Source: Spiroplasma endosymbiont of Clivina fossor (GTDB lineage Bacteria; Bacillota_I; Bacilli_A; Mycoplasmatales; Nriv7). Taken from it: a stretch of DNA of 64,000 nucleotides. The position numbers and the translations under genes are program-made. Location: NCBI RefSeq assembly GCF_964031115.1, contig NZ_OZ035006.1, positions 1,737,605-1,801,604 of the forward strand, given 5' to 3'. Every line of letters starts with the position of its first letter. Positions within the stretch are counted from its first letter, which is position 1. Shown here piece by piece: positions 1 to 64,000 of the stretch. The notes beneath the pieces are model-generated. The model was not told where the DNA came from. It did no database searches and worked only from the letters and a program-made list of their open reading frames with translations.

Positions 1-976
1 CAAAAAAGGTATTAATAAAATCTCCTCCAAAACTTGTTCGCGAGCCAGATTTTCAAAGTGATTTACCATTTTCTAAAAACTCATTATAACCCACAATGCT
101 ACCATGCTCAGTTTTTATAGTAATAACATCACCAAAACTAGAAAAGGAAAGTTCTCTAAAAATAATTTTTTCCATCATATCAGCTTCAGGATATGAATTT
201 TTGCGACTTAAACTAAATTTACTATTTTGTTTAAAACCATTTAATTTAATTGATATTTCACTCATATATTTAAAATTCTCATCAAAGAAATTAAAAATTG
301 GCACTCAATATAAATAACTATAATTAAATTTATCAAAATCTCGGCGTTGTATCATTAAATAATCAAGTTTATCTTGAAACTGATTATACTGATATTCACC
401 ATCATTTTTAGTTATTACTGTTGGTAATAATTGCTCGTTATCTTTTTCAGGTAAAGGAGGCATTTCCGTCGAGAATGAAGTGATATGAAACATTTTCGTG
501 TTAAGACCTTGTGGAACTTTCTTGTTAAGAAATACTTTAAAATTAATTAAATTATCAATAAAATAAAATTCTTTAAAAGGTTTGAACTTATAAGAACCAT
601 TAGAACGATAAAAGTTATTAATTTGATTATAACCAGCACTATCTTTGTCAACAAATAATTGAAGGGCTGGTCTTTGAACAAAATCGCCATTACCTATTTG
701 AATATCAAAATCACTAGAAAGCTTTAAATCAGTAGCATCAATTTCTAAATGATATGAACCCTGACCATAACCACTAATTACTCAAGCACTTTTACCAATC
801 TTGGAAAACTCTAATTCACAACTTTCACCACATTGACTGGTGTTTGTAGCTCGTTTTTCTCGTTTCATAAAAAATTGTTCCATATTAGGTTTTGGTGGTT
901 GTTTTGTATCAAAGAACACCCCTAACGGTACCAAAATAATAAACATTACAATAAATCAAGAAACAATCTTATGCAT
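1..976 (-). CDS. Plectrovirus P1-like minor coat/adsorption protein (partial at window edge)
   Basis: This reading frame uses UGA as Trp and runs off the left edge. The ATG at 976 follows an AAGGTG ribosome binding site and overlaps the stop of the upstream gene. Residues about 5-18 form a hydrophobic signal or anchor segment. The sequence FDKFNYSYLYW followed by PIFNF is shared with the P1 homologue at 36251-38343, which also closes a plectrovirus operon. In SpV1-like inoviruses the large last gene of this operon is a minor virion protein thought to act in adsorption. The family is inferred from operon position, size and the internal paralogue, not from a database search. Confidence 0.7.
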
Positions 977-1352
977 CTCATCACACCTTAAAACTCTTTT
1001 TTATCGCTTTAAAAGCATCAGAAAATTTATACTGTTGATGTTGTGGACATTCACAATTAGCAACTTGCATTTGATGCTTTCTAAAAACTTTATTAAAGTA
1101 ATAACCCCTAATAATTAACTTAATACCAGTTATTAACAAATAAACGATTAATAATCAAAAATACACCTTAAGAACTATATTTTGGAAATCAAACAATATA
1201 AAATCTTTAAAAAACTCATCTGTGTTAGTTCGAATTTTTGTTAAAAATATTCAAATCAGAGTAATAAAACTATGAAATATAATAAAAAAATGTATAAGAC
1301 CTAAACAGCTTTTAAATCATTTAATACTTAATATTTTCTTTAACTTCTTCAT
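969..1352 (-). CDS. Plectrovirus small membrane protein, 127 aa
   Basis: Starts after a strong AAGGAG site that overlaps the end of the upstream gene, and its stop overlaps the ATG of the P1-like gene. Two hydrophobic segments (about residues 15-30 and 58-72) are followed by a Cys/His-containing basic tail. It occupies the same slot as the 90-residue two-helix protein at 38359-38631. It is probably a plectrovirus morphogenesis or minor coat protein; the exact role is unknown. Confidence 0.65.
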
Positions 1353-1355
1353 TTT

Positions 1356-1601
1356 TTAACTCCTTAAAATTAAATATATTGTTGATAAAATACAAATCGT
1401 TCCTAAAATTTGGAAAATCGGATGTTGGGAAAATAACCTTATCATTGGTTTAAACAAATCTAAAATTTTAATATTATTTGATAAAACTTTATTAAAATAT
1501 TCTAAACCTTCACGCACATAGGCTCATAAACTTAAAAAGTCATTTAAAGCAAAAATAGAAAAAACAGCAACAAGAATAAATAAAATTATCAATTTAAACA
1601 T
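1356..1601 (-). CDS. Plectrovirus small membrane protein, 81 aa
   Basis: An N-terminal hydrophobic helix, a central stretch containing DLFKPM, and FSQHPIF followed by a second hydrophobic helix. It is clearly paralogous to the 82-residue protein at 39234-39482, which shares FKPM and FSQHPIF. The position between the 108-residue protein and the two-helix protein is conserved in both proviruses. Likely a minor coat or assembly protein of the filament. Confidence 0.7.
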
Positions 1602-1610
1602 TTTAAAAAC

Positions 1611-1937
1611 CTACCTTTTTATTCGCCGTCCATGTTGATTAACTCACGGTCTATTTTTAGGACTATTACCACTGAATTTCTTAATTGGACCACTAGATGA
1701 TTTTTTCTTTGCTCCTCAATTAGCAACTGATTTTTGATATTTTTTACGAAAACCAACTTTTGGTCGTTCAATATGAATACCTAAAATACCACCAATTACA
1801 AGATTTATTACAAGCATAATTAGCGGAAAAATAATAATGCGAATATCTGTTCCAGGAATGGTTAAAGTTCAAATTAAATCAAAAACTTTATAAAACATAT
1901 CGCCAATCAAACTAGCCATTTTTTCTAAGTTTTCCAT
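1611..1937 (-). CDS. Plectrovirus membrane protein with basic tail, 108 aa
   Basis: Begins MENLEKMASL, has one strong transmembrane helix (about residues 33-52), then a very basic C-terminal tail rich in Lys and Arg. The paralogue at 39485-39769 begins MENLAKMADF with the same plan. The ATG follows AAAGGAG. One membrane helix plus a basic tail fits a minor coat or DNA-contacting assembly protein, which is an inference. Confidence 0.65.
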
Positions 1938-1950
1938 TTTTTAAACTCCT

Positions 1951-2940
1951 TTACTTGTTTTTCTTCTTCAGATTATTTTTTAACTTAGTAAGTATCTTAC
2001 TGAATTTTTCCATTTTTAAGTATTCTAACGCTTCAATATCCATTACATTATCATTTCAAAATTTATGTCGATAATTATCGTTCAAAGCACGATTACTTAA
2101 TTCACGCAAGAATGATAAATATTTATTATCATAAAGATTTAAAATTGACATCGGAATTTTCAATTTAAAGAAATAAATATCTAATTCCGGAATGCTACGA
2201 TACTTGATTTTGCGACCTTTTTTATCATTTTTTGCATTAATTAGAGTTAATCGTCATTGTTCGTATTCGCTTACCGATTTAAAAGTGCCATAAACAACTT
2301 GCAAATAGGGTCGGAAAATACTAACCGGTTTTTTTCTAATGCCAACAATTATTGAATTCGCAATATCACGAACTTTAACTCATATATGTTCAGCTCGTTG
2401 TCCGCTTGCTAATACGATATGGGTAAATTGTCGAGCCGAAGCGAAATATTCTTGTAAACCTTGGGTTACTCTATCATTTTCTTTATAGTCAGTTCCTTCT
2501 AAAAATAAGTTAGTTTCATCTCATAACAGCAAATGCTTTTCTTCTAATATCGGATAATTATAATCTAATAAAGACATATGCCCTAATGAAAGCATTTGTT
2601 TATCCGTAATCGGAAAAGTAGAAATCGTTTTTCAACCACTTAATAAGTAAGAAGCTAAAACCATTAAAGCGGTTTTTCCAGTTCCTAAGGCACCAATTAC
2701 TAAATTTAAAGGTGAATTTAATAAGAAATTAATAAAACTACGGCGAGCAAAAAAATGAGAAATTTTAGTATATAAAACATACAAAGCAATTAATAAATAA
2801 ATAATATCAAATAACATTCTTCAACTTTGGGGATTATAATAATGCAAAATCGCACCATAGAATCACGCAATAATAAATAAAGTGCGATTTAAAGTCACAA
2901 AATCATATAATCTTAAATTTATTTTTTTAAACAATAGCAT
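1951..2940 (-). CDS. Zot-like assembly ATPase of plectrovirus, 329 aa
   Basis: A Walker A motif GALGTGKT at residues 83-90 follows two membrane segments (about 20-33 and 43-58), and a Walker B-like LLLWDETNLF lies downstream. This is the arrangement of inovirus Zot/pI morphogenesis ATPases, which sit in the inner membrane and drive filament extrusion. The reading frame needs several UGA-Trp codons. The paralogue at 39773-40759 (GSLGTGKT) has the same length and position. The start at 2940 is chosen because it aligns with the paralogue. Confidence 0.85.
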
Positions 2941-2971
2941 CACTTAAATCACACTTTCTTTATTTTTATTA

Positions 2972-3214
2972 CTATCTGCCAGGCATTAATTTTTCAAACA
3001 TTTTGAAAGCGATTAAAAATAAACCAATAATCACGCCAAGCAAGAAAACTCAATATGTAGCAAAGAAATTAACGACATTTGGCATATTGCCACCAATAAT
3101 ATCAGTTCAAATATTACCAAATGCTTTAATTAATGCTTTTCATAAGTTAGTAACCGCTTGTTCACCAGTAATTGCTACTGGTGTATTTCCTTCTACTAAG
3201 AAATTTATTAACAT
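2972..3214 (-). CDS. Plectrovirus major coat protein, 80 aa
   Basis: Preceded by a strong GGGGGTG ribosome binding site. It is a short protein with a polar N-terminal half, an aromatic segment, one long transmembrane helix (about residues 53-72) and a basic end, FKMFEKLMPGR. This is the typical plan of a filamentous phage major coat protein. The homologue at 40784-41029 ends FKMFEKLLGAVR. The position directly upstream of the Zot-like gene agrees with SpV1-type operons. Confidence 0.75.
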
Positions 3215-3229
3215 ATAATCACCCCCTTT

Positions 3230-3460
3230 CTAAACAAAATATGATTTAACCTTATAAAATAAAATAACCATAAATAAGACAGTGAATACTAATACCATTC
3301 AAAAGGCAATATTTGCTATTAAAAGTCAAAGTGGTTCTTTGGTTAAATCAATTTCTTTACCAGAAACTCACGCCGGAATAGTTGTAATTTGGATAAATAA
3401 ATCTCAAAAATACAATTTTGTCATTTCTCAATTTAAATCTTTTCAAGCAACTAAAAACAT
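3230..3460 (-). CDS. Plectrovirus small membrane protein, 76 aa
   Basis: A Trp-rich N-terminal half with IQITTIPAW is followed by one long hydrophobic helix. It matches the frameshifted copy at 41195-41426 and the intact 77-residue copy at 59796-60029, which share [13 protein letters not shown]. Several Trp are encoded by UGA. Likely a virion or assembly membrane protein. Confidence 0.65.
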
Positions 3461-3465
3461 AATAA

Positions 3466-3615
3466 TTACCGCTTAAAAGGTCAAAAGAGTAGAAAAATAA
3501 TTGCTGAGAAGAGCATTACAATTATTAAAATTGAAAACAAAAATACAACTTGGGGTGGTAAATCAGCAGTTGGATAAATTAATTCAATTAATTCAATAAT
3601 TATTTTTTTAAACAT
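3466..3615 (-). CDS. Plectrovirus single-helix protein, 49 aa
   Basis: Contains one hydrophobic helix after a short amphipathic N-terminus. The central motif PPQVVF and its location match the 53-residue (41430-41591) and 48-residue (52177-52323) proteins, which carry MPVQVAFIAG or MPAQVAFIAG. Probably a minor coat protein. Confidence 0.6.
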
Positions 3616-3624
3616 TTTCTAAAC

Positions 3625-3837
3625 CTACTTTTTAATTTCTTTTTCATCTTGTTCTAACAAATTTCGTTTAAACTTTGCAATAAATATTCGTTGTGAATAA
3701 GTAAAATCTTTTGGTAGCTGTTTTGCTTCACTACCATATTTCTTTTTATCTTTAAAAAACCGATAAATATTAACCGCAATATAGTATGCTAGTAATAATG
3801 TTAAAATCGTAAAAAATACTAATCCAAATATACTCAT
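3625..3837 (-). CDS. Plectrovirus membrane protein, 70 aa
   Basis: An N-terminal transmembrane helix (about residues 3-22) is followed by a basic cytoplasmic tail containing RIFIAKF. The homologues at 41591-41812 and 51956-52177 carry KVFIARF in the same place. No enzymatic motif is visible. Confidence 0.65.
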   Translation of the reverse strand: MSIFGLVFFTILTLLLAYYIAVNIYRFFKDKKKYGSEAKQLPKDFTYSQRIFIAKFKRNLLEQDEKEIKK

Positions 3838-3866
3838 CTTTCTTTTCTCCTTAATTTTCTAATTTT

Positions 3867-4039
3867 TTAATATGCAATATCAACACAAAGTCAATTATCA
3901 CCAACTAAATCAGTTCTAACAGATTTAACTGCAGATTTAGACACTCAAAATTTTTGTTCTAATCCAGTTTTTTTATTAATAGAATAAACTCTTGACAATA
4001 ATCTTTGCCAGACTCATCCACATTAACTCACATTTTCAT
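3867..4039 (-). pseudogene. Small plectrovirus gene, apparently frameshifted
   Basis: An ATG at 4039 follows AGGAGTTTTAGAA and opens MKMWVNVDESGKD, but the frame stops after about 25 codons. A second frame overlaps it and continues through TGLEQKFWVSKSAV to a stop at 3867. Together they would make a protein of about 57 residues with a lost or gained base near 3970. It may be a genuine pseudogene or a sequencing error. Confidence 0.4.
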
Positions 4040-4107
4040 TTCTAAAACTCCTCAAAAAAATTGCAATAACTTAGTTAAATAACTCAACTAACATAGATAA
4101 TTAACGG

Positions 4108-4130
4108 GCGGAGGAGCATACGCTTTCCGC
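4108..4130. other. GC-rich hairpin, candidate plectrovirus replication origin
   Basis: The arms GCGGAGGAGC and GCTTTCCGC pair across a four-base loop with one bulge or mismatch. It is the only GC-rich palindrome in an AT-rich non-coding gap of about 165 bp between two plectrovirus genes. Hairpins in such gaps are typical of rolling-circle or single-strand origins, but no initiator gene is present to support this. Confidence 0.3.
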
Positions 4131-4205
4131 ACCGTTTAAACACCATAAAAACTAACTAAAATATTTTTTTATTTACCCCTATTCTTAAAACACCGTAAAA
4201 CATTT

Positions 4206-4535
4206 TTAAAATGAATTTTTAAAATAATCAAAACTTACAACCTTTTTATCATGTTCTTTTTCAGCAACAAAAAAACCTAACAACTCATGACCTAAAATCA
4301 AACTAGACTCTTGACCTTTATCATTAATAAAAACTAACCGATATTCACCATCTCTAATTATTCCTATACAAATAGAATTATCATATTTTCCTTTATAAAC
4401 AAATCGTTTCGAAAACCAAATACCAGTAGATTCATACAATCACGGAATTGCTGGTGCTTTAATAAGTACTGCATTTTGTGTTTCTTTTAAAAGATATTTT
4501 TCAGTATTTAAAAAAATATTTTCAATATTTCTCAT
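4206..4535 (-). CDS. First gene of plectrovirus operon, 109 aa, unknown function
   Basis: It begins MRNIENIFLN and contains KRFVYKGKYDNSICIGI. Close homologues lie at 41815-42141 and 51627-51953. More distant homologues (MTNLKNLFLNKKY) are the first genes of both tailed-phage-like elements at 5239 and 31268. All share the order hydrophilic N-terminus, a Trp-containing middle, an IGI strand and a KGQE or GHE loop. It is upstream of all structural genes, so an early role such as DNA binding is possible but unproven. AAGGATGG precedes the start. Confidence 0.7.
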
Positions 4536-4783
4536 ATACATACCATCCTTACAATATTTAGTTATATTAAACTAAGTTATATTTAGCTTAGTTATCTAAC
4601 TAAGTTAAATATTTATTTTTTTAAACATTTATGTTTAACAAAATTTGTTAGTAAACTTCGTTTACTAATTAACTTAGTTTATTATTATCAAGGCACAAAA
4701 AAATACAAGGCATAACTAAAAATAATAAATATTAATTTAACCTTATATTTCTTGTAATAAATAAATGAGCTCATATTTATTTA
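4536..4783. promoter_or_regulatory. Plectrovirus upstream region with repeated TTAGTTAACTAAG-type palindromes
   Basis: The gap holds several inverted copies of AACTAAGTTA/TAACTTAGTT between about 4555 and 4680 and no convincing gene. Similar palindromes occur upstream of the homologous first genes at 42160-42210 and 51580-51600, and inside the phage-like element ends at 5080-5161. They look like operator sites for an unknown regulator; promoters inside the region could not be fixed. Confidence 0.45.
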
Positions 4784-4856
4784 TTAATTAACAGCAAGTT
4801 TGTAAAAACCAAAATCTTGTCATATGTATATGGTTTCTACATTTTTAGAACATCCG
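4784..4856 (-). pseudogene. 3' part of a small lipoprotein gene split by element 1
   Basis: Read on the minus strand, the last codons before the element encode GCSKNV followed by about 17 residues and a stop. The matching 5' part with signal peptide and lipobox is at 36139-36206, on the other side of the 31-kb insertion. Joined, the two give a lipoprotein of about 41 residues. Only the reading frame and the direct repeat support this reconstruction. Confidence 0.5.
4842..4856. repeat. Left 15-bp direct repeat (target duplication of element 1)
   Basis: TTTTTAGAACATCCG abuts the TGTAAGG end of element 1 and recurs at 36139-36153 next to the other end. The match extends a few bases further left (TACA), but those bases also equal the element terminus, so the exact length is ambiguous (15-19 bp). 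Confidence 0.8.
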
Positions 4857-4971
4857 TGTAAGGTAACACAGACATTTTAGACCAGTAAGAATGTTCCTCT
4901 TAACAATAATTTTTTAAAGGAGGTAGGTATTTTAATTAATAAAATTAAACTAACTTTATTAATTTATTAAC

Positions 4972-4983
4972 TTGTTCGAACAA
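4972..4983. promoter_or_regulatory. TTGTTCGAACAA palindrome near element end
   Basis: A perfect 12-bp palindrome in the left end of element 1, repeated in the corresponding end of element 2 near 32600. It is shaped like a dimeric repressor site, and the core resembles Gram-positive LexA-type GAAC/GTTC half-sites. No regulator is assigned. Confidence 0.35.
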
Positions 4984-5079
4984 AAACTAAATTCTATTTA
5001 AAAAGTTGTGTTGTAAATATGAAAACACTTTTTAGGTGTGCCAAAAAATGCTTTTTGGTAATTTCGAGCATTTCTCGTA

Positions 5080-5161
5080 CCTAGTTAGCTAACATAACTT
5101 AGTTAAACATAAGAGAAATAACATAGATTTCTTAGATAGTTAACTATGTTAGCTAACTAGG
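5080..5161. promoter_or_regulatory. Operator-like inverted repeat upstream of the early genes, element 1
   Basis: CCTAGTTAGCTAACATA (5080-5096) is repeated perfectly inverted at 5145-5161, with further AACTTAGTTAA half-sites between. It lies about 80 bp upstream of the first early gene. The motif family matches the palindromes upstream of the homologous plectrovirus genes, suggesting a common or cross-acting repressor. Confidence 0.5.
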
Positions 5162-5238
5162 AAATTGCATATAAGGAAGGATATATATTATCTTTTTACA
5201 AAAACCAAAAAATTATTGATATGAGGAGTTAATAAATA

Positions 5239-5616
5239 ATGACTAACTTAAAAAATTTATTTTTGAATAAAAAATATATTGTTGCTGAAACAACAAATGC
5301 GATTTTACTATCAATTCCCAATAGTGGTGGTGGTTCTTGAGTTCCTAGAAAACTAGTATACCCATCAATTAAATATGCAAATCAGATGGTGATCGGTATT
5401 TTTCCAGAAAATGATTATGAAGTTATTAAGTATGATGCCAACGGTGCACAGAAAATTACAACCATTAAGGGGCAAGAAATTATTAATTTGTATGAAGAAG
5501 TTAAAATTAAAAATCGACAAAAATTTTTAGAAAATATTAAAAAATCTGAAGCTGATAAAGATATTAATTTTAATTATATTATTCCCGAATGACTAAAAGA
5601 AACTGATTTAAATTAG
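5239..5616 (+). CDS. First early gene of element 1, plectrovirus-related, 125 aa
   Basis: ATG after GAGGAG. The N-terminus MTNLKNLFLNKKY and a central MVIGIFPENDYEV align with the plectrovirus proteins at 4206-4535 and 41815-42141. A charged C-terminal extension is added here. Presence of the same family at the head of a filamentous-phage operon and a tailed-phage operon indicates exchange between the two virus types. The function is unknown, with an early DNA-related role possible. The element 2 copy at 30891-31268 is nearly identical. Confidence 0.75.
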
Positions 5617-5641
5617 TTATTAAATCTTGAACAAGTACGAA

Positions 5642-5866
5642 ATGGCTAAAAAATATTGTTATGTTATATATTCTTGCGAAACCAATGAGTTAGTCGGTGT
5701 TTATGATAGTGTTGGTGAAATTGTAGAACGCTATTATGGACTTTCGCGTAATGATCCTAATTTTAAACGAAAAGTACACTCATTAGAAACTGTAATTTAT
5801 TACAAGAAAAAAGCCATTCGTCCGCGGAAATGAATTATTTATAAAGAAATAATTGAGGAAGATTAA
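5642..5866 (+). CDS. Early small protein, 74 aa, unknown
   Basis: The frame is open from a TTG at 5627, but ATG at 5642 is preferred; neither has a strong ribosome site, so coupling to the upstream gene 25 bp away is likely. The protein is mixed alpha/beta (KKYCYVIYSCETNELVGVYD) with a basic C-terminus. The same gene is conserved at 30641-30865. Confidence 0.6.
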
Positions 5867-5869
5867 TTA

Positions 5870-6115
5870 ATGGAAAACAAACATTTTTATTGACTTAAAG
5901 CGTTACGCCAAAAATATTCTTATAAAGAAATAATTACAGCGTTAAAAGCAATTAATTGTCAATTAAAAGAAAAATCATTGCAATGTGAGTTTAAAAGAAT
6001 AGAAAATTATTGTAAGCGAAAAACTAAAAAAACTTATGATTATCAAAATTGCTGTGTGCCACAAGAAAAATGTACTCATTTTCTTTGCTGACAACACATA
6101 AGAAGAAAAATATAA
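5870..6115 (+). CDS. Small basic Cys/His protein, 81 aa, possible DNA-binding
   Basis: Starts four bases after the previous stop. The N-terminal half (LKALRQKYSYKEIITAL) looks like a helix-turn-helix, and the C-terminal half has Cys at NCCVP, KCTH and FLCWQH that could bind zinc. Likely a regulator or nucleic-acid-binding protein; this is an inference from composition. Conserved at 30392-30637. Confidence 0.55.
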
Positions 6116-6116
6116 T

Positions 6117-6191
6117 ATGTCTAAATCTTTATTGAGGCGTGGTTCACCGCTTCCGATTACTCAACGAAAAAATGTAGTTGTCATAAGGTAA
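6117..6191 (+). CDS. Conserved 24-residue reading frame
   Basis: ATG two bases after the previous stop, encoding MSKSLLRRGSPLPITQRKNV plus four residues. It is preserved in both element copies (30316-30390) and fills the gap before the resolvase gene. It could be a real mini-protein or a coupling leader. Confidence 0.35.
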   Translation: MSKSLLRRGSPLPITQRKNVVVIR

Positions 6192-6202
6192 GTATTTAGT
6201 TT

Positions 6203-6646
6203 ATGAATTATATAGTTGGTATTGACCCCGCAGGAATCGGTTCTACTGGTATTGTTCTTTGGAATTTTGAAAATTCATGCATTGAATTTAACGAAACAAT
6301 AATTTCTGAAAGCGTTGAACAAGCAATTTTTAAAATTAAAAAATTATTTGATAATTTTAAAAGAATAGAAAATTTTAAGCCATTGTTTATTATTGAAAAT
6401 TTTTTCTTAACTAAAGGTAGAACGATTACCAATCCTTTAGCAACCTCAGAACTTATTGGAGCAATAAGCAGTCTTTTAAGGTTTAAATATCATTGGCACT
6501 TTCTTAGACAAGAGCCTTCTAAAAAGAAAGGATTTTTTTACAAAGGAAACTTAAAACTTACCAAACACGAGCACGATGCGTGAAAGCATATTCAATACTT
6601 TTTGGGTAATGAGGTAAAACAAAATGTTAAAAGCACTAAAAACTAA
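6203..6646 (+). CDS. RuvC-like Holliday junction resolvase, 147 aa
   Basis: The N-terminal strand GIDPAGIGSTGIVLW contains the first catalytic Asp of the RNase H-fold RuvC/YqgF family. LFIIENFF supplies the second acidic residue, and KHEHDAWKHI the terminal acidic pair. Such enzymes resolve branched phage DNA before packaging. The final 21 residues lie beyond a UGA-Trp codon. It overlaps the SSB-like gene by 23 bp, so the two are translationally linked. The copy at 29861-30304 differs at one early residue. Confidence 0.75.
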
Positions 6647-6989
6647 AAAAGAAAATGAAGTAATTAACTATGTTAATTTTGTAAATTTGACAGTTATTTT
6701 AAAAGATATTCCCAAAATCACAGAATTTAAGCAAAAAATAGCTATTAGTAGTGTTGTTGTTAAAGTTGTTAATGTTCAAGTTAGTTGAGCGGGTCTTAAT
6801 TACACAACGCTCTCTATTTATGAAGAAAAGTTGCAAAAAGAATTCTTAAAATTAAAAGAACACGATATTATTTTAATTGAGGGAAAATTACACAATCGTT
6901 ATTATCCAAATAAGACCACCCACAAAACATTTTTTAGCATTGAGGTTGAAAAATTTAAAAAAATTGGAAAAAAAAGAAAAAATAAATAG
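6624..6989 (+). CDS. SSB-like OB-fold protein, 121 aa
   Basis: Strand-rich sequence with IILIEGKLHNRYYPNKTTHK, which matches the L45-type hairpin of single-stranded DNA-binding proteins (VEGKLRTRSY), and a Lys-rich C-terminus instead of the usual acidic tip. It follows a resolvase gene, in keeping with a role in phage DNA replication or recombination. Homologue in element 2 at 29518-29883. Confidence 0.6.
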
Positions 6990-7008
6990 CTAAAAACTCA
7001 ATAATTAG

Positions 7009-7047
7009 AAAAACTCATTAGATAATTAAAATATCAAATGAGTTTTT
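7009..7047 (+). terminator. Terminator after early genes
   Basis: AAAACTCATTAGATA pairs with TATCAAATGAGTTTTTT, a long stem followed by a T run. It separates the early cluster from the structural operon and is conserved in element 2 near 29461-29500. Confidence 0.7.
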
Positions 7048-7072
7048 TATTTGAAAAAGGAGTACACACCAA

Positions 7073-7579
7073 ATGAAAATTAGAGATAAAAAAATCGTCT
7101 TTATTGGTGAAGACGGACAACTCGAAAAAAATGCTGATGGAACTTTTAAGGTGAAAAATTTATATCGTGGCTTCACTGAGCAAAATGACTATACTGCTAA
7201 TTTTCAGGAAAAAGCAAAAAATCTGTTACAAAGAGAAACGGATGCACTAAAAAAACTTGCCGACAAAGAAAAAGAACATTTAACTTTTAAAAAAGAACAA
7301 GAAATTAATAAGTTAATTCAAGATGCCAATATTGATAATCAATTTATTAATTTTGTGAAAAACTCAATTAATTTTGAAAACGATATTGAAGTAATTAAAA
7401 ATGATATTAATAATTTTGTGGCCACGATGCCAAAAATTAAATACACATTAGACACAGGAGGCGTTCCAAATAAGACTGATGATAAAAATACTAACCCTTC
7501 TAATTCAGAAGAAATAATTTTTTCATCAGATGCTTTAACCCCTCAAGAGTTAATGTTTAAAAGAAAGGAAGATAAATAA
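7073..7579 (+). CDS. Scaffold-like capsid assembly protein, 168 aa
   Basis: AAAAAGGAG precedes the ATG. The protein is highly charged, helical and coiled-coil prone (LLQRETDALKKLADKEKE), with a disordered Asn/Asp-rich region and a basic C-terminus. It sits two bases upstream of the major capsid gene, the usual place of a scaffolding protein. The role is inferred from composition and order. Element 2 copy at 28928-29434. Confidence 0.65.
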   Translation: MKIRDKKIVFIGEDGQLEKNADGTFKVKNLYRGFTEQNDYTANFQEKAKNLLQRETDALKKLADKEKEHLTFKKEQEINKLIQDANIDNQFINFVKNSINFENDIEVIKNDINNFVATMPKIKYTLDTGGVPNKTDDKNTNPSNSEEIIFSSDALTPQELMFKRKEDK

Positions 7580-7581
7580 TA

Positions 7582-8436
7582 ATGGCGTTTTTTATTAATG
7601 TTGACCAATTAAGAACATTGGTTTCAAGCAAATGAAGACCCGAATTTCCACGAACAGGAAGTTTAATTCACCAACTTTTTGCAAATGAAATAGCTTTTAC
7701 CGAATTTGAATACGGTGAAAAGGTAGTTATTCCACTTGCAACGGACGGAGTTATTAATAAAACATGAGACCCAAATACTGGTTCCAAATCTAACTATGCA
7801 ACGAGAAAAAAAATAGAAGCTACCTTGGACAAGGTAATTGATATTCAAGAACGCATAGGGCGTTTAGAGAGTAAAGCAGTAGGTCCCAAATTCATTGAAA
7901 GTAAGATTATTCGTCTTCGTCAACAAATGGCTGAAATTTATGACAAATACGATGCTGAACAATTAGTGGCTGGTGGTACAGCAATTGCAACCGCAAAACC
8001 GATTACTAAAAACACAATTCTTGAAGAAATGGCAAAAATGCGAATTGCTGTTGTCAATTCTGAAAATGAGTGGACAAGTGGTTTCTTGCTCGCGACGGCT
8101 GATGTAGTGACCGAAGCTACTTATGCGAAATTGGTAACCGCTTCTCCTGATGGTGTGCTAGGTATGGTTAACGGAGTTGTCGGTGTTGTTAATGGTTGTA
8201 TAACTATTGAAGTGCCTAAATCTCGCTTGCCCGAGAATGTTAATATGATATGAGTTAATACTTTGGCATATGCGACATTTACAGGTATTGATTTGCCTAT
8301 GGATGTAGGTATGTATACAGACGAAAAATATATGGGACAAGTTTATATTGCTGAACGAGAATTTTTTACTGGTAAAGTTGCTGTAGCCAAAATGGTTCAT
8401 TATCACAAAACAACACCAGACTCAGGTGGAGACTAA
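7582..8436 (+). CDS. Major capsid protein, 284 aa
   Basis: It lies between the scaffold-like gene and virion genes. It has a long central helix (RIGRLESKAVGPKFIESKII), a core domain with repeated hydrophobic strands (LGMVNGVVGVVNGCITIEV) and ends in FFTGKVAVAKMVHY, typical of HK97-fold coat proteins. Codon use is richer in GC than its neighbours, as expected for an abundant virion protein. Two in-frame UGA-Trp codons lie in the N-terminal part and one near residue 224. The element 2 copy has a different C-terminal tail. Confidence 0.7.
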
Positions 8437-8464
8437 GGTGAAAAAGATGATTAAAAAGGAAATT

Positions 8465-8489
8465 AGGCTATAGCTAGGTAGCCTTTTTT
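8465..8489 (+). terminator. Terminator after capsid gene
   Basis: AGGCTA and TAGCCT pair around an eight-base loop and are followed by TTTTTT. A partial terminator here would set a high capsid-to-downstream ratio. In element 2 (near 28020-28045) the stem is less clear. Confidence 0.55.
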
Positions 8490-8494
8490 AGATT

Positions 8495-10141
8495 ATGCCC
8501 ATTGGAACTAATATAACTGCTTTGCAGTTGAGAGTTATTAAAACTACGCGGTTGCCTCAAAAACAAGAAAATGATTTTTTACTGGAATTATTAAAATTTG
8601 TTGGTGTGCAAGTCATTGGTATTTTATTAGCAAAATTTACTGCGGGTCTGTCGCTAAAATTTTCTCTAAGTGCTGGATTATCAAATTTAACATCCCAATT
8701 AATTGCTTCAAGTGTGCGCGTTGTAACTGATTTTACAATTAATCAAGTCTATGATATTTATAAAGAACAAAGTAATACAATAAACACTTTACTTAATTTA
8801 ACGCCAGCTATTGGTGAAATTAGTAAGATATCAAGAGCTTATAAAACAACAAAGTTTTTTAATCTAGCGAAAGAAAATAAAATTATTAATCACTTAGGAA
8901 TAACAACGGCTAATAATTTAGAGCAGGTTATTTCGCAGGTTCATAATAAAAAAATTATTCTTGACAAATATAAAACTTGATTTGACTATACTAAAAAACC
9001 AACTAAAGAAACCATGCTTAATCATTTAGGATTTTTGGCACGAAAACAATTTGTTAAGAATTATAAAAGTTCAAATGTAACAACATTAGGTCAACTTTTG
9101 GAAATGGAAACATTACTAAGAAAAATTAATCCTAATCTTGTAACTAAAACAAGGATATTTAAAGAAAAATGAGGTAATCAATTTTTAAATCGTTACGGAA
9201 CAAACATTAATGAAATTTCAAAAATGCCAACAGAAAATTGATTTAATTTAATTACCCAGATGCAAAAATCAGGAATTCGTCAAGGTACATTATTGTCACT
9301 AAATACTTTACGAGCAGAAAATGTTTTTCGTTCTCAATTTCTTAAAAGATTTAATAAAATTATGGAAAAATCAAAAAAATTACAAAAATTGTCGCCAGCA
9401 TATCAAATTCAAAAAGGTTTAAATAAAGTGTTTGAACCTGTAAGAAAAACGATTAAAGAGATAGAATTAAAGACTAAAACCAAAATTCAAGAATATACAA
9501 ATTTTAAGAACATTATTTCAAGAGTGCAAAAGAAAATAATTACCGATGGTACTTTATTGCCATTAATATCTGATGTCTTTTTTGCAGTCAAAGTTAAACC
9601 AACAGGAATACTAACAGATATTGCGATTACAATTTACTACCAAAATCCTGAATATCGACCAATAGGACCAATAATTACTACTCCCTTAAAATTACAACAG
9701 TTAATAACTGCATCTAGTCCTTTTAAATTTTATATGTATGAAAGTGGTTGATCAATTGGTTGGGGTAAAACTAAAGGTAACATATTATCTTTAATGCCAT
9801 TTTTACCAGCAAATGTTCAAGAATTTTACATCAATAGCATAAAGTTATATCGAGTTTTAACTCCGCTTTTAAAAATAACTTATGACCGTTATAAAGAAGG
9901 AAATTTATTTAAAGTTAAAGAAAATTTAAATCAAGTTTTTAATAAAGACAACTATGTTAATTGAGCCGTTGATAGCGTTTTGGGTAAGGGAATTGTTTGA
10001 CGAAATGTTAAAAACCGCATTGTTAGGCCACTTGTTAAAAACAAAAATATTAATTTTAAAATTAATGCTAAAAATATGATCCAAAAACAAATAACTAAAA
10101 AAATTACTACTATCAATAAAAAACTAAATCGGAAGTGATAA
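8495..10141 (+). CDS. Large virion protein with N-terminal membrane-active region, 548 aa
   Basis: Residues about 28-75 are hydrophobic and glycine/serine rich (GVQVIGILLAKFTAGL), then the protein becomes basic and helical. The frame passes several UGA-Trp codons. It lies between capsid and tail-type genes. A membrane-penetrating internal or ejection protein is one possibility for a short-tailed phage, but no family motif was recognised. The element 2 copy (26364-28010) is intact. Confidence 0.55.
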
Positions 10142-10144
10142 AAA

Positions 10145-11494
10145 ATGCTCTTAAAAGAACTTTGACCAAATATAACCATTAATGGTTATCATACTATCAA
10201 ACCACTTACTGGAACCTTAGATGCTATACCATCTAAATATAAAGATTTAAATTTTGCTAATTTTGATGATTGATTTAAAACTTTCGCTTTAAGAGCTCAA
10301 AATGATTGCAACATGTATCTTGACTTTATCTTTAATAAGTGAGAATTTACTACTTTTCCTGATGAAATTAAAGAAACCGTTATAGACATGATTTATATTT
10401 TGATTGAGCATTGAGTGTTTAACAGAGTTCCAGTTGAATTTTTTGTTGATGCAACAAATAATTTGAATATTTCTAGTACAAGTTATATCGCCTCTACTCT
10501 AGCAAATAATACTCAAGATAGGATTCCACAAAGAGTTAAAGCATTAGCTAATTTTACAGAATTAAAAAATTTTTTAATTCCTTATAATGATGAAAATACA
10601 GTTGATGCCAATATGATTGATTTAGGTTTGTATTACAGTAAATTTGTTGTTGATAAGTTATTAGAAAAAGAAAAAAATGAACGATTAAAAAAACAATTAA
10701 AATTTTTTCAAAGTCGCTGTCAGGATTACACATGCCCCCAAAATCCTAATCTTAGAGGGCCTGTAACTAATTTAGTTATTGAGGAATATGCAAGTTCTGA
10801 TTATGAACATGAAACAGAAACTTTAACGGTATCTTTCCCTAAACAAATTGGCACTTTACCACCAAATGCTTTACAACCTAATCCTCAAGAGGGCGATTAT
10901 ACGCACGCTACAACAGCTGATTTTTCTGCCAAATTACAAAAGCAACTAAATTTGATTTTTCAAAATTTTCAAAATATCCAAAAATCGTTAATTGGAGCGA
11001 TTGCTTGATTTTCTCAATTAAAAAAATTGGAAGAGGGTTGACTGCCACTTTCAGAAAAGGCATACACCGTCATTCTTGCCGACGGCAGTCAATTGGTGAC
11101 GCCTAGCCTTCGCGAGGGCGATTTTGTGCGACACAAAAAAGACAATCCTTTAAACGCAGAAAATGACAATGTCGGTCACCACATTCATCCGATTTATGTG
11201 GCTCCGAAATTAGACAAACCCAATTCTTCTTTTGTTTTCAAATGAAAAAAAAATTATTTTTTTACAACAACAGGGTGAAATGTGGGCACAATGCCCCACA
11301 CGCCGGAAGATTCTGACATTGTTATGCAGTCCTCACTTATTTTGGATGCTTGACCAAAAGAGGTCCCGGAAGAAATTTATTTATTTTTTTCAGCCGAAAC
11401 AGAAAAAAATGAAACTGATATTTTAGAAACCCGCCCACAAAATACTAGTTTAATAGCTCACATTTATGTGGGCCTAGGGGCTAAAATTAAATAA
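10145..11494 (+). CDS. Tail-type virion protein with compositionally distinct C-terminal domain, 449 aa
   Basis: The N-terminal 290 residues have ordinary AT-rich codon use. A central Pro-rich linker (PPNALQPNPQEGDY) leads to a C-terminal domain with GDFVRHKKDNPLNAEN and NVGHHIHPIYVAPKL, encoded by DNA that is strikingly GC-rich for this genome (about 11030-11390). The domain still uses UGA for Trp. The layout, attachment domain then variable distal domain, suggests a tail fibre or receptor-binding protein. Element 2 copy at 25011-26360. Confidence 0.5.
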
Positions 11495-11512
11495 GAGAGG
11501 AGAAAGTATCAT

Positions 11513-11785
11513 ATGAATTCAGAAACAGTAGCAAGTATTTTTACAGCAATTATTGGCGGTTTGGGTGGAACGGCTGGCATTACGGGAATAATCTCGGCTT
11601 TAAAAACAAAAAAGGAGGCGAAAAAAATGGAGCAAGAAAATAAAGAAGCGTTAAATAAAATTGATACTAAATTAATGATTATAAATAATAAGATTGATAT
11701 GGTTATTGCTATCAAAAATAATAACGCTAATAAAAACGAGATTAATATTAACAAACCAAAACGAGGAGCTAAAAATAATGGCTAA
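11513..11785 (+). CDS. Holin-like protein, 90 aa
   Basis: GAGAGGAG precedes the ATG. A Gly/Ile-rich membrane segment (residues 8-28) is followed by a charged coiled coil and a basic tail. This is the pattern of small phage holins with one transmembrane helix, but Spiroplasma has no cell wall, so the export or lysis role is uncertain. Overlaps the next gene by 8 bp. Confidence 0.5.
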   Translation: MNSETVASIFTAIIGGLGGTAGITGIISALKTKKEAKKMEQENKEALNKIDTKLMIINNKIDMVIAIKNNNANKNEININKPKRGAKNNG

Positions 11786-11918
11786 AAAATTATTTTGATT
11801 GAAAATGTTAATTTACTTTTTAAACTTTATTACTCTAGGACTTGTACCTTTGGGGAAATTAATTTCTGAAAAAATTGAAATTTTAAAAAAACAAGTTGAA
11901 GAATTGGAAAGTAAATAA
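11778..11918 (+). CDS. Small membrane protein, 46 aa
   Basis: One transmembrane helix (about residues 6-28) and a short C-terminal coiled coil. Its start overlaps the previous stop and its TAA overlaps the next ATG (TAATG), so the three genes are coupled. It may be a second lysis-type protein. Confidence 0.55.
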
Positions 11919-13180
11919 TGCCATTACGATTTACTAAAAAATGATTTAGTGATAAAGATGATAATGTAGTAGTTAAAAAACGCGAAATTGAAAAATCAAT
12001 TTTGCGAATGTATGGTTTTGCTCCTTTTGGTCATGAAGATTATTATAAATCGTATGTGTCCGACACTATGGCTAATGCATTAACTCCTAAGAAGTTGGAA
12101 ATTAATATTAGTCAACAAGATTTATCACCAAAAATAATGGCATGACTTTATAAAAATGATTTTCAAAGTAAAAACTGGATTAATGAGAAACGAGCTAGCG
12201 ATATTGGTATTTCAGCATTTCTAATTTTTTTAAATCAAGGAATTATGAATTTTCAACCCATACGAGTAGCAGAGCGAGAATATGATGTGTTGGGAAATTT
12301 AATTCAATGTACAATTTTTTACGACGACTATAAGAAAAATAATCTTAATTTACGCATGTACGAAACTTACCAATTAGAAAACAGCAAAGTAAAAATTACG
12401 CGTGAAATTTATGAACTAAGCACCAAAAAAATTGTTGACAATAATGGCACTTCCAAATTAGAACAAACAATAATAAAAGTTAATGATTTTGAAAAACAAC
12501 GCAATAATGAAAAATTAAATATTAACCAAGTTTTAGAAATTAATTACATACCAATTGCAATTTTTTCTAATTTACCAAGTGAGCGTGCTGACATCGCTGG
12601 TGTTGAAGATAAATTGAAAGCTTTAGATATTTTTTATGAACAAAGCATTCTAGATGCGATTTTAAACGCCACAAGATTTCTTATTAATACAAATTCACTT
12701 GTTGGTAATGTTCAAAAAAATGTAAATAAGATTATTGATGATTTTATTAAAAATCATGTTTTAGTCATGAATTATGATCAAGCACAAAATCCAATACCCT
12801 TTTCTACTATTAATGGTCAATTTAGAGGAAAAGAATTAACTTATTTATATGATTGAAATGTGACCGAGATTAATAAACGGATTGGAATGCATGTACCTGC
12901 AATTCATAAAGGGGCTCAACAAACTCGTCAAGAAAGTTCTGCGGTTAATATTCAAACTAACAATATGCTCGAGCAAAAATTATTATTACGAGAAGAAGCC
13001 CATGCAAACTTTATTTACTTACTACTTAAATTTGACCGCGACTTGAATGGTAACAGTTTTATTTCAAAAGAACTTGAAAAAATGACAATCAAAGTCAATT
13101 TGAATGTAACGACCACAATTGGTAAAGAAATTAATAATATTGATATGAAAGGACAAGAAAATGGCGGATTGGAAGACTAA
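11918..13180 (+). CDS. Portal protein, 420 aa
   Basis: The protein has the size and helical core of a small-phage portal. A wing/stem-like region contains IAGVEDKLKALDIFYEQSI and LNATRFLINTN, and a Gln/Glu-rich helix QTRQESSAVNIQTNNM occurs where portal proteins line the channel. It is within the structural operon of an element that also carries a terminase. The identification rests on these patterns and is moderately sure. The frame crosses a UGA-Trp at residue 314. Intact in both copies (23325-24587). Confidence 0.6.
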
Positions 13181-15205
13181 ACCAAGTCAAGAAAATGAAA
13201 CAAAATATCGTGATTATGCAATTGATAATACTCCACTGGACTTTGCAAATTACACCGAACAATCAGACCCTGACTTGCATACAATTTATAACGAAACAAG
13301 AAAACGCGAATTATATATTTACCCTTTAAATAACCTGATTAAAAACACAAATAAACCCCTAATTTATACTTTTCTCCCAATGTTGTTAAAATTGGCTTTA
13401 TTGACCCGTTAGAAGTTAAAAAAACGATTGCTTATGAAGTTAGTGACTTTAATTTAGAATTAGATGCTCGCAATGCTACTAATATTCAAGATAATAGTGT
13501 TGAATATACTATGGTCGATGCCAAGACTATAATTTTTCAAGATGAAAGTTTATACGGCAAATTTAATCTTCATGTTGTTTCTATTGGTGAACCGGCAAAC
13601 GAAAATAATTTGGATGAATTGTATATTATAAATTCTTATACTGAACGCCATGCCCCAAAATCAATTAAGGTAACCAAGGAAACGGTTTTGGTACGGGTGC
13701 AAGATTTTAAAGTTCGTGGTTCTAATCCCATTATTGTCCGTATTCAAAAACAATTGCCCGAAGATACAAAGGTTAAAGCAATTACTATTAAATTTCCACG
13801 GCAAGCTTTATTTGGAAATATTAAATTAATTGGGGAAGTAAACGGCGTGGAGGGTTATCCGCGATTATTTATAGAAAATGACAAGGTTATGTTACCAATG
13901 CTATCAATGCCGATTGAAACTGAACCAAAAGTTAGAATATTGCAACAATGAATGTCTAGTCAAGTTTTAGCATGAGAAAAAGCAAAATTGTTTTTTAATG
14001 AGAAAAGTGCTTTAGATTTGATTACGGTTGGTGGCGGAACAGAATCAAGAAAAAAAGTTTTTATTGATGCAAGAGTAACATCAATGCATATTACTAGAAA
14101 TACACAAAAATATCAGAGTGTACCTGTTGGTTGCCTACCAGTGGATTTATTAAAAGAAAATATTATTTTAAATGAAACAATCACTCTACCTGGTGCTATC
14201 GGCGGACTTAAGCCAAGTTGTCTAGACGCTACCTCATATAATTTAACCAAGAATTATGATAGAGTGGAGTTAGAATTTAAGGAAATATTTAGGATTGACA
14301 GCTTACAAAAAGTATTATTAGACATGTTAGATTATACTTATAACTATCGTTCTAATTTTAAACACGCTAAATATTATTCCGATGAAGATAAACAATTTTT
14401 ATACGGTCAACCAAAAAATGCTGTGGCTAAATTAAAAGAAGAAAAATTTGTTGGTCAAAAACCAGAAATAGTTATTACAAACTTATTTGAAGATTGAAAA
14501 TTTGAAAATCCAAAATTATTAAAACATCCATCAGTACAAATTTTTAAACAAATTATTATGATGCTTTCTGAATATATTTTTTCAGAATTATCTATTAATA
14601 TGGGTTTAAATGACGATTATAAATTATTATTGCCTTATTATTTTGAGCTCATTTCAGTTCCATTGGATGAGGATGGATATTATAAATTTAAAGATGTAGA
14701 AGTTGTTTTAAAATCAGAATATTTTGATTTTCATAATAACCAAATTAAATTAATTAATAATGATATTTCGCAAAATCAATTATTTAAATTGAATAGTAAC
14801 CAGTTTAATTGACTGCCATTAATTAATAATTTGGAACCAAACGACATCCCTAGTTTATTGCCAAAAGATATTAAGTTAGCAGATGGCAATTATGGAAAGA
14901 ATTTTGTTAATTTTATTATTGATAAAAATAATTTAAATTTAGTAATGAAAATTTATGGTAGTAGCTTAAAGAAATTGTTAAGTAATTTTGAGTGAATGAA
15001 CGAAACAAATAAATTTGATAACATTAATAGTTGTAAATTTACTTTAGAAGATGAAATAAAAACTTTTAAACGATTAGAAGTTTCAGCAATTTTTGGTAAA
15101 GGAAAATATAGTTTTGAAATTGAAACTGATGATAAATTAATTAAAATTAATAATATTGATATATTTAATGATAAATTGAGTTCATATTCAGTATTAGAAA
15201 TTTAA
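13161..15205 (+). pseudogene. Large tail-type virion gene, frameshifted in element 1
   Basis: The start overlaps the portal gene by 20 bp. The frame MADWKTKPSQENETKYRDYA breaks near 13358-13375, where element 1 has two extra C residues and lacks three bases compared with element 2. It then reopens and runs, with several UGA-Trp codons, to 15205. Intact length would be 681 residues. It is the last and largest structural gene and is probably a tail knob or distal tail protein. Strand-rich composition and lack of enzyme motifs fit this. Confidence 0.65.
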
Positions 15206-15296
15206 GTTTGATCTTACTGGTTTAAAATGGTTACCTTACACACATAATATAAACGAATCTCCAATATTTATACGAAGTGCATATTTTGTTTACAAA

Positions 15297-15334
15297 AGAA
15301 GAAAAAAGACGATAATTATCGTCTTTTTTCTTCT
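15297..15334. terminator. Bidirectional terminator between structural operon and small membrane gene
   Basis: A 17-bp perfect stem (AGAAGAAAAAAGACGAT and its inverse) around AATT, with A and T runs on both sides. It serves the structural operon on the plus strand and the small gene on the minus strand. Element 2 has a different but equally strong hairpin at 21241-21290. Confidence 0.8.
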
Positions 15335-15338
15335 TTCA

Positions 15339-15497
15339 CTACCTCTTTTTAGATTTTAAGTTATAACCAGCACCGTCGGTTCAATTATCTATTCTATATA
15401 GTGCAATGCTTCCTAAAATTATTGATATTACTATTCCTGTAATCACAAATACCCCCCCCCATATTTTTATTTTTCTTTTATTTTTTTGTTCTTGCAT
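15339..15497 (-). CDS. Small membrane protein with G9 tract, 52 aa (intact copy)
   Basis: A strong GGAGGAG site precedes the ATG at 15497. The basic N-terminus is followed by WGG, encoded within a run of nine G, then one transmembrane helix and a short polar tail. The gene lies 42 bp downstream of the terminator of a structured RNA. Gain or loss of a G would shift the frame right before the membrane helix, and the element 2 copy is shifted at exactly this place. The role is unknown; exclusion, immunity or a small toxin are possible. Confidence 0.65.
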
Positions 15498-15537
15498 TTA
15501 ATAACTCCTCCAAAAATAAATTTAATTAATTGGGACT

Positions 15538-15562
15538 AAAAAGAGACCTTTCTGGGTCTCTC
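15538..15562 (-). terminator. Terminator of structured RNA, element 1
   Basis: AGAGACC and GGTCTCT pair, followed on the minus strand by a T run. Confidence 0.8.
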
Positions 15563-15758
15563 TTGTTTTGTTTTTGAAATTTAATGTCGGCTGGTCGGGT
15601 TGCTTTCACAAACGAAGCGTCAATATACTAGCATTTTATTAAGCTTACAAAAAATCTCGGCACCGCTTTTCAACCTGTTAGGGGTCCGCGTTTAGCAGGA
15701 CCTTGGGGACCCTGACTTTATTGAAAGAACTTCCGTAATTTTTTTAATTTTAATAAAC
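15539..15758 (-). ncRNA. Structured RNA with predicted pseudoknot, element 1 copy (about 220 nt)
   Basis: It is bounded by a consensus promoter and an intrinsic terminator. The GC-rich core can form an H-type pseudoknot: GGGTCC pairs with GGACCC, and CCTG inside that loop pairs with CAGG downstream. The core is unchanged between the two copies while flanks vary slightly. No long reading frame is present. It could be a packaging RNA, by analogy with small short-tailed phages, a regulator, or a leader controlling the adjacent small membrane gene. Confidence 0.65.
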
Positions 15759-15764
15759 AACTAG

Positions 15765-15793
15765 ATTATACACGCAGATTTTGTGAAAGTCAA
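15765..15793 (-). promoter_or_regulatory. Consensus promoter of structured RNA, element 1
   Basis: TTGACT, 17-bp spacer, TATAAT on the minus strand, identical to the element 2 copy. It is the closest match to the sigma-70 consensus seen in the window. Confidence 0.85.
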
Positions 15794-15826
15794 CCCTCCC
15801 AGAATCTTACTTTTTAAAAAATAGTG

Positions 15827-15832
15827 TATAAT
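15827..15832 (+). promoter_or_regulatory. Promoter -10 box for cargo gene, element 1
   Basis: TATAAT lies 33 bp upstream of the Panacea-like gene; a weak -35 (TCTTAC) is 16 bp further up. It diverges from the structured RNA promoter. The leader contains a run of seven G that may act as the ribosome site. Confidence 0.55.
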
Positions 15833-15865
15833 TAAGTTAATAATGATAGGGGGGGTGTCTTAATC

Positions 15866-16372
15866 ATGGAAAATAATAATGTTATGAATATGGCGAAATA
15901 TTTAGTTTGTAAAAATCCAGCTTTATTTAACTCAAAACAGCTTTTTTTAAAAAATGACTTCGAAATGTATAAGGGGGAATTTATGCTTCATAATTTGCTT
16001 CATTTATCACAAGTTTTTCATTTATTAATTAAGAATAAACCTTTATTTAGTGTAAATGAAGAAGTGGCATATAACAGTGGACCTGTTATTAGAAGTATTC
16101 GTAAACAACATAATAGATCTTTAATTTTTAATACAAAAAGTGAAATTAATTTAAGTAAAGAAATTAAAAGTTTTATTGATAATATTTATTTATTTTTTGA
16201 AGATGCAGACCTTGATGAACTATTTGAAATAGCCCATTATGATCAATGCTGAAAGGAAACATTTCAAAAAAGTGAAAAAAATATTAACGGCGATAAAATG
16301 GATGTTAGAGATTATATTAATTTTTATAAAAAAGAATATAAGATTGCAATAGATCATTTTTCTGAGTTGTAA
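15866..16372 (+). CDS. Panacea-like (DUF4065) protein, cargo of element 1, 168 aa
   Basis: MNMAKYLV, then LLHLSQVFHLLIKNKPLF and SGPVIRSIRK reproduce the Panacea pattern (AKYI, LQKLMYFSYIYFYKK, YGPVLREIY) seen in the gene at 19384-19854. Panacea proteins act as antitoxins that neutralise many toxin types. No large toxin is adjacent; a 36-residue gene followed it before element 2 inserted. Element 2 joined at the last codons and changed the predicted end from SELYL to SEL, so the protein is almost complete. Confidence 0.6.
16354..16367. repeat. Left 14-bp direct repeat (target duplication of element 2)
   Basis: TCATTTTTCTGAGT abuts the TGTAAATC end of element 2 and recurs at 32723-32736 next to its other end. 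The next four bases TGTA also match, so the exact length is 14-18 bp. Confidence 0.8.
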
Positions 16373-16537
16373 ATCACACACAGTTATTAGACTATGCTTC
16401 TCTTAATTGATTTCATCATACCATATTTTGTATTATTAAAATTAAAAAAATTAATTTTATTCACAATAAAAAATATTTAATTCAAAATTTAACCAAATTA
16501 AAACATTTTTCAAGAGTTTCTATTATTTTTTAAATAA

Positions 16538-17650
16538 TTATTTTGCAATAATAAATTTATTTAAAGTTTCAAATGGAGTTTTGTAATTCAAGCTTTTATG
16601 TTTTCGTTTGAAATTATAAAATGCGTACCACTCATTCAAATGAATTTGTAATTGTTTAACATCAAATTTTATTTCAAAACCACATTTTTTAAACCAAAAT
16701 AAACTATTATAATTACGGTGAAACCGTTCAATCTTTCCGTTGCTCTGAGGAGAACGGATTGGTGTGGTTTCATGGATAATTCCATTTTTTGAAAGAAAGG
16801 TTGTAAAAGGCCTTTCTTTTACTTTGTATGCTTTTTTATTACTTCAATTAGTAGTAGTGAATTCCGGAGCATTATCAGTGCGAATGCGTTTAATTGTTAT
16901 GCCAAGTTCGCCAAAATCTTTCATTGCTCTTTGCATGGCATTAATGGCATTATTGGTTCCTAAACTATCATACACATATCCAAAAGCAATTCTTGTTATT
17001 TCGTCAATGAAATCATAAACATATAATCTATACTTAGCAATAGGAAAATTTTTATCAGTAAACACTTTAGCATCCATTTGTAAAAGACCAATCTCGGAAA
17101 CTTCATAACGCTTAAAATGGCGTTTTGCTTTTTTCATTTGCGTTTTTATTTCTCCATAGCGTTTGTCTTGTTTAATTCAACGATAAAAAGTATTAATTGA
17201 TTTGGGGACATTATTTGTATCGATATCATGCACATTTTTTTGATGAATATTATGATAAAGCGATAATACACCGCCCGCACCTACAAATTTGTAATCAAAG
17301 TAATAATCACAAATTTGTTTTCTGGTTTCTAATGAAAATTGATATTTAATATTTTTTGGTGTTGTTGATTTGAATTGCAATTCATAAAAGTTGTCTTGAT
17401 AATAACCATTAATAATTTTTTTAGCTCAAATATAAAATGTCATTTTACTACCACGAAAATATTTTTTAATCAATTTATTTACAGATATGTTATCTGTATT
17501 ATTCATATATAAGTTGGTACATAAATTGAGATATTTACTTACTCATTTTTTTACTTTATAATAATATTTTTCATGATAAATCGTAGTCATTCAAGATTGT
17601 AATTTAGCTTTTAAATCTGCTAAATCATTTTTAGATACAATATACTTCAT
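16538..17650 (-). CDS. DDE (rve-type) transposase of element 2, 370 aa
   Basis: The catalytic triad is visible in LLQMDAKVF (Asp), IRTDNAPEF (Asp) and SPQSNGKIERFHRN (Glu), followed by the WYAFYNFKRKHKSLNYKTP tail of integrase-core transposases related to IS3/IS481. Residues 1-170 form an N-terminal DNA-binding part. AAAGGAAATAG precedes the start. It ends 170 bp from the element terminus and diverges from the terminase gene across only 75 bp, with no inverted repeats of its own, so it appears integral to the element. The copy at 34856-35968 is full length. Confidence 0.8.
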
Positions 17651-17725
17651 TTTCTATTTCCTTTTTTATTTTTTTCTATATCAAACACATAAAACAGTTA
17701 ATATCCATAGATAATAATTAGTATA

Positions 17726-19391
17726 ATGAAAAAAATAACTAATTACTCACAATTAAATAAAAAATATGACTTAAATTTTAGCGACAATAATTTTGGTTTT
17801 ACATGAGAAATCTTTAAGGAACTAGTTGGCGATGATTGAGCAGAATATTTTACAACGAGGTGTTTTTATCGATTTGTACCTACCGCTAGAATGACCTTTA
17901 AAACTTGAAACTGTTTAGCTTGGGATTTATGAATTTGTTGTAACTTTACAGATACATCCGCTCAAGAAGTACGACGCTATGAAAATACACATCCTGAAAC
18001 AACAATTGCTGATTTACATAATTTATGTCAATATTTAGAAGAAAAGTATGGCGTTCAAATTGGACCTGAGCACTCTACGGTGACTGGGATAGTTTGAAAA
18101 TTGAATAAAGAGGGCGGAGAAATAATTTTTCCTTCCAATCAACGAATAACTTTTATTGGTTATGCCAACGGTAATAGAATTTTTGGAACAGCTGTAAAAG
18201 GTTCTAGTTTTTTGTGTTCACGAACTGACGAAATAATTATGGCAGAAGAAAAAGAAACTTTGAGTGATAAACAATTAATTTATAGATATGAGCGTTTACA
18301 AATGTCAATGTTTCGTAGCAATCGGATTAAAGTTTCTGACAAACCCATAAAAGAACTTTCTTGAACCTTTGTTGATAAAATGACAGGACAACAAGAAACG
18401 CGCTACTTATGAAAAAGTTTTTTTGTCGCCTTCACTTGCAACCCCTATGATAAATATCACCCATTTTATGAAAAATACTGTACGCCATTTTTACCATTAA
18501 ACGACAAGATAATGAATTTATTAAAAGAAACTGGTAAAGTTTGATACGAAAATGAAAAAGAATTTGAGGGTTTAGGAATTTTTGTTTTAAGACTAACATT
18601 AGACTCCACTTGAAATAAATTACCAGAAATTTCAAGAAAAAAAGTAAACCAACTTAAAAAAGATAACCCCGATGAATATGCTATTGTAAAATATGGTTTT
18701 GAGTACTCAGACAGTGATAGTACTATCTTTCCGTTTCGAAAACATTTAAAATATACACAAAAATATGATTTAAAAGATTTTTATGTTGCCACTATTGATA
18801 TGTATAAATTTGATTTTTATAGTATCGGGATTGATTGAGCAACTGGACCAATCGATCATACTGTGCTAAAGTTTTGGGGATTTCAAGAATATAAAAAAAC
18901 TGAACTTTACGATTCATATTTAATATGTGAGATTGTTGTAACACCTGAAGATAATTTTTCTGAAAATGAAAAAATTAGTTATCTTGTAGAAGAAATCATG
19001 ACTTTAAGAGCAAATTTTTATAATTTTGCTGATGTTATTTTTAATTATGATGATAAGGCAAAAACCGCTATGGAATGAATTAAAACAAAATTAATCGAAG
19101 ATTATAGTTTTAACATTCGTACCAGCACAGCCATTAAGCACACAACACCATTAACCAAAGAAGCTGGTTTAACAGACCGCGTTATTTGAATGCGTAAATT
19201 TGTTTGGATTTGGTAATTGTCATATAAATTTACAGAATAATCCTTTTACTGCCAAATGCTACGAGGAATTAAGATATGATGAAAAACGCACTAATGTTCC
19301 TGACCCAAAAATGTATCTTGATCCTTATGATGCAGATTTTTATGCGTTATATGCTGTAAGACAGTTTATTCGTGGAAAAAATACTAATTAA
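17726..19391 (+). pseudogene. Terminase large subunit, frameshifted near C-terminus, element 2
   Basis: The ATPase domain contains a degenerate Walker A (ARMTFKT), a Walker B-like SRTDEIIMAEE and the coupling motif FTCNPYDKYHPFY. The nuclease domain begins with YSIGIDWATG. An extra A near 19197 (CGTAAATTT versus CGTAATTT in element 1) breaks the frame about 65 residues before the end. The last residues also differ from the intact copy at 33110-34780 because the cargo boundary lies here. The 3' end overlaps the antitoxin gene tail to tail. Confidence 0.75.
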
Positions 19392-19854
19392 TTATTATAT
19401 CCCGATCACTTGGCAAACTAATATCAAGTCCGTTTCTTGCTTTTATTCAATATTCAGATTTATGTGCTTCTGCTACAAGAAGCATAGCTGACAATTTTGA
19501 ATAATCAATTAAAGCTTCATCAATTAATTTACAAACAGTTTCATTTTTTAAATCAGGAATTATTTTTTTAGATGTTTTTATTTCAACAATTTTATTATCT
19601 CTAAACTTTATTTCTGAAGACGGAAAATAATTAAAAAATAAACCGTAATCTCTTGTATGATAATAAATTTCTCTTAAAACTGGACCATATACTCATGCTT
19701 CAAATTTTTCATCAAACAACAATAAACCAGTTTTTTTGTAAAAATATATGTAAGAAAAATACATCAATTTTTGTAATTTAATAGAACTATTAATATTATA
19801 TTTTTTAGTTATATACTTTGCTATTGAAAAAATATTTTGTTTACCTAATTTCAT
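19384..19854 (-). CDS. Panacea (DUF4065) antitoxin, cargo of element 2, 156 aa
   Basis: SIKLQKLMYFSYIYFYKK, LLLFDEKFEAW and VYGPVLREIY are the hallmark sequence of the Panacea/SocA-like domain, which neutralises diverse toxins. The chosen ATG at 19854 has GAAGGTGG upstream; an in-frame ATG at 19887 is less likely. It follows the toxin candidate by 19 bp on the same strand. The stop overlaps the end of the terminase gene by 8 bp. Confidence 0.8.
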
Positions 19855-19873
19855 TTCAACCACCTTCAATCGT

Positions 19874-20540
19874 TTATATTTTACCATCTGAAATCATTTT
19901 ATCAATTTGCTTTTCTATTTCTATTAAAAAATCAGGACTATCTAAAAATATTGTACTCCTTTGACGAAAATTAAATTTTTTGCTTTTATATTTACAACAA
20001 TCCCCTCCTGTACATGTATAAGCGTGCTCATCTGAAAATTTATTATCACTTATTATTATAATTTTATCTTTACCTAATCTTAGAGGTTAAATACCCTAAT
20101 TCATAAATAACATTTATATTATTATAACTTGTATTTACAATTGCTAAATCTGCTTGATCCATTTCTTCTTCCAGTTGATTATCTTTTAAACCCGAATAAG
20201 GTTCTTCATCAATTCTTATTGTTCTTATTCTTTTCTTGTTAAACAAATACTTTTTTATAGAAAAGTAAATTTCATTATTACTTTCAATATATTCCATTGC
20301 AAAAAAACATTTTTTATTACTTAATAATGAAATAATTTGTTCAAAAATTTTTTGTATATTTTTATTATTTTTTGAAGTTATTTCCACCTTTCTACCTTTT
20401 TTGCCAGAATGCAATTTAATATATGCGTCTTCATGTGGCAAGTAAATTTGTTTTAAATATTCTCCGAAATTCTCTACATTATAATCTTTAAAATGTTCTA
20501 GTAAAAAAATATGTTCTATTTCTGTACAAATAATAGTCAC
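19874..20540 (-). pseudogene. TIR-like nucleotide-binding toxin candidate, frameshifted
   Basis: GTG at 20540 has AAAGGAG at ideal spacing. The C-terminal half carries DQADLAIVNTSYNNINVIYE and LGYLTSKI, then in the next frame LGKDKIIIISDN and STIFLDSPDFLIEIEKQI. This resembles TIR-like/deoxyribosyltransferase-fold nucleotide-binding domains found in defence and toxin proteins. One extra base near 20072 breaks the frame; intact length would be 221 residues. Pairing with a Panacea antitoxin supports a toxin. Loss of the toxin while the antitoxin stays intact is an expected decay path. Confidence 0.6.
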
Positions 20541-20735
20541 ATAAATCTCCTTTATTTTATTTAGCAACATTTAAAAAGTTATTATTTTAGAGTACCGACT
20601 TTTTGAATCTTTTTTGTTTTTTAACATCTACCGTTAAATCAATTCTAAACTTAAAATAAATGGGCCCTACGGCCACCCTTTTCAGGACATAAGTATTTCA
20701 ACTTATGAACTCTTTACAGTCATGACTATAAGTTA
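20541..20735 (-). other. Long structured leader of the toxin-antitoxin operon
   Basis: About 190 nt lie between the promoter and the toxin start. On the minus strand CATAAGT and ACTTATG form a perfect hairpin. It is followed by AAGGGTGGCCGTAGGGCCC, a GC-rich stretch whose AGGGTGG resembles the core of T-box antiterminators. No known riboswitch could be confirmed. The segment is absent from element 1. Confidence 0.35.
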
Positions 20736-20740
20736 TTTTC

Positions 20741-20769
20741 ATTATAACTTTTTTTATGTTTAAAAGCAA
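20741..20769 (-). promoter_or_regulatory. Promoter of toxin-antitoxin operon
   Basis: TTGCTT, 17-bp spacer, TATAAT on the minus strand, about 200 bp upstream of the toxin GTG. Confidence 0.65.
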
Positions 20770-20790
20770 GATTGAGTGAGTCTGGGAGGG

Positions 20791-20819
20791 TTGACTTTCA
20801 CAAAATCTGCGTGTATAAT
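20791..20819 (+). promoter_or_regulatory. Consensus promoter of structured RNA, element 2
   Basis: TTGACT, 17-bp spacer, TATAAT. Homology between the two elements begins a few bases upstream of this promoter, so it marks the cargo boundary. Confidence 0.85.
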
Positions 20820-20825
20820 CTAGTT

Positions 20826-21045
20826 GTTTATTAAATTAAAAAAATTACGGAAGTTCTTTCAATAAAGTCAGGGTCCCCAAGGTCCTGCTAAACGCGGACC
20901 CCTAACAGGTTGAAAAGCGGTGCCGAGATTTTTTGTAAGCTTAATAAAATTCTAGTATATTGACGCTTCGTTTGTGGAAGCAACCCGACCAGCCTACATT
21001 AAATTTCAAAAACAAAACAAAGAGACCCAAAAAAGGTCTCTTTTT
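20826..21045 (+). ncRNA. Structured RNA with predicted pseudoknot, element 2 copy (about 220 nt)
   Basis: Same RNA as at 15539-15758. GGGTCC (20871-20876) pairs with GGACCC (20896-20901), and CCTG (20884-20887) with CAGG (20906-20909). A distal GCTTC/GAAGC hairpin and a possible GGTTG/CAACC long-range pairing follow. The intrinsic terminator is AGAGACC/GGTCTCT at 21020-21045. It lies between the cargo and the small membrane gene. Confidence 0.65.
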
Positions 21046-21086
21046 AGTCCCGATTAATTAAATTTATTTTTGGAGGAGTTAATTAA

Positions 21087-21249
21087 ATGCAAGAACAAAA
21101 AAATAAAGGAAAAATAAAAATATGGGGGGGGGTTATTTGTGATTATAGGAATAGTAATATCAATAATTTTAGGAAGCATTGCACTATATAGAATAGATAA
21201 TTGATCTACAGTAAATTCAGGAGATGGAAAAATTAGACCAAAAAGTTAA
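21087..21249 (+). pseudogene. Small membrane protein with G9 tract, out of frame in element 2
   Basis: TGGAGGAG precedes the ATG. Nine G followed by TT put the rest of the gene out of frame. Eight G would restore a protein of 53 residues with the same transmembrane helix as at 15339-15497. The tract could switch the gene off reversibly. Confidence 0.6.
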
Positions 21250-21290
21250 AAGAAGTTAATCTAAACAGATTAACTTCTTTTAACTTTTTT
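21241..21290. terminator. Bidirectional terminator, element 2
   Basis: A 22-bp perfect stem (arms at 21241-21262 and 21267-21288) around AAAC with T runs on both sides. It ends both the small membrane gene and the structural operon coming from the right. Confidence 0.85.
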
Positions 21291-21297
21291 ATTATCT

Positions 21298-23344
21298 TTA
21301 AATTTCTATTAATGAATATGAACTAGATTTTTCGTTAAACAAATTAATTTGTTGAATATTTATTAATTCATAAGTTGTTTCTATTTCAAAATCATATTGT
21401 CCATTTCCAAAAATAGCACTAATTTCTAAACACTTAAATTTTTCCACTTCATTTTCTAAAATAAACTGACATTTATTAGTAACATCAAATTTATTTATTT
21501 CTTTTACTCACTCAAAATTACTTAATAATTCTTCTAAACCGTTACCATATACAATCATAGTTTTATTCAATTTTTGTTCTTTAACTATACAATTAACAAA
21601 ATTTTTACCATAATTTCCATCCGCTAATTTTATATCTTTTGGCAGTAAACTTGGAATATCATTAGCTTCTAAATTATTAACAAGTGACAGTCAATTAAAC
21701 TGATTATCACTTAACTTTAATAATTTATTTTGTGAAATATCTTTATTTTTCAATTTTATATTACCAACTTCAAAATTAAAATATTCTGATTTTAACTTTA
21801 CTTCAACATCCTTAAATTTATATTCCCCATCTTCTAAAATTGGTTCTGAAATTAATTCAAAATAATAAGGTAATAAAACTTTATAATCATCATTTAAACC
21901 TGTATTTATTGATAAATCTGAAAAAATATATTCGGACAACATCATGACTATTTGTTTAAATATTTTAACAGAAGGATGATTTACTAATTTAGGATTTTCA
22001 AATTTTCAGTCCTCAAATAAGTTTGTAATAACTGTTTCTGGTTTTTGGCCTACAAACTTTTCTTCTTTTATTTTAGCCACAGCATTTTTAGGTTGCCCAA
22101 CATATGGTTTATCATCTTTTTCAGTATAATATTCTGCATATTTAAAATTGGTTCTATAATATATATGTATAATTTAACATATCTAATAATACTTTTTGTA
22201 AGCTATCAATTTTAAAAATTTCTTTAAATTCTAATTCCACTCTATCATAATCTTTAGTTAAATTATATGAGGTAGAATTTAGACAACTGGGTTCAAGCCC
22301 ACCAATTTCACCAGGTAGAGTGATTGTTTCATTTAAAATAATATTTTCTTTTAATAAATCCACTGGTAGACAACCAAGAGGTACACGCTGATATTTTTGC
22401 GTATTTCTAGTAATATGCATTGATGTTACTCTTGCATCAATAAAAACTTTTTTTCTTGATTCTGTTCCGCCACCAACCGTAATCAAATCTAAAGCACTTT
22501 TCTCATTAAAAAACAATTTTGCTTTTTCTCATGCTAAAACTTGACTAGACATTCATTGTTGCAATATTCTAACTTTTGGTTCAGTTTCAATCGGCATTGA
22601 TAGCATTGGTAACATAACCTTGTCATTTTCTATAAATAATCGCGGATAACCCTCCACGCCGTTTACTTCCCCAATTAATTTAATATTTCCAAATAAAGCT
22701 TGCCGTGGAAATTTAATAGTAATTGCTTTAACCTTTGTATCTTCGGGCAATTGTTTTTGAATACGGACAATAATGGGATTAGAATCACGAACTTTAAAAT
22801 CTTGCACCCGTACCAAAACCGTTTCCTTGGTTACCTTAATTGATTTTGGGGCATAGCGTTCGGTGTAAGAATTTATAATATACAATTCATCCAAATTATT
22901 TTCGTTTGCCGGTTCACCAATAGAAACGACATGAAGATTAAATTTGCCATATAAACTTTCATCTTGAAAAATTATAGTCTTAGCATCAACCATAGTATAC
23001 TCCACACTGTTATCTTGAATATTAGTAGCATTGCGAGCATCTAATTCTAAATTAAAGTCACTAACTTCATAAGCAATCGTTTTTTTAACTTCTAAAGGGT
23101 CAATAAAGCCAATTTTAACAACATTGGGAGAAAAGTAGTATAAATTAGGTTTATTTGTGTTTTTAATCAGGTTGTTTAAAGGGTAAATATATAATTCGCG
23201 TTTTCTTGTTTCGTTATAAATTGTATGTAAGTCAGGGTCTGATTGTTCGGTATAATTTGCAAAGTCCAGTGGAGTATTATCAATTGCATAATCACGATAT
23301 TTTGTTTCATTTTCTTGACTTGGTTTAGTCTTCCAATCCGCCAT
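21298..23344 (-). pseudogene. Large tail-type virion gene, frameshifted in element 2
   Basis: Partner of 13161-15205. The first 400 codons are intact, including the part broken in element 1. One extra base in an ATATATAT run near 22165 stops the frame after DMLNYTYIL. The C-terminal third is more diverged from element 1 than the rest of the operon. Confidence 0.65.
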
Positions 23345-24587
23345 TTTCTTGTCCTTTCATATCAATATTATTAATTTCTTTACCAATTGTGGTCGTTACA
23401 TTCAAATTGACTTTGATTGTCATTTTTTCAAGTTCTTTTGAAATAAAATTGTTACCATTCAAGTCGCGGTCAAATTTAAGTAGTAAGTAAATAAAGTTTG
23501 CATGGGCTTCTTCTCGTAATAATAATTTTTGCTCGAGCATATTGTTAGTTTGAATATTAACCGCAGAACTTTCTTGACGAGTTTGTTGAGCCCCTTTATG
23601 AATTGCAGGTACATGCATTCCAATCCGTTTATTAATCTCGGTCACATTTCAATCATATAAATAAGTTAATTCTTTTCCTCTAAATTGACCATTAATAGTA
23701 GAAAAGGGTATTGGATTTTGTGCTTGATCATAATTCATGACTAAAACATGATTTTTAATAAAATCATCAATAATCTTATTTACATTTTTTTGAACATTAC
23801 CAACAAGTGAATTTGTATTAATAAGAAATCTTGTGGCGTTTAAAATCGCATCTAGAATGCTTTGTTCATAAAAAATATCTAAAGCTTTCAATTTATCTTC
23901 AACACCAGCGATGTCAGCACGCTCACTTGGTAAATTAGAAAAAATTGCAATTGGTATGTAATTAATTTCTAAAACTTGGTTAATATTTAATTTTTCATTA
24001 TTGCGTTGTTTTTCAAAATCATTAACTTTTATTATTGTTTGTTCTAATTTGGAAGTGCCATTATTGTCAACAATTTTTTTGGTGCTTAGTTCATAAATTT
24101 CACGCGTAATTTTTACTTTGCTGTTTTCTAATTGGTAAGTTTCGTACATGCGTAAATTAAGATTATTTTTCTTATAGTCGTCGTAAAAAATTGTACATTG
24201 AATTAAATTTCCCAACACATCATATTCTCGTTCTGCTACTCGTATGGGTTGAAAATTCATAATTCCTTGATTTAAAAAAATTAGAAATGCTGAAATACCA
24301 ATATCGCTAGCTCGTTTCTCATTAATCCAGTTTTTACTTTGAAAATCATTTTTATAAAGTCATGCCATTATTTTTGGTGATAAATCTTGTTGACTAATAT
24401 TAATTTCCAACTTCTTAGGAGTTAATGCATTAGCCATAGTGTCGGACACATACGATTTATAATAATCTTCATGACCAAAAGGAGCAAAACCATACATTCG
24501 CAAAATTGATTTTTCAATTTCGCGTTTTTTAACTACTACATTATCATCTTTATCACTAAATCATTTTTTAGTAAATCGTAATGGCAT
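23325..24587 (-). CDS. Portal protein, element 2, 420 aa
   Basis: Nearly identical to 11918-13180. Starts in a TAATG overlap with the small membrane gene upstream and overlaps the tail-type gene by 20 bp. Confidence 0.6.
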
Positions 24588-24727
24588 TATTTACTTTCCA
24601 ATTCTTCAACTTGTTTTTTTAAAATTTCAATTTTTTCAGAAATTAATTTCCCCAAAGGTACAAGTCCTAGAGTAATAAAGTTTAAAAAGTAAATTAACAT
24701 TTTCAATCAAAATAATTTTTTAGCCAT
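24587..24727 (-). CDS. Small membrane protein, element 2, 46 aa
   Basis: Same as 11778-11918: one membrane helix plus a short coiled coil, translationally coupled on both sides. Confidence 0.55.
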
Positions 24728-24992
24728 TATTTTTAGCTCCTCGTTTTGGTTTGTTAATATTAATCTCGTTTTTATTAGCGTTATTATTTTTGATAGCAAT
24801 AACCATATCAATCTTATTATTTATAATCATTAATTTAGTATCAATTTTATTTAACGCTTCTTTATTTTCTTGCTCCATTTTTTTCGCTTCCTTTTTTGTT
24901 TTTAAAGCCGAGATTATTCCCGTAATGCCAGCCGTTCCACCCAAACCGCCAATAATTGCTGTAAAAATACTTGCTACTGTTTCTGAATTCAT
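24720..24992 (-). CDS. Holin-like protein, element 2, 90 aa
   Basis: Identical in sequence to 11513-11785; Gly-rich membrane helix followed by a coiled coil. GAGAGGAG ribosome site. Confidence 0.5.
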   Translation of the reverse strand: MNSETVASIFTAIIGGLGGTAGITGIISALKTKKEAKKMEQENKEALNKIDTKLMIINNKIDMVIAIKNNNANKNEININKPKRGAKNNG

Positions 24993-25010
24993 ATGATACT
25001 TTCTCCTCTC

Positions 25011-26360
25011 TTATTTAATTTTAGCCCCTAGGCCCACATAAATATGAGCTATTAAACTAGTATTTTGTGGGCGGGTTTCTAAAATATCAGTTTCATTTTT
25101 TTCTGTTTCGGCTGAAAAAAATAAATAAATTTCTTCCGGGACCTCTTTTGGTCAAGCATCCAAAATAAGTGAGGACTGCATAACAATGTCAGAATCTTCC
25201 GGCGTGTGGGGCATTGTGCCCACATTTCACCCTGTTGTTGAAAAAAAATAATTTTTTTTTCATTTGAAAACAAAAGAAGAATTGGGTTTGTCTAATTTCG
25301 GAGCCACATAAATCGGATGAATGTGGTGACCGACATTGTCATTTTCTGCGTTTAAAGGATTGTCTTTTTTGTGTCGCACAAAATCGCCCTCGCGAAGGCT
25401 AGGCGTCACCAATTGACTGCCGTTGGCAAGAATGACGGTGTATGCCTTTTCTGAAAGTGGCAGTCAACCCTCTTCCAATTTTTTTAATTGAGAAAATCAA
25501 GCAATCGCTCCAATTAACGATTTTTGGATATTTTGAAAATTTTGAAAAATCAAATTTAGTTGCTTTTGTAATTTGGCAGAAAAATCAGCTGTTGTAGCGT
25601 GCGTATAATCGCCCTCTTGAGGATTAGGTTGTAAAGCATTTGGTGGTAAAGTGCCAATTTGTTTAGGGAAAGATACCGTTAAAGTTTCTGTTTCATGTTC
25701 ATAATCAGAACTTGCATATTCCTCAATAACTAAATTAGTTACAGGCCCTCTAAGATTAGGATTTTGGGGGCATGTGTAATCCTGACAGCGACTTTGAAAA
25801 AATTTTAATTGTTTTTTTAATCGTTCATTTTTTTCTTTTTCTAATAACTTATCAACAACAAATTTACTGTAATACAAACCTAAATCAATCATATTAGCAT
25901 CAACTGTATTTTCATCATTATAAGGAATTAAGAAATTTTTTAATTCTGTAAAATTAGCTAATGCTTTAACTCTTTGTGGAATCATATCTTGAGTATTATT
26001 TGCTAGAGTAGAGGCAATATAACTTGTACTAGAAGTATTCAAATTATTTGTTGCATCAACAAAAAATTCAACTGGAACTCTGTTAAACACTCAATGCTCA
26101 ATCAAAATATAAATCATGTCTATAACGGTTTCTTTAATTTCATCAGGAAAAGTAGTAAATTCTCACTTGTTAAAGATAAAGTCAAGATACATGTTGCAAT
26201 CATTTTGAGCTCTTAAAGCGAAAGTTTTAAATCAATCATCAAAATTAGCAAAATTTAAATCTTTATATTTAGATGGTATAGCATCTAAGGTTCCAGTAAG
26301 TGGTTTGATAGTATGATAGCCATTAATGGTTATATTTGGTCAAAGTTCTTTTGAGAGCAT
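25011..26360 (-). CDS. Tail-type virion protein with GC-rich C-terminal domain, element 2, 449 aa
   Basis: Partner of 10145-11494 with few substitutions (NTSSTS for NISSTS, DMIPQ for DRIPQ). The GC-rich C-terminal coding segment (about 25115-25475) is conserved, so the compositional shift predates the duplication of the element. Confidence 0.5.
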
Positions 26361-26363
26361 TTT

Positions 26364-28010
26364 TTATCACTTCCGATTTAGTTTTTTATTGATAGTAGTA
26401 ATTTTTTTAGTTATTTGTTTTTGGATCATATTTTTAGCATTAATTTTCAAATTAATATTTTTGTTTTTAATAAGTGGTCTAACAATGAGGTTTTTAGCAT
26501 TTCGTCCAACAATTCCCTTACCCAAAACACTATCAACGGCTCAATTAACATAGTTGTCTTTATTAAAAACTTGATTTAAATTTTCTTTAACTTTAAATAA
26601 ATTTCCTTCTTTATAACGGTCATAAGTTATTTTTAAAAGCGGAGTTAAAACTCGATATAACTTTATGCTATTGATGTAAAATTCTTGAACATTTGCTGGT
26701 AAAAATGGCATTAAAGACAATATGTTACCTTTAGTTTTACCCCAACCAATTGATCAACCACTTTCGTACATATAAAATTTAAAAGGACTAGATGCAGTTA
26801 TTAATTGTTGTAATTTTAATGGAGTAGTAATTATTGGTCCTATTGGTGGATATTCAGGATTTTGGTAGTAAATTGTAATCGCAATATCTGTTAGTATTCC
26901 TGTTGGTTTAACTTTGACTGCAAAAAAGACATCAGATATTAATGGTAATAAAGTACCATCGGTAATTATTTTCTTTTGCACTCTTGAAATAATGTTCTTA
27001 AAATTTGTATATTCTTGAATTTTGGTTTTAGTCTTTAATTCTATCTCTTTAATGGTTTCTCTTACAGGCTCAAACACTTTATTTAAACCTTTTTGAATTT
27101 GATATGTTGGTGATAATTTTTTCAATTTTTTTGATTTTTCCATAATTTTATTAAATCTTTTAAGAAATTGAGAACGAAAAACATTTTCTGCTCGTAAAGT
27201 ATTTAGTGATAATAATGTACCTTGACGAATTCCTGATTTTTGCATTTGGGTAATTAAATTAAATCATTTTTCTGTTGGCATTTTTGAAATTTCATTAATG
27301 TTTGTTCCGTAACGATTTAAAAATTGATTACCTCATTTTTCTTTAAATATCCTTGTTTCAGTTATAAGATTAGGATTAATTTTTCTTAGTAATGTTTCCA
27401 TTTCCAAAAGTTGACCTAATGTTGTTACATTTGCACTTTTATAATTCTTAACAAATTGTTTTCGTGCCAAAAATCCTAAATGATTAAGCATAGTTTCTTT
27501 AGTTGGTTTTTTAGTATAGTCAAATCAAGTTTTATATTTGTCAAGAATAATTTTTTTATTATGAACTTGTGAAATAACCTGCTCTAAATTATTAGCCGTT
27601 GTTATTCCTAAATGATTAATAATTTTATTTTCTTTCGCTAGATTAAAAAACTTTGTTGTTTTATAAGCTCTTGATATCTTACTAATTTCACCAATAGCTG
27701 GCGTTAAATTAAGTAAAGTGCTTATTGTATTACTTTGTTCTTTATAAATATCATAGACTTGATTAATTGTAAAATCAGTTACAACACGCACACTTGAAGC
27801 AATTAATTGGGATGTTAAATTTGATAATCCAGCACTTAGAGAAAATTTTAGCGACAGACCAGCAGTAAATTTTGCTAATAAAATACCAATGACTTGCACA
27901 CCTACAAATTTTAATAATTCCAGTAAAAAATCATTTTCTTGTTTTTGGGGCAACCGCGTAGTTTTAATAACTCTCAACTGCAAAGCAGTTATATTAGTTC
28001 CAATGGGCAT
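26364..28010 (-). CDS. Large virion protein with membrane-active region, element 2, 548 aa
   Basis: Partner of 8495-10141, intact when UGA is read as Trp. Same hydrophobic N-terminal segment and basic helical remainder. Confidence 0.55.
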
Positions 28011-28052
28011 AATCTTAAAAAAGCTACCTATATCTATAGCCTAATTTCCTTT

Positions 28053-28925
28053 TTAATGACCACCTTGGCCTTGTACTGCATCCTTGTCTGGTGTTGATTT
28101 GTGATAATGAACCATTTTGGCTACAGCAACTTTACCAGTAAAAAATTCTCGTTCAGCAATATAAACTTGTCCCATATATTTTTCGTCTGTATACATACCT
28201 ACATCCATAGGCAAATCAATACCTGTAAATGTCGCATATGCCAAAGTATTAACTCATATCATATTAACATTCTCGGGTAAGCGAGATTTAGGCACTTCAA
28301 TAGTTATACAACCATTAACAACACCGACAACTCCGTTAACCATACCTAGCACGCCATCAGGAGAAGAGGTTACCAATTTCGCATAAGTAGCTTCGGTCAC
28401 TACATCAGCCGTCGCAAGCAAGAAGCCACTTGTCCACTCATTTTCAGAATTGACAACAGCAATTCGCATTTTTGCCATTTCTTCAAGAATTGTGTTTTTA
28501 GTAATCGGTTTTGCGGTTGCAATTGCTGTACCACCAGCCACTAATTGTTCAGCATCGTATTTGTCATAAATTTCAGCCATTTGTTGGCGAAGACGAATAA
28601 TCTTACTTTCAATGAATTTGGGACCTACTGCTTTACTCTCTAAACGCCCTATGCGTTCTTGAATATCATTTACCTTGTTCAAGGTAGCTTCTATTTTTTT
28701 TCTCGTTGCATAGTTAGATTTGGAACCAGTATTAGGGTCTCATGTTTTATTAATAACTCCGTCCGTTGCAAGTGGAATAACTACTTTCTCACCATATTCA
28801 AATTCGGTAAAAGCTATTTCATTTGCAAAAAGTTGGTGAATCAAACTTCCTGTTCGTGGAAATTCGGGTCTTCATTTGCTTGAAACCAATGTTCTTAATT
28901 GGTCAACATTAATAAAAAACGCCAT
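28053..28925 (-). CDS. Major capsid protein, element 2, 290 aa
   Basis: Partner of 7582-8436. Nearly identical except for the C-terminal tail (DKDAVQGQGGH instead of DSGGD), six residues longer. Confidence 0.7.
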
Positions 28926-28927
28926 TA

Positions 28928-29434
28928 TTATTTATCTTCCTTTCTTTTAAACATTAACTCTTGAGGGGTTAAAGCATCTGATGAAAAAATTATTTCTTCT
29001 GAGTTAGAAGGGTTATTATTTTTATCATCAGCCTTATTTGGAACGCCTCCTGTGTCTAATGTGTGTTTAATTTTTGGCATCGTGACCACAAAATTATTAA
29101 TATCATTTTTAATTACTTCAATATCATTTTCAAAATTAATTGAGTTTTTCACAAAATTAATAAATTGATTATCAATATTAGCATCTTGAATTAATTTATT
29201 AATTTCTTGTTCTTTTTTAAAAGTTAAATATTCTTTTTCTTTGTCGGCAAGTTTTTTTAGTGCATCCGTTTCTCTTTGTAACAGATTTTTTGCTTTTTCC
29301 TGAAAATTAGCAGTATAGTCATTTTGCTCAGTGAAGCCACGATATAAATTTTTCACCTTAAAAGTTCCATCAGCATTTTTTTCGGGTTGTCCGTCTTCAC
29401 CAATAAAGACGATTTTTTTATCTCTAATTTTCAT
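28928..29434 (-). CDS. Scaffold-like protein, element 2, 168 aa
   Basis: Partner of 7073-7579, immediately upstream of the capsid gene, with a few conservative changes. Confidence 0.65.
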   Translation of the reverse strand: MKIRDKKIVFIGEDGQPEKNADGTFKVKNLYRGFTEQNDYTANFQEKAKNLLQRETDALKKLADKEKEYLTFKKEQEINKLIQDANIDNQFINFVKNSINFENDIEVIKNDINNFVVTMPKIKHTLDTGGVPNKADDKNNNPSNSEEIIFSSDALTPQELMFKRKEDK

Positions 29435-29460
29435 TTGGTGTGTACTCCTTTTTCAAATAA

Positions 29461-29500
29461 AAAACTCATTTGATATTCTAATTATCTAATGAGTTTTTCT
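29461..29500 (-). terminator. Terminator after early genes, element 2
   Basis: AAAACTCATT and AATGAGTTTTT form a stem between the SSB-like gene and the scaffold-like gene, matching 7009-7047. Confidence 0.65.
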
Positions 29501-29517
29501 AATTATTGAGTTTTTAG

Positions 29518-29883
29518 CTATTTATTTTTTCTTTTTTTTCCAATTTTTTTAAATTTTTCAACCTCAATGCTAAAAAATGTTTTGTGGGTGGTCTTATTTG
29601 GATAATAACGATTGTGTAATTTTCCCTCAATTAAAATAATATCGTGTTCTTTTAATTTTAAGAATTCTTTTTGCAACTTTTCTTCATAAATAGAGAGCGT
29701 TGTGTAATTAAGACCCGCTCAACTAACTTGAACATTAACAACTTTAACAACAACACTACTAATAGCTATTTTTTGCTTAAATTCTGTGATTTTGGGAATA
29801 TCTTTTAAAATAACTGTCAAATTTACAAAATTAACATAGTCAATTACTTCATTTTCTTTTTTAGTTTTTAGTGCTTTTAACAT
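29518..29883 (-). CDS. SSB-like OB-fold protein, element 2, 121 aa
   Basis: Partner of 6624-6989 with the LIEGKLHNRYYPNK hairpin; overlaps the resolvase gene by 23 bp. Confidence 0.6.
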
Positions 29884-30304
29884 TTTGTTTTACCTCATTA
29901 CCCAAAAAGTATTGAATATGCTTTCACGCATCGTGCTCGTGTTTGGTAAGTTTTAAGTTTCCTTTGTAAAAAAATCCTTTCTTTTTAGAAGGCTCTTGTC
30001 TAAGAAAGTGCCAATGATATTTAAACCTTAAAAGACTGCTTATTGCTCCAATAAGTTCTGAGGTTGCTAAAGGATTGGTAATCGTTCTACCTTTAGTTAA
30101 GAAAAAATTTTCAATAATAAACAATGGCTTAAAATTTTCTATTCTTTTAAAATTATCAAATAATTTTTTAATTTTAAAAATTGCTTGTTCAACGCTTTCA
30201 GAAATTATTGTTTCGTTAAATTCAATGCATGAATTTTCAAAATTCCAAAGAACAATACCAGTAGAACCGATTCCTGCGGGGTCAATACCAATTATATAAT
30301 TCAT
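29861..30304 (-). CDS. RuvC-like resolvase, element 2, 147 aa
   Basis: Partner of 6203-6646; GIDPAGIGSTG, LFIIENFF and KHEHDAW are all preserved. Confidence 0.75.
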
Positions 30305-30315
30305 AAACTAAATAC

Positions 30316-30390
30316 TTACCTTATGACAACTACATTTTTTCGTTGAGTAATCGGAAGCGGTGAACCACGCCTCAATAAAGATTTAGACAT
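30316..30390 (-). CDS. Conserved 24-residue reading frame, element 2
   Basis: Same as 6117-6191. Confidence 0.35.
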   Translation of the reverse strand: MSKSLLRRGSPLPITQRKNVVVIR

Positions 30391-30391
30391 A

Positions 30392-30637
30392 TTATATTTT
30401 TCTTCTTATGTGTTGTCAGCAAAGAAAATGAGTACATTTTTCTTGTGGCACACAGCAATTTTGATAATCATAAGTTTTTTTAGTTTTTCGCTTACAATAA
30501 TTTTCTATTCTTTTAAACTCACATTGCAATGATTTTTCTTTTAATTGACAATTAATTGCTTTTAACGCTGTAATTATTTCTTTATAAGAATATTTTTGGC
30601 GTAACGCTTTAAGTCAATAAAAATGTTTGTTTTCCAT
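30392..30637 (-). CDS. Small basic Cys/His protein, element 2, 81 aa
   Basis: Same as 5870-6115, including the putative zinc-binding Cys residues. Confidence 0.55.
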
Positions 30638-30640
30638 TAA

Positions 30641-30865
30641 TTAATCTTCCTCAATTATTTCTTTATAAATAATTCATTTCCGCGGACGAATGGCTTTTTT
30701 CTTGTAATAAATTACAGTTTCTAATGAGTGTACTTTTCGTTTAAAATTAGGATCATTACGCGAAAGTCCATAATAGCGTTCTACAATTTCACCAACACTA
30801 TCATAAACACCGACTAACTCATTGGTTTCGCAAGAATATATAACATAACAATATTTTTTAGCCAT
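30641..30865 (-). CDS. Early small protein, element 2, 74 aa
   Basis: Same as 5642-5866. Confidence 0.6.
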
Positions 30866-30890
30866 TTCGTACTTGTTCAAGATTTAATAA

Positions 30891-31268
30891 CTAATTTAAA
30901 TCAGTTTCTTTTAGTCATTTGGGAATAATATAATTAAAATTAATATCTTTATCAGCTTCAGATTTTTTAATATTTTCTAAAAATTTTTGTCGATTTTTAA
31001 TTTTAACTTCTTCATACAAATTAATAATTTCTTGCCCCTTAATGGTTGTAATTTTCTGTGCACCGTTGGCATCATACTTAATAACTTCATAATTATTTTC
31101 TGGAAAAATACCGATCACCATCTGATTTGCATATTTAATTGATGGGTATACTAGTTTTCTAGGAACTCAAGAACCACCACCGCTATTGGGAATTGATAGT
31201 AAAATCGCATTTGTTGTTTCAGCAACAATATATTTTTTATTCAAAAATAAATTTTTTAAGTTAGTCAT
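30891..31268 (-). CDS. First early gene of element 2, plectrovirus-related, 125 aa
   Basis: Partner of 5239-5616, differing at two or three residues. An IS5-type element begins 52 bp upstream of its ATG, separating it from the operator region. Confidence 0.75.
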
Positions 31269-31320
31269 TATTTATTAACTCCTCATATCAATAATTTTTT
31301 GGTTTTTGTAAAAAGATAAT

Positions 31321-32389
31321 AGACTTCTTGCAAAATTAATTTAAAATATAATTGAATTGTTGTTTTTAATAAAAAGGTGGAATTTAAATGAAATTTAAAA
31401 AAAATAATCAAATAAGTGATAAAAATTTTTTAAGATTAACTGGTATTAAACATACTACTTTTAATAAAATGCTAGAAATTTTAAAAATAGAAGAATTAAA
31501 AAAGAGATTTCGTCGCGGAAGAACCAATAAATTATCATTAGAAAATCGTATTTTAATGACTTTAGAATATTGAAGAGAATATAGAACTTATTTTCATATT
31601 GCAAAAAGTTATGATATTAGTGAAAGTAGTTGTTATAGAAATATCAAATGAATTGAAGACACTTTAATAAAACACCCTAATTTTCAACAACTTACTGGTC
31701 AAAAATCACTATTAAAAGATTATTTCAAAGATAAGACTGTTATAATTGATGTAACTGAAAGCCAAATCCAACGCCCAAAAAAAGACAAAAACAGCACTAC
31801 TCAGGAAAAAAGAAAAAACACACAATAAAAACACAAGTTATAATTGAAAAAGATAGTAAAAAAATTATTAGTTCTGATTTTTCTTATGGTAAAAACCATG
31901 ACTTTAAAATTTTAAAAGATTCAAAAATTAAATTTTTACCAGAAACAACTGTTTTAGTGGATTTAGGTTATCAAGGCATACAAAAAATTAATCATAATGT
32001 TTTAATTCCTAAAAGAAAATCAAAGAAAAACCCTTTAATATAAAGAAGAAAAGCAAAATAATGAGCGAATTTCAAAAATGAGAATTGTTATTGAAAATGT
32101 TTTTGCTATACTTAAAAAATTTAAAATTATTAGTGAAAAATATCGAAATCGTAGAAAAAGATTTGCTTTAAGATTTAATTTAATAGCTTCAATTTATAAT
32201 TTACAACTATTAGTTTAAATATATTTGATAATTTAAAATTTCAGTCTTTTTTTATTGTAAATAATAATTTTTATTATGTTTTAATGACAAAATATTTGTA
32301 AAAATAATCTAAAAATTATTTTAATAACACTTTTATATTTATTTTAAATTTAAAAATTATAATTATCATATTAATTTTGCAAGAAGTCT
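31321..32389 (+). mobile_element. IS5-type insertion sequence in the early region of element 2
   Basis: Termini AGACTTCTTGCAAAATTAAT and its exact inverse. Comparison with the uninterrupted copy around 5175-5195 shows the insertion point and a likely 3-bp duplication AAT. Same element as at 57834-58901. Confidence 0.85.
31388..32218 (+). pseudogene. IS5-type transposase, disrupted
   Basis: The first frame (MKFKKNNQISDKNF) runs to a stop after an A7 run at 31777-31783, where a -1 shift would enter the second frame. An extra T near 32040 (CCCTTTAATATAAAG) adds a stop before the last acidic residue, so this copy is probably inactive. Confidence 0.75.
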
Positions 32390-32417
32390 AATATATATCC
32401 TTCCTTATATGCAATTT

Positions 32418-32499
32418 CCTAGTTAGCTACCATAGTTAACTATCTAAGAAATCTATGTTATTTCTCTTATGTTTAACTAAGTTATGTTAGCTAACTAGG
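32418..32499. promoter_or_regulatory. Operator-like inverted repeat, element 2
   Basis: Counterpart of 5080-5161. One arm is CCTAGTTAGCTACCATA, with one mismatch to its partner at 32483-32499. Confidence 0.45.
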
Positions 32500-32722
32500 T
32501 GCGAGAAATGCTCGAAATTACCAAAAAGCATTTTTTGGCACACCTAAAAAGTGTTTTCATATTTACAACACAACTTTTTAAATAGAATTTAGTTTTTGTT
32601 CGAACAAGTTAATAAATTAATAAAGTTAGTTTAATTTTATTAATTAAAATACCTACCTCCTTTAAAAAATTATTGTTAAGAGGAACATTCTTACTGGTCT
32701 AAAATGTCTGTGTTACCTTACA

Positions 32723-32736
32723 TCATTTTTCTGAGT
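32723..32736. repeat. Right 14-bp direct repeat of element 2
   Basis: TCATTTTTCTGAGT next to the TTACA terminus. Element 1 sequence resumes here, restoring the codons SELYL and a stop of the Panacea-like gene at 15866. Confidence 0.8.
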
Positions 32737-32822
32737 TGTATTTGTAGATTTATATTTAGAAACATTAAAATAAGCGGTAATATATTAATAATTGTGAATT
32801 AAGTTTAAGGAGGGAAATTAAA

Positions 32823-32933
32823 ATGAAAAGAAAAACAATTAGTTACAGTGATGAAATGATTAAAAGTGGTGTAGAGTTAAATAAGAAAGATAAGTTTATG
32901 AAAGCAATTTCTAAATTATTGGTTAAAAATTAA
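32823..32933 (+). CDS. 36-residue protein, cargo of element 1
   Basis: AAGGAGGG is ideally placed before the ATG. The charged, helical peptide MKRKTISYSDEMIKSG continues to a Lys-rich end. Before element 2 inserted it lay about 80 bp downstream of the Panacea-like gene, so it may be the second member of that cargo pair. No family recognised. Confidence 0.55.
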   Translation: MKRKTISYSDEMIKSGVELNKKDKFMKAISKLLVKN

Positions 32934-33015
32934 AATAATTGAATATGTTTACGCGGGGTTGGATTTTTAATTTGGTTTTGCCAATGGGTAGTAAAGATAA
33001 TAATTTAAAATATGG

Positions 33016-33126
33016 TATTATATACATGGAAGACCTAGGACAAGTTGATTACATGAAGGAATCTAACTGCGGTGTAAACTCAGAACCTCTTGGGCTAAAA
33101 AGGCTATCGTTAACGATAGCCTTTTT
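33016..33126 (+). ncRNA. Possible small RNA with strong terminator in element 1 cargo
   Basis: A TATTATA -10-like box at 33016 is followed by about 75 nt without a ribosome site, then a perfect hairpin AAGGCTATCG/CGATAGCCTT (33097-33126) with T run. The hairpin also overlaps the last codons of the terminase gene on the other strand, so it may simply be a bidirectional terminator. Confidence 0.3.
33097..33126. terminator. Bidirectional terminator at terminase 3' end
   Basis: Perfect palindromic stem with A and T flanks; the terminase stop codon is inside its loop region. Confidence 0.7.
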
Positions 33127-34780
33127 GTTTGCCTCTTATATAAACTCTATTTGGATATAATGCATAAAAGTCTGCATCATAAGGATCGAGATACATTTTT
33201 GGGTCAGGAACATTAGTGCGTTTTTCATCATATCGTAATTCTTCGTAGCATTTGGCAGTAAAAGGATTATTCTGTAAATTTATATGACAATTACCAAATC
33301 CAAACAAATTACGCATTCAAATAACGCGGTCTGTTAAACCGGCTTCTTTGGTTAATGGAGTTGTGTGCTTAATGGCTGTGCTGGTACGAATGTTAAAACT
33401 ATAATCTTCGATTAATTTTGTTTTAATTCATTCCATAGCTGTTTTTGCTTTATCATCATAATTAAAAATAACATGATCAAAATTATAAAAATTTGCTCTT
33501 AAAGTCATGATTTCTTCTATAAAATAACTAATTTTTTCATTTTCAGAAAAATTATCTTCGGGGGTTACAACAATTTCACATATTAAATATGGATCGTAAA
33601 GTTCAGTTTTTTTATATTCTTGAAATCCCCAAAATTTTAGCACAGTATGATCGATTGGCCCAGTTGCTCAATCAACCCCGATACTATAAAAATCAAATTT
33701 ATACATATCAATAGTGGCAACATAAAAATCTTTTAAATCGTATTTTTGTGTATATTTTAAATGTTTTCGAAACGGAAAGATAGTATTATCACTGTCTGAG
33801 TACTCAAAACCATATTTTACAATAGCATATTCATCGGGGTTATCTTTTTTAAGTTGGTTTACTTTTTTTCTTGAAATTTCTGGCAATTTATTTCAAGTGG
33901 AGTCTAATGTTAGTCTTAAAACAAAAATTCCTAAACCCTCAAATTCTTTTTCATTTTCGTATCAGACTTTACCAGTTTCTTTTAATAAATTCATTATCTT
34001 GTCGTTTAATGGTAAAAATGGCGTACAGTATTTTTCATAAAATGGGTGATATTTATCATAGGGGTTGCAAGTGAACGCGACAAAAAAACTTTTTCATAAG
34101 TAGCGCGTTTCTTGTTGTCCTGTCATTTTATCAACAAAGGTTCAAGAAAGTTCTTTTATGGGTTTGTCAGAAATTTTAATCCGATTGCTACGAAACATTG
34201 ACATTTGTAAACGCTCATATCTATAAATTAGTTGTTTATCAGTCAAAGTTTCTTTTTCTTCTGCCATAATTATTTCGTCAGTTCGTGAACACAAAAAACT
34301 AGAACCTTTTACAGCTGTTCCAAAAATTCTATTACCGTTGGCATAACCAATAAAAGTTATTCGTTGATTGGAAGGAAAAATTATTTCTCCGCCCTCTTTA
34401 TTCAATTTTCAAACTATCCCAGTCACCTTAGAGTGCTCAGGTCCAATTTGAATGCCATATTTTTCTTCTAAATATTGACATACATTATGTAAATCAGCAA
34501 TTGTTGTTTCAGAATGTGTATTTTCATAGCGTCGTACTTCTTGAGCGGATGTATCTGTAAAGTTACAACAAATTCATAAATCCCAAGCTAAACAGTTTCA
34601 AGTTTTAAAGGTCATTCTAGCGGTAGGTACAAATCGATAAAAACACCTCGTTGTAAAATATTCTGCTCAATCATCGCCAACTAGTTCCTTAAAGATTTCT
34701 CAAGTAAAACCAAAGTTATTGTCACTAAAATTTAAGTCATATTTTTTATTTAATTGTGAGTAATTAGTTATTTTTTTCAT
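33110..34780 (-). CDS. Terminase large subunit, element 1, 556 aa (intact)
   Basis: N-terminal ATPase with a degenerate P-loop (ARMTFKT at about residues 52-58), SRTDEIIMAEE as Walker B, and FTCNPYDKYHPFY as motif C. The C-terminal RNase H-fold nuclease begins YSIGVDWATG, with VIFNYDDKAK and DPYDADFYAL further on. It packages phage DNA into the procapsid. The frame is open throughout with UGA as Trp, unlike the copy at 17726. It diverges from the transposase gene. Confidence 0.8.
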
Positions 34781-34855
34781 TATACTAATTATTATCTATG
34801 GATATTAACTGTTTTATGTGTTTGATATAGAAAAAAATAAAAAAGGAAATAGAAA

Positions 34856-35968
34856 ATGAAGTATATTGTGCCTAAAAATGATTTAGCAGATTTAAAAGCT
34901 AAATTACAATCTTGAATGACTACGATTTATCATGAAAAATATTATCATAAAGTAAAAAAATGAGTAAGTAAATATCTCAATTTATGTACCAACTTATATA
35001 TGAATAATACAGATAACATATCTGTAAATAAATTGATTAAAAAATATTTTCATGGTAGTAAAATGACATTTTATATTTGAGCTAAAAAAATTATTAATGG
35101 TTATTGTCAAGACAACTTTTATGAATTGCAATTCAAATCAACAACACCAAAAAATATTAAATATCAATTTTCATTAGAAACCAGAAAACAAATTTGTGAT
35201 TATTACTTTGATTACAAATTTGTAGGTGCGGGCGGTGTATTATCGCTTTATCATAATATTCATCAAAAAAATGTGCATGATATCGATACAAATAATGTCC
35301 CCAAATCAATTAATACTTTTTATCGTTGAATTAAACAAGACAAACGCTATGGAGAAATAAAAACGCAAATGAAAAAAGCAAAACGCCATTTTAAGCGTTA
35401 TGAAGTTTCCGAGATTGGTCTTTTACAAATGGATGCTAAAGTGTTTACTGATAAAAATTTTCCTATTGCTAAGCATAGATTATATGTTTATGATTTCATT
35501 GACGAAATAACAAGAATTGCTTTTGGATATGTGTATGATAGTTTAGGAACCAATAATGCCATTAATGCCATGCAAAGAGCAATGAAAGATTTTGGCGAAC
35601 TTGGCATAACAATTAAACGCATTCGCACTGATAATGCTCCGGAATTCACTACTACTAATTGAAGTAATAAAAAAGCATACAAAGTAAAAGAAAGGCCTTT
35701 TACAACCTTTCTTTCAAAAAATGGTATTATCCATGAAACCACACCAATCCGTTCTCCTCAAAGCAACGGAAAGATTGAACGGTTTCACCGTAATTATAAT
35801 AGTTTATTTTGGTTTAAAAAATGTGGTTTTGAAATAAAATTTGATGTTAAGCAATTACAAATTCATTTGAATGAGTGGTACGCATTTTATAATTTCAAAC
35901 GAAAACATAAAAGCTTGAATTACAAAACTCCATTTGAAACTTTAAATAAATTTATTATTGCAAAATAA
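34856..35968 (+). CDS. DDE (rve-type) transposase of element 1, 370 aa
   Basis: Full-length partner of 16538-17650 with the same catalytic residues (QMDAKVF, RTDNAPEF, NGKIERFH) and only a few substitutions. Stop codon 170 bp from the element end. Likely responsible for insertion and possibly replicative transposition of the whole element. Confidence 0.8.
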
Positions 35969-36138
35969 TTATTTAAAAAATAATAGAAACTCGTGAAAAA
36001 TGTTTTAATTTGGTTAATTTTGAATTAAATATTTTTTATTGTGAATAAAATTAATTTTTTTTAATTTTAATAATACAAAATATGGTATTATGAAATCAAT
36101 TAAGAGAAGCATGGTCTAATAACTGTGTGTGATTTACA

Positions 36139-36153
36139 TTTTTAGAACATCCG
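36139..36153. repeat. Right 15-bp direct repeat of element 1
   Basis: TTTTTAGAACATCCG, identical to 4842-4856. Confidence 0.8.
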
Positions 36154-36206
36154 CCTATTGACAATGTTGTTAGTCCCAAAAGAGCTATTGTATTTAAAAA
36201 TTTCAT
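36139..36206 (-). pseudogene. 5' part of small lipoprotein gene with lipobox
   Basis: ATG at 36206 after AAAGGAG encodes MKFLNTIALLGLTTLSIGGC followed by SKNV; SIGGC is a lipobox. Element 1 inserted just after the lipid-attachment Cys. The 3' part is at 4784-4856. Confidence 0.6.
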
Positions 36207-36250
36207 AAATTTAACTCCTTTATTTTATTTTTTCAATATATATATATATA

Positions 36251-38343
36251 TTATACAAAAATTCTTAATATCATTAGAAAAATGGCAAAACCGATTAAAA
36301 ATTGAAATGTGTAATAAAAAGCTGGTACCGTTTTAAAAACTGGAAAAATGGCGGTTGAAAAGTTAACTGTTGCTTTTGCAATAATTGCTAGCGGGTGTAA
36401 AATTGTAATGATTTGTGAAGAAGTAATCATTCAGTTAATCATTTTGATACCAGCATTTTGAATGGCACAGCCAATGTCATTAAAGGTTGGTATTAACCGA
36501 CCTGAATATTTGCAATTTGCTGGCGGAACTAAGTCGTCTCATTCTGAGTTGGTTGAACCGTCAGGAATAAAGGCCGTGGAATTTAATACATTAAAGTCAT
36601 AGATTTTAAAATTGTAGTTAAAGTTGTTTCCTTTATGATAAAGTGGAAATGTTAAGGTAAAAATGTTAATACCATAACGAATATCAATATCGGTATTGAG
36701 ATAATTAATACTGTTAACAGTCTTGCCGGCTGGTAATGTGATGAGTTTATTATCATAAGATTTAAGGACATTAAATTCAATTTGATAGATACTGTTATTA
36801 TCTTTAATAGCATTATAATTCTCTTGATGCGTTTTTTTATCAAAAGTAAAGAAATAACTTCTTAGTAATAATTCCGAATTACCAGTAACATTGATTAAAT
36901 ATTTTTTGGGATAAAAAGTAATTAACGAACGATAAAAGAAACCGATTTGAATAAAGTAATCTTTGTTGTAATTATCTACCCCCTTAAAATCAATTTCGGT
37001 ATGAGTTTTTTCGTCCATGTCAAAAGTAGCATAAAATAAACTGGCAAAGAAGTTACCAAGGATTTCATAGATTTCCTCAAAAATATTTTTGTAATTACTG
37101 TTGTTAATATTAGAAATGTTGTTTTTAAAATAAAGATAAATATCATTTCGTAAATCGGGGTCATAGCGTAGAAAACTAAATTTAACATTTAGATAATTTA
37201 AGGTACCAAAAAGATACTTAATTAGATAATAATCGTTAGCATTTGCAGTGTCATATTTTCAGATTTCACTCTCACCATGTAATAATTGTAAATAATTATT
37301 TCCAGCAATTAGGGTTTTGTTAAATGCCTTAATTTTAAGGACATTATCGTTGGTATCTTCTTGTTTCGAAATGACCATTTTAATCGTATTTGTTCCTTGC
37401 AATTGTGTACTTGTTTCAGTTGCAGTGAATTTAACGGTAAATGTTCTGTCAGCAACATTATCTGTTGTTAAATCAAAAGTAGCACTATCATTTAAGTAAT
37501 TGTTGTCATTATCTTTAATTTCTGTGTTATAGTCGATGCCTTCAATTGCATTATTTACGCCAGTAAGATTATTAATTGTTTCATTAAGTTTTTTTTAATT
37601 TTTTTTATAACTTCAATTTTGGTTGCATTTGTAGGGTCAATTATTTCTGAATTTGGTAAAATAGTTGAAGTTTTGTGATAAAAATAGCTTTCGTCTTTAA
37701 AACCGTGATTTTTAATGGTAAATTCTTTATAATAACCTTTTTCTAAGGTGTCAATGAAATTAAATACCGGTGTTCAATAAAGATAAGAATAATTAAATTT
37801 GTCAAAATCACCACGATGAATCATTAAATAATCAAGGTTATCAATAACATCACTGTATTTATGGTTCCCGTTAAAATTAGTGGTTGTTGTCGGTAATTCA
37901 ATATCGGTAGTTTTTTTATGTTGAAAATTAAATTCTAATCAATTATAAAAATTCCGTGTTTTAATTATTTTACCTTTGATATTGGTTACTTTTAAGTCAC
38001 CATTTCTTCCGAGATTATCAGTTTTTAATGTGCTTATTCCTTCTTCATCTAAATAAATATAACTATTTTTCATAGCTAATGTATTTTTAAAATCAATTGG
38101 TAATTTATTTAATCCGCTTTCATTTTTATCAAATTCACTTAAGGCTATACTAAAATTTTGTCTAAATCCGTCTCACATTCAATTAATTCTTGCTTTTGAT
38201 AAAGTAAATTCGTATGTTTCATTACTTTGTCTTTTATTTCTAATTAGTGAATATGTTGTCATTTCATCATTATTAATGTTTGGGGGAATAGTAAAAATGT
38301 TATTGAAACCAATAGTTAGCACGGTAAATATTTTCATAAACAT
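36251..38343 (-). pseudogene. Plectrovirus P1-like protein, frameshifted
   Basis: It starts after AAGGAGTGATAAAA with a hydrophobic N-terminus. The first frame runs through FDKFNYSYLYW to about 37600, where a poly-A run (EVIKKIKKN) shifts the frame. The second frame continues with a long extracellular-type part and ends with a C-terminal membrane helix (FLIGFAIFLMILRIFV). Total intact length is about 697 residues. The homopolymer site makes a sequencing error possible. Confidence 0.65.
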
Positions 38344-38358
38344 TTTTATCACTCCTTT

Positions 38359-38631
38359 TTAAAATATTTTATTTTTCGTTGGTCTTTTAGTTTTGATTTT
38401 TTTAATAAGTCACTCAATGCTACAGTTCATAATTACCGCTATTGTAATGCATATATCTAAATATCCTAGTATCATAAGTGAAATTAATGCTTCAAATTTT
38501 TCATATAATAATTTCAAATCATTAATTTCCAATTTTAAAAATGGAATGAAAAAGATAGTAATCATAAAAATGTAAGGTAAAATTCTCCATCAATATTTTT
38601 TTAAAGAATTAATGAGTTTGTTTGGTTTCAT
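38359..38631 (-). CDS. Plectrovirus two-helix membrane protein, 90 aa
   Basis: Two hydrophobic segments (about residues 17-32 and 50-72) and a basic tail. Same slot as 969-1352; overlaps the next upstream gene by 23 bp. Confidence 0.6.
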
Positions 38632-39229
38632 TTTTCAAGACTCTTTTTGCTTTAATTTTTTGAACAATAAAGCGGATTAATTTTTCAAATTTAATTGCAA
38701 AATATATTGCTCCGCCTCATCAAAAAACAAATATTCCTGCTAGCATAATGCCACTATTAAATTTGCCAAAGAAATCAACCATCTGTTTATTCATAAAATC
38801 ATTAAATTCTTTACTTGTTCCGGTTATTCATTTAGTATCGATTACTGTTAATGCACAAATTAATAAGCTTATAAAGATGAAAATGATACTTAATGATACT
38901 TTTAACCACTGCTTTTTAAAAGAATTTTTAATTTTTAATCTTAATGGTGTTTTTTCTTTTGAATTATCTTTTTTAAATAATTTTCCTAAAAGTTTTTTCA
39001 TTTTAATTCTCCTTTCGTGTTTAAAAATTTTTAATTTTTCATTTTCAATTATTAAGTCTGATATTTGATTAATATGAATAATATTTCACTTTTCTAGTTT
39101 TAAAATTTCTTTATTTTTTTCCATTATTATGTATTTAAGAGTATTAACACTATTTTCTAATATGCCATTAACAATTTTTAATTTGTCATTTTCTATTTCT
39201 AATTCTTGGTTTTTAGTTCATTTTTCCAT
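38609..39229 (-). CDS. Plectrovirus coiled-coil and membrane protein, 206 aa (possible internal start)
   Basis: The frame opens at MEKWTKNQELEIEND, a coiled coil of about 70 residues, and continues without a stop into a basic segment and two membrane helices. An internal ATG at 39001 has a strong AAAGGAG, so a 130-residue C-terminal product may be made separately. No counterpart is seen in the first provirus. Confidence 0.5.
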
Positions 39230-39233
39230 TTTT

Positions 39234-39482
39234 TTACCTACCTTTAATCACAATAAATAAAGCAATAAGTACACAAGTTACACCAAGAATGGTAAAAATT
39301 GGGTGTTGCGAAAATGTTCGCGCCATTGGTTTAAACAGTTCTAAAATTGTTAAATTGCTAGTAATAAACTTTTGGAAATTGGCAAGACCCTCGCTAATAT
39401 AGTTCGTTAAAGTTTCAAAATGACTACCAGCTAAAAGCCCAAGAACAGTTATTAAGATAAAAATAATAATTAGTTTAAACAT
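39234..39482 (-). CDS. Plectrovirus small membrane protein, 82 aa
   Basis: Homologue of 1356-1601; two membrane helices with FKPMARTFSQHPIF between. Confidence 0.7.
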   Translation of the reverse strand: MFKLIIIFILITVLGLLAGSHFETLTNYISEGLANFQKFITSNLTILELFKPMARTFSQHPIFTILGVTCVLIALFIVIKGR

Positions 39483-39484
39483 TG

Positions 39485-39769
39485 TTAGTTACCTTGTTTT
39501 GTTTTTATTGGTTTTATTTGTTTTTTAGTTTTTCCTCACGCACTTAACCGCCCTTTATTTTTAACAGCATATTGACGTTGTCTTTCTAAATTAACTTGTT
39601 GACTACCAAATCCAAGAATAATTGCCATAAGAAATTCTACAGCAAGTGTTAAGAATAAAGGAAATATTAATTGAATTTTCGTTCCTGGCACTTCTAAACT
39701 TCAAATTAAATCAAAAACTTTATAAAGCATTTGGGCGAGAAAGTCGGCCATTTTTGCAAGATTTTCCAT
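39485..39769 (-). CDS. Plectrovirus membrane protein with basic tail, 94 aa
   Basis: Homologue of 1611-1937 beginning MENLAKMADF; one membrane helix and a Lys/Arg-rich tail. Confidence 0.65.
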
Positions 39770-39772
39770 TTT

Positions 39773-40759
39773 TTATTGTTCCTTTTCTTTCATTTTTCTT
39801 AAAAATTTGCTAAATTTATCCATTTTTAAGTATTCTAAGTCTTCTAAATCAATTGCTGTGTCAGCATAGTATTTATCTTCATAGTCGGGATTTACTTTTG
39901 AATTTAAGTAATCTCTTAAAAATGCTAGGTAAAAAGAATTGTAAGTGTTAAGTATTGGTAAAGGAATTTTTAGTTTAAAAAAATAAATATCAAGTTCAGA
40001 AATATCACGATATTTAATACGGCGACCCTTTTTGCTATTTTTAGCATCAATTAAGGTGTTTCGTCAGCGTTCATATTCTTCGATGCTTGTAAAGGTGCCA
40101 TAGATGACTTTTAAGTAAGGGCGAAAAATATTAACTGGTTTTTTACGAATTCCTACAATCACATTATTGGCAATATCACGAACTTTAACTCAAATATGTT
40201 TATCTCTTTGACCGCTAGCGAGAACAATATGACCGAAATGGCGTGCCAGAGTGAAATATTCTTGAATACCGGTTTCTTCGTTTTTGGTATTATTTTTTTC
40301 TCAATCAGTTCCTTCTAAAAATAAGTTGGTTTCATCTCATAAAAGTAAGGTTTTGTCTGGCAATACCGGATAATCAAAATCTAATAATCCCATATGACCT
40401 AAACTTAATTTTTGGGTTTCTAGTAATGGAAAGGTTGAGGCGATATGATATTTCTTCTTTTTTAGTAATTTTGATGCGTATACTAGAAAGGCGGTTTTTC
40501 CAGTTCCTAATGAACCAATAACGATGTTTAATGGTGAGTTTTTTAAGAAGTTAATAACTTTGTTAATTTGTGTTAAATTACCGATTTTAAAAAGAAAAAT
40601 CAAAATACAACCCACTAAAAATAAATAGCTTACAATGTTTTTAAAATAACCGTTGTAAATATATCAAATTGCTCCGCAATGTCATAAAATTAAAAATGAG
40701 GTGCGATTTAATTCAATAAAATGGTTATTTTTTTCTATTATTCATTTGCAAAATTTCAT
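39773..40759 (-). CDS. Zot-like assembly ATPase, 328 aa
   Basis: Walker A GSLGTGKT after two membrane segments; homologue of 1951-2940 with matching length. The start at 40759 has GAGGTG upstream. Confidence 0.85.
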
Positions 40760-40783
40760 CTTGCACCTCACTTTATTTTTTTG

Positions 40784-41029
40784 TTAGCGTACTGCTCCAA
40801 GTAATTTTTCAAACATTTTAAAGCAAATAAAAAATATTGCCAAAATAAATGGAAAAATGAATATTCAGTAGTCAGCAAAGAAGTTACCGACTTGTGGCAT
40901 ATTAACAGCAATAATTTCTCACATTTTAGTAAACGCCGTTATAATTGCATTTCACAATTTAGTCATCGCATCACTAGCTGTTATTTTTTCCACTGTTGCT
41001 GGTGCATCGGCCAAGAAAGTTCCAATCAT
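40784..41029 (-). CDS. Plectrovirus major coat protein, 81 aa
   Basis: GGGGGTG ribosome site, short polar N-terminus, amphipathic middle, a long membrane helix and a basic end (FKMFEKLLGAVR). Homologue of 2972-3214. Confidence 0.75.
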
Positions 41030-41048
41030 ATAATCACCCCCTTTCTTT

Positions 41049-41183
41049 TTAAAACATTCATCATTTATATTCAAAGTTTTTCTTAAATTTGTTAAAACCA
41101 CTATTAACCTTAACACGATTGTATTTTTTCCTAATTAATTTTGAATTTCTTTGTGAATGCATCACAATGTAACTTCGCGACAT
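41049..41183 (-). CDS. Small basic protein of plectrovirus, 44 aa
   Basis: Very basic (NSKLIRKKYNRVKV) and without a membrane helix, directly upstream of the coat gene. Nearly identical to 59650-59784. Its charge suggests nucleic-acid binding. Absent from the first provirus. Confidence 0.5.
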
Positions 41184-41194
41184 TACTTTTTCTT

Positions 41195-41426
41195 CTATCT
41201 AAATACCGATATTGTTTTTCAAAGTAGCATTAGAATAAATCACACCATAATCGCTGTTAAGAATCAAAAAGCAATGTTTGCTATTAAAAGTCAAAAGCGG
41301 TACTTCGGTTAATTTAATTTCTTTACCACCAGTAATATGAGCCGGAATAGTTGTAATTTGAATAAATAAATCTCAGAAAGTTTGTTTAATTTGTTCTCAA
41401 TCAAATTCTTTTAAGTTTATTATCAT
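41195..41426 (-). pseudogene. Plectrovirus small membrane protein, frameshifted
   Basis: Matches the intact gene at 59796-60029 up to IKLTEVPL, then a length difference near 41300 (CAAAAGCGG versus CAAAGCAGCGG) shifts the frame and the membrane helix is lost. Confidence 0.6.
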
Positions 41427-41429
41427 TTT

Positions 41430-41591
41430 TTATCTCCCAAAAATCATTTTTATTGGTAAATATATAATTGAAATTAATGCGAAAAGAAAAGTAATGATAA
41501 TAATTAATCCGGCAATAAACGCAACTTGTACAGGCATTTTTTCTATCGGAATAAATAATTTTAAGAATTCCATAATAATTTCTCAAAACAT
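41430..41591 (-). CDS. Plectrovirus single-helix protein, 53 aa
   Basis: MPVQVAFIAG leads into one membrane helix. Homologous to 52177-52323 and, by position, to 3466-3615. Confidence 0.6.
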
Positions 41592-41812
41592 TATTTTTTA
41601 TTCTCATTATTTTCTTTTGAATTAGGGGTTTTAACTCATTCTTCAAAGCGAGCAATAAACACTTTTTCATCTTTTGTAAAATTACCAGTATTATTTTTAA
41701 TGGCATTTTTATATTTAATTCTAATTTTTATTTTGGCATAAATTTTATAAGCAAAATATGCCAATAGCATGATGCTGATAATAATAAATATTAATCCAAT
41801 CGCGATATTCAT
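41591..41812 (-). CDS. Plectrovirus membrane protein, 73 aa
   Basis: N-terminal membrane helix followed by a basic tail with KVFIARF; homologue of 3625-3837 and 51956-52177. Confidence 0.65.
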
Positions 41813-41814
41813 TT

Positions 41815-42141
41815 TTAAACTCCTTTAAAATAGTTATAATTTATATCTTTTTTGTTGTTTTCTTTTTCGGCAATGAAGAAGCTTAATAATTCTTGTCCCT
41901 TAATTAATTTGGTTTCATTTTCTTTCTGATTAATTGAAATTATTTGATATTTACTATCTTTTATTATTCCGATGCAAATAGAATTTTCATATTTTCCTTT
42001 ATAAACAAATCGCTTTGGAAACCAAATACCGATTTGTTCATTAAATCACGGAATTTTTGGTGCTTTAATAAGCATTGCGTTTTGTGTTTCTTTTAAAAGA
42101 TATTTTTTAGTATTTAAAAAAATGTTTTCAATGTTTTTCAT
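41815..42141 (-). CDS. First gene of second plectrovirus operon, 108 aa
   Basis: MKNIENIFLN and WFPKRFVYKGKYENSI place it with 4206-4535 and 51627-51953. Upstream lie the AACTAAGTTA-type palindromes. Confidence 0.7.
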
Positions 42142-42696
42142 AATAAATTACCTTTCTTTTCTTATAGATAAACTAAGTTATATTAACTAAGTTAGTTAAC
42201 TTAGTTTTTTAAACACTTATATATCGCAGATTTAAGTGTTTAACAAGCTTTGTTAGTAAATTTTGTTTTTTAATTAGATAAAGATTTTAATAATTTTAAA
42301 CTTAGTATATCCCTATATAGAAATTTCTACACTTTAATGTCCGCATCCTACCCTTGGAACTAATTTAATAGCGTGTATATTTTTAGGAAATCCACCCATT
42401 CATTTTTTTATTGCAAAACGAAACAAATTGCTATAGCTAATAGGATGTTATCTATTAACTGGTAAACTTCTTTTGGTTATGGCGACCACCCACAATTTAT
42501 CGTGCTTTAATACATACCAACATTATTAATTCACTTGTATTTAATTTTCAAAGAACAAATTTTTAACATCTTATAAAATAAAAAGACAATCATTGCTGAC
42601 TGTCTTAATACTTATTCAAATCTTTTCCTACCTAACAAAACTTTATGCGTCCCTATGCGTATTATTCCCTATGAACTTATTTGCTATGCTAACAAT
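42142..42696. other. Plectrovirus upstream region, non-coding
   Basis: Contains AACTAAGTTA palindromes (42165-42210), the sequence ATTTTTAGGAAATCCACC resembling the lipobox-coding target of element 1, a terminator-like AAGACA/TGTCTT hairpin near 42585-42605 and TTTTGTTAGG-type repeat ends. No gene could be supported. Confidence 0.5.
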
Positions 42697-43140
42697 ATGA
42701 GTCTATCAGCTTTAAGAAAAGAAATTTCAATGTATGATTATTGTCTTAATAAAAATAAAACCAATATCGCAATGAATCCTTTTTTAAAGTTAAAACGGCC
42801 TTATTTTAATCTTGTAATTTATACTTGAATAACTGAAATGAACAAAAGAAATTTATATGTGGGAACATTAGCCCAATATTATGCTAAAAATAATCCCCCA
42901 AGTTTAATAATAGACACCAATATTTTTCTCATTATTGAATGTTGTTTACAATGAGATTTAAAACAATTTAATTGTTATGAAGAAAACCTTTCATGATTTG
43001 CTGTTATTAATAAATTTCTAACTAAACAAAACATTTCTCTCACTAAATGAAATTTAACAACTTATAATGAAATAAAACAATGATACGAAAAAAATTTATG
43101 CGAAAAAATAATCGTGGGGAAATGAAACCTTATAAGTTAA
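42697..43140 (+). CDS. Hypothetical protein, 147 aa
   Basis: Open only with UGA as Trp. No clear ribosome site. Moderately hydrophobic, with LYVGTLAQYYAKNNPP and Cys/Trp-rich ECCLQWDLKQFNCY. It is the only plus-strand gene next to argS and ends 55 bp from the argS stop. Not recognised; it may be the remnant of a longer gene truncated by the plectrovirus repeat. Confidence 0.4.
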
Positions 43141-43194
43141 ATATGACAACAGTAATTACTTTCTTAAAAGCGACACTAACTCTGAATAAGCAAA

Positions 43195-44862
43195 TTACAT
43201 TTGATCCTTAAAATCAACAGCAATTAAGTTTAAAGCATTTTTAAAGACATACTGTGTGCTAATAATTAAATGCAATCTTTGTTCTGATAAAGCAATATTA
43301 GTTTCATCCAAAATTTTACATTCTGAATAATATGAATGAAATCCTCATGCTAATTCCTGAATATAATCACAAATAATATTGGGTTGACAAAATTTAGCAG
43401 CACTTTGTACTACTTTACTAAAATAATCCAAGACTTTAATTAACTCTCGCTCCTTGGGATGTGTTAATAAATGATAACTAGCAATTGTCTTTGTTAAATC
43501 AATATTATGAGGCACATTTCGTAAAATACTCGCACAACGCGCTGTAGCATATTGAAAGTAATAAACCGGATTATTATTACTTTGAGATGTTAAAAGACGC
43601 AAATCTAAATCCATATGACTAGAAGATGCTTTTGAACATAACATATAACGAACAACATCAATACCTAATTCCGCAACTAAATCAATTAACCATACGGCTG
43701 TCCCTTTTCTTTTTGACATTTTATATTCTTGACCATCTTTAATTAATCGCACCATTTGAATAATAACAATTTTTAAAATATTAGCATCATAACCTAAAAC
43801 TTGTAAACCCGCCTGCATTCGTGTTAAATAACTATGATGATCTGCACCTCAAAAATTAACTAAATAATTAGCTTTTGCTCGTTTAATTCGTAAATTATGA
43901 CAAGCTAAATCCGGTAAAATATAAGCATACGATTTATCTTGTTTAACAAGAACTCGGTCCTTATCATCACCATAATCTGTTGTTTTTAACCACAAAGCAC
44001 CATCTTTTTCAAAAACTTTATTAGTTGCTTGCAATTCCTTTACTAACTTATCAATTTCTTTTGTTGTATACATTTCTAACTCACTCGACCAATAATCAAT
44101 ATTAATCCGAAAATCCTTTAATTGCGTTTTAATTAATTGTAAAAAGAAAGCAACTGACTCTTGTTTAAATATTGCTAATACTTGTTCATCATTAATGACA
44201 TCATTAACAATTCGTACGGCAATAAATTTATCTTGATATTTATTCACAAAATTAGTTGCTAATATTTCTTGATAAACACCCTGATATGATTGTTCTGGTA
44301 TTTCAACATTAACCCCTAATTTTTGCAAATAATACGAAAAAATTGTATTTGCTAACACATTAATCTGATTACCAGCATCATTAAGATAATATTCTGTTTC
44401 AACAATATTTCCTACAAATTTTAAAATTCTTGCGACCGCATCACCAATAGCACCATTACGAGCATGACCAATATGTAAAATTCCTGTTGGATTAGCAGAA
44501 ACAATTTCTAAATTATATTTAATATTAGTCGCTTCTCCACTACCAAACTTAGTTTTTAATTTTAAAATTTCCGTAATAACAGCACTAAGTCCATTTTGAT
44601 TAATTGTTAAATTAATGAACCCAGGAAAAACAAAATCTATTTTAGTAAAAAAATCATTTAACTTAATAATAGCAATAATCTTTTTAGCAAGGACTTCCGG
44701 TTTTTGCTTTAAAATTGGTGCTAACACCATCGCAATATTAGTAGCATAATCACCATATGCAATATTACGAGTTTTCTCAATAACAATATCATCAACAAAA
44801 GAAGTAAGATTATTTACAGCCTCTTTAATTATTTTTTGGATTTGATTTAAAATTAACGACAT
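43195..44862 (-). CDS. argS: Arginyl-tRNA synthetase, 555 aa
   Basis: Class I synthetase that charges tRNA-Arg. The HIGH motif is LHIGHARNG (residues 129-137), and KMSKRKG lies at residues 381-387. The N-terminal Add-1 domain and C-terminal anticodon-binding helices (VYYFQYATARCASILRN) are as expected for the family, and the length is normal. Several Trp are UGA-coded. Confidence 0.95.
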
Positions 44863-44959
44863 TAATATTTCTCCTTTTTCGCTTCATAATTTTATTACTA
44901 ACAATAAAAATATTAATAATTTAAAATAACCGATTAATTAACATTTCAATATAATATGC

Positions 44960-46771
44960 TTATTTATCATCAATAGATAAAACTGCCATAAAAGCTTCTT
45001 GTGGTAATTCTACATTTCCAAAAGCCTTCATCCGCTTTTTACCCTTCTTTTGTTTTTCTAACAACTTTTTCTTACGATTAATATCACCACCATAACACTT
45101 AGCAGTAACATTTTTCCTTAATGCCTTAATAGTTTCTCGCGCAATGATTTTATTACCAATGGAAGCTTGTACAGGAATTTCAAAGTTTTGTTGCGGAATA
45201 ATATCCTTTAATTTAGCACATAAATTTCTTCCACGAGCATACGCAAAATCTTTATGCACAATCATTGATAAAGCATCAACAACCGCACCATTTAATAAAA
45301 TATCCATCTTTACTAATTTACTTGGTCGATAACCTAATAATTCGTAATCTAATGAAGCATAACCCTTCGACACAGATTTTAAACGATCAAAAAAATCAAA
45401 AATAATCTCATTTAATGGCATTTCATAAGTTAAAATCCTTCTTGTATCATCAACATAAACAAGATTTTGATAAATACCGCGTTTTTGCTGACATAACTCC
45501 ATTAAACCACCTAAATAAGTTTCAGGAGTCATCATCGTTACTTTAACAAAAGGCTCATTAATACTACGAATTTTTTGTACTTCCGGTAATTTACTCGGAT
45601 TATCCACAGTAATAATTTGTTGATCAGTTAAATGCACTTCATAAATAACACTTGGCGCCGTAGCAATTAAATCTAAATTATATTCTCTCTCAAGTCGTTC
45701 TTGGATAACATCCATATGTAATAAACCTAAAAACCCACAACGAAACCCAAATCCTAATGCTTGTGAATTTTCTGGTTCATATACCAAAGCAGCATCTGAT
45801 AATTGCAATTTTGATAATGCATCTTTTAAATCTTCATAACGCGAACTATCAACCGGATATAATCCACAATAAACCATTGAATTAATTTTTCGATAACCTG
45901 ACAATGGCACTAATGTTGGAAAATCAACATGTGTCATTGTATCTCCTACTTGAACATCTTTAATATTCTTAATAGCCGCCGCTACTCAACCAACCTGACC
46001 AGCATAGATTGCATCCTGCTGAACTTCCAACGGTGTCTTAATACCAACACTAATAACTTCATATTCACCCTTTGTTGCCATAAAACGAATCTTATCATTA
46101 AGCTTAACAGTTCCTTGAAAAACACGAATGAAAATCATTACACCACGATATTGATCATAATAAGAATCAAAAATCAATGCCTGCAAAGGAGCATCATCTT
46201 GGCATTTTATTGGAGCAGGAATATCCCTAACAATAGTTTCTAACACTTCATCAACATTTAAACCAGTCTTGGCAGAAATTAACGGGATATGCGAATACGC
46301 AATTCCTGTCAATGCTTTAATTTGTTGTTTAATTCTTTCGGGGTCCGCATTAGGCAAATCAACCTTATTAATAACAGGAATAATTGTTAAATCATTATCA
46401 ATCGCCAAATAAACATTAGCTAATGTCTGCGCTTGAATCCCTTGCGTAGCATCAACCACTAATAATGCTCCCTCACAAGCCGCTAAACTACGCGAAACTT
46501 CATAAGTAAAATCTACATGTCCCGGCGTATCAATTAAATTAAAACAATATTGTTGATGATCCTTAGCAACATACTGCAACTGCACAGCATTCAATTTAAT
46601 AGTAATTCCTCTTTCGCGCTCTAAATCCATTGAATCTAATAATTGTTCTTTTAATTCTCTTTTACTAACCGTACCCGTTAATTCTAAAAGCCGATCCGCC
46701 AAAGTAGACTTACCATGATCAATATGAGCAATAATACTAAAATTACGAATTAAATTTTTATTTGTTGCCAT
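44960..46771 (-). CDS. lepA: Elongation factor 4 (LepA), 603 aa
   Basis: GTPase with the G1 loop [10 protein letters not shown] near the N-terminus, the G3 motif [10 protein letters not shown] and the G4 motif NKVD, then the LepA C-terminal domain ([20 protein letters not shown]). It back-translocates or remodels ribosomes. Full family length; the ATG overlaps the upstream stop in TAATG. Confidence 0.95.
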
Positions 46772-47352
46772 TATTTTTTAATTTCCTTACTTTGTTCTAA
46801 ATTACTATTTTCTAACGCTGTCGCTCGTAAATAATCAAAATCATTATCACTTCAAAGATGACCATAACTGACACTATTAATTCTAATTAAAAACCAAGTA
46901 ATAAACAAGGAAAAAATATATGTTGATATCGCTTGCACAGCATCATTAATTAATGCTGTAATTGCATAACTATAATCAAAATTAGAAATAAAGTAAGTAT
47001 ATGGTGGATAAATAATTAAAACTGGTAAAACCGCAAAAAAATGACTGATAATAAAATGAAAATATGGTTCTAATATCCGAATAATAACAAACATTAAAAT
47101 CCTAACAACAATCGTAATGGGAACAAAAACAAAATATCCCCCCATAATATCAGCAAATGCCATCGCAATCGGATTAGCAAATAAAATCATTGGTCCAGAA
47201 ATAAAGGTAATTAAAGGTAAAGCAATAATATCAGCTAATTGCAAATAACCAACACCAATTTTAATAAAACTAGAAGCATAACCACAAACCATTAAAAGAC
47301 CTGTGATTACACCTGTTGTTGCTAAATATTTCAATGAACGAAAACGATACAT
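46771..47352 (-). CDS. Membrane protein, probable ECF transporter S component, 193 aa
   Basis: Five to six hydrophobic helices, small size and the profile [20 protein letters not shown] followed by ADIIALPL suggest a vitamin-type ECF substrate-binding subunit, the common uptake system of mollicutes. The substrate cannot be told. Overlaps lepA by 1 bp. Confidence 0.55.
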
Positions 47353-47372
47353 TTTTCTTTCAAATCCTTTCC

Positions 47373-48311
47373 TTAAATAAATTTTGTTCCAACCCGCAAA
47401 GGATGTTGTCCTTGATAAAAATTTTTAACCAATATTGCTTTTTTACCCTCAGGTTGTAATCTTTGAATTAAAACACTTCCTTTACTCGTTTGAACTTCAA
47501 TACCATCTTGTTGAAATGATAAAATTGTCCCAGCTGCTTTTTCCTGTTTATTAATATCATAAACGATCGCCTGATGTATTTTATAAATCTTATTTTCATA
47601 AGTCGTATAAGCTAAAGGGATTTCAAAAAGACCACGAATTTGACAAGTTACTTTTCTAGCATCAACATTTCAAATAATCTTTTCATTATTTCGTTTAATA
47701 TTTAAACCAAACGATACAAGTCGTTCATTTTGGATTTCTGGAGTAATTTTACCACTAATTATTAAGAATAAATATTTTTCCAACATCATATTTGCTAACA
47801 AAATTAAACGGTAATGCAAACTACTTGCCGTTTCATTTGCTACCAACCTAATTTTCTCTTGAACAAATACAGGTCCCGCATCCATTTGTGATGTCATTTT
47901 CATTAAACTAATACCAGTTTCCTTTTCATCATTAATTACCGCTCAATGAATTGGTGCTCCACCTCGTAATTTAGGTAATAACGAAGCATGAATATTTAAG
48001 CAACCTTTCGGCACCAATTGTAAAATCCTTGTTCCCAAAAATTGACCATAAGCACAAGTAATTATTAAATCAGCATTTAAATTATCTAGTTCTAAAACAA
48101 TATCGTTAATATTATCTGGTTGAAAAATCTTTAATTTTGATACTAATGCTACTTGTTTAACAGCACCAATCGTCATTTCTTGCTTTCTTCCCACCTTACG
48201 ATCAGGTTGACAAACAACAGCTACAACTTCAATAAAATCCATTGCTAATAATTTTAATAACACTTCTTTAGCAAAAATCGGTGTTCCCATAAAAATGACT
48301 TTCGTTACCAT
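47373..48311 (-). CDS. fmt: Methionyl-tRNA formyltransferase, 312 aa
   Basis: N-terminal MGTPIFAKEVL, the catalytic region CLNIHASLLPKLRGGAP and the MDAGPV loop are diagnostic. It formylates initiator Met-tRNA with 10-formyl-THF. The start overlaps the stop of the upstream gene. Length is normal. Confidence 0.95.
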
Positions 48312-50095
48312 TCAATTCACCCCTGCTCTTGCAACAATTCAGAAATTTTAGTAAACAAAACTACCATCCCATAAGTATCGCGTTCACAATATAATAACAA
48401 ATTTTTAACATAATTGTCTTGTCATTGTTGCAAACTAATAGTTTTTCAAGCATCATTTAATTTCAAGAAAAACAAATGATTATTATCTTTTTGTAATTCA
48501 TTATACAACCGTTTACGAAATAAACTGGAAGCATCGGTTCCCTTTTGCACTTCTAAATCATCATAAGAAAATTCCGAATTAAAAGCCGGCAATGTTTTCT
48601 TAATTGAAAGACTACCATTAAATTCTGCTTTATAAATTGCAAAATTTTTAAAGAAATCCATTAAATCAACAGTCCAATCAGAAATTTGCATTAATATTTC
48701 TTCATAAATCGGATATAATAATGCCATTTTTTTTAAAACTTGCTTCTCAAAACTTTTATTATATGCAACATAAGTACCTATGCCATACCGTGTTAAATCC
48801 TTAATTAAATTTTCAATTAAAACTAAACGATGATCACCAACACCATCACTTAAATAACGATAATGTTTAATATTATGTTTCTCTTCATTAAACTTATTAT
48901 CCAATAAAACATGAATTGAATACTGAAACGGAATTTGCTCATATGGTGTACTATTTTCATATTTCGGAATGGCACTTTTAACAGTTTCAAAATCATACAT
49001 ATAAATCGGATACACATATTCCTTATATATACTTTGTAAATATCTTCGTTCTGACAATGCAACAACACCTTCTAAATTTTGGACAACTTTAATTTGTCGA
49101 TATTGATTAGCTGTTAAATTAAGATCAAAAAAATTAGATGTATAAAGCGACAAAAAATTATCTTCATAATATAATCTTGCTTTTTTAGTTTTTACTAACC
49201 GATAAAGATTAAATATTGTATGCTCTTTGGGTAATTTAGCATAAACATGAATACAATAATCATATTTACCCCGATTATGACATTGACTAGTCTTTAACCA
49301 CGCTAATGCTTCAGCAACTGGCATTTGAAAAATATCTTTAATGCGCTGAATATCTTGATTAAAATCGCGCTTTGCTAAATCTTTTTTTACACCAACCATA
49401 ATATTTTCTTGCTTTGAACCAGTAGTTGTTAAATTATATTTACTTGCTAAAATAAACAAATTATCATATTCTAAATCACCTTGATGAAAATAAAAACCAT
49501 TTAAATGCATTAAATAAATATTTTTAATCTCAATATTACAATTAGTCAAAATATAATATTGATAAAGAACATCATATAAATGTTCGCGATGAACCTTAGT
49601 TGTTGCCTTAACTTCAATTAAGTCTCAACCTGTACCATTTCGTTTTAAAATATCAACTTTCGTAACACAGTCATTATATTCAAATCGTGGTTCAAACAAT
49701 ACTTCAAGATTAGCATCAAGAATTTTTTCTACCGTTTTATTTGCCACAAGATGTTTTTCATAAGTATCTAAATCAAAACAACGATAATTTCGTAAAAAAT
49801 ATTGCTTAGCATGATAACCTACTTCTAAACCATCAAGAATAGTTTCACTATCAATTACCTCTAAATCGCTAAAACTATAATCATCGTTCGCTAATAATTC
49901 TAAATTACGAGCAGAAATATTCGTCAAGTCATCTTTTTGCCTTTCATCACCAAATTCAGGCAAACTAAAAAAATAAGTTAACTCCCTATCGTGCCATTGA
50001 ATTGTCTTTTGATGATTTTCTTTTCGTAAAAGAAATGATAATTTAGCACATTCCCGATAATTTTTATAATCTTCTTTATATATTTTATGAAGCAT
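48305..50095 (-). CDS. DUF2779-type nuclease-domain protein, 596 aa
   Basis: The C-terminal half has YMYDFETVKSAIP with PFQYSIHVL downstream and GTYVAYNKSFEK, the RNase H-like DUF2779 pattern. The N-terminal half (WDLIEVKATTKVHREHL) fits a PD-(D/E)XK nuclease core. Conserved in mollicutes; role unknown, possibly RNA or DNA processing. Translationally coupled to fmt. Confidence 0.7.
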
Positions 50096-50132
50096 TTTGT
50101 CATTTCCTCAAATTATGAATTAATTAAACTAT

Positions 50133-50768
50133 TTATTTTTTAGCACCAAACTTCTCATTAGGTTGTCGCTTAATAAGAACCTCATTTTTATTTTGAACAA
50201 CTTTTTTAGTTGCTTTGATTTTTTTCTCTTGCTTAATTTTTTTAATTTCTGCTTTTTCTATTATTTTTGCTTCCTTACGCTCTAATCTAACTTGTGCTCG
50301 CTCAGCCTTAGTCATCTTTCAATAACTTTTCTTTTGTTCTTTTTGCAAACGAATTAAAGTCGCTTCTAATTCTAATTCATGATTAACTTTTCAAGTTGTT
50401 TCATATTCTTTTTTACTTAATTGTTTTGTTAAACCTTCAACTTCAAAAGCTTTAGTAGCATATAACGCATTTGATTTTGAATCATATAATTTGATAACAA
50501 CATCAAAAACATCACGATATTTATAATCTTTACCTGCTCTAGCAATTACTTTATCATATTCAATTCTTTTATGAGCAATATTATCATTAATCTTTAAATA
50601 CTGCTTAATTTTATCTCTAACTTCTTTTTGACGCTTTTCTTTTTCAATTTTATCTTGTTTTCGTTTACGAATGGAAGAAACTATCATTACAACTACAATA
50701 ATAATAATTAAGCCTAACATTACTCAAGTAGTTTGTCCATTTTGTAAATCACCTGTTACTAAAAACAT
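50133..50768 (-). CDS. Membrane-anchored basic protein, 211 aa
   Basis: A single N-terminal membrane helix (about residues 17-32) followed by a charged coiled-coil body and a highly basic C-terminus. GGAGG precedes the ATG at 50768. Family not recognised. Confidence 0.6.
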
Positions 50769-50791
50769 TATTCATTTCCTCCTTTAATTAA

Positions 50792-51112
50792 TTAAATTTT
50801 AATAATACTTAATAACCTTTCTTGACTTATTGGCGTTATTGTTTTAACCAAATTAGATTTTTTATCAATAACAAAATATAAATCACGATCATTAATTTGC
50901 ACATAAATATTATCTTTTATATCTACAACATAAAATGCCTCATTAATTAATTGTAAACAATGCATTTTTAATTCAATATCATTTAAATGTTTCAAATTTA
51001 ATCGCTGTTTAACACGAAGAATAACATGATGTGAAAACTGATATTTTGATTGTAAATAATAACTCACTTTTTCTACCCACACTTTTTTAAATGTACATAA
51101 GTAATTATACAT
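50792..51112 (-). CDS. Hypothetical protein, 106 aa
   Basis: Start chosen at the ATG MYNYLCTFKK; an upstream extension to 51193 would run into the plectrovirus repeat. Alpha/beta composition with FYVVDIKDNIYVQINDRDLY. Its natural upstream region appears replaced by the viral insertion. Confidence 0.5.
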   Translation of the reverse strand: MYNYLCTFKKVWVEKVSYYLQSKYQFSHHVILRVKQRLNLKHLNDIELKMHCLQLINEAFYVVDIKDNIYVQINDRDLYFVIDKKSNLVKTITPISQERLLSIIKI

Positions 51113-51626
51113 CTTTTTTACTACTTTTTTAAGGGACGCATAAAGTTTTGTTAGGTAGGAAAAGATTTGAATAAGTATTAAGGCAGTCAGCAATGATTGT
51201 CTTTTTATTTTATAAGATGTTAAAAGTTTGTTCTTTGAAAATTAAATACAAGTGAATTAATAATGTTGGTATGTATTAAAGCACGATAAATTGTGGGTGG
51301 TCGCCATAACCAAAAGAAGTTTACCAGTTGATAGATAACATCCTATTAGCTATAGCAATTTGTTTCGTTTTGCAATAAAAAAATGAATGGGTGGATTTCC
51401 TAAAAATATACACGCTATTAAATTAGTTCCAAGGGTAGGATGCGGATGTTAAAGTGTAAAAATTTCTATATAGGGGTATGCTAAGTTTAAAATTATTAAA
51501 ATCTTTATCTAATTAAAAAACAAAATTTACTAACAAAGCTTGTTAAACACTTAAATCTGCGATATATAAGTGTTTAAAAAACTAAGTTAACTAACTTAGT
51601 TTATATATTAAGAAAGGTAATTTATT
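51113..51626. other. Inverted plectrovirus upstream region, non-coding
   Basis: Inverted copy of 42142-42654, with the same hairpin, palindromes and TTTTGTTAGG end. No gene supported. Confidence 0.5.
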
Positions 51627-51953
51627 ATGAAAAACATTGAAAACATTTTCTTAAATACTAAGAGATATCTTTTAAAAGAGACACAAAACGCAATGCTTAT
51701 TAAAGCACCAAAAATTCCGTGATTTAATGAACAAATCGGTATTTGGTTTCCAAAGCGATTTGTTTATAAAGGAAAATATGAAAATTCTATTTGCATCGGA
51801 ATAATAAAAGATAGTAAATATCAAATAATTTCAATTAATCAAAAAGAAAATGAAACCAAATTAATTAAGGGACAAGAATTATTAAGCTTCTTCATTGCCG
51901 AAAAAGAAAACAACAAAAAAGATATAAATTATAACTATTTTAAAGGAGTTTAA
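51627..51953 (+). CDS. Plectrovirus first gene, third copy, 108 aa
   Basis: Same as 41815-42141 with few changes (KRYLLKETQNAML). AGAAAGG precedes the start. Part of a viral fragment containing only three genes. Confidence 0.65.
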
Positions 51954-51955
51954 AA

Positions 51956-52177
51956 ATGAATATTGCGATTGGATTAATATTTATTATTATCAGCATCATG
52001 CTATTAGCATATTTTGCTTATAAAATTTATGCCAAAATAAAAATTAGAATTAAATATAAAAATGCCATTAAAAATAATACGGGTAATTTCACGAAAGACG
52101 AAAAAGTATTTATTGCCCGCTTTGAAGAATGAGTTAAAGCTCCTAATTCAAAAGAAAATAGCGCGGATAAAAAATAA
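51956..52177 (+). CDS. Plectrovirus membrane protein, third copy, 73 aa
   Basis: Homologue of 41591-41812 with an altered C-terminus (SADKK). Confidence 0.6.
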
Positions 52178-52323
52178 TGTTTTGAGAAATTATTATGGAA
52201 TTCTTAAAACTGTTTGTTCCGATAGAAAAAATGCCTGCACAAGTTGCATTTATTGCCGGATTAATTATTATCATTACTTTTCTGATTTCTATTTCTGAAT
52301 TAATTATAAAGGTAATGCTGTAA
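52177..52323 (+). CDS. Plectrovirus single-helix protein, truncated copy, 48 aa
   Basis: Matches 41430-41591 to ITFL, then diverges; the viral fragment ends here, 60 bp before an IS5-type element. Confidence 0.5.
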
Positions 52324-52385
52324 CAAATAAATATAATAGATTTAAGTAAGTAAAAATATTAGTTAAAATTAAAAAAAAATTTAAT

Positions 52386-53425
52386 AGACTTCTTGCAAAA
52401 TTAATATGATAATTATAATTTTTAAATTTAAAATAAATATAAAAGTGTTATTAAAATAATTTTTAGATTATTTTTACAAATATTTTGTCATTAAAACATA
52501 ATAAAAATTATTATTTACAATAAAAAAGACTGAAATTTTAAATTATCAAATATATTTAAACTAATAGTTGTAAATTATAAATTGAAGCTATTAAATTAAA
52601 TCTTAAAGCAAATCTTTTTCTACGATTTCGATATTTTTCACTAATAATTTTAAATTTTTTAAGTATAGCAAAAACATTTTCAATAACAATTCTCATTTTT
52701 GAAATTCGCTCATTATTTTGCTTTTCTTCTTTATTTAAAGGGTTTTTCTTTGATTTTCTTTTAGGAATTAAAACATTATGATTAATTTTTTGTATGCCTT
52801 GATAACCTAAATCCACTAAAACAGTTGTTTCTGGTAAAAATTTAATTTTTGAATCTTTTAAAATTTTAAAGTCATGGTTTTTACCATAAGAAAAATCAGA
52901 ACTAATAATTTTTTTACTATCTTTTTCAATTATAACTTGTGTTTTTATTGTGTGTTTTTTCTTTTTTCCTGAGTAGTGCTGTTTTTGTCTTTTTTTGGGC
53001 GTTGGATTTGGCTTTCAGTTACATCAATTATAACAGTCTTATCTTTGAAATAATCTTTTAATAGTGATTTTTGACCAGTAAGTTGTTGAAAATTAGGGTG
53101 TTTTATTAAAGTGTCTTCAATTCATTTGATATTTCTATAACAACTACTTTCACTAATATCATAACTTTTTGCAATATGAAAATAAGTTCTATATTCTCTT
53201 CAATATTCTAAAGTCATTAAAATACGATTTTCTAATGATAATTTATTGGTTCTTCCGCGACGAAATCTCTTTTTTAATTCTTCTATTTTTAAAATTTCTA
53301 GCATTTTATTAAAAGTAGTATGTTTAATACCAGTTAATCTTAAAAAATTTTTATCACTTATTTGATTATTTTTTTTAAATTTCATTTAAATTCCACCTTT
53401 TTATTAAAAACAACAATTCAAATAA
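52386..53425 (-). mobile_element. IS5-type insertion sequence lacking one terminus
   Basis: The 3' terminus AGACTTCTTGC is present at 52386. At the other end the match to the complete copies stops about 40 bp early near 53420, so one inverted repeat is missing and the copy is probably fixed. Confidence 0.7.
52556..53385 (-). CDS. IS5-type transposase (two frames, -1 frameshift)
   Basis: DDE residues in VIIDVTESQ, VLVDLGYQG and RIVIENVFAI (DDE_Tnp_4 type). The two frames join at an A7 run as in the other copies, consistent with programmed -1 frameshifting. Confidence 0.75.
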
Positions 53426-53441
53426 AATTAATATTTTTTTA

Positions 53442-53588
53442 TTGTGTAAAAATTCAATAATATGATAAAATGGTAACGAATAAAAATGACAATAACAAGA
53501 AAGGCAGGCTTAGTTTAGTAATTAAATAATATAATTAGCTGATTGTTTTACTTTTTCAAAGTAATACCTAAGAAAACTAAACGCGACC
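53442..53588. repeat. About 147-bp repeat upstream of rpsT, MITE-like
   Basis: Nearly identical to 61541-61687 upstream of ffh. The inner part runs from GGCAGGCTTAGTTTAG to CTAAACGCGACC, imperfect inverted ends, with no reading frame. Confidence 0.55.
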
Positions 53589-53636
53589 TTTTTAAGTAAC
53601 TAGTTTACTAAAAAACAATTATTTGCTATAATTACT

Positions 53637-53642
53637 TTTGGT
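53637..53642 (+). promoter_or_regulatory. rpsT promoter, extended -10
   Basis: TTGCTATAAT contains TG one base before TATAAT, 34 bp upstream of the ribosome site region. Confidence 0.6.
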
Positions 53643-53675
53643 TTTATAATAATAAAATAAACTAAGGAGACAATG

Positions 53676-53957
53676 ATGGCAAATATCAAATCACAAACTA
53701 AACGCGCAATCACAAATGAAAAAGCAAGACAAAGAAATGTTCATATCAAATCAACAACAAGAACAGCAATTAAAAAAGCTAAGATCGCAATTACCAGTAA
53801 TGAAACTAATATGCAACAAACATTAAATCATGCTATTTCAATGCTTGACCGTGCAGAAAGTAAAAATATTTTTCACAAAAATAAAGTTGCCCGAATAAAA
53901 TCTAAACTAACTATTAAAGCTAATAATATTGCTAATAATATTAAAGAAACTAATTAA
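53676..53957 (+). CDS. rpsT: Ribosomal protein S20, 93 aa
   Basis: MANIKSQTKRAITNEKARQR and ALNHA-type helices (QTLNHAISMLDRAESKNIFH) are diagnostic of bS20, which binds 16S rRNA early in 30S assembly. The second of two adjacent ATGs has better spacing from AAGGAG. An IS256-type element separates the gene from its terminator. Confidence 0.95.
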   Translation: MANIKSQTKRAITNEKARQRNVHIKSTTRTAIKKAKIAITSNETNMQQTLNHAISMLDRAESKNIFHKNKVARIKSKLTIKANNIANNIKETN

Positions 53958-53966
53958 TAATTAATA

Positions 53967-55287
53967 GAGCCTGTCCAAAATTCTGTGTCTCGATAATTCA
54001 TTCTGAATTATACTTAAAAGAAGGAGAACAGAAAATGACAAAAAAAATAAAAAAAGAACCTGACGCAATTGATAAAGTTGTTGATTATTTTTTAGAAAAT
54101 ATTGATAATCCACAAGATTTATTTAAAGGCAATACTATTTTTCAGGAATTTACCAAAAAATTAACTGAACGAATGTTAAATACGGAAATTAAAGATTATC
54201 TTGAAACTGATGAGAATCATAATAAAAGAAATGGCAACACACAAAAAACCATTATTACTAAAAATGGTTCAATCGCAATTGATGTACCAAGAGATCGAAA
54301 TAGTACTTTTGAACCAGTAATTATTCCGAAAAGACAAAGAAGATTTGATAACTTTGATCAAAAAGTAATTTCTTTATATGCAAGAGGAATGACAATTTCT
54401 GATATCAAAGCACAATTGCAAGAATTCTATCACGGAGCAGAAATTTCAGAAAGTTTAATTAGTCAAATAACTGATGATGTTATTGAAGAAGTTAAAATGT
54501 GACAAACTAAACCTTTAGAGAAGATTTATCCGATTGTTTATTTTGATTGTATTGTTGTTAAAGTAAAGCAAGATAAACGAATAATAAATAAAGCAGTTTA
54601 TCTTGCCTTAGGAATTAATTTAGATGGTTTAAAAGATATTTTAGGAATGTGAATTAGTGAGAATGAGGGAGCCAAATTTTGACTTAATAATCTTACGGAA
54701 ATGAAAAATCGTGGGTTACAAGATATTCTTGTTGCTTGTAGTGATAATTTAACTGGGATGTCTGATGCAATAGAAGCTGTTTTCCCAAAAACACAGCATC
54801 AATTATGCATTGTTCATCAAATTCGCAATAGTTTAAAATTTGTTCCTTACAAAGATCGCAAACTTGTAGCTAATGATTTAAAATCAATTTATACAGCAAT
54901 TAATGAAGAAATAGCGTTAATTGCTTTAGATCATTTTTCAGAAAAATGAAATAAAAAGTATCCACAAATTACTAAATCATGAAAAAATAACTGAAATAAT
55001 TTAATAATTTTTCTTGAATATCCTCAGGAATTTAGAAGAATTATTTACACAACTAATGCGATTGAATCTGTTAATAGTCAATTAAGAAAAGTCATTAAGA
55101 ATAAAAAGATTTTTCCTAATGACGCATCAGTTTTTAAAATATTTTATTTAGCATTTCAAAATATGGTTAAGAAATGAACGATGCCAATTCAAAATTGGGG
55201 TAGTGCAATTTCACATTTAATGATAAAATTTGAGGACAGAGTGAATTTAAGTTAATTACTTAGAGACACAGTTAATTGTACAGTCCC
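53967..55287 (+). mobile_element. IS256-family insertion sequence, 1321 bp
   Basis: Imperfect inverted ends (GAGCCTGTCCAAAATTCTG and GGGACTGTACAATTAACTG) share a distal TGTGTCTC. An 8-bp duplication AATTAATA flanks it (53959-53966, 55288-55295), the usual size for this family. Confidence 0.85.
54035..55255 (+). CDS. IS256-family transposase, 406 aa
   Basis: Mutator-type DDE enzyme: Asp in [12 protein letters not shown], Asp in [11 protein letters not shown] with [12 protein letters not shown], and Glu in [15 protein letters not shown]. Complete frame with UGA as Trp, so the element may be active. Confidence 0.9.
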
Positions 55288-55294
55288 AATTAAT

Positions 55295-55325
55295 AAAAAA
55301 GAGTGCTAACTAACACTCTTTTTTA
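55295..55325. terminator. Bidirectional terminator, originally of rpsT
   Basis: AAAAAAGAGTG and CACTCTTTTTT pair across CTAACTAA. It sits between rpsT (before the IS insertion) and the convergent membrane protein gene. Confidence 0.8.
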
Positions 55326-55358
55326 TTGCCTTATTTGTTTTCTAACTAGCAATAAAAA

Positions 55359-56702
55359 CTATAAATCATGCTTTTTATTATTTTCATCCTGCTTTTCAGC
55401 TTCTAAAATTAAATCTTGGTCAAATAAAGAAGCATCAATAACATACGATTCACCTTTTAATGTTGCCTGCAATGCTTTTTGATATTCCAAATCCGCTTGC
55501 ATTAACTTATCACGATCCAAACGAGGATTAATGGAAAATACAATAAAAATTAGTAATATCGGAATAATAGCAACACCAGCACCCACAATTTTTAAAACCC
55601 GATAAACTTGAAAACTAGAACTACTTCAAATTTCTTCTAAGACACTATCAACATTATGAACTTGATCAAAAGCATTTTTAAAAAACTGAACAAACGAATT
55701 ATAAGATAAAAATCCAAATACACCATAAATAGAATTAAAAAGAATGGCAATAATGGCAAATATTAACATCATTGGTTGCATCCGATATTTATCTCTTAAA
55801 AATTGTGGTTTTTTAAAGAAAGAATAAGTTAACATTGCATAAGTTAAAATTTCTAAAATTATACTTCACATTGACAAATTTCAAGCAATAAACGCTGGCC
55901 GAAAATTAAAGCTTTTTGACTCAACTAAATTATCTTTCAAAATAACATCAGTTAACTTAATTTTAGCAATAAAACCATAAACATTAATACCAATAACAAT
56001 AGCCCACAAAAACATAAAAACATAACTTAAAACTCTTTTAAAAAACGGCATTGCTTTAGGTTTACCCGTATATGGATAAAAACCTTGATTATTTGCCGGA
56101 TGAATTGGCAATTTTAAACCTTGCAAATTAAGTTGTAAATTTTGCAAATTAATTAATTGTTCATTAACTTTTTTTTGCGAATCAGCCTCAGTTGTTTTTT
56201 CAGCATTATCTTTTAAAATTTGAGAATTATTATTAGAAATTTGTTCAGAATTATTATTCTGACTAGTTACTAAAACATTACCATTTTTTAATAATTGCTT
56301 TTGTAAATTTGAATCAATATTTGATAATTCTTTAACAATATCAAGAGAAATCACTGTTGGTGTAACCAATTCTTGTTTTGATATTTGAAAAATATTAAGA
56401 ATATAAGTTTGTAAAAAATTACAATCATTCTCAATAGTTTCTAAGGTTAAATTATCATCTTTAACAATTTTTATTTCTTCATCTCTTAAATCAGCTAATA
56501 CTTGCACAAAACTTCTCGCATAGCGTTGTTCTTCATAATTAGCGTGATGCTCTTGCTCTAAAAATAAAAGACTATTAACTAATCGTAAAAAATAAGTATA
56601 AAATTCATCATCCTTAATCACTTTAAGTTTCAATTTAGAACTTTGTAAAATATTAACTAATAAATTAACAATATTTTCATAAGTATTTTTGCTATTATTC
56701 AT
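55359..56702 (-). CDS. Multi-helix membrane protein, 447 aa
   Basis: ATG at 56702 has GAGGGTGAG upstream. The N-terminal 240 residues are soluble and helical with Asn/Gln-rich stretches. Then several membrane helices follow (about 250-275, 300-325, 335-360, 390-410) and a short acidic tail. It follows holA by 16 bp, so they form an operon. No family recognised; it has the look of a Spiroplasma-specific protein. Confidence 0.6.
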
Positions 56703-56718
56703 TAATAAACTCACCCTC

Positions 56719-57666
56719 TTACAATTGCAATAAAAACATCTCAAAGCCAATATTTTTATTAACATAACTTCTTTTTATATTATAATCTAAATTACTTAAA
56801 CTACCTAATAAATAATGAATTTGTTGATCATTAATTTTTAAAAGATACTTTCAAAGAATTTTTAACCGAAAAGGATTAATAGTCATTTTTTGACAAATAA
56901 TATTAAAATCATAATTCCTTTGTTGATAAATTTTAATATCACGAATCGTCCTCAGTTGATTAGCTAACAAACCAATAATTGCCAAAACATCTTGATTACT
57001 ATTTTTAAAATCATAATATCGTTGCCATATTTGTGAAATATCACGAACAATAAAAGCATTAGCTAACTCAAAAATATTACTATCTAAATAACGACTAACC
57101 AAAACATCAACATCTTCCAATATTAATGAATTACTATAATTAACAAGTTTATTTAATTCATTAGCAATAATTTGTAAACTATTAGGTAATCTTTCTAATA
57201 ATAAATTTAAACCCTCATTAGTAATTTCAGTATTATGCTTAATAAAATAATTTTGAACAAACATTTTTAACTGACTATCATTTAATTCTTTAACAACTAA
57301 AACTTTACCTGTTTTTTCAATAACTTTAATAATTTTTTTTCGTTGATCAATATTAGAACTGTTAACAACAAAAAATATCTCAGTAAATGGTGCGGGATTT
57401 TCACAATATTTAAGTAAATTTTTAAATTGTAAACTACTTAATTGATGTTCACGAGAAGAAGTTAAAAACCAACAATCTTCAATAATAACAATTTGTTTAT
57501 TGTTAAATAATGGTGGCATTGAAATAACTTGTAATATTTCATCAATATTAGCATTTATCATACTATACTTTAAAATATTCATTTGTTGATCTTTATTAAT
57601 AACATTAATTACTTTTTGAATTTGTTTATTAATAAGAAATTTATCACTACCATAAATTAGAAACAT
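56719..57666 (-). CDS. holA: DNA polymerase III delta subunit (clamp loader), 315 aa
   Basis: MFLIYGSDKFLINKQI, LQVISMPPLFNNKQIVII and a C-terminal collar domain (QLRTIRDIKIYQ) match HolA, which opens the beta clamp. Length is slightly short of typical. The ATG at 57666 is chosen because AAGGTG precedes it. Confidence 0.85.
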
Positions 57667-57833
57667 TTTATTCACCTTTTAGAATTATATAATATTATTT
57701 TATTAATGTTGATATAAAATGTTTTTAATTTTGTCGAAAACTCTTGATAAAATAAAAAAAAATCATCAACTTGATAATTTTAAAAGGCTTTTATGTAAAA
57801 TTACTATTTTTACTTTAACTTTTTTTATACATT

Positions 57834-58901
57834 AGACTTCTTGCAAAATTAATTTAAAATATAATTGAATTGTTGTTTTTAATAAAAAGGTGGAATTTAA
57901 ATGAAATTTAAAAAAAATAATCAAATAAGTGATAAAAATTTTTTAAGATTAACTGGTATTAAACATACTACTTTTAATAAAATGCTAGAAATTTTAAAAA
58001 TAGAAGAATTAAAAAAGAGATTTCGTCGCGGAAGAACCAATAAATTATCATTAGAAAATCGTATTTTAATGACTTTAGAATATTGAAGAGAATATAGAAC
58101 TTATTTTCATATTGCAAAAAGTTATGATATTAGTGAAAGTAGTTGTTATAGAAATATCAAATGAATTGAAGACACTTTAATAAAACACCCTAATTTTCAA
58201 CAACTTACTGATCAAAAATCACTATTAAAAGATTATTTCAAAGATAAGACTGTTATAATTGATGTAACTGAAAGCCAAATCCAACGCCCAAAAAAAGACA
58301 AAAACAGCACTACTCAGGAAAAAAGAAAAAACACACAATAAAAACACAAGTTATAATTGAAAAAGATAGTAAAAAAATTATTAGTTCTGATTTTTCTTAT
58401 GGTAAAAACCATGACTTTAAAATTTTAAAAGATTCAAAAATTAAATTTTTACCAGAAACAACTGTTTTAGTGGATTTAGGTTATCAAGGCATACAAAAAA
58501 TTAATCATAATGTTTTAATTCCTAAAAGAAAATCAAAGAAAAACCCTTTAAATAAAGAAGAAAAGCAAAATAATGAGCGAATTTCAAAAATGAGAATTGT
58601 TATTGAAAATGTTTTTGCTATACTTAAAAAATTTAAAATTATTAGTGAAAAATATCGAAATCGTAGAAAAAGATTTGCTTTAAGATTTAATTTAATAGCT
58701 TCAATTTATAATTTACAACTATTAGTTTAAATATATTTGATAATTTAAAATTTCAGTCTTTTTTTATTGTAAATAATAATTTTTATTATGTTTTAATGAC
58801 AAAATATTTGTAAAAATAATCTAAAAATTATTTTAATAACACTTTTATATTTATTTTAAATTTAAAAATTATAATTATCATATTAATTTTGCAAGAAGTC
58901 T
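57834..58901 (+). mobile_element. IS5-type insertion sequence, complete copy, 1068 bp
   Basis: Perfect inverted termini AGACTTCTTGCAAAATTAAT. It sits against the end of an IS3-type transposase fragment and downstream of holA. Confidence 0.85.
57901..58730 (+). CDS. IS5-type transposase, intact pair of frames
   Basis: The first frame carries the helix-turn-helix (LTGIKHTTFNKMLEIL) and first Asp. A -1 shift at the A7 run (58290-58296) enters the second frame with VLVDLGYQG and IENVFAILKKFK. No other lesion, so probably functional. Confidence 0.8.
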
Positions 58902-59523
58902 ATTCAGTTTTAAAGGTTTTGTAAGTTGCTTCAGCAACAGCATTATCATACGGGCATCCTTTGGTACTTAATGATCTTTGAATTTTAAAGGTTATTAAAA
59001 TTTCATCAATGATTTTATTTTTGAATTCATTACCACGATCAGTATGAAATAAAGTTATTTTATTTAATGGTCGTGTTATCTTGCGAAAAGCTTGTTGAAC
59101 TAGTTCAGCAGTTTTATTTGGTCCAGCACTATAGCCAATTACTTCGCGATTAAACAAGTCAATTAATAAACAAATATAATGTCATTTAGTACCAACTTGA
59201 ACATATGTTAAATCACTAACAACAACTTCATTGGGTTTTTGGTTATTAAATTGACGATTTAAAACATTATTAATTTGGTCATTATTAACTGTTTTTTCAT
59301 GATTACGATATTTTAATTTGGTGTATTTAGAAACCAATTTATTTTTGATCATAATGAATCGGATTTTTCGTCGTGATAAGATGATATTTTTTCTTATTAA
59401 AACAGCTTTAATTTTACGAGCACCATAAATCTTACGACTTTTATTAAATGCACTGATAACTTCTTGTTCATAATTATTAATATCAAACTTAGCGCATTTA
59501 TTAGTTTGATAATAATATGTTGA
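58900..59523 (-). pseudogene. IS3-family OrfB transposase fragment
   Basis: Contains KIYGARKIKAVL, VVVSDLTYVQVG, FHTDRGNEFKN and GCPYDNAVAEATYKTFKTE, the DDE core of IS150-type OrfB. Cut at the C-terminal side by the IS5-type element and at the N-terminal side by a plectrovirus fragment. Confidence 0.8.
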
Positions 59524-59629
59524 TTTTAGTAAACGCTGTTATAATCGCATTTCATAATTTAGTCATCGCATCACTAGCTGTTATTTTTTCTACTGTTACT
59601 GGTGCATCAGCCAAGAAAGTTCCAATCAT
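59524..59629 (-). pseudogene. Plectrovirus major coat protein fragment
   Basis: The first 35 codons match 40784-41029 (MIGTFLADAPVTVEKITASD), then IS3 sequence begins. Confidence 0.75.
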
Positions 59630-59649
59630 ATAATCACCCCCTTTCTTTT

Positions 59650-59784
59650 TTAAAACATTCATCATTTATATTCAAAGTTTTTCTTAAATTTATTAAAACC
59701 ACGATTAACCTTAACGCGATTGTATTTTTTCTTAATTAATTTTGAATTTCTTTGTGAATGCATCACAATGTAACTTCGCGACAT
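59650..59784 (-). CDS. Small basic plectrovirus protein, second copy, 44 aa
   Basis: Nearly identical to 41049-41183; lies in a viral fragment. Confidence 0.5.
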
Positions 59785-59795
59785 TACTTTTGTCT

Positions 59796-60029
59796 CTATC
59801 TAAATACTGATATGGTTTTTCAAAGGAACATTAGAATAAATCACACCATAATCGCTGTTAAGAATCAAAAAGCAATGTTTGCTATTAAAAGTCAAAGCAG
59901 CGGTACTTCGATTAATTTAATTTCTTTACCACCAGTAATATGAGCCGGAATAGTTGTAATTTGAATAAATAAATCTCAGAAAGTTTGTTTAATTTGTTCT
60001 CAATTAAATTCTTTTAAGTTTATTGTCAT
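59796..60029 (-). CDS. Plectrovirus small membrane protein, intact copy, 77 aa
   Basis: [18 protein letters not shown] followed by an uninterrupted membrane helix. It shows what the frameshifted gene at 41195-41426 lost. Its start codon is read in frame from the truncated IS3 OrfA upstream. Confidence 0.55.
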
Positions 60030-60306
60030 TTTTTGCCGATTATTCAGTGCTGCTTGCTTTAAAATGTCATTTTCCATTCGTAATTGTTGGTTTTCTTTTC
60101 GCAAGTAAATTAATTCATTTTCTTCGACAGTGCGATTATCTTTTGCTTTAAATGACCCAGAATTATTATAATTTTTAACTCAACTATAAATAGTTGGTTT
60201 TGGTAAATTATATTCTTTCCCTAAATTAATAACACTTTTGCCATTTTTGTATAGCATTTACAATTTGTTTTTTAAATTCTTCAGAGTATGAGGTTTTATT
60301 TCCCAT
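60030..60306 (-). pseudogene. IS3-family OrfA fragment, frameshifted and fused to viral sequence
   Basis: MGNKTSYSEEFKKQIV, then a frameshift near 60254 into KNGKSVINLGKEYNLPKPTI and a leucine-zipper region ending [14 protein letters not shown], which runs in frame into the plectrovirus gene. Confidence 0.7.
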
Positions 60307-60315
60307 TTTATAGGG

Positions 60316-60510
60316 CGCGTAAAGTTTTGTTAGGTGGAAAATATTTGAATAATTTTGAAAGAAAAGTAATTACAATTTAATTATCATTTTATTTGAAAAA
60401 TAAGTAATAAAACAAAATATTTAATATTAATAAACATAATCTCAATAAAAGGTTATAAAAACTAAGTAAAATGCTTATAAAAACAACATTAAAATAATTT
60501 TTTATAACAA
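60316..60510. repeat. About 195-bp dispersed repeat
   Basis: AT-rich segment beginning GCGTAAAGTTTTGTTAGG, about 95 percent identical to 63298-63486. The same first 18 bases also end the plectrovirus repeats at 42630 and 51140. No gene. Confidence 0.6.
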
Positions 60511-60548
60511 AAATCATACATAAGAAATATATACTTAATTTGCATATT

Positions 60549-61454
60549 AGACTTGGTACATAACCTTTAATTTTATCTACTATTTTGATAATATTATTTC
60601 CTAGGCGAAATACAAATGTTAGATAAATACAAAGACGAAAACGAATTTTATAGTTTAATAGGCATAAAATATAAAACTTTCATGAAAATGGTAGAAATTT
60701 TAAAAGAAGGTGAAGCTAAACAAAAACAAATTGGTGGTAGACCAAATAAATTATCAATAGAGCAAAGATTACTTATGACTTTAGAATACTGAAAAGAATA
60801 TAGTACATATCGTATTATTGCAAAAAAATATAATATTAGTCATGTTAGTTGTATTCGTAATATCTTTTGAGTTGAAAATACTCTAATAAAAAATAGTCAC
60901 TTTCATATACCTGGCAAAAAGATATTATTAGAAAATAAGGGTACTACTAATAATTTATTAGCAATTGATGCTACAGAAATTCCAATTGAAAGAATTAAAA
61001 AAAACTAAAATTATTATTTTCTGGTAAGAAAAGGCAACATTCATTAAAATCGCAAATAATTATTGATTTATTTAACAATAAAATTATTTCAGTAGATTTT
61101 TGTTATGGCAGTACTCATGATTATAAGTTATTTTTAAAATCAAATACACTTATAAATCCAAAATTAGAATTAATTGCCGATTCAGGATATCAAGGTTTGC
61201 AAAATGTTCATAAAAATACATTATTGCCAATTAAAAAGAGTAAAAATAATCCTTTAAATCCAGATAAAAAGGAATATAATAGCTTTTTAAGTAAAGTTAG
61301 AATTGTCATTGAACATGTTTTTGCTAGATTAAAAAGATTTAAAATACTAGTTTATCGTTATCGCAATAAGATTAGAAGATTTGGATTACGATTTAACTTA
61401 ATTTCAGGAATATATAATTTTGAATTAAGCTAGTTATAGTTATGTACCAAGTCT
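60549..61454 (+). mobile_element. Second type of IS5-like insertion sequence, 906 bp
   Basis: Inverted termini AGACTTGGTACATAAC and GTTATGTACCAAGTCT. Related to but distinct from the AGACTTCTTGC element. Confidence 0.8.
60616..61433 (+). CDS. IS5-like transposase (two frames)
   Basis: LIGIKYKTFMKMVEILKEG, LLAIDATEIPIERI, then a -1 shift at an A8 run into SGKKRQHSLKSQI, LIADSGYQG and IEHVFARLKRFK. Same gene plan as the other IS5-type copies. Confidence 0.75.
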
Positions 61455-61540
61455 ATTGAAATAATTTATAGTAAATGATTATTTTTTCTTTTTTAAAAAA
61501 TACCTAAGAAAACTAAACGCGACCCACCCGCCCTTTTTTG

Positions 61541-61687
61541 TTGTGTAAAAATTCAATAATATGATAAAATCATGATGAATAAAAATGACAATAACAAGAA
61601 AGGCAGGGTTAGTTTAGTAATTAAATAATATAATTAGCTGATTGTTTTACTTCTTCAAAGCAATACCTAAGAAAACTAAACGCGACC
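61541..61687. repeat. About 147-bp repeat upstream of ffh, MITE-like
   Basis: Nearly identical to 53442-53588. The terminal ACCTAAGAAAACTAAACGCG is also repeated just before it at 61502-61521. Confidence 0.55.
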
Positions 61688-61726
61688 TCTCTTCTATGAT
61701 AACTATAAATTTTTTATTACATATGA

Positions 61727-61732
61727 TATAAT
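61727..61732 (+). promoter_or_regulatory. ffh promoter, extended -10
   Basis: TGATATAAT, 41 bp upstream of the start codon. Confidence 0.5.
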
Positions 61733-61773
61733 TTCTAACGAAGTTAAAATTTATAAATAAATGGGGTATAAAA

Positions 61774-63114
61774 ATGTTTACTGATTTTTTGGCGAATCGC
61801 ATTACTAAAGCTATTAAGAAGAATATTAAGACATTAACTTTAACAGAACAAAATATGGAAGCTACTTTAAATGAAATTAAACTTGCTTTATTAGAGGCTG
61901 ATGTTAATTTTAATGTGGTAAAAGAATTTGTTAATAATGTTCGTGATCTTGCAAAGGGAGAGTTTATTCTTGAAGGTTTAAAACCTGAACAAATGTTAAT
62001 TAAAATTGTTCATAATGAGTTAATTCGTATTATGGGACATAAAGAACATTTATTGAATCTTAATAAACGACCAACAGTTATTATGATGGTTGGATTACAA
62101 GGAAGTGGAAAAACAACCACAACAGCTAAGTTAGCAAATTTATTACGAAAAAAGTATCATAAGAATTCTTTGTTAGTTGCTTGTGATGTGTATCGGCCAG
62201 CCGCCATTGAACAGTTAAAATCCTTAGGTGAGCAATTAGACACTCCTGTATTTTCATTGGATAATGAAAAAGATGTTGTTAAAATTGCTAACAATGCTCT
62301 TAGTTATGCAATGGAAAATAAGTTTGATGTTGTTATTGTTGATACAGCAGGAAGATTGCACATTGATAGCGTACTAATGGATGAATTATCTAATTTAAAA
62401 CAAAATATTAATCCTCAAGAAATTCTTATTGTTGTTGATGCGATGACAGGGCAAGAAATTATTAATGTTACTGAACGATTTCATCAATATCTTAATTTAA
62501 CAGGAACAATTCTCTCTAAATTAGATGGTGATGCTCGTGGGGGGACGGCACTTTCTATTAGTCATTTAACTAAAATTCCTATTATGTTTGCTGGTACGGG
62601 AGAAAAGGTTGAAGCATTAGATATTTTTTATCCTGAAAGAATGGCTGACCGAATTTTAGGAATGGGCGATGTGCAAAGTTTATTTGAAAAAGCTCAAGAT
62701 GTTGTTGATGAAAGATCAATTCAGAAAACAATGAATCGGATGATGATGGGGCAATTTGATTTAGATGATTTAGCTAATCAAATGAAACAAATGTCAAAGA
62801 TGGGTAAACTTTCAGGAATAATTAAAATGATGCCCGGAGTTAATAATCTTAGTGATGCCCAAATTGAAGGTGCTGAAAGTAAATTATTAGTTACAAGAGC
62901 ATTATTAGATTCAATGACTAAAAAAGAACGAAGAGAGCCACGACTTTTAAAACAATGAAAAAGAAAAAATCGGATTATTAGAGGTTCGGGACGAAATGAA
63001 AAAGAATTTAATAATTTAATAAATCAATTTGAAAAAGCTAAAAAAAGTGTTGATGCAATGACAAAACAAATTAAATCAGGAAGAATGCCAGATTTTAGTA
63101 AGTTTAAAAGATAA
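61774..63114 (+). CDS. ffh: Signal recognition particle protein Ffh, 446 aa
   Basis: N domain, then the G domain with GLQGSGKTTTTAKLA (about residues 107-121), DVYRPAAIEQL, DTAGR and LDGDARGG. The Met-rich M domain begins near residue 320 (MNRMMMGQFDLDDLANQMKQ). It binds SRP RNA and signal peptides. The last 51 residues lie after a UGA-Trp codon. Full length. Confidence 0.95.
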
Positions 63115-63159
63115 AGAATTTCTAATCCTTAACTAAGAAATAGAAATTCTTTTATTTTT
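63113..63159 (+). terminator. ffh terminator
   Basis: AAAGAATTTCTA and TAGAAATTCTTTT pair, followed by TATTTTTATT. Confidence 0.7.
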
Positions 63160-63297
63160 ATTAATTGTGCCTTCTCAAAAAACTAATTTTTAATGGCGAA
63201 TATAATTATTGTCCGTATCACAGTTGCTGGGATAGCTTTAGAATAATACTAAATTCCCTTTTCATAATTACAATTAAGCAATTAACCTTATAAACGG

Positions 63298-63486
63298 ACG
63301 CGTAAAGTTTTGTTAGGTGGGAAAATATTTGATTAATTTTGAAAGAAAAGGAACTACAATTTAATTATCGTTTTATTTGAAAAATAAGTAATAAAACAAA
63401 ATATTTAATATTAACAAACATAATCTTAATAAAAGCTTATAAAAACTAAGTAAAATGCTTATAAAAACAACATTAAAATAATTTTT
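63298..63486. repeat. About 190-bp dispersed repeat, second copy
   Basis: Matches 60316-60510. It is followed by AATTTTGTCGAAAACTCTTG, which also occurs near 57727. Confidence 0.6.
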
Positions 63487-63574
63487 TATTTTAATTTTGT
63501 CGAAAACTCTTGATATTTATTGAATATACTTAATTTTAGGTATATTTTTAATATGATAGAGGTGGATAATAATT

Positions 63575-64000
63575 ATGGAAAAAATAATTCAAGAACTAGT
63601 AAATACTTTAACAGATGATCAATTTTTAGAATTTTATGAAAAAGTCAAACAACAAGCAGAATTAATAAAAAAAAAAAACAAAAACGGTTAAATGAAATTG
63701 ATCAAAAATTTAGAGCGCAAGGTATTAAATGCCCTAAATGTGAATCTTACCATTGCGTTAAAAATGGACATAATTCAGAAGGAAAACAAAAATATTTATG
63801 TAAAAATTGCCGTGCAAGTTTTGACGCTTTTCGTAATCATTTTATTTATTGAAGTCATTTAAATTATGAACAATGAAATTTATTGATTCAAATTTCATTG
63901 CTGGGGCAATCTAGTAAAACAATTTCTCGTTTTATTAAAACTACATTAAAAACTGCTTGATATAATCGTCAAAAATTAATGAAATCAAAACAATTAGAAA
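63575..64000 (+). pseudogene. IS1595-like transposase, 5' part, frameshifted (partial at edge)
   Basis: After AGAGGTGG the first frame begins MEKIIQELVNTLTDDQFLEF and stops past a run of A near 63675. The next frame supplies a zinc ribbon (CPKCESYHCVKNGHN, YLCKNCRASF) and the start of the transposase body. The A run allows either slippage or inactivation. Cut by the window end. Confidence 0.65.

Follow-up and report, generated by a model that had tools for sequence, protein, structure and literature searches.

Nested architecture of the locus

How did two opposed copies of phage-like genes, each accompanied by a transposase, come to lie within a plectrovirus locus, and what kind of element do they represent? 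The window, a 64,000-nt stretch of contig NZ_OZ035006.1 (positions 1,737,605–1,801,604; coordinates below are those of the window unless marked as genome), contains inverted repeats of 4883, 3291, 2833 and 976 nt with 96–99% complementarity. These four repeats resolve into two end-to-end units, one nested in the other, and are not a mere duplication. The outer unit has its left end at 4857 and its right end at 36138; the inner unit (16368–32722) sits inverted within it, with the right end at 16368 and the left end at 32722. The element is about 15.4 kb in size. As the sequence-only reading had proposed, both units have an identical pair of termini and separate direct repeats. These target duplications measure 15 bp for the outer and 14 bp for the inner unit. 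The features are as follows.

4827–4841, minus: left terminus of a plectrovirus provirus (TGTAGAAACCATATA), adjoining the outer target repeat; 11 places in the genome, 0 control matches
4842–4856, no strand: outer target duplication, left copy, TTTTTAGAACATCCG, 15 bp
4857–4883, plus: left terminus of outer element, TGTAAGGTAACACAGACATTTTAGACC
6203–6646, plus: RuvC/Holliday-resolvase-like protein, 147 aa; weak matches to phrog_1981 (unknown function, 1.2e-4) and phrog_1770 (Holliday junction resolvase, 0.087)
6624–6989, plus: possible OB-fold protein, 121 aa; weak, Pfam tRNA_anti-codon E 0.059, below cut-off
7582–8436, plus: possible major capsid protein, 284 aa, outer; phrog_422 (major head protein) E 0.018
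8495–10141, plus: conserved virion-module protein g8, 548 aa, outer; relatives and profile matches
10145–11494, plus: g9, 449 aa, outer; N-terminus conserved, C-terminus variable
11918–13180, plus: portal-position protein, 420 aa, outer; gene order and relatives at 35–41% identity
13119–15205, plus: g13, 687 aa if intact, frameshifted in the outer copy
15866–16372, plus: Panacea-like gene of element 1, broken near its end by the inner element; PF13274 1.4e-4, just below cut-off
16354–16367, no strand: inner target duplication, left copy, TCATTTTTCTGAGT, 14 bp
16368–16396, plus: right terminus of inner element, TGTAAATCACACACAGTTATTAGACTATG
16538–17650, minus: IS481-type DDE transposase, 370 aa, inner; 97% identical to the outer copy
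17726–19216, plus: large terminase, inner, frameshifted
19384–19905, minus: Panacea-domain gene of inner element; PF13274 5.6e-14
21298–23386, minus: g13 of inner element, in two pieces
23325–24587, minus: portal-position protein, inner
25011–28010, minus: g9 and g8, inner
28053–28925, minus: possible major capsid protein, inner; 97% identical to the outer copy
31321–32396, no strand: insertion sequence within the inner copy, near its left end; HTH_Tnp_4 9e-19
32696–32722, minus: left terminus of inner element
32723–32736, no strand: inner target duplication, right copy
33110–34780, minus: terminase large subunit, 556 aa, outer, open; phrog_3717 0.0021 and relatives
34856–35968, plus: IS481-type DDE transposase, 370 aa, outer, open; Pfam rve_3 3e-13, rve 2e-10
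36110–36138, minus: right terminus of outer element, TGTAAATCACACACAGTTATTAGACCATG on the minus strand
36139–36153, no strand: outer target duplication, right copy; CAATAGG adjoins on the minus strand
36154–36206, minus: 5′ part of the target lipoprotein gene (MKFLNTIALLGLTTLSIG..)

When the whole window was searched, the outer repeat TTTTTAGAACATCCG was found exactly only at its two places, with two further places when 2 mismatches were allowed; four matches were reached in 0 of 100 shuffles. For the inner unit, the two copies of TCATTTTTCTGAGT form a direct repeat, and it had been predicted that excision of 16368–32736 would restore a continuous element 1, with an empty site to be sought at a Panacea-like gene ending SELYL. 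The uninterrupted site is present in the same genome, in copy L061 (genome 1558834–1574206), as the end of a 178-aa Panacea-like gene with the C-terminus FSELYL. The joined inner flanks with one repeat match L061 at 99 of 120 positions ungapped, and in BLAST the pieces show 93% and 96% identity. It is highly improbable that the nesting arose as an artefact of assembly or recombination in a repeat-rich genome, even though the genome contains many copies at 97–99% and the inner left junction recurs in a chimeric context (L073); the two inner junctions share a single target position, carry a 14-bp duplication and match an intact empty site, which misassembly or homologous recombination would not give.

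The units had been described as complete, and this is correct for their ends but not for their genes: g13 is frameshifted in both window copies and the terminase in the inner copy alone. The inner unit also carries the additional insertion sequence of about 1.08 kb. The same site is occupied in three other element copies, two with the opposite orientation. Descent of the four copies from one ancestor was considered and dropped because both orientations occur; the shared insertion indicates a hot spot and is no evidence that one copy spread.

The outer target and its plectrovirus neighbour

The location of the element inside a plectrovirus locus was recognised correctly from the sequence, but the reason was missed: element and plectrovirus used the same target and are neighbours across its 15-bp repeat. 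Deletion of 4857–36153 had been expected to restore a small lipoprotein gene. Instead it leaves a chimeric reading frame of 41 residues, of which about 22 come from the lipoprotein gene, and the plectrovirus terminus left of the repeat still cuts the gene because both used this target. The gene without an insertion at this place was found elsewhere, in 23 of the 30 loci surveyed (two with premature stops); the 30 include the window's own, and 6 failed to match the search pattern. Plectrovirus termini are also seen across the same 15-bp repeats as the element, and the plectrovirus proviruses of these genomes have target sites in common with it.

Transposition as a unit

Ten copies with the same two termini, insertions of the kind that the sequence-only reading had suggested looking for, were read in three genomes, with TG..CA ends at variable targets. 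The ten end pairs were matched by eye. Target duplications of 14–15 bp are exact in 5 of the 10, exact 15-bp duplications being found also at L061 and at copies in two other genomes, G001 (L104) and G002 (L106); 3 of 10 pairs have no duplication and 2 of 10 an imperfect one. Of 26 distinct right flanks, 14 have the motif CAAT (mostly CAATA) just beyond the duplicated bases, at −23 to −21 from the right end (binomial tail 9e-17); it is missing from the expected place in the other 12 and from the corresponding place in all 17 left flanks. That right ends matching over only about 90 bp belong to another element was considered and dropped, as several carry an insertion sequence at about bp 82. The left terminus has no copy in viral contigs.

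That the element transposes as one unit is well supported by its termini, the exact duplications, the empty site and the DDE transposase near one end. A composite transposon was rejected, since there is a single transposase inside one end and the two termini are unlike each other. It is barely credible that the transposase belongs to an ordinary insertion sequence that inserted next to a decayed prophage and only resembles part of it: the transposase family is widespread elsewhere in these genomes, yet here the termini enclose phage genes together with the transposase in several copies in three genomes, with exact duplications and conserved gene order.

IS481 type and phrog_8463 are the best families for the transposase; the match to NF033577 (NCBIfam IS481) has an E value of 3e-45 and 155 bits, below the cut-off of 224. 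The protein is 49% identical to ORF3 of the plectrovirus SpV1-C74, whose transposase is of the same NCBIfam type. IS481 family members make target duplications of 4–15 bp, and the TGT..ACA ends and 14–15 bp duplications of the element fall within the family's features.

Proposed life style

We consider it probable that the element as a whole is a small transposon-virus that moves as a unit, has exchanged its transposase and has a packaged product. Its genome would be phage-like dsDNA, probably of a tailed type, mobilised by the IS481-type DDE transposase encoded just inside the right end. The sequence shows that the whole unit has moved, with 14–15 bp target duplications, and that one copy has landed in another. 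The least certain steps are that the transposase may join the ends into a circle (copy-out, paste-in) or may copy the element in place, and that the terminase may package the product into a capsid infecting wall-less cells. A circular intermediate would agree with SpV1-C74, which has a related transposase and a circular genome with 2 bp between the ends. For the element itself, neither virions nor virion DNA nor a circular form were seen, and an exact right–left end junction with 0–20 bp spacing is absent from five genomes.

This last result is what a true Mu-like phage would give, with repeated in-place (cointegrate) transposition, headful packaging from integrated copies, and mainly the IS481-type transposase differing. 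We regard it as rather unlikely, although it overlaps the transposon-virus reading, which allows either replication mode. The many dispersed copies, the TG..CA ends and the terminase are in its favour. Pfam scans of 20 window proteins (one from the inserted insertion sequence) and PHROG scans of 10 gave no match to MuA or to a MuB-like ATP-dependent activator; the duplications are 14–15 bp and not the 5–6 bp typical of Mu-like phages, and the related plectrovirus transposase belongs to the virus with a circular genome noted above. The earlier description as Mu-like thus applies to the strategy at most, given these differences and the size of the element.

Packaging and virion-module genes

The element had been called tailed-phage-like, with capsid, portal, terminase and DDE transposase. 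Terminase and transposase stand; the capsid is possible, and the portal is assigned by position. The likeness to tailed phages is supported by the terminase, and weakly by the capsid-position protein. The protein at 33110–34780, weakly matched on its own sequence, is supported as a large terminase through its relatives: it is 47% identical to an S. citri protein that reaches Terminase_3 at 8e-5, just below cut-off, and a distant homologue matches phrog_2 at 1e-10. The S. citri protein has no PHROG match. For the capsid-position protein, phrog_422 is again the best match of the proteins at this position in two distant relatives (7.8e-4 and 6.7e-3), and the ixodetis-type and S. citri-type proteins do not match it; the capsid identity is weakly indicated. 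In solved structures the capsid query gave Ika8 (2.3e-5 for the whole sequence, with no single stretch passing), taken as compositional and set aside; in plasmids it gave nothing.

Protein g8 is 32–41% identical in two other lineages, with profile matches in 3 of 4 distant loci. The conserved N-terminus and variable C-terminus of g9 suggest a receptor-binding protein. The portal-position protein has profile matches in 2 of 4 distant loci and matched no known portal in profile searches; it is a candidate portal by gene order only. One distant g13 homologue weakly resembles a virion structural protein (0.0023) and another a tail protein (0.011), and the ixodetis-type homologue of the RuvC-like protein weakly matches a Holliday junction resolvase at 0.0021. 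Searches of solved structures with terminase, portal-position and g13 profiles returned nothing credible. AlphaFold models of the portal-position protein and the terminase (mean pLDDT 32.6 and 37.2) were too poor for a fold search. No matches came from comparing profiles with phi29, HK97 and T7 proteins, and the capsid-position protein showed no HK97 similarity; the comparison is uninformative, because even the terminase missed the HK97 terminase. Terminase relatives were absent from viral contigs and phage records, and portal-position relatives from viral contigs.

A domesticated or satellite element, with capsid and terminase genes, that by itself forms no infectious particles or that packages other DNA, is unlikely. 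It would suit the size of only about 15 kb, the frameshifts in both window copies, and the scanned window proteins, among which there is no convincing lysis, small-terminase or tail gene (weak matches are a 90-aa T7 gp14-like protein, 0.01, and tail fiber for the capsid-position protein, 0.08). It is opposed by L061, where the main genes are open, though one small gene lacks its first residues, and by low dN/dS between host species for four main genes (capsid 0.11, portal-position 0.14, terminase 0.16 and transposase 0.12, against the G001 copy). For some small genes the ratio rises to 0.62 (G001) and 1.26 (G002), values based on few changes. The variability of the g9 C-terminus, as in receptor-binding proteins, and the retention of virion-module genes across several genera also speak against a satellite.

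Relatives and proposed transposase exchange

In other Spiroplasma clades, related elements have retained the terminase together with several genes of the virion module, but the transposase next to the terminase is of Mbov_0401 (mycoplasma ICE)/ISLre2/UPF0236 type, or perhaps of IS3 type. The elements found in Spiroplasma ixodetis and in the Danaus chrysippus symbiont have a terminase 61–64% identical to that of the window; their g8, g9, portal-position, g13 and RuvC-like genes, so far as present, follow the same order. These elements differ in their terminal repeats (GGGAGCG..) and their Mbov_0401/ISLre2-type transposase, and the capsid-position gene was not found by tblastn at 1e-3. The element of S. 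citri plasmid pScpLB319-1 has the same gene order and the terminase at 47% identity, and differs in a UPF0236/ISLre2-type transposase (143 bits against a Mbov_0401 cut-off of 162); a search for its terminal repeats gave A+T-rich noise only. In two relatives an IS3 gene adjoins the terminase, but it could be a neighbour with no relation to the element.

These comparisons suggest, as the best reading, that IS-type transposases were exchanged while the virion module was kept, and the window lineage appears to have its transposase type and some target sites in common with plectroviruses. We give an even chance to the wider proposal, that a lineage of small dsDNA viruses keeps its terminase and virion module and repeatedly exchanges the terminase-adjacent transposase (IS481, Mbov_0401-ICE/ISLre2/UPF0236, perhaps IS3), the window clade having the same kind of transposase and the same targets as an unrelated filamentous ssDNA virus, and hence the stacking. 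Transposing phages are known mainly for MuA-type enzymes. If the proposal is true, the mobility module would be a replaceable part of a virus that combines packaging genes with an IS-type transposase and has relatives with other types, and two unrelated kinds of virus in one cell would have integration sites and transposase type in common. The crowded and rearranged virus loci seen in Spiroplasma genomes could be explained in this way.

Comparison with known systems

The Mu target duplication is 5 bp. Transposable phages (Mu, B3, Leptospira prophages) resemble the element in the DDE transposase, TG..CA ends, short direct repeats at many sites, terminase and possible capsid; they differ in having MuA in place of an IS481-type enzyme, in MuB, which was not found here, and in duplications of 5–6 against 14–15 bp and genomes of about 38 against 15.4 kb (one account gives about 38 kb and 6 bp; PMC8705779). 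The plectroviruses SpV1-C74 and SkV1 (Plectroviridae), compared here at the transposase gene, share the transposase (49% identical) and TGTA..TACA ends, but are filamentous ssDNA viruses. The likeness to mycoplasma ICEs (MICE) lies in the ixodetis-type relatives, whose transposase is of MICE-related type (NF046004); MICE are described as conjugative elements of about 20 genes, not viruses (PMC7466169). Particle-derived contigs of S. poulsonii are reported at about 19 kb, and the sHy2 contig at 23 kb with portal, capsid, terminase and transposase-like genes (PMC12453411). The sHy2 gene list, on which the comparison is based, also includes recT and a small terminase, both unmatched in the scans of the window element. 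The SpV3 isolates are old and, to our knowledge, apparently unsequenced, and the element supplies sequences with which they could be tested.

Nested copies of one element

The window covers bases 1737605-1801604 of a 2.05-Mb single-contig genome and was translated with TGA as tryptophan. Repeat comparison within the window resolves its long inverted repeats into two copies of one element.

4857 (left end, TGTAAGGTAACACAGACATTTTAGACC) to 36138 (right end, reverse complement TGTAAATCACACACAGTTATTAGACC): outer copy, split by the inner copy
16368-32722: inner copy, inverted relative to the outer copy
Outer target duplication: TTTTTAGAACATCCG, 15 bp, with these two as its only exact matches in the window
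Inner target duplication: TCATTTTTCTGAGT, 14 bp

The apparent inverted duplication is, as the sequence-only reading had it, a pair of nested units with common termini, each bounded by its own repeat. That reading also named the empty site of the inner insertion, a Panacea-like gene with the end SELYL, and this site is present and uninterrupted in a further copy of the element, L061 (genome 1558834-1574206; 15,373 bp with a 15-bp duplication), where it falls at the end of a Panacea-like gene of 178 aa that terminates in FSELYL. Among the genes of the element are g8, g9 and g13. In L061 the capsid-position, g8, g9, portal-position, g13, terminase and transposase genes are open; g13 is frameshifted in both window copies and the terminase is frameshifted in the inner copy. 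The L061 match to a small 81-aa gene (window 5870-6115) begins only at residue 10.

The left junction of the inner copy occurs once more, in the stretch L073 (genome 1012000-1031000), where the element half is 99.5% identical to the outer copy and 98.4% to the inner; L073 is a recombinant or an assembly problem. A degenerate left-end fragment lies inside the element at window 15207-15240 on the minus strand. The same interior sequence is bordered by a left end at 15869 of another stretch, L075, perhaps through self-insertion.

Copies and target duplications

Thirty-one stretches chosen from sequence matches were surveyed together with the window and contain at least 16 left termini (two degenerate) and at least 24 right termini. 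The terminase has 12 matches in the source genome, eight of which span at least 494 of 556 residues. Ten left-right end pairs were read, seven in the source genome and three in two relatives (G001 and G002). Exact duplications flank five of the ten: 15 bp in the outer copy, L061, L104 of G001 and L106 of G002, and 14 bp in the inner copy. Two pairs have repeats with two mismatches (L105 of G002; L062/L063), and in three (103572/110528, 370824/372351 and 2021958/2028041) a duplication is absent as judged by eye.

Target motif and plectroviruses

The flank sample came from three genomes and comprised 30 right termini, whose 30-bp flanks were of 26 distinct sequences; flanks abutting other elements were kept. 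CAAT begins 21-23 bases outside the right end in 14 of the 26 (binomial tail 9e-17) and at the same distance in none of 17 distinct left flanks, one degenerate left end being left out. Some of the 12 right flanks without CAAT adjoin plectrovirus ends or insertion sequences. At the level of genome comparison, these data show an element that moves as a unit with a defined duplication length and a target preference, and that the CAAT motif, when present, is on the right-end side.

The sequence left of the outer duplication is a plectrovirus left terminus, TGTAGAAACCATATACATATG, found at 11 places in the genome. At 1702921 this terminus and the same 15 bp border a plectrovirus right terminus instead of the element. 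Plectrovirus flanks were counted in loci chosen around the element: among 15 distinct left flanks, three abut the element left end and three a plectrovirus right end, across about 15 bp, and among nine distinct right flanks, three lie beside a plectrovirus left end and two beside the element right end. CAAT is at -23 to -21 in only 2/15 left and 2/9 right plectrovirus flanks; a common target rule is therefore plain for the element and weaker for the plectroviruses.

The outer copy sits in a lipoprotein gene associated with plectroviruses. At 23 loci besides the window's own, out of 30 examined, this gene has no insertion at the site; two of the 23 have premature stops. Removal of the outer unit was expected to restore the gene in the window, but it stays cut by a plectrovirus, with a 41-residue chimeric frame.

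Gene products

Domain scans place rve and rve_3 in the transposase, which matches phrog_8463 at 3e-65 and scores 3e-45, under the cut-off, on the IS481 profile. Its identity to the ORF3 protein of the plectrovirus SpV1-C74 is 49%, and that protein scores similarly on the profile; the ORF3 of R8A2B, a virus related to SpV1-C74, is annotated as IS30 in its record. We assign the terminase because of a phrog_3717 match (0.0021), an S. citri relative (47%) with Terminase_3 at 8e-5, slightly under the cut-off, and a distant relative, linked by a profile match at 7.6e-35, with phrog_2 at 1e-10. The S. citri protein had no match in PHROG. Capsid-position proteins of three lineages have phrog_422 as best match (0.018, 7.8e-4 and 6.7e-3), which is suggestive of a capsid; those of the ixodetis type (relatives in S. 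ixodetis and the Danaus chrysippus symbiont) and the S. citri type do not match it. Profile comparisons found no outside support for a portal. The terminase proposed from sequence stands through its relatives, the capsid is suggestive only, and the portal keeps gene position as its evidence. The N-terminus of g9 is conserved and its C-terminus varies, from which we infer a receptor-binding role.

Relative to the G001 copy, dN/dS is 0.11 for the capsid, 0.14 for the portal-position gene, 0.16 for the terminase and 0.12 for the transposase; the remaining compared genes range from 0 to 0.62, small genes having few changes. SpV3 is a short-tailed virus group that is not known to have been sequenced.

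Mechanism of movement

The best explanation, which we hold with fair confidence, is a transposon-virus with terminase and virion-module genes, moved by an IS481-type DDE transposase. The transposase would drive movement of the element, and particles would form from it. The intermediate would be a circle with joined ends, which we favour at about an even chance because in the circular SpV1-C74 genome the transposon-like ends (..TACA, TGTA..) are 2 bp apart (L109, about 5161-5180). The SkV1 record starts exactly at an end and is uninformative on spacing. An exact right-left junction of the element is absent from the five genomes searched; this counts against the circle and would suit Mu-like replication in place, which we nevertheless judge improbable, the spacing in SpV1-C74 pointing to a circle. 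In one of five genomes, G021, ixodetis-type elements stand in two tandem pairs (L092-L095) with only 5 bp (AAAAG, AAAGT) between left and right end, at 699358 and 1279088, and these junctions look like an inserted circle junction.

Relatives and proposed transposase exchange

Of 320 genomes searched in the order, 28 have a terminase match, distant ones counted, as do 4/296 of the class sample, the source genome among them. In the S. ixodetis/Danaus symbiont genus, the order RuvC-like, OB-like, g8, g9, portal-position, g13, terminase is conserved where loci contain these genes. Unlike the window element, the ixodetis-type elements have GGGAGCG.. termini, and their transposase is of the Mbov_0401 ICE type (1.2e-77, over the cut-off) and UPF0236, whereas the window type has an IS481 gene at the corresponding place beside the terminase. 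In all 10 loci tested, out of 15 non-Nebria loci, this Mbov_0401-type transposase is no more than about 3 kb from the terminase. In the group with 47-51% terminase identity (an S. citri plasmid and other genomes), a UPF0236- or Mbov_0401-type gene adjoins the terminase in seven of eight loci; the S. citri transposase is 25-35% identical to the ixodetis type over the aligned parts. Four distant loci have a homologous terminase and g13, and the gene beside the terminase is of Mbov_0401 type in two and IS3 type in two, one of the latter slightly under its cut-off; the IS3-type genes could be chance neighbours. The simplest reading of these gene neighbourhoods is that transposases may have been exchanged among these elements. 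An OTU-like protease gene adjoins an ixodetis-type element (L096, 17378-18361).

In published accounts, Leptospira transposable prophages are about 38 kb with 6-bp repeats (PMC8705779), mycoplasma ICEs and prophages are treated in PMC7466169, and Spiroplasma phage-like contigs appear in PMC12453411, which cites Ramirez et al. 2023. Passages of these three and of PMC8140453, PMC13375240, PMC7187355, PMC11281519, PMC2921349, PMC10232968 and PMC9203015 describe neither the element nor transposase exchange. Literature searches, whose scope excluded most subscription journals, gave no description of the element among the results listed.

Insertion sequences and repeats

Four copies of the element (inner, L071, L070 and L063) carry one insertion sequence at one internal site, element coordinates ~330-347. 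Its orientation is shared by the inner copy and L071, and is the opposite one in L070 and L063. The site is therefore an insertion hot spot, or the insertion sequence was inverted in place; spread of one copy was dropped as an explanation since opposite orientations occur. In L066, L083 and others, the right end has an insertion sequence at almost the same A/T-rich place (bp 68-90). The window holds three copies of a ~1.07 kb insertion sequence (31321-32396, 52376-53440 and 57846-58911), encoding an HTH_Tnp_4 protein by a scan of the first copy only, and a Mutator-family transposase (Transposase_mut, E 4e-116) at 54035-55255. A repeat of ~300 bp at L061 element coordinates ~10962-11266 is common, wholly or partly, to several other loci of the genome, with parts in L063, L064, L075, L076, L077, L089, L090 and window 60313-63488.
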